A stretch of 64,000 nt of DNA, from positions 66,814,951 through 66,878,950 of the forward strand of contig NC_081553.1 in the NCBI RefSeq assembly GCF_963082655.1, given 5' to 3'. Under the pieces are notes generated by a model. The model had not been told where the DNA came from. It saw nothing but the letters and a program-made list of their open reading frames with translations, and ran no database searches. Origin of the DNA: Stomoxys calcitrans. Lineage: Eukaryota; Arthropoda; Insecta; Diptera; Muscidae. A program made the translations under genes and the position numbers. Positions 1 through 64,000 of the stretch are shown here, piece after piece. Every line of letters begins with the position of its first letter. Positions within the stretch are counted from its first letter, which is position 1.

Positions 1-895
1 AGCAGAGGTGTTTTGCCATGACTTCAAACAACTGCGCTAAGTATGGTTCAAATTGGTTCATAACCTGGTATAGCTGCCATATAAATCGATCTTTGATCTT
101 GACTTCTTGAGCCGCTAGAGGCCGCAAATCTCATCCAATTTGGCTAAAATTTTAAATGAGGTCTTTTGTTATGACTTCCAGCAACTGTGCTAAGTATAAT
201 GCAAATCAGTTCCTAACCTGGTATAGCTGCCATGTAAACCAATATTGGATCTTGACTTCTTGAGTCTCTAGAGGGCGCAATTCTTATCCGATTTGGCTGA
301 AATTATGCGTGAGGTGTTTTGTTATGACTTCTAGCAACTGTGTCAAATATAGTTGAAATCGATCCATAACATGATATAGCTGCCATTTAAACCGATCTGT
401 GATCTTGACTTCTTGAACCTCCAGAGGGCGTAATTATTATCCGATTTGGCCTGAAATTTTATACAACAGCTTCTCCCGTGACTTTCAACATACGTGCCAA
501 ATATGGTCAGAATCGATCTATAGCCTGATACAGCTCCCATTTAAACCGATCTCTCTATTTTACTTCTTGAGCCCCTAAAGGGCGCGATTCTTACTCGAAT
601 TGGCTGCAATTTTCCACAATGGCTTCTACTATAGTCTCCAACATTCAATTCAATTATGGTCCGAATCGGACCATAACTTGATATAGCTGCAATATTAAAT
701 CAATTCTTTAATTTTATTCCTTGTTTGCCTAAAAAGCGATATCGGGAAAAGAACTCGACAAATGCTATCTATGGTGGAGGATATATAGGATTCTGTCCGG
801 CCGAACTTAGCACGCTATTACTTGTTTTGCCAATCCATGGTGGAGGGTATATAAGATTCGGTTCGGCCGAACTTAGCACGCTTTTACTTGTTTTC
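1..895 (+). mobile_element. R1 tandem-repeat element, 3' part with two terminal hairpins
   Basis: About four monomers of roughly 150-165 bp carry the phrases cttcttgagcc, ccgatttggctgaaatt and gatatagctgccat. They are followed by the R1 3' end, GGTGGAGGATATATAGGATTC and a ggccgaacttagcacgc hairpin, ending ttacttgtttt. The 3' end is present twice in a row (about 776-830 and 836-895). The 5' end lies outside the window. No coding capacity is seen. Confidence 0.75.
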
Positions 896-1362
896 TTTAA
901 TTTTATTAAAACTTTCGAAGGTATTGATAAGAATATCCTTTCGCCTGATATAACCTTCCTCTAGAGTTGTGTTCGACATATTGCTATTAACAAAACTTTG
1001 TACAATTTGCCTCATATATCTGCCCTTTAGGTGTTTAAAGAGTCAAATTTAAGATTCGTTTGCATGGAAGCTTATCCATGACCCAATTCAAATCACATGG
1101 GTAATTTCGCTTGGATGTTGTAAGTCATGACAAAACATCATATGCAGGTGTTCAATAAACCATTTCGGACACGTATCATGCGTGTACATCTCACTATAAT
1201 TCAACATGCTTAAATTTATCCAAATGACAAGAAAAATATGCCCTTCCTGGAGTCTAAAAGTCAAATTAGGGGGTTGGTTAAGATATAACCAACCTCCAGA
1301 TCCGCCATCACGTATAAAGAGCATAAATATATTACTTGAGCTTTAAAACCTCGCACCATGTA
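1..1362. repeat. Left arm of a long inverted repeat
   Basis: This stretch reads as the diverged reverse complement of 5737-7112. The match covers R1 tandem monomers (1-about 720), two successive R1 terminal hairpins (about 776-895) and about 460 bp of non-R1 sequence (905-1362). It stops at ccatgta, after which an R2 element begins. The match of the non-R1 part shows that this is a real inverted duplication and not just two R1 copies in opposite orientation. The left edge is cut by the window start. Confidence 0.85.
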
Positions 1363-1370
1363 AAAAAATA

Positions 1371-3921
1371 CTTTTTTATACCCACCACCGAAGAATGGGG
1401 GTATATTCATTTTGTCATTCCGTTTGCAACACATCGAAATATCCATTTCCGACCCTATAAAGTATATATGTTCTTGATCAGCGTAAAAATCTAAGACGAT
1501 CTAGACATGTCCGTCCGTCTGTCCGACTGTCTGTTGAAATCACGCTACAGTCTTTAAAAATAGAGATATTGAGCTGAAACTTTGCACAGTTTTTTTTTTG
1601 TCCATAAGCAGGTTAAATTCTAAGATGGGCTATATCGGACTATACCCCCCATATAGACAGATCGACCGATTTAGGGTCTAAGGCCCATAAAAGCCACATT
1701 TATTATCCGACATCACATTAGGCCCTTCGACATCCCTCCTTAATTTGGCCCGATCGGTCCAGATTTGGATATAGCCCCCATATAGAACGATCAGCCGATT
1801 TATAAAAGCCACATTTATTAACCGATTTTGCTAAAATTTGGGTCGGTGAGTTGTGTTAGTATCTTCGACATCCTTCGTTAATTTGGCCCAGATCAGTCCA
1901 GATTTGGATATAGCTCCCATATAGACCGATCCTCCGATTTAGGGTCTTAGGCCCATAAAAGCCACATTTATTATCCGATTTTGCTGAATTTTAGGACGGT
2001 GAGTTGTAATAGGCCCTTCGATATCCTTCGTCAATTTGGCTCGGATCGGTCGAGATTTGGTGATAGCTGCTATTTAGACCGATCTTTCGATTTAGGGTCT
2101 TGGACCATTAAAAGGCGCATTTATTGTCCGATTTTGCCGAAATTCGGGACGGTGTGTTGTGTTAGGCCTTTCGACATTCTCCGTTAGTTTGGCTCAGATC
2201 GGTCCAGATTTGGTTATAGCTGCCATATAGACCCATCCTCCGATTTAGGGTCTTAGGCCCATAAAAGCCACATTTATTATCTGATTGTGCTGAAATTTGG
2301 GAAAGTGAGTTGTGTTAGGCCCTTCCACATCCTTCGTCAATTTTGCTCAGATCGGTCCAGATTTGGATATAGCTGCCATATAGACCGATCGACCGATTTA
2401 GGGTCTTAGGCCCACAAAAGCCACATTTACTATCCTATTTTGCTGAAATTTGGGACAGTGAGTTGTGTTAGGCCCTTCGACATCCTTCGTTAATTTGGCC
2501 CAGATCGGTCCAGATTTGGATATAACCCCCATATAGACCGATCGGCCGATTTAGGGTCTCAGGCCCATAAAGCCACATTAATTAACCGATTTTGCTGAAA
2601 TTCGGGACAATGAGTTGTGTTAGGCCCTTCGATATTCTTTGTCACTTTGACCCAGATCGATTCAGATTTGGATAAAGCTGCCATATAGACCGATCCGCCG
2701 ATTTAGGGTCTTAGGCCCATAAAAGCCACATTTATTACCGGATTTTGCTGAAATTTTGGACAGTGGGTTGTGCTAGGCCTTTCGACATTCTCCGTTAGTT
2801 TGGCTCAGATCGGTCCAGATTTGGTTATAGCTGCCATATAGACCCATCCTCTGATTTAGGGTCTTAGGCCAATAAAAGCCACATTTATTATCCGATTTTG
2901 CTGAAATTTGGGAGAGTAAGTTGTGTAAGGCCCCTCAACATTCTTCGTCAATTTTGCTCAGATCGGCCCAGTTTTGGATATAGCTGCCATAAAGACCGAT
3001 CCTCCGATTTAGGGTCTTAGGCCCATAAAAGCCACAATTATTATCCGAATTTGCTGAAAATTGAGACAGTGAGTTGTGTTAAGCGCTTCAACATCTTTCT
3101 TTAATTTGGTCTAGATCGGTCCAGAGTTGGATATTGCTGCCATATAGACCGATTTCACGATTTAAGGTTTTGGGCCCAAACAAGGCGCATTTATTGTCCG
3201 ATTTCGCCGAAATTTGGGTCAGTGAGTTAAATTAAGCCCCTTGACATACTTCTGCAATATGGCACAGATCGGTCCTGATTTGGCTATTATCGAAATTATA
3301 GACCGATTTCTAGGTTTTAGGTTTTGGGGCCATGAAAGGCGCATTTCTTGTCCGATGTCGCTGAAATTTGAGACAGTGAGTTTAGATAGGCACTTCGGCG
3401 TTCTTCTTTAATTCGGTTCAGATCGGTCCAGATTTGAATATAGCTGCCATATTAAACGATCGCTCGATTTAAGGTTTTGTGCCCATAAACGGCGCATTTA
3501 TTGTCCGATTTCTCCGAAATTTGGGACTGTGCTTTGTGTTAGGTTCTTCGACATTTTTCTGCAACTTGGCCCAAATCAGTCCAGATTTGAATATAGCTGC
3601 CATGTAGACCGGTATCTCGATTTAAAGGCTTGGCCCCATAAAAGGCGCATTTATAATCCGATTTCACTGAAATTTGACACAGTGACTTATTCTTTACGGC
3701 ATCCATGTCGTATATGATTCAGATCGGTTTATTTTTAGATATAGCTACTGTACTTATTAGTATTCGGTCCAAATCTGAACATATTTCGATATAACTTCTA
3801 TGGGACATAAGGTATGAAATTTTCACCGAATTTTAATGAAGGGTGGTTTACATATATACCCGAGGTGGTGGGTATCCAAAGTTCGGCCCGGCCGAACTTA
3901 ACGCCTTTTCAATTGTTTTTT
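1371..3921 (+). mobile_element. R2 tandem-repeat element, apparently full length
   Basis: It starts with TTATACCCACCACCGAAG, continues through a conserved 5' domain (ccctataaagtatatatg, cttgatcagcgtaaaaatct, gtccgtccgtctgtc, cacgctacagtctttaaaa), then holds about 13 monomers of roughly 160 bp with gtgagttgtgttaggccctt and tttagggtcttaggcccat. It ends with the inverted end ggtggtgggtatcc, a hairpin with 10-bp arms and a 1-nt centre (3879-3899), and cgccttttcaattgttt. The short open frames in it are monomer translations. It is non-autonomous and noncoding. Confidence 0.75.
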
Positions 3922-4086
3922 TATTTTTTTTTTTTTTTTGAAATGTTCCCTTCAAACTCATTTTTAACCATAGTTTTGATAGCAACATACTTTTTGCCCA
4001 CGAAATTCAAACGTTTTTGTTTTGTTCTCGTTATTTAAAGTTAACGTTTTTTGTTTCAAGTTTTTTATTAGCTTTTGTTTAGTTCT

Positions 4087-4260
4087 TTATCCAGTTCTGT
4101 TTCTGTTTCTCCTGATTCTTCTGACCACTGTGAATTGCATATTGGTGATGCGGAAAGTTCTCCTAGTTCCTGGTGCATTGGTTGATTGACCCATGACAGA
4201 GCTTATGCCACACAGGGCACAAATTAGAAAAAAGATCAATCCAAAGGTATAGAACTGCAT
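4087..4260 (-). CDS. P1: small secreted cationic peptide precursor, 57 aa
   Basis: The frame runs from ATG at 4260 to TAA at 4087. It is short enough to be missed by a 60-residue cutoff. Residues 1-24 form a signal peptide (MQFYTFGLIFFLICALCGIS, SVMG) with probable cleavage before Gln25, as in its six paralogues. The mature part, about 33 aa, has no cysteine and is rich in Arg. It lacks the Asn-rich linker of the other members and ends RRIRRNRNRTG, so a terminal Gly could serve for amidation. AATAAA lies 18 nt past the stop (4064-4069, minus) and a TATATAAG box lies 92 bp upstream of the ATG. Function is unknown; secretion is well supported, an antimicrobial or signalling role is only inference. 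Confidence 0.72.
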   Translation of the reverse strand: MQFYTFGLIFFLICALCGISSVMGQSTNAPGTRRTFRITNMQFTVVRRIRRNRNRTG

Positions 4261-4351
4261 TTTGGGTGAGGTGTTGCTTTATTCCGGCTACAATTTGAAT
4301 TGTTCTCGAGAACCAAGTCCTACTATGAATTTTTTGGACATTCTTCCATCC

Positions 4352-4360
4352 TTATATATT
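4352..4360 (-). promoter_or_regulatory. TATA box of P1
   Basis: Minus-strand AATATATAAG lies 92 bp upstream of the P1 ATG, at the same distance as in the paralogues. GTAGGACTTGGTTCTCGAG about 30 nt downstream matches the conserved start-site region of the family. Confidence 0.65.
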
Positions 4361-4507
4361 CTCTGAAAAATAACAAAATTTTATTTAATTAGCTGCAATT
4401 AAAGTTGCTAAAAGATGGCAACATAAACATGCATTGAAAGACAAACAAATGGATAAATAAAATATTTTGCAAAACAATGAATTAAAAATGAATTTTTGTG
4501 TACTTAC

Positions 4508-4574
4508 ATTTGAAATGCCTTTTTTGTTGCCTGTTATACACTATGAAGACGTCAGTCAGGCTTTCGATATTTGC
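4508..4574 (-). other. Conserved exon-like block upstream of P1
   Basis: On the minus strand the block is preceded by TTTTTGTTTTTAG and followed by GTAAGTAC, which look like a 3' and a 5' splice site around 67 nt. The P2 counterpart is 66 nt with the same signals. It has no evident coding sense. It is either an untranslated exon or a conserved upstream control element. Confidence 0.4.
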
Positions 4575-4576
4575 CT

Positions 4577-5650
4577 AAAAACAAAAAGTTGGAAAAACAA
4601 GTTAGTTAGGTAAACAGATTCGAGCTTTAGGTAATCAGCACCACTGACTTTCTGGTTGAAAAATTTTACCCCCATGAATACCATGAAAAATAGCGGATAT
4701 ACTTCTCTCATATTAGTGAGTGTTGTATGATTCAAATTAGCAGGCCTGTTCCGGTTTTCGAAGTCACAAAAAAGTAGATTTGCGCAAAATTTTCCAAATT
4801 GTTTAAGGTTTAAATGCAATTGAGGTGGCTCTTACTGGATGGAAATGTGATTAAAGTAAGGAAATTTTAAAGGGCCAAGGTTTGCAAGAAATAATTCCAA
4901 GAAAATCTTCTGTTTTGAGCCTTCTTAAACCGGATCAGGCATATTTAGCTCAATAATAAGCCGTTTTATACCCAAGATCGAACGGCGATGCGTTTGGGTG
5001 AATACCACACAAATGTCGCAACGCCAACACTGGATAATTGTGAGCACCACACAGATTAGAACGCAGCATAACTGAGAGCTATCGGTCGGGTCAACATGTT
5101 GCGTATAGTGCAGATCTAATTATAGTGCACATCTTCGTGGACATATGAAGTTACTGCAACTGCAGTGCCGGACAATCAGCTGCTTCGAGAGGTGAGTCTC
5201 AGTAAAGGGCCGGGAGGCACCAGATCTTACACAGAAAAAGAAGTTGTCTCAAAATTTAAAATTTTTTCTTGCACGAATGAGTTTATCAATGATTAAGTCT
5301 CAAAGAACCAAAACTGAACAATAAAGATGCTATCTTAAAATTTAGCTTACTATATACTTACAAACACAACCATTCGTTTCGTATATCGATAGCTCTTTGA
5401 TTATCATTTTATTTCACAGATGACTGTCCATTTTTTACTTCACAGATGACAAACTGGGTAGCAGGTTTTTGGCGTTGTGTTTCTTGCTGATGCTGGATGT
5501 TGTTTTTGTGTTAGAGATAATGGCGTTTGGTAGTTTACCTTTCTCACTGCGCTCAAAGAAAGGTACCCTGATATGAACCGTCTGAAATTCGTCTCAAAAA
5601 GGCATGCTTCCAGCATTGCACAGCTCACTAATTATTGAATAGGTGGAAGC
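4577..5650. other. No gene recognised; low-copy sequence
   Basis: I see no convincing coding region here. An 87-codon minus-strand frame at 4556-4819 overlaps the exon-like block and has no signal peptide or family match. The rest is A/T-rich with a GC-richer patch at about 4980-5220. I recognise no repeat family. Confidence 0.4.
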
Positions 5651-5736
5651 ATGTATGAGGTGATGAAAGGTATTTTACATATATACCCGAGGTGGTGGGT
5701 ATCCAAAGTTCGCCTTAACGCCTTTTTACTTGTTGT
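5650..5736 (+). mobile_element. R2 3' end fragment
   Basis: Only the last part of R2 is present: acatatatacccgaggtggt, gggtatccaaagttcg, a damaged hairpin, then cgcctttttacttgtt. It abuts the right arm of the inverted repeat exactly where the left arm abuts an R2 5' end. Confidence 0.7.
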
Positions 5737-7112
5737 ACATGGCGTAAGGTTTCGAAGCTCAAGTAATGTATTTATGCTGTTTGTACGTAATCGGGGGGAT
5801 ATGGAGGTTGATTATATCTTAATCAACCTCTTGATTTGACTTCTAGACTCCAGGAAGGGCATATTTTTCTTGTCATTTGGGTAAATTTAAGCATGTTGAA
5901 TTATAGTGAGACGTATACAGCATGATACATGTCTGAATTGGTTAATTGAGCACCTGCATATGATGTTTTGTCATGACTTCCAACATCCAAGCGAAATTAC
6001 CCATGTGATTTGAATTGGGTCATGGATTAGCTTCCATGTAAACGAATCTTAAATTTGTCTCTTTAAACACCTAAAGGGCAGATATATGAGGCAATTGGAC
6101 AAAGTTTTGTTAATAGCAATATGTCGAATATAATTCTAGAGGAAGGTTATATCAGGCGGAAGGATATTCTAATCAATACCTTTGAAAGTTTTAATAAAAT
6201 TAAAGAAAACAAGTAAAAGCGTGCTAAGTTCGGCCGGACCGAATCCTATATTCCCTCCACCATGGATTGCATTTCTCAAATTCTTTTCCCGGCATCTCTT
6301 CTTAGGCAAAACAAGTAAAAGCGTGCTATGTTCGGCCGGGCCGAATCTTATATATCCTCCACCTTAGATCGTATTTGTCGAGTTATTTTCCCGATATTTT
6401 TTTTTAGGCACACAAGGGATAAAATAAAAGAATTGATTTAATATTGCAGCTATATCAAGTTATGGTCAGATTGGGACCATAATCGAATTAAATGTTGGAG
6501 ACCATAGTAGAGAAGTCATTGTGTAAAATTGCAGCCAATTCGAGTAAGAATTGCGCCCTTTAGGGGCTCAAGAAGTAAAATAGAGAGATCGGTTTAAATG
6601 GGATCTGTATCAGGCTATAGACCGATTCGGACCATATTCGGACACCTATGTTAAAAGTCATGGGAAAAGCTGTTGTATAAATTTTCAGGGCAAATCGGAT
6701 AGTAATTACGCCCTCTGGAGGCTCAAGAAGTCAAGATCCCAGTGCGGTTGAAATGGCAGCTATATCAGGTTATGGATGGATTTTAACTATATTTGACACA
6801 GTTGCTAGAAGTCATAACAAAACACCTCACGCATAATTTCAGCCAAATCGGATAAATATTGCACCTTCAAGCAGCTCAAGAAGTCAAGATCCAATATTGG
6901 TTTATACGGCAGCTATATCAAGTTATGTATCGATTTGCGCCACACTTAGCACAGTCGTTGCAAGTCATAACAAAACACCTCTCGCAAAATTTCATAAGAA
7001 TTACGCCCTTCAGAGGCTCAAGAAATCAAGATCCCAGTTCGGTTTATATGGCAGCTATATCTGGTTATGTAACGATTTGCGCCATACTTAGCACAGTTGT
7101 TTAAAGTTATAG
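5737..7112. repeat. Right arm of the long inverted repeat
   Basis: This is the reverse complement counterpart of 1-1362, with many substitutions and small indels. It contains the non-R1 segment (about 5737-6190), two R1 terminal hairpins (about 6205-6260 and 6310-6365) and R1 monomers on the minus strand (about 6440-7112). Confidence 0.85.
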
Positions 7113-7960
7113 CAAAACACCTGTTTTGACAGTGAGAGTGCAAACAAATAATTTCAAACCTATCGCATTACCAATCTCCGAGATCTGGTGGTTTTGAAAA
7201 TTGGGGTAATGAGTAGTGCTTTTTAGGGCATAGATGGCACTCAGATATTTCGACTCAAATATGGATATTAGATTCGTGCTGCACTCCCAAATCCATTTAA
7301 TGTGAGGCCCATATTGCATTGGGGCGGCCACCGGTACCTTGCCCTGAAAATATATATCAAACTCGTTCCTTACTCCCAAATATCGATGATTTGAACTCCA
7401 TATTTCCTAATCGGAAATGTAGTTCAGTTAAGGAGGCGCTTAAGGACGTACCCTCAAACACTTGGCTCCAAAATAGTATATCAAATTCGTTTTATACTCT
7501 CGAAAACCTTTCATTTGAGTCCCATATTGTCATAATGGGTCAATCAACCTTTATGCCTTATTTTTCGAAAGAAAAGCGCCACCTAGACTTGAACACAAAT
7601 TTTAATGTCATATTCGTAATCTACTCCCAAATACCTTTCATTTGACATTTCCGTATAGACATGGTCGACTAATATGTCCGTTTGGGGGTACTTGGTAATG
7701 GAAAGACCTCCCATTACTTGGACCTTAGTTTTTATGCCATATTTGTAATTTACTGTCTTTTCATAATGAGGCCCATACTTTTCATATGAGGCCCATATTG
7801 ACATGAACGTCGAATATATCTATTTAGGGGAGTTTTTGTGTCGGCTAGACCTGCTGGGTACTTGGACTCAAATTTTAATACGATATTCGTTTTCTAGTCT
7901 CCAATACCTTTCATTTGATACCCATATTGTGCCTATGGGTCCACTTTTGGACCTTCCTTC
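7113..7960 (-). mobile_element. R4 tandem-repeat array, fragment
   Basis: Minus-strand R4 monomers, recognised by ctcccaaatacctttcattt and gcccatattg. Several degenerate units of about 120 bp are seen, without recognisable element ends. The open frames here are monomer translations. Confidence 0.6.
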
Positions 7961-8733
7961 CAGCACAGTTGTTTGAAGTCATGGCCAAACACCTTATGCA
8001 AAATTTCAGCCAATTTGGATGATACTGGTGCCCTCTAGCGACTCAAGAAGTCAAGATCCAAGATCAGTTTATATGGCAGCTATATCAGGTTATTAACCGA
8101 TTTGAACCATACCTAGCACATTTGTTGGAAGTCATACCAAAACGACCTATGTAAGATTTTAACCAAATTGGATAGAATTGCGCCCTATAGAAGCTCAAGA
8201 TGTTTAATTAGGAGATCGGTTTAAAAGGCGGCTATATTACGTTATGGACTGATGCAGACCGTACTTTGTACAGTTGTTGAAAGTTTTTCCTCAACGACAT
8301 GTGCCAAGTTTCAGCTAAATCGTATAAGAATTGCGCCCTCTTGAAAGTCAAGAAGTACAAACGGGCGACCGGTTTATATGGCAGCTGCATCAGGTTATGT
8401 ACCGATATGAACCATACTAAACACGGACGAAAATACATATATATGGGAGATGTATCTAAACCTGAAACAATTTCTTCCAATTTCACTAAACTTCGTCTCT
8501 AGGCCAAAAACGACGCCCGTTCCAAGTTTGAAGACGATCAGATGAAAATTGCAAACTATTGTAAACAGGTTAACATGGACAGACAGACGGACATAGCTAA
8601 ATCAAATCAGTAAATGATTCTGAGTCAATCAGAATTCTTATCAATGGGTCTTGCTCTTCTCCCTCTGGGTGTTACATACTAATTCACTAAGTTGTAATAT
8701 CTTGTACCACAGAAGTGGTGTAGGGTATAAAAT
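7961..8733 (-). mobile_element. R3 5' end with R1-like monomers
   Basis: On the minus strand this begins TTATACCCTACACCACTTC at 8733 and continues with the R3 5' domain (gacccattgataag, tgattctgag in reverse sense). Its interior monomers (7961-8480), however, carry the R1 phrase gctcaagaagtcaagatcc. It is therefore a mosaic of the two families. Confidence 0.6.
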
Positions 8734-9138
8734 AATGTAAGTGTAAGACAGTTCTTTTTAATAAAATTGAGTTCGCGCTTTGAAAAGAAAAATAATAACA
8801 ACTATCGTGGTCATCCGTCCAATGTAAGGTCGCCTAACAACGTCTCGCTCTTCCCTCATTAATGCATTTATGTATTGGATTTCGCTCTTCCACTTTTCAC
8901 AGAATTCTTGTATACGAAAATGTTGGGAAAAACCAAGGCCAAAACCAAAAAGTGAAGTGGCAAATATATAAAAGCATTGCTTTTGGTTTTCTTTTGATTA
9001 GTGGATTTTTTTTCGATCACTAGAACGTGTCGTGCTATCGATCATCGAAATTAAAAAAATCGATCACACTGGTCTTAAGGACCCCATACACTATTGGTCT
9101 CACATTTGTTCAAGCGTCGATTTATCGTACGACAAAAT
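8734..9138. other. Low-copy segment, no gene recognised
   Basis: This is a non-repeat interval between two R3 ends. A TATA-like TATATAAAAG sits at 8966-8975 on the plus strand. The frame downstream starts with GTG at 9032 and runs into R3, so I do not call a gene. Confidence 0.4.
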
Positions 9139-10136
9139 TTTTATACCCTACACCACCACATGGTATTATAACTATGTGCATTTGATAAGTATACCGATCG
9201 GATTAGAATCACTTCCTGATTCGATTTAGCTATATCCGTCTGTCTGTCCATGTATTCTTGTGATCAAGTTACAGGTCGCATTTATTGTCCGATTGTAATA
9301 AAATTTTGCACAAGTCTCTTTTCTGGCCCAAGGACAAATGCTACTGCATTGTCCTTGGGCCAGATTTACATATTGCTCCCATATATATCCTTCATCCGAT
9401 ATGGTCTTTTTTACAAAATTTGGCATGAGGTGCTTTATTCAATGTCTTTATATGTGTGCACAATTTCATAAAAATCGGTTCAGATTTAGATATAGCTCCC
9501 ATATATAGATATATAGCCACAATTTTTGTCCGATCTTTACCAAATATGGCATGGGGTGATTTATTTGACGTTTTCATATGTGCAAAATTTCATAAAAATC
9601 GGTTCAGATTTAGATATACCTCCCATATATATCTTTCATCTGATGTGGACTCTTAACGCTGTAGTAGGCACAATTTTGGTCCGATTTCTACAAAATTTAG
9701 CGTGAGTTGTTTTATTTAAAGTCCCAATGCGAGTGCGAAATTTCATATAAATCGGTCAAAATTAAGATATAGCTCCCATCTATATCCTTTATCCGATATT
9801 TTAATCCGATCTTAACAAAATCTAGTACGAGGTGTTGACGTCTTAATACGTGTGCAAAATTTCATGATATTCGGTTTGGATATAGATGTAGGTCCCCGTT
9901 ATATCTTTAATCCGAAATAGACTTTAGCCTGTAGAAACCACAATTTTCGTCCGATTTTGTAAGAGACGTTTTATTCGACGTTCCAATACGTGCACAAATT
10001 TCATTAAGATCGGTCCTGATTTTGATATAGCTTCAATGTATATATTCTATCCGATGTGGACTTTTAAGGCAGTAAAAGCCACAATTTTGGTGACATCTCT
10101 ACAATGTTCTATTTGACTTCCCAGTATTCTTAATAT
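9139..10136 (+). mobile_element. R3 element, 5' portion
   Basis: It starts TTATACCCTACACCACCACA, with the domain aagtataccgatcgg, gattcgatttagc, gtctgtctgtccatg. It then has monomers of about 155 bp with atatagctcccatatata and caaaatttcataaaaatcgg. It is interrupted by an R4 insertion and resumes at 12199. Confidence 0.7.
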
Positions 10137-12198
10137 AAAAATCAATTTGTGTTTGTTTGTATGTTTGTGTGTTCCTTATAGACTCAGAAACGGCTGAACC
10201 GATTTTCTTGAAATTTTCACAGATGTTGCATAATGACCCCGTGGTGAAAATTGGGTACTACAGTTTTGGATATCTGAAGGGGGGCGGACCCTCTCCCTTA
10301 CCCTAGTTTTCAGAAACGCCAGATCTCGGAGATGGATGGTGCGATTTAAGCGAATTTTTGTGGGTACCTGGGGGGACCGTCCCACCCTAATACCTACCAA
10401 ACATATATTTACACCAATCACGACAATATGGGACTCAAATGAAAGGTATTTAGGATAAGAAAACGTGTCTGATATCCAATTGTCGGACCAAGTGCTAGGG
10501 GGACCATCCCAAGCCCCAAAACACCCCTAAATCGGACATATTTAACGACCATGGCAATATGGGACTCAAATGAAAGGTATTTGCGAGTAGAAAACGAATC
10601 TGATATCCAAATGTGGGACCACGTTTCTGGGGGTCCACCCCTTCCCCAAAACACCCCCCAAACTGGACTTATTTACTGACCATGGGAATATGGGACTCAA
10701 ATGAAAGGTATTTGCGAGTAGAATACGAATCTGATATCCAAATGTGGGACCACGTTTCTGGGGGTCCACCCCTTCCCAAAACACCCCCCAAACAGGACTT
10801 ATTTGAATGTAGAATACGAATCTGATATCCAAATATGGGACCAAGTGTCTGGGGGCCGACTCTCACCAAAAACATCCCCCAAAGGAGACAAATTTACGAC
10901 CATAGCAATATGGGGCTCAAATGAAATGTCTCTGGGAGTAAAGCACGAATTTGATATCAATTTCGGGAAAAGTGTCTATGTGGCCACCCCACCCCCACAA
11001 CACCACCCAAATAGTAAGTATTTTCTGACTAATGCAATATGAGGCTCAAATAAAAGGGGCTTTAAAGTGGAATACGAATCCGATATATATTTTCAAGGCC
11101 AACTCACTGAGTGGCCGCCATTCCCACAAAAGACCCCCCAAGCCGGTCATGTTTGCCGACTATGGAAATATGGGGCTCAAATTAAAGGTATTTGGGGAGT
11201 AGACCACGTATCTGATATCAATATTAGGGGCCAACTGTCTAGCGGACGTCCCACCACCATAACAACCCCCAAATAGGACGTATTTCCTCACCAAGACAAT
11301 TTTGGTCTTAGTTCATAGTTTTTAGGGCCAATACTCCAAACCGGACATATATGCTGACTTTTGAATAAGGAGTTTAAATGAGATTAGAAAACGATTTTGA
11401 TATCCAATTTTTAGGGCAATGGCAATATGGGGTAAAAATAAATGATATATAGATATATGAGAATAGAGCACGTTGTTGATATATTTTCCGGGCTTAGTGT
11501 TTGGGGGACCATCCCAATCCCCAAAACATCCCATCATCATCACATCACATCATGCATATTTACAGACCATGTCAATGTGGAGCTTAAATGAAAGGTATTG
11601 AGGGGTAGTGCAAGAATTGATACCCAATTTTCTGGAGGTTTACCCCTTTTCCAAACAGCAATTTTTTAGTGACCATCGCAATATGTGACTCAAATAAATG
11701 TATTTGGGAGTAGAATACGAATTTGATATCCAAATGTAGGGCCATGTATTTAGGGCATCACCCCTTCCCCAAAGGGTTAAAATTTTTCGACCATGCCAAT
11801 ATGTGGCTCTAATGAAAGGTATTTGAGATTAGAAAACGAATTTGATAACCTATTTTGGGGCCATGGGTTTGGGAGATGCCTCATCCTGTAAACTCCTATT
11901 AAGCCAATGGCAATATGGGGTTTAAATTAATGGTATTTGAGAGAAGAGCATGATGCTGATATTTTTTCAGGGCCAAGTATCTGGGGGACCACCTCTTCCC
12001 CGAAAACACTACTAAATCAGACATCATGAGAATATCGGGCTGAAATGAAGTATTTTAAGAATGGAGTACACCTTACATCCAAACTTAAATTCGTAGACCA
12101 ATAAAGATCATGTGGGATTCAGATAAAATTCCAAGGAAACTTTTGTTCCATATAAAGTAAAAGAAGGCGCAGCGGAGCGGGCGCGGGTCAGCTAGTGT
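10137..12198 (+). mobile_element. R4 element, full length, nested in R3
   Basis: The 5' end reads ataaaaatcaatttgtgttt, gtgtgttccttatagactca, cggctgaaccgattttcttg. About 15 monomers of roughly 120 bp follow (gggactcaaatgaaaggtat, gaatctgatatccaaa, cccaaaacaccccccaaa). The 3' end is gcagcggagcgggcg then cgggtcagctagt. The same pair of ends bounds 56114-57822. No protein is encoded. Confidence 0.75.
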
Positions 12199-12423
12199 GT
12201 CATAAAAATTGGCACAGGTTTCGATATAACTCCCATATAATCTTGTATCCGATATGGCCTTTAAAGGATATGGAAATCCAAATTTGTTATACTAACCTAG
12301 GAAAATCTTACCAGGGCCTTTTTGATATTTCAATAGGTTTCCAAATTATAGTCTGAGAGATTTTGATATAAGTTCTACATATAAAAAGTACTACATACCT
12401 AAGTGGTGTAGGGTATTATATAC
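12199..12423 (+). mobile_element. R3 element, 3' portion after nested R4
   Basis: R3 monomer text resumes (cataaaaattggcacagg, cgatataactcccatata) and ends in the inverted R3 end gtggtgtagggtattatata. Confidence 0.65.
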
Positions 12424-12429
12424 CATGAT

Positions 12430-13070
12430 CGGCTGGCCTCGAGATACTGAAACGTCTGGCAATATACGTTGGTTGATTCTCCTCCTAGTGATATGGTTCA
12501 ATGTGTATGTCTTGCCATCGAAAGATTCTTCTTTTTTATGCATAACCTCGTGAGGGGCAGTCTCCACCGACCTTCACTTATCATAGACATGCTGTTTGTC
12601 TTTGAGCAGTTCGCTGGATGTCCTACTCTTTATCATGGTATCCACAATACGTACCATGGTTTTGACTAGAAATGACGTAAGGCTTATAGGTCTGTGGGCT
12701 TTTTGTGTGGCATAACTTTCCTTACCGAGTATGGATTTAAATACCACCCTTGCCTTCTACCTGACTGTGGGAGTACAAAAATGTCCTAGGCACGCTGTGA
12801 AAATAATAGGCTCCAGATAGTTGTCTTCCTTCTGTAGTAACGCCGAAAATATTCTATCAGGTCCGGAGGATTTTATTGGTTTCAAACACCTCAAAGCTTT
12901 TTACTATAAATTATATAATGACAAGCCTTCGGTCAACCTCATTATTCCAAGATTCCGATGTCTCCCGTAAGTCCCATCATATCCAGTGGAAACGGTGTTT
13001 AAATCAAAAGCCTCAGCATGTCCAGCGTTTTCTCTGCTTTCCCTCTACTAACGTAGGCGTCATGGGAGTC
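12430..13070 (-). pseudogene. LINE-B reverse transcriptase fragment
   Basis: Minus-strand translation in broken frames gives SSGPDRIFSALLQKE, then KAHRPISLTSFLVKTM, then ELLKDKQHVY, which are N-terminal blocks of non-LTR reverse transcriptase. The same text, diverged, occurs on the plus strand at 30790-31450. Stops and frameshifts make it nonfunctional. Both ends are truncated. Confidence 0.7.
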
Positions 13071-13080
13071 TAAGGATCCC

Positions 13081-13192
13081 CACTCCGTTCGGACTCGGCT
13101 AGGACCCTTACCATTGAGCTTAAAACTTGAAACGGACAGCTCTCACAAGTTTGCCCCTGCTCCTTAATGGAATATTAATGGGCAAATTTGAA
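13081..13192 (+). mobile_element. SINE 3' half
   Basis: It matches the 3' domain of the tRNA-derived SINE: ccgttcggactcggct, ccattgagcttaaaactt, then tgctccttaatggaatatta and atgggcaaattt. The tRNA-like head is missing. Confidence 0.65.
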
Positions 13193-13410
13193 TATTCCCG
13201 AAACCAAAAGAGAAAGTGTAGACCTAAATCGGACCTTTTTCATGGTGATTTTAAAGCACTATACAACAAAAATTTATGGAAATCGGTTCACAAATGAAGC
13301 CCATAAGTTACCAAATAGCTAGAACATATCTTCCAAATACCGAGGTGACCAACTTTATGGGCCTGTCAAGAGTCACCCGTACCAACAAGGGGTCTTGAAA
13401 TTTTGAAATG
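13193..13410. other. Unassigned repeat-like sequence
   Basis: No gene is seen. The phrase ggaaatcggttcacaaatg suggests decayed tandem-repeat element. Confidence 0.3.
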
Positions 13411-14635
13411 ACTCGTTAACACCTCACAGCTCTAATCATACAAATTTTCCAGCAGTTATCTCTGCTCTTCTGAGCGATAACAAGTATCGACTTCTTTAAC
13501 TCGCCAGGTCCTGATGATGTATCACCGGTTGAATTACAAGCTGTGTCAGACAGACATGCTCCTTGGCTTAAGAAGATATACTCTGTTTGTATCAGCATGT
13601 CGTATATACCTGTGGGATGGAGGCACACTAAGGTAATTTTGATTCCAAAAACCAGGTAAACCTTACCTCACGAAGGCGATAGATTTTCGTTCTATTAGTC
13701 TGATATCCTCTATAGAGGTTGATAGAAACTTACCTTAAGACAAAGATCCATGAGGATCGCCTCTCGCGGCAGCAGCATGCACAAAGTAAGGACAAGTCCA
13801 CTGAGACTGCCCTTCGCAACCTCAGCGCCTATATTGAGGGTTCTCTCGCTGTCACGGAATATACAATGGTACCATAAGAAAGTTATGCATACTTTACTTA
13901 CTAAAAGATACATTACGAAAGTCCTGGGATCTGTAGATCAAAAATATGGATCAGAAGTAGGAAAACCTCGAGGTACCATCAACAATAAATCTTTGTCTCT
14001 GGAAGAAAGAGGTGTAAAAGTGGTCGAGTATACTGATGACGTGGCTATTGCGGTTAGGGGAAATTTTCCCAGCACTCTAAGAGATATACTTCAGAAAACT
14101 CCATGAGCGACAGCGAAATGGGCTGCCGAAAGTGGTCTTGGTAAAATCAGTGAAAGACAGACGATGTTCTTTTCAGCAGGACATACAAGTTGCCTGCCAC
14201 TGTAGGTCTCCTTGGGAGGAAAGCGCAAAATACCTAGGGAGTCTTGCTAGACAGGAATTTGAACTTCAAGTCTAACATTTTGGAAAATGCAACAAAGGCA
14301 ACTCTTGCCCTATACAACTGCAAGAGGGCTATTGGCCAAATTTGGGGGTTTTGAAACGCGTGTCATGCATTGGGTATAAACTGCAGTTATCAGACCTGCA
14401 ATACTATATGGTGTTGTGGTCTGGTGGACGGAACTTTAAAAGTCCACCTACTGTTCAATACTCAGCCGCATTCAAAGGATGGTTTGTTTGTGCATAACAG
14501 CCGCACTGAGTACTACGCCATCTGATCCACTGAATTTAATGCTACACCTAAAGCCTCTGGACATCGTATCTACACACATTGCTGCGACCACAGCCTTCCC
14601 TTTGGGGATGCGGCACCTAAGGACACTGTGTTATC
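13411..14635 (+). pseudogene. LINE-A reverse transcriptase, copy 1, first part
   Basis: Broken frames give TSPGPD-like NSPGPDDVSPVELQ, APWLKKIYSVCISMSYIPVG, then EYTDDVAIAVRGNFPSTLRD and NMLENATKATLALYNCKRAI in order, the core of a non-LTR reverse transcriptase. The catalytic box reads YTDD instead of the usual YADD. Many stops and frameshifts are present. At 14635 the copy is interrupted by LINE-C; its RNase H part resumes at 15188. Confidence 0.75.
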
Positions 14636-15187
14636 CTTGTGTTATCCAAAAGAAGCATTCAAGCTTCCTTAATCGGTGTAAGAATTACTTCACTCCGCCT
14701 GATCTTCTTAACATCTACACAACTTTCATAAGGCCGAAAATGGAATACAACTCACATGTATGGGCTGGAGCTGTAAAATCATCCCTGGAGCTACTGGACC
14801 GTGTACAGAAGAGAGCGATGGCGTTGATTGGGGACAGCTCTATTGCCTTCTTAGATCATCGTCGCAATGTAGCTTGTTTGGCGCTGTTCTATCGGTACTT
14901 TCATTGTGTGTGTTCGTCTGATATTCGTCTTCTTATTCGCGATGTAAGGATGTATGTCAGGGATACTAGACATTCCTGGAACTCACACCCCGTTTGTAAT
15001 TGATTGGCCAGCGGACCGCACAATGTATTATAGAGAGAATTCTTATTTCGCCCGAACCATCCGTATGTGGAGTCGACTTCCGGCTCATGTTTTTCCCACC
15101 CACTTTGACATCCAAAGATTTAAGACAAATGTCAATAAGCACTACATCCTCTCCTCCAAATCCTAAATCCAACGCAATGCACTGCAT
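14636..15187 (+). pseudogene. LINE-C reverse transcriptase C-terminal fragment inside LINE-A
   Basis: The encoded text (FLNRCKNYFTPPDLLNIYTT, FIRPKMEYNSHVWAGA, LLDRVQKRAMALIGD, LFYRYFHCVCSSDIR) is the typical C-terminal region of a different non-LTR clade, unlike LINE-A. An open frame of 174 codons (14479-15003) crosses the upstream junction, joining LINE-A text to LINE-C text. One frameshift near 15000 breaks the end (RTIRMWSRLPAHVFP follows in another frame). Confidence 0.75.
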
Positions 15188-15935
15188 TCATAGGGGACAT
15201 CCACTGCCTGTTGGCTGACAGAAAAAAAATACTATTTCTGATAGAATCCATTTGAACTACAATATCCCTGGAAATAGATGTTAGACGACCAGGTGGGCTT
15301 TGGGTGTACTCTGAAAAACTTGAACTGGTCATATCAAGAAGGTTACCCGACCACAGCTGGGTGGATCAAGAGAAGATCTTTGCTATTTTAGAAGTTGTGG
15401 AATGATTAAAATTGGCATAAATATCTTCTCAGACAGCCAGACAGCCACCAAATCCCTGGAGAACGCATTTCTGAACACAAAAACCGCCCTCGACTGTCGC
15501 AGATCTCTCAACGAGATAGCTGAGCAGTTCAAAACAGTGATATCCCAGGGAATTTTAAAGCAGACGAGCTTGCGAGACTAGGAACTACCTTACACACGCC
15601 AGGGGAACTGGAATTTGTGGGTAAGCCTCTAGGGACATGTAAGCTAAGTCTCCAGGATCAGGCCCGAAGGGCAACGCATGATAAATGGTCACCAAAGGGG
15701 AGTTGTGGGCATTCCAAAAATATGTTACCTTCTCTATACTTGAAGAGGTCTATCGCTTTTATGTCGTTGGCGAGAATGGAGTCTCAGTCATAGTCTCCGT
15801 CGGAAAACATGCTGACAGACTGAAGGTTGCAAGTACTTTTGTGGAAGCTGTGAGGACGTCGAGGAAAAAAGGACTATAGAACATCTCATGTGTGTGTGTC
15901 CTGCATTGCCAATCAGAAGGAGTTACTCTTAAGGT
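15188..15935 (+). pseudogene. LINE-A RNase H region, copy 1, resumed
   Basis: The text matches the RNase H and C-terminal region of LINE-A seen at 58560-59400 (GRQVGFGCTL-like, NIFSDSQTATKSLENAF, HADRLKVASTFVEAV). Frameshifts are frequent. Degraded repeat follows. Confidence 0.65.
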
Positions 15936-16159
15936 TCTCGTTCGTTCGTCTATCTGTCTGTCCGTTTGATGTTATCTCGCTACAAACTTTATAAACTGTT
16001 TATGGAGTTGAAATTTGGCACAGGCCTCCCTTTTTTTTTTGCTTACTCAGGTAAAATCCTTGAATGGAACAAAACACACAATATTTACCCGTTTAAGGGT
16101 CTTGTCTATACTTGTTTCATCATAATATAAATTCAGAATTAATATTTTTGTTTATGCTC

Positions 16160-16165
16160 TTTAAT
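16160..16165 (-). terminator. Candidate polyadenylation signal of P2
   Basis: Minus-strand ATTAAA lies 27 nt past the P2 stop. AATAAA-type hexamers lie at 4064-4069 (P1), 24060-24065 (P3), 29844-29849 (P4), 41254-41259 (P5), 45860-45865 (P6) and 55292-55297 (P7). Confidence 0.4.
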
Positions 16166-16191
16166 TGAAAATTCCTTTAAAAAAGTTTGTT

Positions 16192-16392
16192 TCAACCACT
16201 CTTAGCATTTGCCTTTGGCCATCTTATGGTTCTTCTAAATGTTCTGTATTGCAGATTGCTGATGTTGTTATTGTTGATGTTGTTCATTGTTTGACCACCG
16301 GCTGCAGGGGCTGGACTTGATTGGCCCATGACAGTGCTGATGCCACACATGGCAATTATGGCCGAAAGGATCAATACCAAGGAGAATTGCAT
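16192..16392 (-). CDS. P2: small secreted cationic peptide precursor, 66 aa
   Basis: The ATG at 16392 is chosen because all paralogues begin MQF; an in-frame TTG three codons upstream gives a longer frame but is not a likely start. Residues 1-23 are a signal peptide (MQFSLVLILSAIIAMCGIST, VMG) with probable cleavage before Gln24. The mature part runs Ala/Gly/Pro-rich segment, Asn-rich linker (NNINNNNISNLQ), then the basic tail RTFRRTIRWPKANAKSG with terminal Gly. It has no cysteine in the mature part. The TATA box is 89 bp upstream, and a 66-nt exon-like block at 16666-16731 is shared with P1. The product is probably an extracellular peptide; the target is unknown. Confidence 0.8.
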   Translation of the reverse strand: MQFSLVLILSAIIAMCGISTVMGQSSPAPAAGGQTMNNINNNNISNLQYRTFRRTIRWPKANAKSG

Positions 16393-16480
16393 TGTTGACA
16401 ATTTGCTGCTTTACTGCTCTTTAGTTTAACTCGATATCAAGAGCCAAGTCTAACTTAACAGTTTGGGACAAACACCCATC

Positions 16481-16488
16481 TTTTTATA
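16481..16488 (-). promoter_or_regulatory. TATA box of P2
   Basis: Minus-strand TATAAAAA lies 89 bp upstream of the ATG, followed by AAGTTAGACTTGG, the probable start-site region shared by the family. TTTTGCAGCTAAATAAATAA lies behind it. Confidence 0.7.
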
Positions 16489-16665
16489 CTCTTTGAAAAA
16501 TAACAACGTTTTATTTATTTAGCTGCAAAATAAGCTGGAAATCGATGATAACATAGGCAAGATGTTGAAAATTTCATTTAATTTTGTTTGCAATTATTTA
16601 ATGGCTAAATCAACATTGTGAAAACAATAAAGCAACAATCTGTATATACATATGTATGTTCTTAC

Positions 16666-16731
16666 ATTTCAAATGACAGTTTTTCTTTTTTCTAACACTA
16701 TTTGTCTACAATCTGTCGATATTTGAACAGT
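16666..16731 (-). other. Conserved exon-like block upstream of P2
   Basis: It is bounded on the minus strand by TTTTCTTCTAG and GTAAGAAC. Like the P1 block it contains CAAATATCGA near its start and CATTTGAAAT at its end (P1: CATTTCAAAT). It is an untranslated exon or a control element. Confidence 0.4.
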
Positions 16732-16865
16732 CTAGAAGAAAACACATTTTAAGTTAAACCAGGCGCGGGAAGAACTTTTTTTATCCACCGAACCTTGTTT
16801 CGCAGTTTGTTAATCCTATTTACAAGAAGCCTACAACATAATTGCTGTGGCTGTTAGTCGGCCTA

Positions 16866-18578
16866 ATTTGCAAGGAAAGGCAAAAGTCGGGCGGTGCCGA
16901 CTATATAATACCCTACACCACCACCACTTAGTGTATGTAGTACTTTTTATATGTAGAACTTATCTCGAAATCTAGTCAGACTTTAATTTGGATACCTATT
17001 GAAATAGCAATTTACAACCTTGTAAGATTTTCCTACCACAGAACAAAAGATTTGGATTTCGACATCTTTATAAGGCCATATCGGATTCATCTTTAAAATG
17101 ACATATGGGAGATGTGACCAAAGTTGTGGATTTTACTGCCTTAAAAGTCCATATCGGATGAAATATACACACTGGAGCTATATCTAAATTAGGACCGATT
17201 TTAATGTAATTTTGCGCACGTATTGGAACGTCAATTTAAACGTCTCATGTACAATCGGACGAAAATTGTGGCTTCTACTCCTTTAAAAGTCCACATCAGA
17301 TGAAAGATATATATGGGAGCTATATCTAAATCTAAACCGATTTTTATGAAATTTTGCACACATGGACGAAAATTGTAGCTTCTACTCCTTTAAAAGGCCA
17401 TATCGGATGAAAGATATGTAAGGGAGCTATAACTTAATCTGAACCGATTTTTATGAAATTTTGCACACATACGAAGACGTCAAATAAAACACCCCATGCT
17501 AAATTTTTTAAAGATCGGACGAAAATTGTGGCTTCTACAGCCTAAAACGTCCATATCGGATGAAAGATATATATGGGAGCTATATCTAAATCTAAACCGA
17601 TTTTTATGAAATTTTGCACACATATTAGGACGTCAAATAAAACACCTAGCGCAAAATATTTTAATGATCGGACTAAAACTGTGGCTTCTACAGCCTTAAA
17701 CGGCCATATCGGATGAAAGATATGTAAGGGAGCTATATCTTAATCTGAACCGATTTTCATGAAATTTTGTACTCGTATGAAGACGTCAAATAAAGCACCT
17801 CATGCAAAATTTTGTAAAGATCTGACCAAAATTGTGGCTTCTACAGCTTTAAACGACCATATCGGATGAAAGATATATATGGGAGTTATATCTAAATCTG
17901 AACCGATTTTCATGAAATTTTGAAGACATATTAGGACGTCAAGTAAAACACCTCGCGCAAGATATTTTAAAGGTCGGACCAAAATTGTGGCTTCTACAGC
18001 CTTAAACGTCCATATCGGATGAAAGATATATATGGGAGCTATATCTAAATCTGAACCGATTTTAATGAAATTTTGCACACATATTAGGACGTCAAATATA
18101 ATATATATAATAATATATATATAATATACTACCTCGCACAAAATATTTTAAGGATCGGGCTAAAATTGTGGCTTCAACAGCCTTAATAGTTCAATTCGGA
18201 TGAAAGATATATATTGGAGCTATATCTAAATCTGAACCGATTTTAATGAAATTTTTCACATATGTTAAGATCAGTAACAAAACAGTACGTGCCAAATTTT
18301 GAGCTATATCTAAATCTGAACCGATTTTTTTTCAAAATCTATAGCGTTTTTCCTTGGGGCAAAATAGTGACATGTGCAAAATTTCGTGGCAATCGGACAA
18401 GAAGTACGACCTGTCCTTTGATTAGGATTAGACGGACATGGTTAAATTGAATCAGGAAGTGATTCTAAGCCGATCGATATACTTATCAATGGGTCTAGCT
18501 CTTCTCCTTCTTAGCGTTGCAAACAAATGCACAAATCTATAATATCCTGAACCACAGTGGTGGTGGCTATGATTCGAA
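16866..18578 (-). mobile_element. R3 element, apparently full length
   Basis: On the minus strand the 5' end lies near 18578 (ccaccactgtggttcagg, then the aagtatatcgatcgg domain). About seven monomers of roughly 155 bp follow, with gctatatctaaatctgaacc in the plus sense. The inverted end GGTGGTGTAGGGTATTATAT is followed by a hairpin AGTCGG-CACCGC-CCGACT near 16885-16905. A TA-rich insertion sits at about 18097-18128. The open frame 17800-18141 is monomer translation. Confidence 0.75.
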
Positions 18579-18611
18579 ATGCCTGCTTAATCCAAAGCAG
18601 ATTTTTCGCCT

Positions 18612-19803
18612 TTTATACCCTCCACCATAGGATGGGGGTATACTAATTTTGTCATTATGTTTGTAACTACTCGAAATATTCGTCCGAGACCCCATAAAGT
18701 ATATATATTCTTGATCGTCGCAAAATTTTATGTCGGTCTGGCCATGTCCGTCCGTCTGTCCGTCCGTCCGTCCGTCCGTCCCTCTGTCTGTCGAAAGCAC
18801 GCTAACTTCCGAAGGAGTTAAGCTAGCCGCTTGAAATTTTGCAAAAATACTTCTAATTAGTGTAGGTCGGTTGGTATTGGAAATGGGCCATATCGGTCCA
18901 TGTATTGATATAGCTGTCATATATCGATCTTGGGTCTTGACTTCTTGAGCCTCTAGAGTGCGCAATTCTTAACCGATTAGAATGGAATTTTGCACAACGT
19001 GTTTTGTTATGATACCCAACAACTGTGCCAAGTATTGTTCAAATCGGTTCATAACCTGATATAGCTGCCATATAAACCGATCTTGGGTCTTGACTTCTTG
19101 AGCCTCTAGAATGCGCAATTCTTAACCGATTAGAATGGAATTTTGCACCACGTGTTTTGTTATGATACCCAACAACTGTGCCAAGTATGGTTTAAATCTG
19201 TTCAAAACCTGATATAGCTGTCATATAAACAGATCTGGGGACTTGACTTCTTGAGCTTCCAGAGGGCGCAATTCCTATCCGATTTGGCTAAAATTTAGCA
19301 TGACGTATTTTATTCTTACTTTCAACAACTGTGTCAAATAAGGTTTAAATCGGTTCATAACCTGATATAGCTGCCATATAAACCGATCTGGGATCTTGAC
19401 TTCTTGAGCCTCTAGAGGTCGCAATTATTATCCGATTTGCTTGAAATTTTGTACGACGGATTCTCTCATTACCATCAACATACGTGTTTATTATGGTCTG
19501 AATCGGTCTATAGCCCGATACAGCTCCCATATAAATCGATCTCTCTATTTTACTTCTTGAGCCCCCAAAGGGTGCAATTCTTATTCGAATTGGCTGACAT
19601 TTTTCACAGGTCTCCAACATATAATTTAACTGCGATTCAAACCGGACCATGTCTTGATATCACTCTAATAGCAGAGCAAATCTTTTCTTATATCCTTTTT
19701 TTGCCTAAGAAGAGATGCCGGGAAAAGAACTCGACAAATGCGATCCATGGTGGAGGGTATATAAGATTCGGCCCGACCGGACTTAGCACGCTTTTACTTG
19801 TTT
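18612..19803 (+). mobile_element. R1 element, full length
   Basis: It starts TTATACCCTCCACCATAGGA at 18613, followed by ggggtatactaattttgtca, gagaccccataaagtatata, gtccgtccgtctgtc and cacgctaacttccgaagga. Five monomers follow. The end is ATGGTGGAGGGTATATAAG plus the hairpin ttcggcccgaccgga (arms damaged) and cacgcttttacttgtttt. The reference complete copy for R1 in this window. Confidence 0.8.
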
Positions 19804-20520
19804 TCCATACTACTCCCCAAGGTTGATTCATATCTAGTAACGTATCCTCACCTAAATACTGGTGTCTGTTAGCCGCGAAAGACGGGATATGCTCCAACGT
19901 CTCATCATCTTCCCCACACCCACTTTTCATAAGTGAGGCACCGACTTTTCATAAGTGAGCTCGTGGTCCTTCGTGTCCCGTTGTGATACCAAAAGCTATA
20001 CTGACCTCCTTCCTATTTCCATTCAGTAATAGACTCGTCCTCTCACGATACGGATGACCCGACTGTTCCACAATGTTACATGACCGTTTGTCGTCCACGC
20101 CCTTAAATCAGACTGCGTCGACCCGAAAGGCTTCGGGTTAACCAAGTTTGTCGACTGCAGTTCTCTGGCCTTCACTGCCAAATCGTCTGCCCTTTTAATC
20201 CCCCTCATCGATTATTCCGAGCATATTGTCACATCTACAACCTCCGCCCTAATCCTATTAACAAAGTTAGCGGTGTTACCAATATTAAGTGTTATAATGT
20301 CGTTAGCATTTAAAAATTCTGCCAGGGCTTGGCGCCGCCTATTAATGTTGGTACTTCCCCACGAAATGTATTGAGAGTTCACATCGCGCCCTATTAGTAC
20401 CTTTTATCCTGTCTGTTTTGCTTTCCTCGCCAACCGCTGCAGCTCCGACACAGGCAGCGGTGTCGGAGAGTCGAAGGGCACATAAAGTCAGGTGAACTGT
20501 GTACAGGCCGGAGGGATAGA
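19804..20520 (-). pseudogene. LINE-B: endonuclease fused by deletion to RNase H
   Basis: Reading the minus strand, 20500-20215 gives an AP-endonuclease-type segment (GRDVNSQYISWGSTNINRR, ALAEFLNANDIITLNIGNTA, FVNRIRAEVVDVTI). From 20208 down, RNase H text follows (RADDLAVKARELQSTNLVNP, KPFGSTQSDLRAWT). The whole reverse transcriptase between them is absent, so the copy carries an internal deletion at about 20210. It also holds stops. Confidence 0.7.
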
Positions 20521-21060
20521 GGTAGATTTATGAAATTCGACTTAAAAGACATCTGGTGCAAAAAGATAAGGGTGCAAAGAAGAAATTAACAAATAGTACT
20601 GGTGACGGGAGAAAACGTACGTTTAGTACCGCAATTGGTACCATTTGGTACCTTCTTTACAGATCGAGCTAGAGGTCTGAAATTTGGCATGTAGGTACAA
20701 CAAGGAAATATATAATGGGTGACTAAATGATTCATTCAAAATTCGTACATTTTGGTACCAAAAAGTGTAAAATAGTTACTAAAATATAAAAATTGGTACA
20801 TTCTTTACAAATAGTCTCAAGAGCTCAAAATTGCGGTTTATTTATACTTTGACAATATATATTGGACTATTTGGTACTATTTTGTACTTTTTTTACAGTA
20901 ACGGACCGAATTCTGAAATTTCATAATCATTTATTACAAAACTTCATAATCTTTTAACTGAGTGCCTATCTAGGCTTTTGGAAGTCCTACACTAAAAAGA
21001 AGGTATCAAAAACGGGGGTCGCGAAGCGGATTTCCGGGATGCTAGTATTTATAAACTCGT
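20521..21060. repeat. Unclassified element rich in GGTAC motifs
   Basis: The motif ttggtac or ttggtacc recurs many times, with cattctttacaaatag, in loose repetition. It ends gcgaagcggatttccgggat then gctagta, reminiscent of the R4 3' end. No coding region is seen. Confidence 0.4.
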
Positions 21061-21122
21061 ATATATTCATGGTGGTGGGTATCCAAAGTTCAACCAGGCC
21101 GAATTCAATGCCTTTTTAATTG
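21061..21122 (+). mobile_element. R2 3' end fragment
   Basis: atatattcatggtggtgggt, atccaaagttcaaccaggcc, then gcctttttaattgtt: a decayed copy of the R2 3' end and hairpin. Confidence 0.6.
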
Positions 21123-21439
21123 TTAAAATTTTTTATCTAAGTTGCTATTTAACAGTCTGAAATATCTTATTTATTGTCCTTAGTTATTAAGTATTGTATA
21201 GACTGTAGGATTTTTAGTATGTATTAGGTAGTAAGGTCTAAGCAATAAAAAATTAGTTAATTTCCAACCATCAAGCGAAACGTTTCATTGTTTCCAGCAT
21301 ACTCTTCGATGTGCAGCAGTAGTGATGCACAAAGGTAATATTCTAAATCAATGTTCTATCCTCGGATCGATAGTTCTTTTAACACATTCTGGAACAATAC
21401 CTTCAGAACGTTATCAATCTAGTTTTTCAGGTTTTTCGT

Positions 21440-21720
21440 TGTTTGTAGGAGACAACCATGTGTCCTTGTGAATTTTGCAATTTTGAAATTTAGTGCATGT
21501 AACTACCATGTTTTTGCGCGGCGAAGCCTATTACCTTCATTCTATTATCGAAGTTCCATTGTAGAGGCAAAAATTTTCGAATATGGAACTAAAGATTTTC
21601 TCTTTTCCAATCTTGGCTTTAAAGCTACCCCAGGTGACACCACGAGGAGGTCAGTGTTCGCGATTGAGATGAGGCAAGAAGCAAGATTGGCTTGGAATTA
21701 GCCAAGTTCAAAACCACTCA
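21440..21720. repeat. Unclassified dispersed repeat (second copy near 60830-60960)
   Basis: Phrases such as ccatgtgtccttgtgaattt, tgcaattttgaaatttagtg, ccatgttttt and tattatcgaagttcc recur in diverged form near 60830-60960 (cctgtgaatacatattgcca, atcatggttttttcctt, cattatcgaacttttcc). Class unknown. The 77-codon open frame here has no support as a gene. Confidence 0.45.
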
Positions 21721-21863
21721 GAACCGTTGCTTAGAATCTCTCAATCACTTCAAGCGTAACAGAATAACTTAATGACCTGTTTGCCGATCTCGAAGGCGTA
21801 CTTTCGCTTTACTATAGATTTTGCTTAAACGGCAGCATTAAGAGGAGATAATCAACACTGAAA

Positions 21864-21951
21864 ACTTTTTCTGATGTTCTCGCCAGGACTCGAATCCGGG
21901 CATTCAGCGTCATAGGCGGACATGCTAACCTCTGCAATACGGTGGCCTCCT
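21864..21951 (-). mobile_element. SINE, tRNA-like head
   Basis: On the minus strand: ggaggccaccgtattgcaga, ggttagcatgtccgcctatg, acgctgaatgcccggattcg, agtcctggcgag. The A-box-like and B-box-like segments of a tRNA-derived promoter are recognisable. The 3' domain is missing. Confidence 0.75.
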
Positions 21952-22034
21952 ATTTGGAAATAGTGTAATTGCTGAAAAAGTAATTGCTGAAAAAGCTCAA
22001 GGCCATACCAAAAAGTGCATATCAGAACAAAATT

Positions 22035-23578
22035 TCAAACAAGTAAAAAGGCGTTAAGTTTGACCGGGCCGAACTTTGGACACCCACCACCTCGGGTATA
22101 AATGTAAACCACCTGTCGTCATAGTCCGGTGAAAAATGCATAACTTATGCCCACATAGCAGCTATATCGAAATATGGTCCGATTTGAACCAAATTCGGCA
22201 TGGACATTGAAGTACAAGTCATTGTTCAATTTAGTAGAACAAAATTGGTCTTTTTGGTAGCTTTATCCAAATATAGACCGATCTGAACCATATTCGACAC
22301 AGATGTCGAAAAAGTCATTGACACAGTGACTTATCACTGTGTCAAATTTCAGCGAAATCGAATTATAAATGCTCCTTTTAGGGGGCCAAGACTTTAAATC
22401 GAGATATCGGTCTATACGGCAGCTACATCCAAATCTGGACCGATCTGAGCTAATTTGAAGAGGGATGTCAAAGGACTTAACACAACTCGCTGTCCCAAAT
22501 TTCGGCGAGATCGAACAAAAAATTTGTCTTTTATGAGCCCAAGACCTAAATCGAGAGATCGTTCTACATGGCAGCTATATTTAAATATGGACCGATCTGC
22601 GCTAAATTGAAGAAGGATGTCGGATGCCCTAACACAACTCACTGTCTTAAATTTCGTCCACATCGGACAATAAATGCGCCCTTTATGGGCCCCACACATG
22701 TTATCGAGAGATCGGTGTATATGCCAGCTATATCCAAATCTGAACCGATCTGAGCCAAATTGCAGAAAGATGTCGAAGGGCCAAACACAACACACTGTCC
22801 TAATATTCGGCGAAATTTGAAAAAAATAAATGCGTCTTTTATGGGTTTTAGACCTAAAATCGAGAGGTCGGTCTATTTGGCAGCTATATCCAAATCTGGA
22901 CCGATCTGAGCCAAATTGAAGAAGAATGTCGAAGGGCTTAACACAACTCACTGTCCCAAATTTTTGGCAAAATCGGACGATAAATGCGAATTTTATAGGC
23001 CCAAAACCTTACATCGAGAGATCGGTCTATATGGCAGCTATATCCAAATCTGGACCGATCTGGGCCAAATTGAATAAAGATGTAAAAGGGCCCCACACAA
23101 CACACTCCTCCAAATCTCAGCAAAATCAGACAATAAATGTGACTTTTATGGGCCTAAGACATTAAATCGGTGGATCGGTCTATATGGGCGCTATATCAAG
23201 ATATAGTCAGATATAGGCCATCTTCGAACTTAACCTGCTTATGGGCAAAAAAAAGTCTGTGCAAAGTTTCAGTTCAATATCTCTATTTTTAAAGACTGTA
23301 GTGTGATTTCAACAGACAGACGGACGGACGGTCTGACGAACGGACGGACAGACGGACGGACGGACGGACAGACGGACGGACAGACGGACGGACAGACGGA
23401 CGGACAGACGGACGGACAGACGGACGGACGGGCAGACGGACGGACAGACGGGCGGACAGACGGACGGACAGACAGACGGACAGACGGACGGACAGACGGA
23501 CGGACAGACAGATGGACAGACGGACGGACAGACGGACGGACAGACGGATTGACAGACAGACGGACGGACAGACGGACG

Positions 23579-23610
<32 letters not shown>

Positions 23611-23785
23611 GACGCACAGATGGACATACGGACAGACGGACGGACAGACGGGCAGATATGGCTATATCGTCTTAGATTTTTACGACGATCAAGAATATAT
23701 ATACTTTATAGGATCGGAAATTGATGTTTCGATGCAAACGGAATGACAAAATGAATATACCCCCATCCTTCGATGGTGGGTACAA
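22035..23785 (-). mobile_element. R2 element, full length, minus strand
   Basis: The 3' end lies at 22035 (acaagtaaaaaggcgttaag, damaged hairpin tgaccgggccgaacttt, ggacacccaccacctcgggt). About seven monomers follow, and the 5' end is near 23785 (aatatacccccatccttcga, tggtgggta). Its PGTCCGTCCGTCTGTC-type segment has expanded into a large minisatellite (23312-23655). The 179-codon frame at 22412-22951 is monomer translation. Confidence 0.75.
23312..23655. repeat. GGACGGACAGAC minisatellite within R2
   Basis: About 340 bp of imperfect 4-, 8- and 12-nt units of gacagacggacg type. Both strands stay open in several frames (repeats of TDGR/TDGQ on plus, of SVRPSVCP type on minus) simply because the units lack stops. 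It sits exactly at the short gtccgtccgtctgtc segment that all R2 copies carry. Confidence 0.9.
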
Positions 23786-24040
23786 CAAAAGTATACGCCG
23801 TATAAAATCTAGATCGGGTTATATTCGAATACGACAATCGTTTAAGCCGATGATTTGATTAGACTGACTTCCCTGACATTTTAGAGGGATATTTTTACCC
23901 AGTTTTTCCAAAATTTGGTACTATGTCTTGCATAGTAGCCCCATCCCAGCGTTCCATATTTGAATATAACTATAAATAGTAGACACAAGTAGTGTGAATA
24001 TGGTAATGGGCCATAATTTTATGAATTCTCTTCGAATACA
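23786..24040. other. No gene recognised
   Basis: Decayed repeat-like sequence between R2 and P3 without identifiable ends. Confidence 0.3.
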
Positions 24041-24093
24041 TTAATCAGAAATATTTGTTTTTATTTACAAATTTCAATATTTTTTTCATTTAT

Positions 24094-24354
24094 TTAACTA
24101 CTGGTACTAATTTCCTGATATATCCTAATCTCACGATGCTTACGACCAGTGTGACGTGGAATGTGCTTATTTCTTCTTCTCGAGAATCTTCTGCCCATGT
24201 TGTAAAATAGACCACTGATGCTGTTGATATTGGTATTGTTGATTATTTCGCCATTCCCTGTTGTTGCTTGTGTTGAAGATTGGCCCATGACCAAGCTAAC
24301 GCCACACATGGCAAATATAAGCAAAAGAGCCAATCCAAAGGAGGAGAACTGCAT
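24094..24354 (-). CDS. P3: small secreted cationic peptide precursor, 86 aa, extended C-terminus
   Basis: From ATG at 24354 to TAA at 24094. The signal peptide (MQFSSFGLALLLIFAMCGVS, LVMG) precedes QSSTQATTGNG, a weakened Asn linker (INNTNINSISGLF) and an Arg-rich tail (NMGRRFSRRRNKHIP). The longest member: where the others end at Gly, P3 continues RHTG-RKHREIRIYQEISTSS. The Gly is followed by Arg-Lys, so a GRK-type processing site may have replaced the stop, or the stop was simply lost. TATAAAAA is 90 bp upstream; AATAAA-type signals follow closely. Confidence 0.75.
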   Translation of the reverse strand: MQFSSFGLALLLIFAMCGVSLVMGQSSTQATTGNGEIINNTNINSISGLFYNMGRRFSRRRNKHIPRHTGRKHREIRIYQEISTSS

Positions 24355-24443
24355 TGTTGATGATGGGCTGCTTTCTTCCTGCTACAGTTTAAATCGTCGT
24401 CGGGAACCTAAACCAAAAATTTTTTGAATATTTTTTTCCCATC

Positions 24444-24451
24444 TTTTTATA
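24444..24451 (-). promoter_or_regulatory. TATA box of P3
   Basis: Minus-strand TATAAAAA, 90 bp upstream of the ATG. The start-site region (TTTGGTTTAGGTTCCC) is more diverged than in other members. An upstream AG (TGTTCTAG, ending at 24602) aligns with the exon-like block of P1 and P2, but the block is shortened. Confidence 0.6.
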
Positions 24452-24619
24452 CTTTTGGGAAAATAAACAAAATTTGTTTGTTTAGCTGCAAAATAAGCTT
24501 CTAATCATTAATAACTTAGACATGCATGGAAATGTGTGGATGAATAAAATGGTTTTTGTTTATGCACCTAGTTAATGTACGTCAATCAATGTGATGTTTG
24601 CCTAGAACAGAACAAAGGA

Positions 24620-24892
24620 AAATAATTTAAAGTTTGGCTAGGTAGAATCTACCCACCACTATGGATTTTATAACCATCCACGAAAATCATCATATCAGTT
24701 ACGATTAATCTAATTGGGGGGTTTTTACGGGGTCTTTGAGTTACATAAATGGATCTATTTCGACTAAGGGGTTGAACAAACCCAATTAAATGAACCCTTG
24801 ACTGCTGTTACAGCGCGCCATTGTCCTGCTAGGGTACGGCATAGCCTATACGCTAACAGACAACTAGCCATTACAACTGCATACTACACTCA
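24620..24892. other. No gene recognised
   Basis: Low-copy sequence; nothing recognised. Confidence 0.3.
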
Positions 24893-25754
24893 CCAATTTT
24901 GCTGGAATTTAGGACAGTGAGTTCTGTTAGGCCCTTCGACATTCTTCTTCAATTTGGCCTACATCAATTCAGATTTGGATATAGCTGCCATATAGACCGA
25001 TCTCTCGATTTAAGGTTTTGGGGCCATATAGAGCGCATTTATTGTCCGATTGCCCCAAAATTTGGGACAGTAAGTTAACTTAGGCCTCTCAATATTTTTC
25101 CACAATATGGCATAGATCGGTCCAGATTTGGATATAGCTGTCATATAGACCGATCTCTCGACTTAAGGTCTTGGGCCCATAAAAGGCGCATTTATTATCC
25201 GATTTTGCTGGATTTTGGGACAGTGAGTTGTGCTTGGCCACTCGACATCCTTCTTTAATTTGGCCTACATCGGTTCAGATTTAGATATAGCTGCCATATA
25301 GACCGATCTCTCGATATAAGGTTTTGGGGCCATAAAAGGCGCATTTATTGTCCGATTTCGCCGAAATTTCGGACAGTGAGTTGCGTTAAGAACTTCGACA
25401 ACTTTCTGCAATTTGGTGTAGATCGGTCCAGATTTGGATATAGCTGCCATACAGACCGATTTCTCGAAATTTGGAACAGTGAGTTCTGTTAGACCCTTCG
25501 ACAGGCCTCTTCAGTTTTGTCCAGATCGGTCCAGATGGCAGTTATATCTAAATATAGCTGCCATGTAGACCGATCTCTCCATATAAGGATTTGGACCCAT
25601 GAAAAGCGCATTTATTGTAAGATTTTGCTAAAATTTAGGACAGTTAGTTGAATTAGGCCCTTCGACTTCTTTCTTCAACTTGGCCCAAATCGTTCCAGAT
25701 TTAAATATAGCTGCCATGTAGACCGATCTCTCGATATAAGGTTTTGCGCTCATT
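24893..25754 (+). mobile_element. R2 monomer array, truncated by mariner
   Basis: About five R2 monomers (ttttgctggaatttaggaca, ctctcgatttaaggttttgg). The last monomer breaks off at gttttgcgctcat, where mariner sequence begins. Minus-strand R2 text resumes beyond the mariner, so the two flanks are not one simple array. Confidence 0.65.
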
Positions 25755-26757
25755 CTTCAGGTGTCGAAAAACGTCGACCTCTCATTTTATTTTTTACCTA
25801 TGGGAATAAAAAGAAGTCTTTCGGTGCCAAGTCAGGATTATACGGCGGATGATTCATCCAATCGATGTTTTGAGTGCTCAAAAATGCACTTGTTTGAGTC
25901 AAAGACTGAAAGCTCGCATTGCCGTGATGAAGAGTGATCCGTCTTCGGCGGTTTGTTTTCCTGATTTCTTGGAAGACAACTGGCAAACAAATGGTTGTGT
26001 ACCACTCAGATTTGACTGTTCTAGTGGTACGATTGCGACATGTCCAGTTTTTCCAAAAAAACATGCGATCTATTGCTTGGAAGTGCTTCGTGCACTAGCA
26101 ACTTTTGTTGGATTTGGCTCATCTTGAAGCACCCATACAGTAGACTGCGGTTTACTTTCGGGCTCATTCGCGTAAATCCATGATTCATCACCTGTCACGA
26201 TGTCATAGACGTGTTTCGAAGCACCACGATCGTATTTTTGGAGCATTTCTTTCGACCAACCGATGTGTGGGATCCAACACGAACAAATTTTTTTGACGGC
26301 CAAATGGTCATGCAATATTGAATGTGTGCTGGTCTGATTAATGACTAAAGTTGTCTCAATCTCACGATAGATCACATGACTATCTTGCAATATCATCTAA
26401 TGCACAGCATCAACAATTGGAACAACAATTGATTTTTGGCGACCTTCACGAAATTCGTCTTGCAGTGAACTACAACCTTCATCACCAAAAATTTTATTAA
26501 GTTCATTGATGCACTGTTGTTGAGTTAATCCACATCGAAAGATGTAAAAAATAATCGCACGAATATGTTCACGATCTACTTCCATTTTTTAGGCGAGATG
26601 AATCTTTTAAGTTACTGTAAACAACACAAATATCGCTCGTATCTCAAAACGTTCTGATTACATATAACCCGAAAAATGTCAAGCTTTACGACCCTTGTAT
26701 TGACAGATTGCAACACAAGGGTTGTCCAATCCCGAGATATAAAAGGCAACCCTCGTA
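25755..26757 (-). pseudogene. Mariner-type transposase pseudogene
   Basis: Three minus-strand frames join to one transposase: 26585-26400 (HTH region, EHIRAIIFYIFRCGLTQQQC), 26396-26070 (TGDESWIYANEPESKPQSTV) and 26064-25798 (YNPDLAPKDFFLFP). A TAG at 26399-26397 stops the first in frame, and a frameshift lies between 26070 and 26064. Motif by motif: first catalytic Asp (TGDE) present, second replaced (LHHGNAS where HHDNA is usual), third (APKD) present. A further stop after FLFP precedes a remnant of the C-terminus (MRGRRFSTPEE). A terminal inverted repeat, AGGGTTGCCTTTTATATCTC on the minus strand, lies at the 5' side (about 26735-26755); the other end is not seen. Dead copy. Confidence 0.85.
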
Positions 26758-27260
26758 TGGTTCAATCTGCATAACGTTTAAGTGGAATTGGTGGAATTGG
26801 CAGTCCATAAATCGGCAGATCGTTCAATATAGTCTATATTCAAATATCGAAGGAGCTATCACAGCTTCTTATGCCGAATTTCAGCAAAATCGGATAATAA
26901 ATACACTAAAGGTGCAAAGGTGCCCTACCTCAAGTACGTAAGCAGGAAGCGATATCGTCTATATTCGGTAAGGATATCGAGGGGCCTAACATAACTTGCA
27001 GTGCTGTTTTCTAGCAAAATTGGGAAATAAAAGGAGCTTTTATGGGCGAAATCGGTTAACAAATAAGCCATTTATGGACCCAAGGCTATAACTCAAAAGA
27101 TAGATGTATATGAAGGCTTTATGAAGATATAGTCCGATATGACCCTTCATCGAGCCTATGAGCATAAAAACAACTGTGTCATGCTTCAGCTCAATATTTT
27201 CAGTTTAAAAGACTTTAGCGTAATGTCAACAGACAGAGGGACGGACATGAATAGATTGAC
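26758..27260 (-). mobile_element. R2 element, decayed 5' half
   Basis: Diverged R2 monomers and the R2 5' domain in reverse sense (agctcaatattttcagttta, aaagactttagcgta, caacagacagagggacgga). Confidence 0.55.
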
Positions 27261-28245
27261 AAACAAGAAATAAGTATATCGGGCGTACCAACGAGGACTT
27301 TTTTCAAAAATAAAATGCCATCCATTTGAGATATTTTAAAATGTTAATATCGGCATGAAGTATAATCAAAACATTTATGAATGGAACTCGACTTCGTTTA
27401 TATGGCCACCGCGGACACTTTTGCATCTGTCAATACGTTGGACCCAATTTTCGATGTCTCGGCTATAAGTTTCAGCCGAAACCGTTGCTATGTCCGTTTC
27501 GATGTTGGCTGTGAGTTTTTCCAACGTCGCACAGTGGGAGAAAACCGAAAAAATAGGAAAATATATGCCGTATGAGAACGTTTAAAGATATCTCTTTGGA
27601 ATGATAAGAGCTGAAGTGTTAGCAAGATTGTGTGCCAAAATTTCAAGGACCTAGTTTGTCTGGACGCCTTTTGGCTGGCCCCTAAAGTTAGTCACCTCTT
27701 AATTTCGAAAAATCATTCGGGCTGCCACATCTTTTGAGATCCGATTTTGAACATTTTTACTGGATAGTGCTCAAAAATCCCTATAAAAAAGTCTGCTTGG
27801 GGTCCTTTCTGTGTCTTTGCAATCAAGGTGGAGATAGCACATGTTACCCAATCATCACCAAATTCGCCACGAAATTTTTGAAGAAAGAGAAGAACAGGCT
27901 CCACAATTGTTAAAGACCCCCGCAAACAAATGAAAGACCATGAAAGAAAGAGAAATTGCAGTATACGCGTAAGCGGATGTATTGGAAAAATAAAAGCAAA
28001 CATCACCGTCTAGCAGGAATTGGGCATGGGCAGAGAAGTCACAATAAAACTGATAGGTGACGCGTTGTATTTAGCTGCCACGATATGAGACATGAGTTTG
28101 GCTCCTGATTTGTTGTTAGTTGGAGACTGAACAGCTTGCCTCCTTGTTTATTCTGGTGAATCAGTGGCAGAGCAAAATTCATTTCCGACAGTCTTATCTA
28201 TGCCCATGTCCCAACAGAAGACAAGGACGAACAGACTGGGCAAAT
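27261..28245. other. Unclassified; repeat fragments, no gene supported
   Basis: The segment 27530-27650 (cacagtgggagaaaaccg, gatatctctttggaatga, gctgaagtgttagcaagat, caaaatttcaaggacc) recurs diverged at 61385-61520, so it belongs to an unnamed dispersed element. A 97-codon minus frame at 27713-28006 has no recognisable family. Nothing else is identified. Confidence 0.35.
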
Positions 28246-28249
28246 GAAA

Positions 28250-28567
28250 ATGCAAATATGTCGAAGAACATTCCATTGAGGAACGGGGCAAACTTCCCAC
28301 ACATCAATTAGTGTTGTCCGATTCAAGTTTAAGCTCAATGATAAGGGGCCTCCTTTTTATAGGCGAGTCTGAACGGCGTGGCGCAGTGCGACACCTCTTT
28401 GGAGAGAAGTTTTACATGGCATAGTACCCCACAAATGTTGGCATAGTACCCCAGCATTAGGAGGGGAAAACCACCGCTGAAAAATTTTTTTTGATGGTCT
28501 CGCCAGGACTCGAACCCATGCGTTCAGCGTCATAGGCGGACATGCTAACCTCTGCGATACGGTGGAG
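28250..28567 (-). mobile_element. SINE, near full length
   Basis: Minus strand: tRNA-like head (ccaccgtatcgcagaggtta, B-box-like gggttcgagtcctgg), then ttttcagcggtggttttccc, a short internal duplication around ccagcattaggagg, and the 3' domain (gtcgcactgcgccacgccgt, aaggaggccccttatcattg, gttccTcaatggaatgttc). Confidence 0.8.
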
Positions 28568-28715
28568 CTATATCAGACCTCTAACCTGATATAGCTCCCA
28601 TATAAACCGATTTCGGATCTTGATTTAATGGCCCGATAGAGGGCGCAAATATTATCCGATTTAGTTGAAATTGTGAATGAAATGTTTTGGTTTGATCGTC
28701 AACAACTGTGCCAAG
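28568..28715 (+). mobile_element. R1 monomer fragment
   Basis: One partial R1 monomer (ctaacctgatatagctccca, ccgatttagttgaaatt) between two SINE pieces. Confidence 0.5.
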
Positions 28716-28815
28716 TATGGTCCACCACCGCTGAAATTTTTTTTCTGAAGGATTCTAACCCAGGCGTTCAGCGTCATAGGCGGACATGCTAACCTTTTCG
28801 CTACGGTGGCCTCCT
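28716..28815 (-). mobile_element. SINE, tRNA-like head only
   Basis: ggaggccaccgtagcgaaaa, ggttagcatgtccgcctatg and the B-box-like gggttagaatcc on the minus strand; the 3' domain is absent. Confidence 0.7.
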
Positions 28816-28965
28816 GAGTTTGGTATACCTGCAAAATTAATAAGACTCTGTAAAATGACGATACACGTTGCTTAGTTAAAATAAGCGAGAATCTCTCTAA
28901 AATGTTCAATGCCGAACAAGATTTGTATTGAACGTTTCCTGTTGGAGAACATTATATGATATGCA

Positions 28966-29760
28966 GGTGTGAATAAGCATGAGACACTACTCAGAAGAGA
29001 ACATAAGCTAATCACCCATGCCTACAACATCGATCGATCGGATTATGGGTCGCTCACCGAAAGAAGCAAATGCAGCCTTTGAAAGTATCGAAAGAGAATC
29101 AGCGAAAGTGGGTCTGGCAGTAAATGGAGATAAGACAATGTGGATGGTATCAACTCTCATAAGGTTCTGTACAGCCAAGCAGATGAGGAAAATGGAGAAA
29201 GTTGAGATAGTAAATTAAGCTACCTTGGCACCGCCATTAACAAAACAAATGGCATCAGTTATGAAAACTAAACGAAGGCTAATAGGCTTCTTTGGTTTGA
29301 GCAAGCAGTTCAGGAGCAAGGCTTCATCTCGACAAACAAAAATCACACTATTAAAGACAATGATACTACCCGTTCCCTTCAATGACTCCGAAACATGGGT
29401 ACTTGCGAAAGCAGATGAGGCAGTACTTGGAGTGTTTGAGAGAAAGATAATACGTAAAGGATCAGTATGCGTTGATGGTGATTATAGGCGTCGTATGAGC
29501 TGTATGACAACGATGGCATAGGTAAACGCCTCAACATACAACGGTTGCGTTGACTTGCTCATGTTGTCAGAATGAATGAAGTCTTTTGAAGGCGACCTTA
29601 ATAGAATACGCAAAAGGGAAAGACCAAAACACCGATGGAGAGGCCAAGTGAAGAAAGACATGTCGAAACTGGGTGTCAGAGATTAGAGAAAGAGCGCAGA
29701 AGATCGAGGCTTTTGGAAATCTATTTTAGGCCCTTGGCTAATATAAGTAAAAAGTTAAAG
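28966..29760 (+). pseudogene. LINE-D reverse transcriptase C-terminal fragment
   Basis: Plus-strand text KEANAAFESIERESAKVGLA, VNGDKT, RRLIGFFGLSKQFRSKASSR, QTKITLLKTMILPV, SETWVLAKADEAVLGVFERK, IIRKGSVCVDGDYRRR and a broken NIQRLR-LAHVVRMNE is the post-catalytic region of a non-LTR reverse transcriptase of the type with SETW-KADEAALGVFERKILR. The catalytic domain is absent. Frameshifts and a stop at 29217 are present. It is unrelated to LINE-A and LINE-B. Confidence 0.7.
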
Positions 29761-29855
29761 CTGCCCATCCCTAAACGCTAGTTTTAGTACCCATAAATCA
29801 AAGTCAATGTTTTAGGATCTAAGTTTTAAATTAGTTTTGTATATTTATTAGTTCT

Positions 29856-30107
29856 CTAACCACTATTGTTCTTTGTCCCTGACTTTTTTACATTTTTCCG
29901 ATTATTAGTATTTCCAGATTTCTTATTTATAACTCTTGGGATTCTTCTAATCACTGTGTACATCAACCTGCTGATGTTGTTGTTGTTGACGTTGGTCAAT
30001 ATTTGACTATTTACTATTGAGCCTTGTGTTGATGATTGGCCCACGACAGAACTGATGCCACACATGGCAACAATAAACAAAAACACCAAACCAGATAAGA
30101 ATTGCAT
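29856..30107 (-). CDS. P4: small secreted cationic peptide precursor, 83 aa
   Basis: ATG at 30107, TAG at 29856. Signal peptide MQFLSGLVFLFIVAMCGISS, VVG, then QSSTQGSIVNSQ, the conserved Asn linker (TNVNNNNISRLMY) and a basic tail (TVIRRIPRVINKKSGN) extended by an Asn/Lys-rich piece with two KKSG motifs (TNNRKNVKKSGTKNNSG). It ends in Gly. TATAAAAA lies 93 bp upstream and AATAAA begins 7 nt past the stop (29844-29849). The upstream exon-like block is recognisable (about 30339-30382) but both splice-like signals are damaged. Confidence 0.78.
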   Translation of the reverse strand: MQFLSGLVFLFIVAMCGISSVVGQSSTQGSIVNSQILTNVNNNNISRLMYTVIRRIPRVINKKSGNTNNRKNVKKSGTKNNSG

Positions 30108-30199
30108 TGTTGGAGTTGAATGTGATGTTTTATTCCTATTATCAAGCTACAGTTTGAGAAGCAAATCTAACTACAAAATATTGGAACATTTGTTCCATC

Positions 30200-30207
30200 T
30201 TTTTATA
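30200..30207 (-). promoter_or_regulatory. TATA box of P4
   Basis: Minus-strand TATAAAAA, 93 bp upstream of the ATG, with GTAGTTAGATTTGCTTCTC as start-site region and TTTTGCAGCTAAATAAATAA behind. Confidence 0.65.
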
Positions 30208-30420
30208 CTCTTAGGAAAAAAACCAAATTTTATTTATTTAGCTGCAAAATTGCATGGCATTAGAAAGAATACAACCATCATTAGAAAAAATACAATTTTA
30301 AAAAACAAAAGAGTCAACATAAGTTTTTATGTATTGACATTTTTATTGCCTCACGACTTAATGCCAGTCTTTCCATATTTGTATAAAAACAAAACAAGAT
30401 AAACATTTAATGAAGTTGTT

Positions 30421-30541
30421 TTTCTCCAAAGTGAGGTTGAACTTAATGACCATGAGAATTATGTCAAGCGGAAAGATTTGTTTATCGAAACGCTTTCTTT
30501 CAGTAACTTTCCATTAATCAAATCTTTCCGCTTAACATAAT
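30421..30541. repeat. Fold-back segment
   Basis: gtcaagcggaaagatttg at about 30463-30480 is answered by caaatctttccgcttaaca at about 30519-30537, giving a stem near 15-18 bp. The same text occurs in reverse orientation at 34556-34640, on the far side of the LINE-B block. Confidence 0.6.
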
Positions 30542-30789
30542 TCTTATGGAAAAACCCCGGATGACCGGGTAGATTTGCAACAGTGGAAAAGAGGTCTCCA
30601 GACTTTATAACAGAGCACGTCGTAAAAAGCGGAAGTTTTTTTGAAATGTGTATTACACACGACGCAAGGAATACAATCAAATTATCAATGCGCAAAACGT
30701 GCCCCTTGACGCTTTTCTGCAAAAAGGTCGATAGCGTAAATGACGCCGCTCAGATAAGAAAGTTTCTCAGAAACCCATGTTCAAACAGA

Positions 30790-32460
30790 AACGTTGGTTG
30801 ACGACATGAGAGCGAAGGGAGGACATGTTGAGGCTTTCGTTGAAAATGCATTTTCCACAGGATACGAAGGGACTCACGAAGACACCGTAATCTTGGAATA
30901 ATGAGGTTGATCGTAGGCTTATCAGTACGGAAATTATGGTAAAGAAGCCTTGAGAAGCTTCCAACCATTTAAGTCACCCATTTTGATGGAAAATTTCCGG
31001 CGTTATTTCACAAGGAGGGCGACTATATGGCGCCCCATCTCACCACTATTTTCACAGCTTGCCTAGAACTTGCATAAACTCCGAAAGCCAGGCAGCAGGC
31101 AAGGGTAGCATTTATACCCAAGCCCGGCAATTCAAGTTATGCGACACCATAGGCCTACAAACCTATAAGCCCTACGTCTTTTCTGCTCAAAAACATGGAA
31201 CGTATTGTAGACACCATGATATAGAGTTGGACATCCTGCGACTTGCTCAAAAAAACTCATCATGCCTATCTCAAGGAAGGGTCGCTGTAGATTGGCCTGC
31301 ATGAGGTTGTGCATAAAAGAAAAGAATACCAAGAATGCCAAGATGTACACATTGAGGGTATGCATTGACATCCAGGGGGCTTTTAATAAAGTGCGAACCG
31401 CTACACTGACCCAATCCTTAACCATTACCGAATGGACCGGGTCCTTAGAGACTGGGTAAACCACATGCTAAGGAACAGGTGGATAAATTGAGGGTCCCAT
31501 GACATAAATATAAGGGAGAAAGCAAGGCACTGGGCACGCCACAGGGAGGCATTTTATCGCCACTCCTATGGGCGACCCCCATAAATGACCTATTCAAATG
31601 CTGACTGAGGGGGATTTTAAATCGTCTGCTATGCCGACGATGTTATAATACTTGTAAGTGTCAAGGATCCGAACCAGCTAAGCAGAAGGGTCGAAAGGGT
31701 CTTGGAGTTGGCAAGCGACTGGACTAGACCCAGGGGTCTCAATGTTAAGCCAGAAAATACCGAAATCTGCTTGTTCACAAGGAAGGCAAAGGAGGGCCAA
31801 TTTAACGCACCACATTTTTTCAATAGAACTACTTCGACATCTGACAAGGTCAAATGCTTAGGAGTGACATTGAATTAGAAGTGTCATATTCAGGAGCGTA
31901 CCGAGAAGGTTCACAGATGTTGGACACTATGTAGACGGGCCGTAGGCTTCAAATGGGGTCCAAATTCGAGGATAGTCCACTGGCTCGACAGGAACGTGAT
32001 TAGACCAATACATCGTTACGCCTCAGTAGTTAAGTGGACTGCGATGGAGAAAAAGTGCAACGTTAGGATATTCCAACAGGTTCAGAGTGCATGTTGTCTT
32101 GACACAAGCAGGGCGATGAGGAACACGCCCACCAGGACCCTGGATGATATTCTAAATATCCAACCCATACACATACAGATTATGTGTAAGGCAGCGATGG
32201 GCGAATGGATTGAGATGGAGGATAGGAGCAGGTCATAGCATTGCATCTCGAAACTGGGTGTCTGAGATATAATCGAGGCGATGATAGGAAACTTGGAAGG
32301 AATGGAAGAGATTTCGTATTGAATACCTGAAATGACACTTGAGGTCGAGTGCTAGGCACTACTGCCAGCGGCACAATCTTGGATTGACGGAACCCAAGTA
32401 GTGCCAACTGGGAGATCATGTGAAACGAATGAACCAAAGTTAGAGAACACAGTGGACCTG
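30790..32460 (+). pseudogene. LINE-B reverse transcriptase region, first tandem copy
   Basis: In broken frames: PKPGNSSYAT, YKPISPTSFLLKNMERIVDT, HIQGAF-type DIQGAFNKVRTATLTQSL, RDWVNHMLRNRW, then CYADDVIILVSVKDPNQLSR at about 31629-31690 with intact YADD, and KCLGVTLN. It ends in the start of RNase H near 32460. About 1.02-1.04 kb of it is repeated directly at 32461 onward. Several stops show it is dead. Confidence 0.75.
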
Positions 32461-33068
32461 GCTCGGAAAGATGGAACGAGCCCTTACAGACTGCATCAAC
32501 CATATGTTAAGAAACAGGTGGATACGTTGTGGCTCCCATCACATAAATATAAGACAGAAATTAGCACAGGGCACGCCACAGGGAGGCATTTTTTCGCCAC
32601 TCCTATGGGCGACCCCCATAAATAACCTATTACGGATGCTGACTGAGGAAGGATTTGAACTCGACTGCTAGACAGACGAAGGGTAAATACTACACCATAC
32701 TAAGGACCCGAATCAGCTATGCAGAAAGGTCGAAAGGATCTTGGAGATGGCATGCGACTGGCTAATTCCAGGGGTCTCAATGATAACCCAGAGATGACTA
32801 AATCTGCCTATTCAAGAAATAGACGAAGGTGGTCTACTTTGAAGCACCACGTTTCCTCAATGGAACGATTTCGATATCTGATAGTGTACAGGAAATTGAA
32901 TTGGAAGTGTCACATTCAGGAGCTTACTAATAAGGCTGACAACAAATGTTGGACACTACGGAGGGGGCCATAGGCTCGAAATGGCGACTGAATCTGAAGA
33001 TAGTCCACTTGCTCCACTGGAGCGAGATTAGACCTACGCCTCAGTAGTTTGGTGGACTGCGATGGAGA

Positions 33069-33374
33069 TAGGAGGCCAACGTAGGGATGAAGTTAGTATG
33101 TCCGCCTATGACGCTGAAAGCCTGGGTCCAAATCCTGGCAAGACCATCAGAAAAAACATTTTTCAGCAGTGGTTTTTCCCTCCAAATGCTGGCAACATTT
33201 TTGAGGTACTATGCCAAGTAAAAACTTCTTTCCAAAGAGGTGTCGCACTGATGCACGTCGTTTGGATTCGGCTTTAAAAATGAGGCCTTTTATCATTGAG
33301 CTTAAACTTTAATCGGACTGCACTCATTGATTGTTCCTTAGAGGAATGTTCATTAGAAAAATGTGCAATCTTTT
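33069..33374 (+). mobile_element. SINE in LINE-B, with 8-bp target duplication
   Basis: tRNA-like head (ggaggccaacgtagggatga, cctgggtccaaatcctggc), middle (cagcagtggtttttccctcc) and 3' domain (tcattgagcttaaactttaa, gttccttagaggaatgttc). It is flanked by GATGGAGA at 33061-33068 and 33375-33382. The unoccupied counterpart lies near 32041 (gcgatggagaaaaagtgcaa). Confidence 0.85.
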
Positions 33375-33864
33375 GATGGAGAGAAAGTGCAAAGTAAGGA
33401 TAATACAACAGGTCCAGAGAACATGTTGTCTTAGCGTAGATGGAGCGACCACGCCCACTAGGAAACTGGAGAATATTCAGGATATTCGACCCACAGACAT
33501 ATAGCTTAAGCGTGAGGCTGCCACTGCGGCTATGAGACTTGAGGTGATGGGAGAATGGCTAAAGAATAGAAGCAGGTCATACCATCGAGGTATAATCGAC
33601 GCGACGATAGAAAACCCGGAAAGAATGGAAGAGTTTTCTGATCGGATACCTGAGATGGTACTTGAGGTCGAGTGCGAGGCACTTCTGGCAGCAGCACAGT
33701 CTTAGATTGACGGTATTTTAGTATTGCTATCTGGTAGATCATGCAACATAGATGGATCAAAGCTAAAGGACAGATTGAACCTGAGACTCCACATAGATAA
33801 ACCAGGGATTAAGATCTATTTTCGACTGTCTGGGCATAATACGGTCCTGCAGGCGGGGATCCGG

Positions 33865-34133
33865 AAGGCCACCGTGGTGCAGAAGCCAGCTTGTTCACCT
33901 ATGACGCCGAACGCCTGTGTTCAATTCCCGGCGTGAACATCGAAAACATTTTCTGCTGTGATTATCCCCTTACTAATGTTGGCTACATTTGTGAGGTATC
34001 CTGCCATGTTAAAACTTAAAATATAAAAAGAAGTGCCTTTTCATTGAGCTTTAACTTTAATCGGACTGCACTAATTGATATGAGAGAAGTATCCGCTGTT
34101 CCTTAAGGGAATGTTCATGGGAACTTAGGCAGA
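33865..34133 (+). mobile_element. SINE in LINE-B, with 7-bp target duplication
   Basis: Diverged SINE: aaggccaccgtggtgcagaa, cctgtgttcaattcccggcg, cattgagctttaactttaat, gttccttaagggaatgttc. It is flanked by GATCCGG at 33858-33864 and 34134-34140. The empty site is seen in the related LINE-B at about 59800 (ctgatatccgggcgatagcg). Confidence 0.8.
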
Positions 34134-34555
34134 GATCCGGGCAATCACGGAATGCGTGAGGTGGTGTGGCCTTAACGCGAGGACGTCGAGTGTGGACATC
34201 TTTACCGACAGTAAACTGGCCATCAGGGCATTAACAACCTAGACGATACGGTCTTGAACAGTATTACAGTGTAAGAAGGAGATCAACGCCTTCTCTGAGG
34301 ATCGTTTGGGTGCCGGGCCACAGCAGAGTAAGGGGAAATGAAAGATCAGACAATTTGGCAGTGAAGGCCAGAGGACAGACACCAATAAATTTGGATAGCC
34401 AGAAGCCTTTCGGCAAGACACAGACCGATTTAAGGGCGTGGGCCACGAACACTGATGTAACACTGTGGAACAACGAAGGTCTAGCCAACTTTCGAATCGA
34501 AACGGCCAAACGGCTGCTATGTATATGCCCAAAAATCTGTTGATCATGCAATTTA

Positions 34556-34645
34556 TTTTCAGTAACTTTTCCAATAATCAAATCTTTCAGCTTAACATAA
34601 TTATCATGGTCATTAAGCTCGACTTCACTTTGGAGAAAAAGCAAG
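34556..34645. repeat. Inverted counterpart of the 30421 segment
   Basis: Its reverse complement (tccaaagtgaagtcgagctt, aatgaccatgataattatgt, aagctgaaagatttgattat) matches 30424-30480. The pair brackets the LINE-B block about 4 kb apart. Confidence 0.65.
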
Positions 34646-34925
34646 TAAGCATGAGCAGCAGGCTACCATAAATAGCATCAAACCATGGTACAAACTACGA
34701 CCGCCATGGAAATCTGCAGAACTGGTTGGTCAAAGGTGGGTTGCAGAAGGCTTCTCAATAAGGCGGAATTCACAACTCACCACAGCACTGGGCCATCTAT
34801 AAGACTGAGTTAATAAAATGCAAGAGCAAACTAAATAAAGTCGCTCTCAGAACATATAATGAATGGAACTCTGCATCCCCGTGGAATATACATCCGAGGT
34901 ATCTAAGCTTACTATTGTAATATCC
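34646..34925 (+). pseudogene. LINE-A upstream fragment
   Basis: Text such as KTELIKCKSKLNK and EWNSASPWN resembles the linker before the LINE-A reverse transcriptase (compare YKAELRKNKSEL at about 37310). Short and broken. Confidence 0.4.
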
Positions 34926-35237
34926 TACAGGAAAGTTTTTCAAAGAAAACACATAAAATTCACAAAAATGCATGAAATATTTATTTGAATTGATAGTAAG
35001 GTCTATAAATTTACTGTTCGAAGATTATTTCATGCAATTGTTGACCGTGACTGCGCCCAAATGGTCAATCCGTTTAGTCCAATTTTGGCATACTCTGTCT
35101 GACATTTCGGACGGTATCTCACAAATAAATGACACAATGTAGTAGTAGTAGAAGCAAAAGTTCAAGCACACTTGGATAGATCGCGAGAAAACTTTCCATT
35201 TCATATGCAGTGATATATTATCTTTTTTTAAAGAGAT
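34926..35237. other. Unassigned
   Basis: No gene. The segment cgtgactgcgcccaaatggt looks like part of an old DNA transposon, from general impression only. Confidence 0.25.
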
Positions 35238-37012
35238 TTTTTATACCCACCACCGAAGGATGTGGGTATATTCATTTTGTCATTCCGTTTGTAACACATC
35301 GAAATATCCATTTCCGACCCTATAAAGTATTTCCATAAAGTATAAGTATAAGTATATAAGTATAAGTATATAAGTATAAGTATAAGTATTTCTATAAGGT
35401 ATAAGTATATTCTTGATCAGCGTAAAAATCTAAGACGATCTAGCCATGTCCGTCCGTCTGACTGTCTTTGTTGAAATCACGCTACAGTCTTTAAAAATAA
35501 AGATATTGAGCTAAAACTTAGCACAGATTCCTTATTTGTCCAAAAGCAGGTTAAGTTCGAAGATGGGCTATATCGGACTATATGTTGATATAGCCCCCAT
35601 ATAGACCGATCCGCCGATTTAGGGTCTAAGGCCCATAAAAGCCACATTTATCATCCGATTTTGCTGAAATTTGGAACAGTGAGTTGTGTTAGGCCTTCGA
35701 CTTCCTTCTACAATATGGTCCTGATCGGTTCAGATTTGGATATAGCTGCCGTATAGACCGTTCCGCCGATTTAGGGTTTTATGCTCGTAAAAGCCACATT
35801 TATTGTCCGATTTGACTGAATTTTGGGACAGTGAGTTGTGTTAGGTCAGTCGACATCTTTCTCAGTTTGGCCCATATCGGTCCAGATTTGGATATAGCTG
35901 CCATATAGACCGATCTCTCGTTTTAAGGTCTTGCGCCCATAAAAGACGCATTTATAGTCCGATTTTGCCAAAAATTGGGACAGGGAGTTAAGTTAAGCCC
36001 TTCGGCATACTTCTGCAATGTGGCACAAATCCGTTCAGATTTGGATATAGCTGCCATTAAGACTTTGGGCCCATTAAATGCGCATTTATTGTCCGATGTT
36101 GCCGAAATTTGGGACAGTGAGTTAAGTTAAGCTCCTCGACATATTTCTGCAATTTGGCCTAGGTTGATCAAGATTTGCATATAGCTGCCATACAGACCGA
36201 TCTCTCGTTTTAAGGTCTTGCGCCTATAAAAGACGCATTTATTGTCCGATTTTGCCAAAATTTGGAACAGTAAGTTAAGTTAAGCCCTTCGACATACTTC
36301 TGCAATGTGGCACAAATCCGTTCAGATTTGGATATAGCTGCCATATAGACCGATCTCTCGATGTAAGGTTTTGGACCCATAAAATGCGCATTTATTGTCC
36401 GATGTCAACGAAATTTTGGACAGTTAGTTGTGTTAGGGCCTTCGACAATCTTCTCCAATATGGCTCAGATCGGTCCAGATTTGGATATAGCTGCCATATA
36501 TAGAACGATCTCGCGATTTTAGGTTTTGGGCCCATAAAAAGCGCATTTATTGTCCGATTTCCCCGAAATTTGGAACAGTGAGATATGTTAGGCTCTTCGA
36601 AATTTCTCTGCAACTTGGCCCAAATCGGTCCAGATTTGGATATAGCTACCATACAGACCGATATTTCGATTTAAAGTCTTGGTCCCATAAAAGGCTCATT
36701 TATAATCCGATTTCGCCGAAATTTTACACAGTGACTTATGTTAGGTTTTTCGACATCCGTGTCGTATATGGTTCAGATCGGTTTATTTTTAGATAGCTAC
36801 TGAAAATACCAATATTTTGTGATACACAATTGAACAATGACTTATACTCATTAGTATTTGGTTCAAATCGGAACATATATCGGTATAGCTGCTATGGGGC
36901 ATAAGGTATGCATTTTTCACCGGATTTTGACGAAAGGTGTTTTACATATATACCCAAGGTGGTGGGTACCTAAAGTTGGGCCCAGCCGAACTTAATTCCT
37001 TTTAAATTGTTG
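35238..37012 (+). mobile_element. R2 element, full length
   Basis: Starts ttatacccaccaccgaagga; the 5' domain carries a small insertion of (taagta)n-type repeats (35330-35410). Eight or so monomers follow, and the end reads ggtggtgggtacctaaagtt, gggcccagccgaactta, ccttttaaattgttg. The 3' hairpin arms are mutated. Confidence 0.8.
35330..35410 (+). repeat. TAAGTATA microsatellite
   Basis: Irregular run of ataagtataag units that duplicates the cctataaagtatat segment of the R2 5' domain. Confidence 0.8.
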
Positions 37013-37290
37013 AATATTGGAAAATTACTGTATTACCGCAATGTTGTCTTCCAATACGGCAATTAAAGTGGGCTTGTACGTATAGATATGAGTTTTAGCA
37101 TAGCCTTACAAAAAATAGTCTAATGCTAGATAAAATGTTCACCGAACTCGCCTCTCAATAAGTCCATTGTTACGAGTGCTGTGTGGTATGTGTGTCACCG
37201 TCTTGTTGAAACCACACGTCATGCAAGTTAAACTCTTGCATTTGGGGCAAAAAAAAGTTGGATATCATCTCACAATTACGTTCCGATTCG
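37013..37290. other. Unassigned
   Basis: Low-copy sequence between R2 and LINE-A; no gene recognised. Confidence 0.3.
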
Positions 37291-39240
37291 CATCATAAGA
37301 CGATTCGCGTCTATAAGGCGGAGCTAAGAAAAAACAAGAGTGAGCTGTAAAAAACTCAGACCCAAATCCTTGTTGGAACTCTGCAGCTCCGTGGAGAATA
37401 CATTTAAGGCCTCTACTCTAAGGAAGAACCAATCTTCGAAACCTATTACGATGGGATATTTTTAGAAGTCAGAGAATGTATGGACAATGTCTAGTGAGGA
37501 AACACTGGAACTACTCGTTGACACACATTTCCAGGGAAACTATACCCTGGATAGCGTAGCATCTGAAGAGGTTGTCCCTGATATGCATTCGTCCGAGGTT
37601 AATGAAGAAATTGTGCGTGCGAAAATTCTTAGGGCAATAAAAAGTTTTGACTCCTTTAAATAGCCAGTCCCTGATAATCTATCACCAGTGGAGTCCCAAG
37701 CTTTGCCTGATAGACTGGCTCCTTGGCTTAGGGAGATATACTCTGCTTGTATCAGCATGTCATACATACCTGTGGGATGGAGTGATACAAAGGCCATGCT
37801 CATTTTGAATGCAGGGAAACCGTACCACACGAAGGCGAAAGATAATCATTCCATTAGTCTGTCATCCTTTATGCTGAAGACTCTGGAGAGGTTGATAGAA
37901 ACATATGTTAGGGCAAAGATTCCTGAAGATCGCCTGTCTCAGCAACACCATGCATATAGTAGAGGCAAGTCCACTGAAACAGGCCTTCACAACCTAGTTG
38001 ACTGCATACAGAGTTCTCTCGCTGGAATGGTCAACAGAGGAACACCTCAAGGAGGTGTACTTTCTCCTCTACTTTAGAATATAGCCATTAACAATATATT
38101 ATTGTCTCTGGAAGAAAACGGTGTTAAAGTGGTCGCGTATGCTAATGACATGGCTATTGCGCTTAGGGGAAAGTTTTCCAGCATTCTAAGAGATGCACTT
38201 CAGGAAGCTCTACGTGCGACAGTGAAGTGGGCTACCGAGAGTGGTCTAGTCGTGATTCTGTTCAAGACAGAAGTAGCTCTTTTCAGCAAAGGATAATTAA
38301 ATAAATTTTGCCCATGAACATTCCACTTAGGAACGGGGGCAAACTTCTCACATATCAATGAGTGCAGTCCGATTCAAGTTTTTAAGCTCAATGATAAGGG
38401 GCCTAGTTTTTTAAACCGAGTCCGAACGGCGTGCCGCAGTGCGACATCTCTTTGGAGAGAAGTTTTTCATGGCAAAGTACCTCACAAATGTTGCCAGCAT
38501 TTGGAGTGGAAAACCACCGCTGAAAAATTTTTCTGATGGTATCGCCAGGATTCGCACCGAGGAGTTCAGCGTCATAGGCGGACATGCTAACCTCTGCGCT
38601 ACGGTGGCCTCCAAGGGATACAAGTACCGTTTACTGGAAGCGTAAAATACCTGAGAGTTTTGCTGGATAGGAAATTTAACTTCAAATCCAACATTTTGGA
38701 GAGGGCAAGAAATATAAATCTTGACCTATACACCTGAAAGAGAGCCATTGGCAAGACTTGGGAGTTGAAGCCGAGTGTCATGCACTGGTATGTCCAGCAT
38801 TTATCAGACCTAAAATACTATATGGTGTTGAAATCTTGTGCATCATAGCCGCATTAAGTAATACCCCTTCTGATGCACTGAATTTAATGCTACTCCTAAT
38901 GCCTCTGGACATTGTGGCTAGACAAACTGCTGTGAGGCTAAGGGCTCTTTCTCTATTGTCATGTGATGGCTACGGATACTGTGTTATCCTCGACACAATG
39001 CCCGAAGTTCCAGGCAGTGTGGATTACACATTGTCTGAGCCGCTTTTTGATAAAAAAAATACTTATTTTCGGATGGTTCCAAACAACATGACCACAGGGG
39101 CTTTGCAGTGTACTCTGAAGAACTTGGATTGGTCATATCGAAAAGGTTACCCGATCACTGTAGTGTGTATCAAGCGGAGATCCTTGCAATTAAATAAGTG
39201 AGGGAATGACCGAGATATCATGTCATAAATTGGTTGGTCT
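37291..39240 (+). pseudogene. LINE-A reverse transcriptase, copy 2, split by a SINE
   Basis: Order of text: KAELRKNKSEL linker, EIVRAKILRAIKSFDSFK, LPDRLAPWLREIYSACISMS, ETYVRAKIPEDRLSQQHHAY, SRGKSTETGLHNLVD, then a deletion directly to NRGTPQGGVLSPLL, then the catalytic box as VVAYANDMAIALRGK: the second residue of the Asp pair's partner is Asn, so YADD has become YAND. A stop follows PLL. After the SINE (38296-38612) come NFKSNILERARN-type text, LMPLDIVARQTAVRLRALSL and EVPGSVDYTLSEPLFDK. Not functional. Confidence 0.78.
38296..38612 (-). mobile_element. SINE inserted in LINE-A copy 2
   Basis: Near full length on the minus strand, from ggaggccaccgtagcgcaga and B-box-like cggtgcgaatcctggcga to gttcctaagtggaatgttca, tgggcaaaatttattt. 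Short imperfect target duplication: AAGGATA (38289-38295) and AAGGGATA (38613-38620). LINE-A copy 3 (near 51948) shows the uninterrupted text. Confidence 0.85.
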
Positions 39241-39259
39241 GGAAGAAATCATAGGCTTT

Positions 39260-40778
39260 ATAATTTTTTGATATCGAGAGGAGGGCGGACTCTCCCCCTT
39301 ACCCCAAAAGAACTACCCAAAAATAAAAGTGGATCGATGGGGATAATATGGGATTCAAATGAAAGGTATTCAAGAGTAGAGCACGAATATCATAATAAAA
39401 GTTGAGTCCAAGAATCTGCGGTTCTTGCCCCAGCGCCAAAACCCCTTAAAATAGGTTTATTTGACGATCATTACAATATGGGACTCTAATGAAAGGTATT
39501 CGGGGGTAGATAACGAATGTCGTCAGGAAGTAGGAATAGGCTTTATAATTTATTGAAGGTTGCGGACCCTCCACCGTTACCCCAAAAACACCACCCAAAA
39601 TCAAAATTGGACCGATAAGGACAATATGAAAAGTATGCGGGAGTAGATAACGAATCTGGCATACAAATTCATGTCGACGTATAGGGGGTCATCCCACCCC
39701 CACAAAAACGCCCAAAATGGGCACATTAGCCAATCACTGATATATGGGACTCGGTTTGTTTGTTCCCTATAGACTGAAAATTGACAGAACGGATTTTCTC
39801 GAAATGTTCGCATATTGTGTAGGTTGGTCTGGAAAGGAAACATAGGCTATATAATTTTTCGGTATCCAAACGGTGATGAACCCTCCCTTATGCCAAAAAC
39901 ACAACCCAAAATCAAAAGTGGACCGATCGGTGCAATATAGGTATCAAATGAAAGATATTGGAGAGTTGAATACGAATATGGTATTCAAATCTGAGTCTAA
40001 ATACCCATCGGGCCGCCCCAACCCCAAAACTCCCTCAAACAGACATATTGGACTTTCATTTCAATATAGGACTCAAATAAAAGGTATTCGTGAGTAGATT
40101 TCTTATCTGGCATACAAAATCAGATCGAAGTATAGGGGGTCACGCCACCCCCCAAAAACGCCATTAGACCCATTACGACTAAATGATACTTGACAGAACC
40201 GATTTTCTTAAAATTTTTCATAGATTGTGTACGTTTGTCTGGAAGGAAACATAGGCTATACAATTTTTAGATATCGGGTGGAGGCGGACCCTCCCCCTTA
40301 CCCCAAAAATGCCACCCATATCCGAAAGTGGTCCGGTGAGCGCGATAAGGGTATCAAATGAAAGGTATTGGAGGCCAGAAAACGAATATCGTATTAAAAT
40401 TTGGGTCCATGTATTCAGCGGGCCCCCTCCCCCCCAACCGCAAAACTCCTCTAAACACATATATTCGAAGTTCATGTCAATATGGGATTCAAATGAAAAG
40501 TATTAGGCATTAGATTACAAATATGGCACAAAATATTAGGTCCAAGTAATGGGAGGTCGCCCACCCTTAAAATATCCACAAATGGGCATATTAGCCGACC
40601 ATGGCTATATGGGATATATGGAACTGAAATGATAGGTATTTGGGAGTAAATTACGAATATGACATTAAAATTTGCGTTCAAGTCTGGGTGGCGCTTATGA
40701 AAGGTATTAGGGAGTAGATTACGAATATGACAAAATGAGATTTATGAGAGTAATGAGAACATTACCCTAAGGAAGAAC
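39260..40778 (+). mobile_element. R4-type arrays, duplication unit 1
   Basis: Several R4 5' starts (ccctatagactgaaaattga, cagaacggattttctcgaaa, ggaaacataggctatataat) and monomers (caatatgggattcaaatgaa, aaggtatt). At least three R4 copies follow one another. From 39759 on the text is duplicated at 43521. Confidence 0.65.
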
Positions 40779-40784
40779 ATTACC

Positions 40785-40925
40785 ACCAGGAACCTAAAAG
40801 GAGCAAATTCTCACACATCAATTAGTGCTTTCCGTTTGAAGTTTAAACTCAATGATAAGGGACCTTTTTTTATAGCCGAGTCCGAACGGCGTCTCGCAGT
40901 GCGACACCTCTTTGAGGTAAAAGCC
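40785..40925 (-). mobile_element. SINE 3' domain fragment
   Basis: Minus strand: cactgcgagacgccgttcgg, actcggctataaaaa, gtcccttatcattgagttta. The tRNA-like head is missing. Confidence 0.65.
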
Positions 40926-41297
40926 ATGCCATGGCAATAAGGGGCTTAAATTAAAGGAATTTGGAAGTGTAGCACGAATTTGATATCCATATTTGAGTCG
41001 AAATGTCTGAGCTGCCATATAGAGCAATCTCTGATGGTATCAAAACACGGCGCTGTTTTGGACCCCTTGAAATCTTTGCCCAATACGGTCTAGATCAAAT
41101 TATAATTGAATAAGGATGCCTGGTCTAGATGGCAAATTATAGACCAAATAAGGATAAGACATAGTATGGATGTTTATGGTATCCTCAATTCGGAACAGAC
41201 AATAATACTCTCTTACATGTTTTATGCTCGTACTTGTTATTCAAAATAACAGTTTTATTGTTAAGCTTTACTTAGTCTTCCTCACAAGAAAAACGGT

Positions 41298-41498
41298 TTA
41301 ACCTCTCCTATTATTTTTTCTTCTTAAGATCCTTCTGTTGAAAGTTGAGTATTGCAGCCTGCTGATATTGTTGTTGTTGACGTTGTTGAGTGTTTGTGCA
41401 CCTCCTGCAGCGGCGGCTTCTGTTGATTGACCCATGACGGAGCTGATGCCACACATGGCAAGTATGATCGAAAGGACCAATCCAAATGAGAACTGCAT
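41298..41498 (-). CDS. P5: small secreted cationic peptide precursor, 66 aa
   Basis: ATG at 41498. Signal peptide MQFSFGLVLSIILAMCGISS, VMG, cleavage expected before Gln24. The mature part reads QSTEAAAAGGAQ, Asn linker TLNNVNNNNISRLQY, then the tail STFNRRILRRKNNRRG with three dibasic sites and a terminal Gly after Arg-Arg. No cysteine. TATAAAAA is 94 bp upstream; AATAAA lies at 41254-41259. It is the duplicate of P6, differing by one residue (Phe here, Val in P6) through one base. The upstream donor-like GTAAGTAC is kept, but the rest of the exon-like block is replaced by an R2 5' end at 41730. Confidence 0.85.
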   Translation of the reverse strand: MQFSFGLVLSIILAMCGISSVMGQSTEAAAAGGAQTLNNVNNNNISRLQYSTFNRRILRRKNNRRG

Positions 41499-41591
41499 TA
41501 TTGGAGTTGTGAACTGCTTTATTTCTGCTACACTTTTAATTGTCTTCGAGAACCAAGTCGAACTACAAATGTTTGGGACACTTTTCCCATC

Positions 41592-41599
41592 TTTTTATA
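41592..41599 (-). promoter_or_regulatory. TATA box of P5
   Basis: Minus-strand TATAAAAA, 94 bp upstream of the ATG; GTAGTTCGACTTGGTTCTCG is the start-site region and TTTTGCAGCTAAGTAAATAC lies behind. Confidence 0.7.
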
Positions 41600-41729
41600 C
41601 TCTTTGAAAAATAACAAAATCGTATTTACTTAGCTGCAAAATAAGTTTGGAGATATTGGATCGGATAAACAAAAACATTGACAACAATAAAGAAACAATC
41701 AATTTCTTTGTACTTACATTCAGAAAAAA

Positions 41730-41985
41730 CATTATACCCACCACCGGAGGATGGGGGTATATTCATTTTATTATTCCGTTTGCAACAAATCGAAATATTA
41801 ATTTCGATCCCTGCAAAGTATATTTATTCTTGAGCGTCGTAAAAATCTAAGACGACCTATCGTATCCATCCGTCTGCCTGTTGAAATCACGCTGCAGTCT
41901 AACTAAAACTTTGCACAAATTTCTTTGTATGTCCATAGGCAGATTAAGTTCAAAAGATGGGCTTTATCGGACTATATCTTGATAG
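41730..41985 (+). mobile_element. R2 5' end fragment
   Basis: Begins ttatacccaccaccggagga and runs through the R2 5' domain to cttgatag, where LINE-B text begins. It has inserted in the P5 upstream region. Confidence 0.75.
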
Positions 41986-42262
41986 TCACGCCGCGGCCTC
42001 CGCAATTAGATACTATGATGGACACCCATAGGAGTGGCAATAAAATGCCCCCCTGTGACATACCGTGTGCCACTTTCTCCCTTATATTTATGTCGTGGGA
42101 CCCAATATTTATCAACTTCTTCATTAGCATATGGCCCATTCAGTCTCTAAGGACGCGAAACACCCAATACTGGTCTAAGGATTGGATTGGTGTTTTGATC
42201 CTCGCATTATTAAAAGCCCACTCGGTGTAGAAGCATACCGCCAATATGTACGTCTTGGGATC
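41986..42262 (-). pseudogene. LINE-B reverse transcriptase fragment
   Basis: Minus-strand translation gives NNARIKTPIQSLDQYWVFR, VLRDWMGHMLMKKLINIGSH, DINIREKVAHGMSQGGILLP, LLWVSI, the block ending in the PQGG motif (here SQGG). Duplicated at 46600-46880. Confidence 0.7.
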
Positions 42263-42338
42263 GAATAACACATATCCTTAACTTTTTTTCTTTTAATCCC
42301 AATAAGCAAACTGCGAAATATTATGGCGATGGGTCAAC

Positions 42339-42387
42339 GACCTAAAATACTTAACCAGACAAAGAGTCTGGTTAAGTATTTTAGGTC
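42339..42387. repeat. Perfect 22-bp inverted repeat with 5-nt loop
   Basis: Arms at 42339-42360 and 42366-42387 are exact reverse complements around AAAGA. The second duplication unit keeps only the right arm; in the place of the left arm it has unrelated GC-richer text (about 46940-46975). Confidence 0.95.
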
Positions 42388-42566
42388 TTAGAGTGAAAAT
42401 GGTAAACTGAACATTCATGTATACAAAATTTATTACAAAACCACAAACTGTACACTGCTCCACTACTGTGGCTGTGATAAAATGTGTAGTTGAACGTAGA
42501 AATGACTGTTTAATCGGCCTTACCACCATTCTGTGCTGATAGTCCAAATGACGCTTTTATAGCCAT

Positions 42567-43030
42567 CACCATAATATCCACTTCCGATCCAACAAAGTGT
42601 ATATATTCTTGATCGTCGTAAAAACCTAAGACGATCTAGCCATGTCCGTCCGTCTGTCCTTCTTTCTATTGAAATCACGCTGCAGTATTTAAAATAGAGA
42701 TAATGAGCTGAAACTTTGCCCAGATTCCCTTTTTTTCATAGACAGATCAAGTTTGAAGATGGACTATATTGGACCATATCTTGACATAGGCCCTATATAG
42801 ACCGATCTGCCGATTTAAGGTCTTGGGCCCATAAAAGCCGCATCTATTATTCGATTTTGCTGAAATTTGAGACAGTGAGTTGTGTTGGACCACTCGACAT
42901 CCTTCTTCAGTTGGGGCCAAATGCCGTATAGACCGATCTTTCGATTTATGGTCTTGGGCCCATAAAAGGCGCATTTATTGTCCGATTCCCTGAAATTTAG
43001 GTCAGGTTGTGTTAGTTCCTTCGACATCTT
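42567..43030 (+). mobile_element. R2 fragment
   Basis: R2 5' domain without its first bases (ccacttccgatccaacaaag, gtatatattcttgatcgtcg) and about two monomers, ending cttcgacatcttg. Confidence 0.65.
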
Positions 43031-43520
43031 GTTATACCCTCCACCATAGGTGGGGGGGGGGTATTCTAATTTCGTCATTCTGTTTGTAACTACTCGAAAT
43101 ATTCGTCTGAGACCCCATAAAGTATATATATTATTGATCGTCGCGACATTTTATGTCGATCTAGCCATGTCCGTCCGTCCATCTGTCTGTCGAAAGCACG
43201 CTAACTTTCGAAGGAGTAACGCAAGCCGCTTGAAATTTTGCACAAATACTTCTTATTAGTGTAGGTCGGTTGGTATTGTAAATGGGCCATATCGGTCCAT
43301 GTTTTGATATAGCTGCCATATCTTGTCGATATTGGGTCTTGACTTCTTGAGCCTCTAGAGTGCGCAATTCTTATCCGATTGGAATAAAATTTAGCACCAC
43401 GTGTTTTGTTATGATATCCAACAACTGTGTCAAGTATGGTTCAAATCGGTCCATAACCTGATATAGCTGTCAAATAAACCGATCTTGGGTCTTGACTTCT
43501 TGAGCCTCTATAGTGCGCAA
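43031..43520 (+). mobile_element. R1 5' part, cut by the duplication junction
   Basis: ttataccctccaccataggt with a G10 run, then the R1 5' domain and one and a half monomers. At 43520 it passes directly into R4 text; the intact continuation is seen in unit 2 at 48143. Confidence 0.75.
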
Positions 43521-43523
43521 TTT

Positions 43524-44829
43524 GTTCCCTATAGACTGAAAATTGACAGAACGGATTTTCTCGAAATGTTCGCATATTGTGTAGGTTGGTCTGGAAAGGA
43601 AACATAGGCTATATAATTTTTCGGTATCCAAACGGTGACGAACCCTCCCTTATGCCAAAAACACAACCCAAAATCAAAAGTGGACCGATCGGTGCAATAT
43701 AGGTATCAAATGAAAGATATTGGAGAGTTGAATACGAATATGGTATTAAAATCTGAGTCTAAATACCCATCGGGCCGCCCCAACCCCAAAACTCCCCAAA
43801 CAGTCATATTGTACGCTCATTTCAATATGGGACTCAAATGAAAGGTATTCGGGAGTAGATTTCTTATCTGGCATACAAAATAATATCGAAGTATAGGGAG
43901 TCACGCCGCCACCCAAAAACGCCATTAGACCCATTACGACTAAATGATACTTGGCAGAACCGATTTTCTTAAAATTTCTTATAGATTGTGTCCGTTTGTC
44001 TGGAAGGAAACATAGGCTATACAATTTTTAGATATCGAGTGGAGGCGGACCCTCCCCCTTACCCCAAAAATGCCACCCATATCCGAAAGTGGTCCGGTGG
44101 GCACGATAAGGGTATCAAATGAAAGGTATTGGAGACCAGAAAACGAATATCGTGTTAAAATTTGGGTCCATGTATTCAGCGGGCCCCCTCCCCCCAACCG
44201 CAAAACTCCTCTAAACACATATATTCGAAGTTCATGTCAATATGAAATTCAAATGAAAAGTATTGGGCATTAGATTACAAATATGGCACAAAATATTAGG
44301 TCCAAGTAATGGGCATATTAGCCGACCATGGCTATATGGGATATATGGAACTCAAATGATAGGTATTAGGGAGTAGATTACGAATATGACATTAAAATTT
44401 GCGTTCAAGTCTGGGTGGCGCTTATGAAAGGTATTAGGGAGTAGATTACGAATAAGACATTAAAATTTGCGTTCAAGTCTAGGTGGCGCTTTTCCTCCTA
44501 AAAAACGTCAAATGGGTTATTTGACCAGTTATGACAATATGGGACTCAAGTGAAAAGTATTTGAGAGTGGAAAAGGAATTTGATATCCAAATTTCGAGCC
44601 AAGTGATTTGGGGTACGCCCTAAAACACCCCCTAAATTGAACTTTATCTCCGTTGGGAATAAAGAACGAATTTGATATTAATTTTCAGGGCAAAGTGCCG
44701 ATGGCCGCCCCAGACCCAAAATACCCTCTAAGCGATACATATTTACTGGCCATGGCAATATGGGACTTAAATTAAAGGGATTTGGTAGTGCAGCACGAAT
44801 TTGATATCCATATTTGAGTCGAAATGTCT
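43524..44829 (+). mobile_element. R4-type arrays, duplication unit 2
   Basis: Same R4 sequence as 39762-40690. Relative to unit 1, 33 bp between two aatggg repeats is missing near 44315. The R4 array that follows (about 44480-44780) is missing from unit 1. Confidence 0.65.
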
Positions 44830-45250
44830 GAGGTGCCATCGCTCCCCTAATGAGAACATTACCCTAAGGAAGAACATTTCTACCAGAAACCGAGAAGATG
44901 CAAATTCTCAAACATCAATGAGTGCTGTCCGTTTCAAGTTTAAACTCAATTATAAGGGACCTTTTTATAGCCGAGTCCGAACGGCGTCTCGCAGTGCGAC
45001 ACCTCTTTGAGGTAAAAGCCATGCCATGGCAATAAGGGGCTTAAATTAAAGGAATTTGGAAGTGCAGCACGAATTTGATATCCATATTTGAGTCGAAATG
45101 TCTGAGGTGCCATCGCTTCCCTAATGAGAACATTACCCTAAGGAAGAACATTACCACCAGGAACAGAGAAGATGCAAATTCTCACATATCAATGAGTGCT
45201 TTCCGTTTCAAGTTTAAACTCAATGATAAGGGATCTATTTTATAGCCGAG
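44750..45250 (+). repeat. Direct repeat of about 270 bp (R4 end plus SINE 3' domain)
   Basis: The stretch from tggcaatatgggacttaaat through gaggtgccatcgctcccct to actcaattataagggacc (44750-44960) is repeated from tggcaataaggggcttaaat at 45023 to actcaatgataagggatc near 45235. Confidence 0.8.
44885..45020 (-). mobile_element. SINE 3' domain fragment
   Basis: cactgcgagacgccgttcgg and actcggctataaaaaggtcc on the minus strand; the duplicate of 40785-40925. Confidence 0.6.
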
Positions 45251-45412
45251 ACCGAACGGCGTCCCGCAGTGCGGCACCTCTTTGGGGAAAATTTTTTAAA
45301 TGACCATGCATTGGAATGGTACCTCGCAAATGTCACCAACATTAAGAGGATATAAACACCGCTTTGTCCGATGTGCTGGCCAGGATTCGAACGCGTTCAG
45401 CGTCATAGGCTA
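45160..45412 (-). mobile_element. SINE, head-truncated
   Basis: Minus strand: cctatgacgctgaacgcgtt, cgaatcctggccagc, gcggtgtttatatcc, then ttggtgacatttgcgaggta and the 3' domain. The first part of the tRNA-like head is missing. Confidence 0.65.
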
Positions 45413-45903
45413 CAATGGCACGAAATCGATATCCACATTCAGGGCGAAGTGTCCCCATCCTAAAAAGATATTAGGGAGTTAAAATAAGGGCAGCGGAGCG
45501 GGCCCGGTTCGTCTAGTAGATCCTGCTAAAACGATTTGACAATGTCCATATGAGTATCACGCTGCTTACAAACATTAGAGATTAAGTTATGGAGCTGAAA
45601 TTTGGCACAGGTCAGCATTCCAATGCAATTTGCATATAGCTGCTATATAGAGCAATCGCTGTTTTGGACCCCTTGAAATCTTTGCCCAATACGGTCTAGA
45701 TCAAATTATAATTGAATAAGGATGCCTGGTCTAGACGGCAAATTATAGACCAAATAAGGATAAGACATAGTATGGATGTTTATGGTATCCTCAATTCGGA
45801 ACAGACAATAATACTCTTTTACATGTTTTATGCTCGTACTTGTTATTCAAAATAACAGTTTTATTGTTAAGCTTTACTTAGTTTTCCTCACAAGAAAAAC
45901 GGT

Positions 45904-46104
45904 TTAACCTCTCCTATTATTTTTTCTTCTTAAGATCCTTCTGTTGACAGTTGAGTATTGCAGCCTGCTGATATTGTTGTTGTTGACGTTGTTGAGTGTT
46001 TGTGCACCTCCTGCAGCGGCGGCTTCTGTTGATTGACCCATGACGGAGCTGATGCCACACATGGCAAGTATGATCGAAAGGACCAATCCAAATGAGAACT
46101 GCAT
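45904..46104 (-). CDS. P6: small secreted cationic peptide precursor, 66 aa
   Basis: Tandem-duplication twin of P5: ATG at 46104, TAA at 45904, identical except for Val in place of Phe in the motif YST(F/V)NRRILRR. P7 also has Val there, so Val is probably ancestral and Phe new in P5. Signal peptide, Asn linker, dibasic sites and terminal RRG are unchanged. TATAAAAA is 94 bp upstream (46198-46205), AATAAA at 45860-45865. The flanking non-coding DNA has also stayed nearly identical, so the duplication is young and selection cannot be judged from this pair. Confidence 0.85.
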   Translation of the reverse strand: MQFSFGLVLSIILAMCGISSVMGQSTEAAAAGGAQTLNNVNNNNISRLQYSTVNRRILRRKNNRRG

Positions 46105-46197
46105 TATTGGAGTTGTGAACTGCTTTATTTCTGCTACACTTTTAATTGTCTTCGAGAACCAAGTCGAACTACAAATGTTTGGGACACTTTTCCCATC

Positions 46198-46205
46198 TTT
46201 TTATA
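46198..46205 (-). promoter_or_regulatory. TATA box of P6
   Basis: Same promoter as P5, with TATAAAAA 94 bp upstream of the ATG. Confidence 0.7.
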
Positions 46206-46337
46206 CTCTTTGAAAAATAACAAAATCGTATTTACTTAGCTGCAAAATAAGTTTCGAGATATTGGATCGGATAAACAAAAACATTGACAGCAATAAAGAA
46301 ACAATCAATTTCTTTGTACTTACATTCAGAAAAAAAC

Positions 46338-46590
46338 ATTATACCCACCACTGGAGGATGGGGTATATTCATTTTATTATTCCGTTTGCAACAAATCGAA
46401 ATATTAATTTCCATCCCTACAAAGTATATTTATTCTTGAGCGTCGTAAAAATCTAAGACAACCTGTCGTGTCCATCCGTCTGCCTGTTGAAATCACGCTG
46501 CAGTCTAACTAAAACTTTGCACAAGATTCTTTCAATGTCCATAGGCAGGTTGAGTTCAAAATATGGGCTTTATCGGACTATATCTTAATA
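46338..46590 (+). mobile_element. R2 5' end fragment, second copy
   Basis: Duplicate of 41730-41985. Confidence 0.7.
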
Positions 46591-46990
46591 GTCACGCCGC
46601 GGCCTCCGCAATTAGATACTATGATGTACACCCATAGGAGTGGCAATAAAATGCCCCCCTGTGACATACCGTGTGCCACTTTCTCCCTTATCTTTATGTC
46701 GTGGGACCCAATATTTATCCACTTATTCATTGGCATATGGCCCAATCAATCTCTAAGGACGCAAAACACCCAGTACTGGTCTAAGGATTGGATTGGTGTT
46801 TCGGTCCTCGCGTTATTAAAAGCCCACGCGGTGTAGATGCTTACCGCCAATGTGTACGTCTAGGCATCGAATAACGCATATCCTTAACTTTTTTTCTTTT
46901 AATCCCAATAAGCAAAATGCGAAATATTATGGCGATGGGTCAACGATAACCCGTGCCGCCGCGACATCCAGTGCTTTCTAAAGAGTCTGG
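46591..46990 (-). pseudogene. LINE-B reverse transcriptase fragment, second copy
   Basis: Duplicate of 41986-42262, including the SQGG-containing block; it extends to about 46990 without the fold-back seen in unit 1. Confidence 0.65.
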
Positions 46991-47185
46991 TTAAGTATTT
47001 TAGGTCTAAGAGTGAAAATGGTAAACTGAATATTCATGTATACAAAATTTATTACAAAACCACAAACTGTACACTGCTCCACTACTGTGGCTGTGATAAA
47101 ATGTGTAGTTGAACGTAGAAATGACTGTTTAATCGGCCTTACCACCATTCTGTGCTGATAGTCCAAATGACGCTTTTATAGCCAT

Positions 47186-47649
47186 CACCATAATATCCAC
47201 TTCCGATCCAACAAAGTGTATATATTCTTGATCGTCGTAAAAACCTAAGACGATCTAGCCATGTCCGTCCGTCTGTCCTTCTTTCTATTGAAATCACGCT
47301 GCAGTATTTAAAATAGAGATAATGAGCTGATACTTTGCCCAGATTCCCTTTTTTTCATAGACAGATCAAGTTTGAAGATGGACTATATTGGACCATATCT
47401 TGACATAGGCCCTATATAGACCGATCTGCCGATTTAAGGTCTTGGGCCCATAAAAGCCGCATCTATTATTCGATTTTGCTGAAATTTGAGACAGTGAGTT
47501 GTGTTGGACCACTCGACATCCTTCTTCAGTTGGGGCCAAATGCCGTATAGACCGATCTTTCGATTTATGGTCTTGGGCCCATAAAAGGCGCATTTATTGT
47601 CCGATTCCCTGAAATTTAGGTCAGGTTGTGTTAGTTCCTTCGACATCTT
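47186..47649 (+). mobile_element. R2 fragment, second copy
   Basis: Duplicate of 42567-43030: truncated R2 5' domain and about two monomers. Confidence 0.65.
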
Positions 47650-48942
47650 GTTATACCCTCCACCATAGGATGGGGGGGGGGGGTATTCTAATTTCGTCAT
47701 TCTGTTTGTAACTACTCGAAATATTCGTCTGAGACCCCATAAAGTATATATATTATTGATCGTCGCGACATTTTATGTCGATCTAGCCATGTCCGTCCGT
47801 CCATCTGTCTGTCGAAAGCACGCTAACTTTCGAAGGAGTAACGCAAGCCGCTTGAAATTTTGCACAAATACTTCTTATTAGTGTAGGTCGGTTGGTATTG
47901 TAAATGGGCCATATCGGTCCATGTTTTGATATAGCTGCCATATCTTGTCGATATTGGGTCTTGACTTCTTGAGCCTCTAGAGTGCGCAATTCTTATCCGA
48001 TTGGAATAAAATTTAGCACCACGTGTTTTGTTATGATATCCAACAACTGTGTCAAGTATGGTTCAAATCGGTCCATAACCTGATATAGCTGTCAAATAAA
48101 CCGATCTTGGGTCTTGACTTCTTGAGCCTCTATAGTGCGCAATTTTTATCCGATTGGAATGAAATTTCGCACGTAGTATTTTGTTATGATATCCAACAAC
48201 TGTGCCAAGTATGGTTCAAATCGGTTCATAACCTGATATAGCTGCCATATAAACCGATCATCGGTCTTGACTTCTTGAGCCTCTAAAGTGCGTAATTCCT
48301 ATCCGATTGGGACGAAATTTTGCACAACGTGTTTTGTTATGATATCCAACTGTGCCAAGTATGGTTTAAATCGGATGATAACCTAATAAAGCTGCCATAT
48401 AAACCGATCTTGGGTCTTGACTTCTTGAGCTTCTAGAGGGCGCAATTCCTATCCGATTTGGCTGAAATTTTCCAAGACGTATTTTATTCTTAATTCAACA
48501 ACTGTATTAAATAAGGTTCAAATCGGTTCATAACCTGATATAGCTGCCGTATAAACCGATCTGGGATCTTCAATTCTTGAGCCTCTAGAGGTCCAGTTAT
48601 TATTCGATTTGCTTGAAATTTTGTACGACGGATTCTCTCATGACCATCAACATACGTGTTTATTATGGTCTGAATAGGTCTATAGCCCGATACAGCTCCC
48701 ATATAAATCGATCTCTCTATTTTACTTCTTGAGCCCCCAAAGAGCGCAATTCTTATTCGAAATGGCTGACATTTGACACAGGTCTCCAACATAAAATTTA
48801 ATAAAATAAAATTTAACCGGACCATATCTTGATTTCGCTCTAATAGCAGAGCAAATCTTTCTTATATCCTTTTTTGCCTAAGATCCATGGTGGAGGGTAT
48901 ATAAGATTCGGCCCGGCCGAACTTAACGCGCTTTTACTTGTT
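47650..48942 (+). mobile_element. R1 element, full length
   Basis: ttataccctccaccatagga, a G12 run, the R1 5' domain, about five monomers, then atggtggagggtatataaga, a hairpin ttcggcccggccgaa (7-bp arms, 1-nt centre) and cgcgcttttacttgttttt. Confidence 0.8.
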
Positions 48943-48954
48943 TTTATTTGCCTA

Positions 48955-49077
48955 AGATGGGCCCAGATTAGGATATAGCTGATATATAGACCGATCTTTC
49001 GATTTAAGGCTTTGGGCCCATTTATTGTCCGATTTCGCTGAAATTTAGGTCACGTTGTGTTAGTTCCTTCGACATCT
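48955..49077 (+). mobile_element. R2 monomer fragment
   Basis: Monomer pieces (ctttcgatttaaggctttgg, gttccttcgacatcttg) without ends. Confidence 0.55.
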
Positions 49078-50090
49078 TGTTATACCCTACACCACCACTG
49101 TGGTACAGGGTACTATAACTTAGTGAATTAGTTTGTAACACCCAAAAGGAAGAGAGATAGACCCATTGATAAGTATACCGATCGACTCAGAATCACTTTC
49201 TGATTCGATTTAGCAATGTCCGTCTGTCCATGTTAATTTGAATACAAACTACAGGTCGCAATTTTTATCCGATCGTCTTCATATTTGGTATGGGCGTGTT
49301 TTTCGGCCTAGAGACGAAGCTCTCGAAGCTGAAATTGGAAAAAATCGGTTCAGATTTGGATATAGCTCCCATATATATGTTCGTCTGATTTGCAGTAATA
49401 CTGCAGTAAAATGGTCATTTGTTACCCGATTCTCTCGAAATTTGGCAGGAAGGATTTTCTAATGACTCTCGACATTACCGGTGATTCTCATGGATATCGG
49501 TTCAGATTTGGATATAGCTCTCATATTTATATATCCCCCGATTTTCACTCCTAGAGCCACAGAAAACCCATTTATTGACCCATATTGCCAAAATTTTCCT
49601 CGACGAATGCCACAGTATCTGAAAAGTTTGCATAAAATCGGTTCAGATTTTGGTATAGCTCCCATATATATGTTCGTCCGATTTTGAGAAATATTGCAAG
49701 AAATTGCTCATTTTTTAACCGATTCTCTCGAAATTTAGCAGGAAGGATTTTCTTATGACTCTCGATATTTGGTGAATTTCACACAAATCGTACCAGATTT
49801 AGATATAGCTGTCATATATGTATAGAGATTTATCCCAAGCCACTGCAAGCGCATTGTTTGACCAATCTTGCCAAAATTTTGTGCTACGCTTTTCTCGACG
49901 ACTACCACATTATACGAGATGTACGCTCGAAATATGTTCAGAATTAGATATATCTCCCATATATATATGTTCGTCAGATTTTGGGTAATTTGCAATAATG
50001 TTGTCATTTGTCAACCGTAGTTATTACAATTTGAACATATTTGCTCGTCGAGGTTCATCAAAATTGGTTCAGAATTGGATATAGCTCCCA
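49078..50090 (+). mobile_element. R3 element, 5' portion (variant)
   Basis: ttataccctacaccaccact, the aagtataccgatcgactcag domain, then about five monomers with atatgttcgtccgatttt and ctcccatatata. It runs into an R2 monomer and LINE-A; similar monomers continue at 52480. Confidence 0.65.
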
Positions 50091-50180
50091 CATTGTCTTT
50101 ATTTTTATTTGGCTATGATCGGTCCAGATTTGGATATAGCTGCCATATAGTACAATCTCCCGATTTAAGGTCTTGGGTCC
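50091..50180 (+). mobile_element. R2 monomer fragment
   Basis: ggtccagatttggatatagc, cccgatttaaggtcttgggt, ending ccata at the LINE-A 3' end. Confidence 0.5.
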
Positions 50181-52475
50181 ATAGGTTAGGACAGGTTTAT
50201 GTGGCAGTCTGCCATCAGACTCACTTAGACGTTTTCGTCCATTGTGATACCATAGGAACAGAAGAAGAAAGATGCCTTCTAGTATCTACGGTTGAACCAT
50301 ACAGATCGCTTTAAAAGGCCCAATAACTTGCAAATGTTCACATCCGCTAAATCAGTCAGGTTCTCAAAGAAATTAGAACATAAAGTGCAACTCCTGACTG
50401 CTAGTGCATACATACACACTATTTTCTCTTCCTCTTCGATGTCTTCAGATCTTCTGCAAAAATCGTTGCTGGCAACCTTCAGTCTGTTACCACGTTTTTC
50501 TATTAGACAGTGACCTGTCATGACGGATACAATGACTGAGACATCTGTTCTAGCCAATGACAGCAAAGAGTTAGACCTCTTCAAGTCTAGATGAGGCCAC
50601 ATAGTTTTGGAATGCTCACAGCCCCCTCTTTGTGACCATCTATCATTCGTTCTCCTTCGGGCCAAGTCTTGAAAACTTAGCTTACATGTCACTAGAGGTA
50701 TACCCACAGATTCCAGTATTCCTGAAATGTGTAGGGTAGTTCCTTGTGTCTTAAGCTCATTCGCTTTACATTTTCCTGGGATATCTCAGTGGAGCGGCAC
50801 CCAGAATAGATGAATTTTGAACTGTTCAGTTATTTCGTTGAGAGATCTGCAACAGTCGAGGGCGATTTTTGTGTTCAGAAATATTTTCTCCAGGGATCTG
50901 CCTGGCTGTCTGAGAAGACATTTACGCCAATCGTCGTAATGACATTATATCTAAGCCATTCCACCACTTCCTTAATTGCAAGGATCTCCGCTTGATACAC
51001 ACTGCAGTGGTCGGGTAACCTTTTCAATATGACCAGTTCTAGAGCTTTAGAGTACACCCCAAAGCCCACATGGTAGTTTAGTTTGGAACCATCCGTGTAG
51101 AAGTCTATGTAACTTCTGTTACCAGGGTTATCGTAGTTCCAATCGGTTCTATCAGGAAAAGTGTTACAAATGCAAAATGCAAATTTGCCCATGAACATTC
51201 CACTAAGGAACGGGCAAATTTCTCACAAGTCCGATTCAGGTTTAAGCTCAATGATAAGGGGCCTCCTTTTTGTTGTCAGCATTAGGAGGGGAAAATCACC
51301 GCTGAAATTTTTTTCTAATGGTCTCGCCAGGATTCGAACCCAGGCGTTCAGCGTCATAGGCAGACATGCGAACCTCTGCGCTACGGTTTTACAGTAATTT
51401 TTATCAAAAAGCGGCTCAGGTAGGGTGTAATCCACACTGCCTGGAACATCGGATATTGTATCAATGATAACACAGTGTCCGTAGCAGCCAGATGACCAAT
51501 GAAAAAGCTTCCTTAACCTCACGGCAGTGGTCGCAGCAATTTGTCTAGGCACAATGTCCAGAGGCATAACATGCAGCATTAAACTCAATGCATCAGATGG
51601 TGTCGTCCTCAGTGCGGCTGTGATGCACAAACACGCCATCCGATTGACTATTGAACAGTAGGTGGACTTTTGAAGCGCCCTACACCATACCCCTACACCA
51701 TATAGCATTATAGGTCTGACAACTGAAGTAAATACCCAATGCATGACATGCGGTCTAAGCCCCCAACTTTTGCCAATGGCTCTCTTGCAGGTGTATAGGG
51801 CAATAGTTGCCTTACTTGCCTTTTCCAAAATGTTGGATTTGAAGTCCAATTTCCTGTCCAGCAAAACACCCAGGTATTTTGCGCTTTCTGTAAATGGAAC
51901 ATTCTCTTTTTCTAAGGAGACAGGTTTCACTGTAGGCAACTTGTATCTACTGCTGAAAAGAATTCCTTCCTTGCACGGATTTTTACCTAGACCACTTTCG
52001 GTAGCCCACTTTGCTGTTGCACGTAGAGCTTTCTGAAGTGTATCTCTTAGAGTGCTGGAAAACTTTCCCCTAACCGCAATTGCCACGTCATCAGCATACG
52101 CGACCACATTTACGCCTTTTTCTTCCAGAGAAAATAATATATTGTTAATGGCTATATTCCAAAGCAGAAGAGACAGTACACCTTTTTGAGTGGTTTCTCT
52201 ACTGATCCACAGATCCCAAGCCTGTCGTAATGCATCATTTAGTAAGTAAGTTATTAATAAACTTTCTTAAGGTAGAATTAATGCCTAGAAACTCCACTTC
52301 CTTCATGATTGACGTCGGTTTTACATGGTTGAACGCACCTTGAATGTCAAGAAATGCAACCATTGTGTATTCCTGGACAGCGAGAGAACCCTCTATGTAG
52401 CCGACTAGGTCGTGAAGGGCTGTTTCAGTGTATTTGCCTTTACTATAAGCATGCTGCTACCGCGACTGTCGATCT
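50181..52475 (-). pseudogene. LINE-A, copy 3: reverse transcriptase and RNase H, minus strand
   Basis: The longest open frame of the window (51223-52107, 294 codons) starts at an internal Met and carries intact YADD (residues 4-7), then KYLGVLLDRKLDFKSNILEK, VRPIMLYGVGVWCRAL and LMLHVMPLDIVPRQIAATTA. Its last about 55 residues come from an inserted SINE, not LINE-A. RNase H follows on the minus strand (51160-50880: IDFYTDGSKLNYHVGFGVYS, YQAEILAIKEVVEWLRYNV), then the C-terminal region (NRLKVASNDFC) and a 3' end with CTGTCCTAACCTA. The 5' end is truncated near 52475 and frameshifts break RNase H, so it is dead, but it is the best preserved LINE-A copy. Confidence 0.8.
51175..51388 (-). mobile_element. 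SINE inserted in LINE-A copy 3, internally deleted
   Basis: tRNA-like head without its first bases (cgtagcgcagaggttcgcat, B-box-like gggttcgaatcctgg), then a jump over about 100 bp (gctgacaacaaaaagg) to the 3' domain (ccccttatcattgagcttaa, gttccttagtggaatgttca). Confidence 0.8.
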
Positions 52476-52479
52476 CTGG

Positions 52480-52960
52480 CGAGATTTAGATATAGCTTGC
52501 ATAAAAATAATTCGCCCGATTTTCTCTTACAAGGTCCTAGTTACTACAATTTTCAACGGATTTGCATAAAATTCGTTATGGAATGTTGTATTACTTAGCC
52601 TCCGCTAAGTTTAATCAAAATCGGTTCAGATTTGGATATAGCTCCAATTATAGTTTTCAACCTACAGTAACTACAGCCCAATTATTCAACTTCGCCTACT
52701 ATCTTTATACTCATGTATATCGAAATCTGAATATCCCGTTCTCACACGGCATATTTTTTGCAAGTTTTGTTTTTGATTTTCTCCCACTGTGCGACGTTTC
52801 CAGGGTTCAAGAAGACAATCTTACGATTTGTTTTCTTGAACACTTTAGGGGCTCAATTCTTATTCGATTGAGTTGAAGCTTTACACGATGATTTCAAAAT
52901 GATTAGATTCTGCCTAAAAAGAGATACTATGCAAGGAATATTATAAATGTGATTCATGGT
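52480..52960 (+). mobile_element. R3 monomers and R1-like end, decayed
   Basis: tcagatttggatatagctcc type monomers, a stretch containing ttctcccactgtgcgacg, then an R1-like end (attcatggtggagggaaatg, aagattcggccaagccgaac). Confidence 0.5.
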
Positions 52961-53132
52961 GGAGGGAAATGAAGATTCGGCCAAGCCGAACTTAGTAACT
53001 TTCAACTTGCCATAGCCTACACCAATATTATGGCAAATGAAAATTTCTACACTAGTATTCCATCTCAATGATAAGGGGCATCCTTTTTGCATACATTCCA
53101 TATTCATTTTCATATTTCTTCTTCTTATATAT

Positions 53133-54058
53133 GACAAGTAAAAAGGCGTTAAGTTCGGCCGGGCCGAACTTTGGATAACCACCACCTCGGGATTATATGT
53201 AAACCACCTTTCATCAAAATCCGGTGAAAGTTGCATACCTTATGTCCCATAGCAGTTATATCGAAATATGTTCCGATAGGGACCCAAAACCATAAATCGA
53301 GAGATCGGTCTATATGGCAGCTATATTCAAATCTAGACAGATATGGGCCTAATTTAAGAAGGACGTCGAAGAGCCTAACACAACTCACTGTCTCAAATTT
53401 CAGTGACATCGGACAATAAATGCGACTTTTATGGCCCCAAAACCTAAAACCGAGAGACCGGGCTATATGGCAGCTATATCCAAATCTGAACCGATCTGGG
53501 CAAAATTGAAGAAAAATGTCAAATGGCCTAACACAACCCACTGTCCCAAATTTAAGCAAAATCGAATAATAAATGTGGCTTTTATGGGCCTAAGACCCTA
53601 AATCGGAGGATCGGTCTATATGGCAACTATATCCAAATCTGGACCGATCTGGGCCAATTTCATGAAGGATTTCGAAGGGCCAAACACAACTCACTGTCCC
53701 AAATTTCAGCTAAATCGGATAATAAATGTGGCTTTTATGGGCCTAAGCCCCTAAATCGGCCGATCGGTCTATATGGGGGCTATATCAAGATATAGCCCGA
53801 TATAGCCCATCTTCGAACTTAACCTGCTTATGGAAAAAAAAAAGAATCTGTGCAAAATTTCAGCTCAATATCTCTATTTTTAAAGACTGTAGCGTGATTT
53901 CAACAGACAGACGGACAGATGGACGGACATGTCTAGATCGTCTTAGATTTTTACGCTGATTAAGAATATATATACTTTCTGGGGTCTTAGACGCATATTT
54001 CGAGGGGTTACAAACAGAATGACGAAATTGGTATACTCCCATCCTATGGTGGAGGGTA
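53133..54058 (-). mobile_element. R2 element with an R1-type 5' end
   Basis: The 3' end at 53133 is typical R2: acaagtaaaaaggcgttaag and a hairpin with perfect 10-bp arms around one G. Four monomers are R2. The last part, however, is R1-type (ccccagaaagtatatatatt, tttcgtcattctgtttgtaa, ttataccctccaccatagga on the minus strand). Confidence 0.7.
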
Positions 54059-55000
54059 TAAAAATCAAATTGTGTTTGTTTGTAGGTTTGTTTGTTTGTG
54101 TGTTCCTTATAGACTCGAAAACGGCTGAACCGATTTTCTTGAAATTTTCACAGATGGTGCATAATGATCCCCTGGTGAAAAGAGGATACTAAATTTTTTG
54201 ATATTTGAAGGGGGGACGGACCCTCCCCCTTACCCTAATTTTCAGAAACGCCAGATCTCGGAAATGGGTGGCGCAATTTAAGCCAAATTTTGCGTGCTCC
54301 TTATAGTAACCTAAAAACAAAAATTTGGTATCCAAATTTTGGATGGGGTACCTAGGGGGGCCACCCCACCCCCAAAACTTACCAAAAATATATATAGACC
54401 AATCATGATGACTTAAAGGATGGGACTTAAATGTATTTAAGGTATTTAATATTAGAAAACGAATCTTATAACCAATTTTCGGACTAAGTGTTGGGAGACC
54501 ACCCCAACCCCCAAAACACCCCTAAATCGGACATATTTACCGACCATGGCAATATGGGACTCAAATGAAAGGTATTTACGAGTAGAATACTAATTTGATA
54601 TCAAAATGTGCGACCAAGTGTTGGGGGGGCCACCCCTCCCTAAAAACACCCCCAAACAGGACATATTTACTGACCATAGCAATATGAGGTATTTTAGGGT
54701 AGAATACAAGTATTATACCCAAATGTGGAACCAAGTGTTGTGGGGGCAGCCTCTCCCCAAAAACACCGCCAAAGAGCACAAATTTACGAGCATAACAATA
54801 TGGGGTTCAAATGAAAGGTCTTTGGAAGTACCCCACGAATCCGATATCAATATTCGCGATAAAGTTTCTATGGGCCCAACCCACTCCACAACACCACCCA
54901 AATAGGAAGTATTTGCTGACCATTGCAATATCGGGCTCCAATAAGAGATACTTTAGAGTATAATACGCAGCTGATATATATTTTCAAAGAAATCAGGGCT
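54059..55000 (+). mobile_element. R4 element, 3'-truncated
   Basis: 5' end aaaaatcaaattgtgtttgt, gtgttccttatagactcgaa, aacggctgaaccgattttct, then about six monomers. The GGGTCAGCTAGT end is missing. It abuts the neighbouring R2/R1 element without spacer. Confidence 0.65.
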
Positions 55001-55290
55001 AAGTGTAAGATGAATGCCTTAAGTAATCAAAAAAATGAACACATTTCGAACCGAACACTGATTTTGGTAATAAAATTCAATGATTTGCAAGCGTTGCTCG
55101 TTAGTAAGTCTATTCATGATGAAATGTCAAAGCATACTGAGCATCTTTCTCTTTGACACCATGTCTGAAATCCCACGTGATCTGTCAAATACTAATGCAT
55201 GAAAATCCTAACCTCAAAAAAATCACCCTTTACTACTATTGTCGCAGAAGAAATTCATAGATAACATTTTTTTTTTTTTTGTTTTATAGC
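55001..55290. other. No gene recognised
   Basis: Low-copy sequence between R4 and P7, containing a T-run at 55267-55280. Confidence 0.3.
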
Positions 55291-55322
55291 CTTTATTCCA
55301 TTTTTGGTATTAAAAAAGTTTA

Positions 55323-55562
55323 TTAACCTTTTCTACTTTTACCATTATTGCCACTATTATTATTATTATTATTATTATTTGGTCGTCTTATGATTCTTCT
55401 GTTGACAGTTGAGAATTGCAAACCGCTGATATTATTATTGTTGACATTGTTGAATGTTTGAGCACCTGCTGCAGCAGGAGCTTCTGATGATTGACCCATG
55501 ACGGAGCTGATGCCACACATGGCAAAAATGATCGAAAGGACAAATCCAATTGAGAACTGCAT
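55323..55562 (-). CDS. P7: small secreted cationic peptide precursor, 79 aa
   Basis: The start is the ATG at 55562 (MQF, as in all paralogues); an in-frame TTG at 55571 is not needed. Signal peptide MQFSIGFVLSIIFAMCGISS, VMG; mature QSSEAPAAAGAQ, Asn linker TFNNVNNNNISGLQF, basic core STVNRRIIRRP, then a second Asn run (eight in a row) from a tat/aat trinucleotide microsatellite, and SGNNGKSRKG. Terminal Gly after Lys. The TATA box (TATAAATAGAA) is 93 bp upstream; AATAAA signals overlap the stop and lie at 55292-55297. The upstream donor-like GTAAGCAC is present; beyond it an R3 3' end begins. Confidence 0.82.
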   Translation of the reverse strand: MQFSIGFVLSIIFAMCGISSVMGQSSEAPAAAGAQTFNNVNNNNISGLQFSTVNRRIIRRPNNNNNNNNSGNNGKSRKG

Positions 55563-55650
55563 TGCCCACAATATGCTGCTTTATTCCTATTATACTTTAA
55601 ATTGACGTCAAGAACCAAGTCTAACTACAAACTTTTGGAACATTTTTCTT

Positions 55651-55661
55651 TTCTATTTATA
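55651..55661 (-). promoter_or_regulatory. TATA box of P7
   Basis: Minus-strand TATAAATAGAA, 93 bp upstream of the ATG, with GTAGTTAGACTTGGTTCTTG as the start-site region and TTTTGCAGCTAAATAAATAG behind. Confidence 0.7.
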
Positions 55662-55849
55662 CTCTTCGAAAAAAAAAAAACAAAATTCTATTTATTTAGC
55701 TGCAAAATTAACTTCAAATCGATGATTGCAAGATACTCATATGAGTAAATAAAATATTGACAAAAATATAGCAACAATAAATGTTTATGTGCTTACATTC
55801 TGAATGACACTTTTCTATTTAAATAAAAAGCAATAAAGAAAAGCAAACG

Positions 55850-56040
55850 TCGGGCGGTGCCTATTTTATAATACACTACACCTACCCTATAAATGCAAAA
55901 TGGGATCTATATCTAATTTTCAACCAATTTTGATGAACTTCCGCGGATGATTTCAGATGGGTTATTGAAATCCCTGTATCAAATATCGAGCAAAACAAAA
56001 AGGTTCAAAATGTAATAACTACGGTTGACAAATACTTGCA
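55850..56040 (-). mobile_element. R3 3' end fragment
   Basis: The hairpin region gtcgggcggtgcctatttta and the inverted end taatacactacacctaccc, then one monomer. Matches the 3' end at 16885-16925. Confidence 0.6.
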
Positions 56041-56113
56041 GTCCGTACTTGGACCCAAATTTTAATACCATATTCGTTTTCTGGTCTCCAATATCTTTTA
56101 TTTTATACCCTTA

Positions 56114-57822
56114 CTAGCTGACCCGGGTACGCTCCGCTGCGCCTTCTTTTAATTTATATGGAACAAAATATGATGATATTCTCATGATGTCTGATTAAGG
56201 GATGTTTTCGCGGGAGAGGTGGTCCCCAGATGCTTGGCCCTGAAAAAATATCAGCATCGTGCTCTTCTCTCAAATACCATTTATTTAAACCCCATATTGC
56301 CATTGGCTTCAGAGGAGTTTACAGGATGAAGCGTCCCTCAAACACATAGCCCTAAATTAGGTTATCAAATTCGTTTTCTAATCTCAAATACCTTTCATTT
56401 GAGCCACATATTGGCATGGTCGAAAAATTTTTTCCCTTTCGGAGTGTTTTGGGAAAGGAGTGATGCCCTAAATACATACATCCCACATTTGGATATCAAA
56501 TTCGTATTCTACTCCCAAATACCTTTATTTGAACCCCATATTGCGATGGTCACTAAAAAATTTCTGTTTTTGGGGTATTTTGGGAAAGGGGTAGACCCCC
56601 AGAAAATTGGTCCCAAAAATGGGTATCAATTCTTGCTCTACCCCCCAATACCTTTCATTTAAGCTCCACATATATCTATATATCATTTATTTGAATCCCA
56701 TATTGCCATTGCCCTCCAAATTGGATATCAAATTCGTTTTCATTTAAACTCCTTATTGCAAAAGTCAGTAAATATGACCGGTTTGGGGTATTTGCCCTAA
56801 AAACCTTGAATACTTAGTTCCACTCTCTTTAAGGCCCAAATTGTCTTGGTGAGCAAATACGTCCTCTTTGGGGGTTGTTATGGTGGTGGGACGTCCGCTA
56901 GGCAGTTGCCCCCTAATGTTGATATCAGATATTTCCATAGTCGGCAAACATGACCGGCTTGGGGGGTGTTTTGGGGGCTGGACGGCTACTCAGTGAGATG
57001 GCCATGAAAAGATATATCGGATTCGTGTTCCACTTTAAAAACTCTCTTATTTGAGCCTCATATTGTAATAGTCAGAAAATACGTACTTTTTGGATGGTGT
57101 TGTAGGGGTGGGGTGGCCCCATAGACACTTTTCCCAAATATTGATATCAAATTCGTGCTTTACTCCCAAAGACCTTTCATTTGAGCCCATATGGCTATGA
57201 TCGTAAATATGTCCCCTTTGGGCGATGTTTTTGGTGAGCCCCCCAAACACTTGGTCCCATGTTTTGATATCAGATTCGTATTCTACTCGCAAATACCTTT
57301 CATTTGAGTCCCATATTGCCATGGTAGATAAATATGTCCGATTTGAGGGTGTTTTGGAGCTTGAGGTGGTCCCTCTAGCACTTGGTCCGACAATTGGATA
57401 TCAGATACGTTGTCTTATCCTAAATACCTTTCATTTGAGTCCCATATTGTCGTGATTGGTGTATATATATATTTGTTAGGTTTTGGGGTGGGGCGGTCCC
57501 CGTAGGTACCCCATCCGAAATTTGGATACCAAATTTTTATTTTTAGGTTACTATAAGGAAGCACACAAAATTTGGCTTAAATTTCGCCACCCATTTCCGA
57601 GATCTGGCGTTTCTGAAAATTAGGGTAAGGGGGAGGGTACGCCCCCCCCCCCCCCCCCCCTTTAAATATCAACAAATTTAGTACCCTTTTTCACCAGGGG
57701 ATCATTATGCACCATCTGTGAAATTTTCAAGAAAGTCGGTTCAGCCGTTTTTGAGTCTATAAGGAACACACAAACAAACAAACAAACCTACAAACAAACA
57801 CAAATTGATTTTTATATATAAG
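56114..57822 (-). mobile_element. R4 element, full length, minus strand
   Basis: The 3' end is at 56114 (actagctgacccgggtacgc, tccgctgcgccttctttta) and the 5' end at 57822 (aacaaacacaaattgatttt). About 13 monomers lie between. A run of 19 C at 57642-57660 has grown in the cggaccctccccctta segment. All open frames here are monomer translations. Confidence 0.78.
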
Positions 57823-57829
57823 TTACTTT

Positions 57830-57890
57830 CGATGACAAAATGAATATACCCCCATCCTTCGGTGGTGGGTATAATAATTTTCTTAAAACA
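57830..57890 (-). mobile_element. R2 5' end fragment
   Basis: gacaaaatgaatataccccc, atccttcggtggtgggtata: the first about 55 bp of R2 in reverse sense. Confidence 0.6.
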
Positions 57891-58204
57891 TAAGAAATAT
57901 TGGATTATAAAATGAATATTGAATAATTTCTTGAGGAATTCTATTAAACTCCAAGGATACTTCTATGATATGACAATTATTACTCTGCTTCTGATTGTCC
58001 ATGGTTGCGTATGAGTATGGAAGCAATTAAAAGTGTACATTGTGTATACGCAACGATGCCTACTGGTTCCCAATCGAGTAATTCTGGGAATAATTCTATT
58101 ACTTTGAAACGAATAACGAAGTAAACATGGAGTACGCACTGGTTACCCAGTCATCACGAAATATTCCACGTATCACGTTATGAGCTCAAAAACACTTGCT
58201 ATGA
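57891..58204. other. No gene recognised
   Basis: Low-copy sequence. A 9-bp inverted repeat (gttgcgtat ... atacgcaac, about 58001-58052) is the only structure noticed. Confidence 0.3.
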
Positions 58205-58304
58205 ATTTTGGTGAAAATAGTTTCAGATTTAGATATAGCTCCCATATAAATATATAATTCTACCGATTCACACTTACAAGGGTGTAGTTGCTACAAATTT
58301 CAAC
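58205..58304 (+). mobile_element. R3 monomer fragment
   Basis: gtttcagatttagatatagc, tcccatataaatatataatt; cut by LINE-A. Confidence 0.5.
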
Positions 58305-59460
58305 CCATCAACATTGTGGTTAGACAAATTGCTGCGACCACTGTCGTGAGGCTAAGGAAGCTTTCTCATTGGTCATGTGGCAGCTACGGACATTGGGATA
58401 TCCTTGATACAACATCCGATATTCCAGGCAGTGTGGATGCGGCTCACCATTGCCTGAGCCGCATTTTGATAAAAGGTAATGTACCACTATTCTTGATAGT
58501 ACCGATTGGAACTACGATATTCCCGGTAACAGAAGTTACTTAGACTTCTATACGTATGGTTCCAAACTAAACGACCAAGTGGGCTTTGGGGTGTACTCTA
58601 AAAATCTAGAACTGGTCGTATCGAAAAGATTACCCAACCTCTGCAGTGTGTATTACAAGAGGAGATCCTTGCAATTTAGGAAGCCACAACTTCCTTGTGG
58701 CTGACTAAGATATAATGGCATTACGACGATTGGCATAAATATCTTCTCAGACAGCCAGGCAGCCATTAAATCCCTAGAGAACGCATTTCTGAACACAAAA
58801 ACCGCCCTCGACTGTTTCAGATCTCTCAACGAGATGGCTGAACAGTTCAAAATTCACCTGTTCTGGGTGCCAGGCCACAGGGGTATATCAGGGAATTGTA
58901 AAGCGGACGAGCTTGCGAGACTGGGAACTATTCTTTCCATTCCAGGCATACTGGAATCTGTGGGTATGCCTCTAGTGACATGTAAGCTAAATTTTCAGGA
59001 TCAGGCCCAAAGGACAATGAATGATAGATGGTCACAAAGAAGGGGTTGTGAGCATTCCAAAACTATGTGAGCTAATCTAAACTTGAAGAGGTCTACCGCT
59101 TTGCTGTCATTGGCTAGAACAGACGTCTCAGTCATTGTGTCCCTCATGACAGGCCACTGTCTAATCGGAAAACATGCTGACAGACTGAATGTTGCCAGCA
59201 ACGACTTTTGCAGAAGCTGTAGAGACATCAAAGAAGAAGAGACTATAGAACACCTCCTGTGTGTGTGTCCCGCTCTGGCAATCAGATGGAGTTCCACTTG
59301 AGGTTCTCATTTCTTTGAGAACCTGTCTGATTTAGCGGATATGAACATTCGCAAGTTATTGGACTTTTTAGAGCGTGCTGGAAGGTTCAACGGTAGGAAC
59401 TAGAAGTCATCTTCCTTCTTCTCTTCCTATGGTTTCGCAATGAACGAAAGTCGAGAATCA
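58305..59460 (+). pseudogene. LINE-A, copy 4: RNase H and C-terminal region
   Basis: 5'-truncated; begins within the LMPLDIV-type region (VVRQIAATTVVRLRKLSHWS). RNase H is nearly readable: NIFSDSQAAIKSLENAFLNT, then HLFWVPGHRGISGNCKADEL, ARLGT, with the His and Asp of the last RNase H motif. The C-terminal part gives LTGHCLIGKHADRLNVASND, FCRSC and EHLLCVCPALAIRW, a Cys/His pattern common at LINE C-termini. Ends at a stop at 59401 and a short 3' part. Frameshifts between 58440 and 58830. Confidence 0.78.
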
Positions 59461-59662
59461 AATGAAAATCCTTCCTTCCAAACTTCGAGAGAATCGGACG
59501 AAAATTGCGACCTGTCATTTTCGTACAAATTAAAAATTAACATATACAGACGGACAGACAGACGGACGTAGCTAAATCGAATCAGAAAATGATTCTGAGT
59601 CGATCGGTATACTTATCAATGGGTCTATCTGTCTTCTTTTTGGGTGTTAAAACAAATGCACA
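59461..59662 (-). mobile_element. R3 5' region, interrupted by LINE-B
   Basis: Reverse-sense R3 5' domain (cggacagacagacggacgta, gattctgagtcgatcggtat, acttatcaatgggtct). It continues after the LINE-B insertion at 60569-60590 (ttgtaccacagtagtggtgt). Confidence 0.65.
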
Positions 59663-59675
59663 AAGTTATAATACC

Positions 59676-60555
59676 ATCTGGAAGGTTATGTTACACGATT
59701 GGATCAAAGCAAGAGGACACAGTGGGCCTGGGGTTCTACATTGGGAACCCAGGGACGGAGATCTATTTTAGTGTGCCTGACTAATACGGTCCTGCAGGCT
59801 GATATCCGGGCGATAGCGAAATGCGTAAAGCGGTGTGGTACTAACGGAAGGACATCGAGTGTGAACATCTTTACCGACAGTAAAATTACCATAAGGGCAA
59901 TAACAACCAGAACGGTAACGTCGCGAACAGTCTTGCAGTGTAAGAAGAAGATTAACGCCTTCTCTGAGGATGGCAAAATCCGCATCGTTTGGTTGCTGGG
60001 CCATAACGGCGTAAGGGATAATGAAAGGGCAGACGATTTGGTGGTGAAGGCCAGAGGACTGCCGTCAATAAACTTGGTTAACCCGAAACCTTTCGGGTCA
60101 AAGCAGCCCGAGTTAAGGGAGTGGGCAACAAATGCGCATTCGCAACATTGTGTAACAGCGAAACGGTCGGTAGGACGGCGAATATCCTATGGGGCGACCC
60201 AGATCGTGAGACGACGAGGCTATTACTGAAAGGAAGTAAGAAAGAGATCAATAAAGCTATTGGTATGATAAGGGGACACATAGGACTACGAGCTCACTTA
60301 TGTAAAATCGATGCGGCAAGGGATAGCACTTAGGTGGGGACACAATACCAAGCATGAGCCAACTTAGGAGAGTAGTATTGTAAACAATTAAGGGTTTTGT
60401 AAGTAGCACGGAATTCCTAACTTAAAATTTTCTTTTTTAGAGGTTACTTTATAGTTTTTAGAGTGCACAATAAGCCGATTACTGGGTTAGGTGTATGCCC
60501 ATAGTGGTATGGGGCGGATTGCCCCATTCAACCTCTTTTCAACCTAACCTAACCT
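59676..60555 (+). pseudogene. LINE-B, 5'-truncated copy with 13-bp target duplication
   Basis: RNase H text: SVNIFTDSKITIRAITTRTV, FSEDGKIRIVWLLGHNGVRD, NERADDLVVKARGLPSINLV, then the C-terminal LLLKGSKKEINKAIGMIRGH, IGLRAHLCKIDAARDST. The 3' region ends gcggattgccccattcaacc, tcttttcaacctaacct. It is flanked by AAGTTATAATACC at 59663-59675 and 60556-60568. One frameshift lies between the two halves. A clear target-primed insertion. Confidence 0.88.
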
Positions 60556-60590
60556 AAGTTATAATACCTTGTACCACAGTAGTGGTGTTA

Positions 60591-60770
60591 TGACTTCCAA
60601 CAACTGTACCAAGTACGGTCCGAATCGGTTTATAACCTGATATAGCTCCCATATGAACCGATCTCCCCATTTTTACTTCTAGAGCTCCTGGAAGCCGTAA
60701 TTTTTGTCCGATTTGGCTGAAATTGAGATGTAGTGTTCTGTTAAGACATCCAAAAACTGTGCTGTTAAAA
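60591..60770 (+). mobile_element. R1 monomer fragment
   Basis: gttatgacttccaacaactg, taacctgatatagctcccat, ccgatttggctgaaatt. Confidence 0.6.
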
Positions 60771-60819
60771 AGTTATATGTCGAAAATTTCGTGATGATTG
60801 GACGGACAAACGATACAAA

Positions 60820-60965
60820 AAGGATTTGCAGAAAAACTATGTGGCCCTGTGAATACATATTGCCATGTTGAAATTTTGTGTTGCTAAATATCATGGTTTT
60901 TTCCTTTGCGAACAAAAGTCTAGTCTAGCCCCATTTCATTATCGAACTTTTCCTAGCTCGACTGT
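60820..60965. repeat. Unclassified dispersed repeat (copy of 21440-21560)
   Basis: See 21440-21720; shared phrases tgtggccctgtgaatacata and cattatcgaacttttccta. Confidence 0.45.
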
Positions 60966-61384
60966 TTTATCATGTGCAGTTCATATGCTTTCTCAATGCG
61001 CTCATAAATTATATACTTGGCCCGTCGTCCCTGTCTTATGTCAGTGCATGGCCACTGACAAGGCTGATATAAGAAATTTCGAAAGAATTGGCACACGCAG
61101 TCCATGGTGGAGGGTATAAAAGATTCGGCCCGATATGCATGTTTTCTGTTCAATGGAAAAGATAAACATTGAAATTTTCTCAGAATTCAGAAAATTCCCC
61201 CACAAATACACTTGTGCCAACGTTTCGTTCCGTCTTCGAAGCAGTTTTGATAAACACGTTTTTGTATGGCCTTGATTTGACAACAATTTGGTTTTAAACA
61301 CAATTATATTGTTGCGTTAAAAATAGCTCAAAATATTGGTCTAAGGTCCTATAAAGAGAATATGTTCGTGATCGTCCTGACATA

Positions 61385-61520
61385 CAGTGGACGAAAATCG
61401 AAAAAAAAACTTGTAAAATATATGAAATGGTAGGGATATCTCTTTGAAATTTTGAATGGTCTTGAATGCAGCTGAAGTGTTATCGAGAGTGTGTGCAAAA
61501 TTTCAAGGCCCAGGCTATGA
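61385..61520. repeat. Unclassified dispersed repeat (copy of 27530-27650)
   Basis: acagtggacgaaaatcgaaa, gggatatctctttgaaattt, gctgaagtgttatcgagagt, gcaaaatttcaaggccc. Confidence 0.5.
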
Positions 61521-61559
61521 GGCCTTACTTTTTGAACCTCTAGAGGACACATTTTTAAT

Positions 61560-61890
61560 CCAATTTTGCGGAAATTTTTGCCCAATGACTTCTCCTATGA
61601 CCTTCTAAGACCTGATATAGCTCCCATATAAGCCGATCTCCCGTTTGCACTTCTTGAGCCCCAAGAGGGCGAAGTTATTGTCGGATTTGACTGAAATTTT
61701 GCACAACAACTTCTTCTTTGACCTTCAACATACATGAATAGCATGTTCTGAATCAGTCCCAATCGGTCCTTAAACGAATATATGTAGCCCCAATATCCTT
61801 TGTTTGCTTATAAAGAGATACTGGGCAATTACAATCCATGCTGGAGAGTATATAAGATTCGGCCACGCCGAACTCAGAACGATTTTATCC
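61560..61890 (+). mobile_element. R1 3' part, decayed
   Basis: Two monomers (acttcttgagccccaagagg, gacctgatatagctcccat) and an R1 end (ctggagagtatataagattc, ggccacgccgaactcagaac). Confidence 0.6.
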
Positions 61891-61904
61891 GTTCCTTTTC
61901 TTCT

Positions 61905-61998
61905 ATTTCTTGCCAGGGTGTCACAATGGGCCGGACTAACCTCAGAGTGAACTATCTTTTCGGGGTTGGCTACCAATTCAACCTTAACCTAGGTTAAG
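61905..61998 (+). mobile_element. LINE 3' tail, unassigned family
   Basis: gccagggtgtcacaatgggc, cggactaacctcagagtgaa and an end with caaccttaacctaggttaa resemble insect LINE 3' ends. No coding part is attached. Confidence 0.4.
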
Positions 61999-62039
61999 TG
62001 CTTTAAGTTAAACAAATAAACCCCATCAATGACCTAAAT

Positions 62040-62195
62040 CTTATATAACACAGGTAACAGCGTGCCAAGTTCGGCCGGGCCGAACCTTGGGAACCCACCA
62101 CCGACCTTTGCTATATGGGACTCAAATAAAAAGTACTTGCGAGTAGAATCAAATCTGATATCTCTGTGCTTTCCCCTCCCCTTTTTAAACCCACC
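62040..62195 (-). mobile_element. R2 3' end and R4 piece
   Basis: gccaagttcggccgggccga, accttgggaacccaccacc is an R2 3' end with hairpin in reverse sense; a short R4 monomer piece (atgggactcaaataaaaagt) follows. Confidence 0.55.
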
Positions 62196-63440
62196 ACCGT
62201 AGGATAGGGGGTATATTAATTTAGTCATTCCGTTTGCAACACATCGAAATGTCAATTTCCGACCCTATATATTTTGGATGGTCGTAAAATTCTAAGACGA
62301 TTTAACGATGTCCGTGTGTCTGTCCGTCCGTCTGTTGTAATGTAAATTGAGATATTGAGCTGAAATTTGGCACAGATACGTCTTTTTGATACACGCTGGT
62401 TAAGTTCTTGAGCGGGCCAAATCGGACCATATTTGGATATAGCTGCTATATAAACCGAATTTCCGATAAAGAAGTCTTATGTCCATAAAAACTTTATCCG
62501 ATTTTGCTGAAATTTTAAAGAGTGAGTAGTTTTAGGCCTCCTGACATCTGACTTAAGTATGGTTCAGATCGGACTATATTTAGATATAACTGCCATATAG
62601 ATCGATCTACCCATAAAGGGTCTGAAGCCCATAAAAGCTTTATTTTTCAGCCGATTTCGCTGAAATTTGAAACAGTGGATTGTCTTAGGCCTCCTAACAT
62701 AGGACCCAAATACGGTTGAGATCGGATTATATTTAGATATAGCTGCCATATAGACCGATCTGCCGATAAAGCGTCTGAAGCCTATAAAATCTTTATTTTT
62801 CATCCGATTTCGTTGAAATTTAAAACAGTGGGTAGTTTTAGGTCTACCAATATCGGATCGGATTATATTTAGGTTTAGCTGCCATATAGACCGATCGCCC
62901 GATAAATGGTCTGAAGCCCATAAAATCCCTATTTATTACCAGATTTCGCTAAAATTTGAAACAGTGAGTAGTTTTAGGCCTCCCTACATCTAACCCAAAT
63001 ATGGTTCAGGTCGGACTCAATTTAGATATAGCTGCCATATAGACCGATCTCCCGATAAAGGGTCTATAGCCCATAAAAGCGATATTTTTTACCCAATTTC
63101 ACTGAAATTTGAAACAGTTAGTAGTTTTAGGCTGGATGGTGGCAATCCAAATATGGTAAAAATAGGACTGTATTTAGATATAGCTGTCGTATAGACCGAT
63201 ATGCCGGTTAAGGGTCTGAAGCTCATTAAAGCCTTATATATTACCCGATTTTGTTGAAATTTGATATACAAAATTCAACAGTGACTTATATTTATAGGAC
63301 CACTCAATGTCCGTGCCGAATTTGGATGCATAAGTTATCCAATTTTCATCGGATTGTGACGAAAGGGGTTTACATATATACCCGAGGCGGTGGTTATCCA
63401 AAGTTCGGCTCGGCCAAACTTAATGCCTTTTTATATGTTA
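62196..63440 (+). mobile_element. R2 variant element, full length
   Basis: aacccaccaccgtaggatag, a 5' domain (catttcgaaatgtcaatttc-like, gtccgtgtgtctgtccgtcc), about five monomers of a distinct subtype (gataaagggtctgaagccca, agtgagtagttttaggcctc), and the end cccgaggcggtggttatcca, aagttcggctcggccaaact. A separate R2 subfamily by its monomers. Confidence 0.7.
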
Positions 63441-63454
63441 TACTTCCTGTATTT

Positions 63455-64000
63455 TTTTATTCACCACCAATACAATATAAATCTAGTCATACGATTTGTA
63501 GCATGTCGAAATATTGACCTGAGACCGTTTAAAGTATATATATATATATTATTGATCGTCTTGACGTTCTGAGTCGATCTAGCCTTGTCCATATGCCCAT
63601 CTGTCGAAATAGCGATAACGTTCGAACCAGTAAAGATATCCACTTGAAATTTTACACAGATACTTATTATAGATGCAGGTCGTTGGGGATTGCAAATGGG
63701 CCATATCGGCTCAAATTAGGATAAAGCCTCCATATAAACCAATCCCCAGTATTGATTTCTTGAGCCCCTGAGGACCTCAATTTTCCTCCGATATGGCTGA
63801 AATTTTCCATAAAATTCTGACTTCTAATATTAATACCGAGTATGAACCGAATCTATCTATAAAATGATAAAGCCCCTTTGCAAACTGATCCCCGGATTGG
63901 ACTTTTTGAACCTCTAGAAGCCTCAGTATTCATCAGTTTTGGCAAAAGTACTTCCATTCTGACTTCAGTATCGAGTATGATAATAATCGGTCTATAAACT
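63455..64000 (+). mobile_element. R1-related element, 5' part, leaving the window
   Basis: ttcaccaccaatacaata, gaccgtttaaagtatatata, ttgatcgtcttgacgttctg, cgataacgttcgaaccagta, then R1-type monomers (gatttcttgagcccctgagg). The start is mutated; the end lies beyond 64000. Confidence 0.6.

Follow-up and report, generated by a model that had tools for sequence, protein, structure and literature searches.

A gene cluster for small secreted cationic peptides in Stomoxys calcitrans

The closest described systems to the locus considered here are the cecropins and sarcotoxin-1, the Sex peptide family, the Sgs and new glue genes of Drosophila, and the salivary 'Hyp 16' of Stomoxys calcitrans. The control elements of Drosophila Sgs-3 are reportedly (Lehmann and colleagues in 1997) potential fork head and ecdysone-receptor sites. 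Reproductive-tract peptides are often short, duplicated and quick to lose homologues, and R-x-x-R is a minimal furin-type site. In S. calcitrans itself, the accessible part of a published study (PMC7944917) describes antimicrobial peptide families that are expanded and arranged in tandem. Here we analysed a 64,000-nucleotide stretch of S. calcitrans contig NC_081553.1 (the window), and find that seven reading frames in it, P1-P7, are intact members of a larger gene cluster for small secreted peptides.

The initial annotation had described a seven-member, same-strand family of frames of 57-86 aa. An ORF check and tblastn recovered all seven on the minus strand (Table 1); the count and the single orientation hold within the window but not beyond it. 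In the joined sequence of 214 kb (including 200 N), the flanking DNA contributed nine additional intact ORFs and one relic. The intact members lie rightward of the window on both strands, comprising two more minus-strand members (P8, P9) and seven genes of a second subfamily (B1-B7), which brings the cluster to at least 16 intact ORFs across ~130 kb. Within the window, tblastn with P6, P4 and P7 as queries gave family matches that all reached E ≤ 6e-9, the best non-family match being at 0.097. Against the whole 1.07-Gb assembly, P6 gave at least nine matches at E ≤ 0.001, every one inside the cluster. Because these matches are few and confined to the cluster, a high-copy repeat, the alternative raised in the initial annotation, can be dismissed for these frames. 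A repeat origin is ruled out by the flanks as well, since identity between paralogues extends over only 234-873 bases around the gene, except in the pairs B3/B4 and P5/P6. Both pairs are recent duplicates, P5/P6 as a 2.5-kb copy (97%) and B3/B4 with identical proteins. Neither RNA families at gathering score nor tRNAs were found in the window.

Table 1. Family members P1-P7 and their promoter elements in the window.
Feature	Positions	Strand	Precursor (aa)	Description
P1	4087..4260	-	57	short core ITNMQFTVVRRIRR; without Asn-rich linker; C-terminal Gly
P2	16192..16392	-	66	linker NNINNNNIS; C-terminal Gly
P3	24094..24354	-	86	divergent linker NNTNINSIS; C-terminal Ser
P4	29856..30107	-	83	linker TNVNNNNIS; C-terminal Gly
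P5	41298..41498	-	66	linker NNVNNNNIS; C-terminal Gly
P6	45904..46104	-	66	linker NNVNNNNIS; one residue different from P5; C-terminal Gly
P7	55323..55562	-	79	linker NNVNNNNIS; (AAT)8 Asn run in tail; C-terminal Gly
P1 promoter	4353..4391	-		forkhead-like box (variant TAATTAAATA) to TATA-like box
P2 promoter	16483..16521	-		forkhead-like box to TATA box
P3 promoter	24446..24484	-		forkhead-like box (TAAACAAACA, shared with subfamily B) to TATA box
P4 promoter	30202..30240	-		forkhead-like box to TATA box
P5 promoter	41594..41632	-		forkhead-like box (variant TAAGTAAATA) to TATA box
P6 promoter	46200..46238	-		forkhead-like box (variant TAAGTAAATA) to TATA box
P7 promoter	55656..55698	-		forkhead-like box to TATA-like box

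The mature part lacks cysteine in every member, and the description of a secreted-looking, cationic, cysteine-free fly family for which no named relative is found was borne out. The signal peptide had been called near-invariant, with AMCGISSVMG as its proposed form; variants occur in P1 (ALCGISSVMG), P2 (AMCGISTVMG), P3 (AMCGVSLVMG) and P4 (AMCGISSVVG). The Asn-rich linker is confined to one subgroup, P2-P7, and takes the form first given for it in P5-P7, with variants in P2, P3 and P4; the Asn run of P7 is the longest among the tails. Mature-part net charge is +6 to +11 across the family. Gln directly follows the presumed signal-peptide site, which was placed by string (GQ or AAQ) rather than by a predictor, in 16/16 members, and RRxxR is equally invariant (16/16). 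The C-terminal residue is Gly in 10/16, three more have a Gly-Lys end, and 14/16 genes have an AATAAA no more than 200 bases from the stop (6.6 expected). The core helix is predicted at low confidence (mean pLDDT 62, pTM 0.29). Its helical moment spans 0.16-0.85 across 14 members (P1 and P9 left aside), with 0.16 in P5 and P6 and 0.34-0.49 in the B genes (67-94th percentile of shuffles), against 0.61 for the cecropin helix. Beta-type amphipathicity of the core was low in the same 14 members, and N-glycosylation of the linker was rejected, as sequon counts did not exceed those of shuffled mature parts.

Comparing the two subfamilies brought out the family signature, a mature core I[ST]NMQ[YF]TVVRRIxR, of which ten genes (P1, P8, P9 and B1-B7) carry the short form. 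Between short-core A and B genes, core codons gave a pN of 0.08 and a pS of 0.70 over 15 non-independent pairs, which indicates that the core is strongly constrained between the subfamilies in these ten genes despite near-saturated synonymous divergence. By the same comparisons, it is free to vary only where the Asn-rich genes P2-P7, a divergent branch that makes up six of the window's seven members, are involved. The plain fast evolution suggested in the initial annotation is not supported for the core as it is kept between subfamilies. Within the MQF subfamily the signal peptide is the best conserved part, whereas across subfamilies conservation is higher in the mature part (dN 0.57 in the signal peptide and 0.32 in the mature part for P8 vs B6; 0.62 and 0.38 for P8 vs B2). 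Pooled pN/pS was 0.42 for the signal peptide (p 0.004) and 0.64 for the whole frame (p 0.004). Over seven independent within-subfamily pairs, constraint on the mature part was not significant (ratio 0.77, p 0.15), and the core ratio was 1.03 in pooled within-subfamily pairs.

A TATA-like box is present in all 16 genes, preceded at a distance of 33-43 bases by a forkhead-like box. This two-part pattern, which was loosened after these promoters had been seen, occurs in five other places in the 214 kb. The strict form CTAAAYAAAY is present in 13/16 promoters vs 0.3 sites expected, where expected motif counts come from shuffles that treat related promoters as independent. A forkhead-type site in the proximal promoter, one mark of salivary-gland-secretion (glue-like) genes, is predicted throughout the cluster. 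The canonical kB site GGGRNNYYCC was found in 0/16 upstream stretches (500 bases each); since only 0.3 sites are expected by chance and the search had no positive control, this absence is weak evidence. A loose kB-like site (GGGRNWTYC) occurs in the same stretches of two genes, B6 and B7, vs 0.8 sites expected. GATA sites were not enriched (19 vs 24.4 expected), nor was there clear enrichment of FTZ-F1, STAT, EcRE, AP-1 or C/EBP patterns, and AGGTCA half-sites lie upstream of B genes only. As read from their motifs, the promoters give no support to infection-induced expression.

Fifteen of the 16 proteins, B4 being left out as identical to B3, were searched against a 5.8-billion-protein collection, which returned no homologue and not even a family member itself; a cecropin control retrieved muscid proteins from the same collection, Stomoxys among them. 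Cecropin PF00272 matched neither P1-P5 and P7 (E ≤ 1) nor B1 and B2 (E ≤ 0.1). B2 matched Sex_peptide PF08138 at E 0.038, with 14.6 bits against a cut-off of 25, over residues 1-19, which are signal peptide only; its mature part had no match to PF08138. A profile of P1-P7 searched by sequence against solved structures gave a single unrelated match (E 0.12). Peptide strings taken from the family appeared in no paper, and no title on the family was found among those listed in a literature search.

What might these peptides do? We tentatively favour, at somewhat below even probability, secreted linear cationic peptides of non-acute expression, perhaps C-terminally amidated, that most likely serve as an antimicrobial standing defence. 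On this reading, at least 16 single-exon genes, clustered and evolving by birth and death, would encode short secretory precursors, whose signal peptide would be cut before a Gln that may cyclise, leaving a linear cationic product, amidated where it ends in Gly. A forkhead-type factor acting next to the TATA box, and not acute NF-kB control, would drive transcription in a secretory epithelium, either constitutively or with tissue specificity, and the basic core would act on microbial membranes. We counted for this the intact frames, the relic, core constraint, promoter layout, AATAAA signals, charge and Gly ends, together with the kB and GATA results and the tandem antimicrobial families of the species. 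Counted against it were the low-confidence core helix, the unremarkable helical moment in several members, the mature part without significant constraint and the core without constraint within subfamilies, and the missing proteins, as little expression might produce. Acute induction of antimicrobial peptides by NF-kB in fat body or haemocytes would also suit clustered cationic cysteine-free peptides and the loose sites of B6 and B7; however, the strict and loose kB counts and the GATA counts make it quite unlikely.

The forkhead-like boxes, the Sgs-3 precedent and the blood-feeding habit of the host would fit salivary peptides, Fork head-driven in the gland and injected at feeding with anti-haemostatic or immune-modulating effect. 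We consider this fairly unlikely, as antigen 5, thrombostasin, Hyp 16 and an endonuclease make up 97% of gland-enriched reads in the Stomoxys sialome (PMC7944917, accessible part) and no cluster member is in the protein collection. Seminal or accessory-gland peptides are an unlikely reading: such peptides share the habits outlined above, 216 of 763 male-tract-biased Stomoxys genes have no informative hits (same part of PMC7944917) and B2 resembles Sex_peptide, but that match is below cut-off and restricted to the signal peptide, and the common core is under strong constraint between subfamilies. It is improbable that the peptides are signalling precursors from which cleavage at the R-x-x-R within RRxxR would free a product with blocked ends; the invariant motif and Gln and the ten Gly ends would suit this, yet 16 diverging copies with variable tails would be unusual in a hormone, and the cut would leave the terminal Gly in the discarded tail. 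Lastly, the missing proteins, the unconstrained core within subfamilies and the decayed copy could mean frames largely non-functional or untranslated, retained through recent duplication. This is very improbable given 16 intact frames, the pooled pN/pS of signal peptide and whole frame, and the between-subfamily core.

To conclude, an antimicrobial standing defence is our preferred reading of function. As to meaning, it is possible, if rather doubtful as a whole, that this is an unrecorded peptide family confined to Stomoxys or close kin, in which two subfamilies with hardly similar signal peptides share a new cationic core, and one branch is taking up a second function; the gain would be seen in that branch's loss of core constraint and acquisition of the Asn-rich linker. 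If expressed, this would be a family of 16 or more genes from an important pest of livestock that is absent from the collection searched, with constrained and relaxed branches adjoining in one cluster, and it would supply candidate defence or secretion peptides whose clear conserved core is open to synthesis and testing.

Among known systems, Hyp 16 (PMC7944917, accessible part; compared by description) is like the family in being of unknown function and from the same species, and unlike it in that no protein in the collection matched the cluster peptides. The Sex peptide family (PF08138) likewise has short secreted precursors, although the weak B2 match is sub-cut-off and limited to the signal peptide. 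Drosophila Sgs and new glue genes resemble the cluster, by description, in being clustered genes for secreted products with potential fork head sites (PMC10835880, accessible part), and differ in that AGGTCA half-sites are here confined to B genes. Cecropins and sarcotoxin-1 (PF00272) are set apart by the lack of PF00272 matches in the eight family members scanned and of canonical kB sites seen upstream, and may be so by their amphipathic N-terminal helix, against a low-confidence core helix here; like the family, they are clustered, short, cysteine-free, cationic, secreted and found in the same fly, and many end in Gly.

The seven tiny frames that the initial annotation had placed on one strand were all confirmed, on the minus strand. 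In assembly coordinates the window spans C2:66,814,951-66,878,950. A search of the whole 1.07-Gb assembly with one of the frames, P6, gave at least nine matches with E ≤ 0.001, and every one fell within a single cluster made up of the window's P1-P7 and two genes to its right; the frames are thus neither chance occurrences nor a dispersed high-copy repeat. The proposed seven-member, same-strand family holds for the window but proved too narrow once 50 kb of left and 100 kb of right flank were added: there are 16 intact frames and one relic, a decayed member, and the genes of a second subfamily (B1-B7, as opposed to P1-P9 of subfamily A) lie on both strands. No further convincing members were found by tblastn of all 16 proteins against these 214 kb. 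B3 and B4 form a 4.67-kb tandem duplicate at 99.9% identity, which could be very recent or an assembly artefact, and P5 and P6 a 2.5-kb duplicate at 97%; for all remaining listed paralogue pairs the alignment spans 234-873 bases around the gene.

On the left, the flank contains exons of a GAF-domain cyclic-nucleotide phosphodiesterase (two pieces Pfam-checked), separated from the cluster by an array of about 8 kb whose 62-base units are about 98-99% alike. Between its peptide genes the window contains many separate tandem arrays of a ~153-base unit, in which a ATATAGCTGCCATATAGACCGATC stretch recurs. Two long open frames appear by eye to be non-LTR retrotransposon fragments, and a 1742-codon frame right of the cluster looks like a retroelement polyprotein.

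Features of the cluster and its surroundings (window coordinates; negative values lie left of the window)
Feature	Position	Strand	Remark
Phosphodiesterase exons	-39.0 to -28.3 kb	plus	left flank
62-base array	-12660 to -4711
~153-base tandem arrays	1802-3685, 17364-18098, 22344-23197, 24906-25467, 35587-36782, 47927-48760, 53289-53801, 62498-63264
Long open frame	14440-15000	plus
Long open frame	51226-52266	minus
Relic	64759-64670	minus	just right of window; broken frame, TATA region absent, forkhead-like box retained
P8	78208-78378	minus	intact frame, flanking DNA
P9	83894-84064	minus	intact frame, flanking DNA
B1	93927-94121	plus	intact frame, second subfamily
B2	99421-99618	plus	intact frame, second subfamily
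B3	108268-108465	plus	intact frame, second subfamily
B4	112933-113130	plus	intact frame, second subfamily
B3/B4 duplicate	106290-115618
B5	117681-117884	minus	intact frame, second subfamily
B6	129067-129261	minus	intact frame, second subfamily
B7	133369-133563	plus	intact frame, second subfamily
1742-codon open frame	152143-157368	plus

Precursors begin with MQF in subfamily A and with MNC, MKC or MKL in subfamily B, and the two signal peptides are scarcely alike, yet the mature parts have in common a core, I[ST]NMQ[YF]TVVRRIxR. It is complete throughout subfamily B and in P1, P8 and P9 (together the short-core genes), while P2-P7, in which an Asn-rich linker comes first, retain I[ST]x[ML]x[YF] and RRxxR. 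In a tree built from 170 upstream bases plus the CDS, the A/B split was supported at 100/100 and the Asn-rich genes came together at 77/88, with P1, P8 and P9 not forming one group; this grouping indicates, with moderate support, that the linker is probably derived.

Between P1/P8/P9 and B1/B2/B5/B6/B7, the 14 core codons gave pS 0.70 and pN 0.08 over 15 pairs with shared branches; two of these pairs alone gave 0.62 and 0.11 (Fisher p 1e-5), and the core ratio was 0.30 (p 0.026) for P1-P8 plus B1-B2. When seven within-subfamily pairs with separate branches were pooled, the ratio was 0.64 (p 0.004) for the whole frame and 0.42 (p 0.004) for the signal peptide. However, over these pairs the mature part showed no significant constraint (0.77, p 0.15) and the core ratio was 1.03, which goes against a simple constraint story; we attribute this to the Asn-rich genes, which take part in three of the seven pairs.

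Pfam gave no match past the cut-off for P1-P5 and P7 (the scan covered these six; P6 differs from P5 by a single residue). With 15 of the 16 proteins aligned as the query, no homologue turned up at E up to 10 in a 5.8-billion-protein collection (2316 candidates), and B6 alone yielded no candidate. The control query, cecropin, retrieved 179 proteins, with Stomoxys, Haematobia and Musca among the 120 matches listed, so muscid proteins are represented in the collection but this family is not. The lack of a match there does not establish absence from related fly genomes, since short genes are often left without annotation and the search depends on shared 5-residue words. Nor did any of five peptide strings from the family occur in the literature searched.

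The promoters share a layout. TATAWAAR is present in 15 of the 16 genes, where its closest copy lies 96-118 bases ahead of the ATG, and P7 carries a near-match instead; CTAAAYAAAY, which fits the forkhead-type consensus and is putatively such a site, is present in 13 (0.3 sites expected overall). A loosened two-part pattern recovers all 16 genes and five further sites across the 214 kb, one of them directly upstream of the relic. AATAAA follows within 200 bases of the stop in 14 (6.6 expected), the exceptions being P2 and B7.

We tentatively predict that the products are constitutively secreted, perhaps amidated, cationic defence peptides, a reading we put a little short of an even chance; antimicrobial families in the Stomoxys genome are reported to be expanded and arranged in tandem (PMC7944917). 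An NF-kB-induced peptide is a rival: within 500 upstream bases, strict kB sites occur in none of the 16 genes (0.3 expected; the scan had no cecropin-promoter positive control) and a looser kB-like form in B6 and B7 only, while GATA sites are not enriched (19 against 24.4 expected). The same stretches contain 11 AGGTCA nuclear-receptor half-sites (2.1 expected), in all seven B genes and no P gene, a hint that the two subfamilies may be under different hormonal control. Together with the forkhead-like box, these counts lean towards constitutive expression in a secretory epithelium rather than acute immune induction.

Salivary and reproductive roles are further rivals to a defence role. Against the former, antigen 5, thrombostasin, Hyp 16 and an endonuclease are reported to make up 97% of gland-enriched reads in the Stomoxys sialome, and the portions of that genome paper considered here contain no description of these peptides (PMC7944917).

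A processed signal is another rival. All 16 peptides carry Gln directly after the presumed signal-peptide cleavage site (placed by a string rule rather than a predictor). A C-terminal Gly or Gly-Lys is an amidation signal; Gly is the last residue in 10 of the 16 and Gly-Lys ends three more, which suggests that these members may be amidated. None of the 16 mature parts contains Cys, and their net charge is +6 to +11. AlphaFold2 on P1, with P1-P7 as the alignment, predicted a helix at residues 38-53 with low confidence (mean pLDDT 62, pTM 0.29). Helical moments are mixed: compared with a cecropin helix (0.61), P2 is equal (0.61) and P4 higher (0.85), whereas the B genes (0.34-0.49) and P5 and P6 (0.16) are lower.
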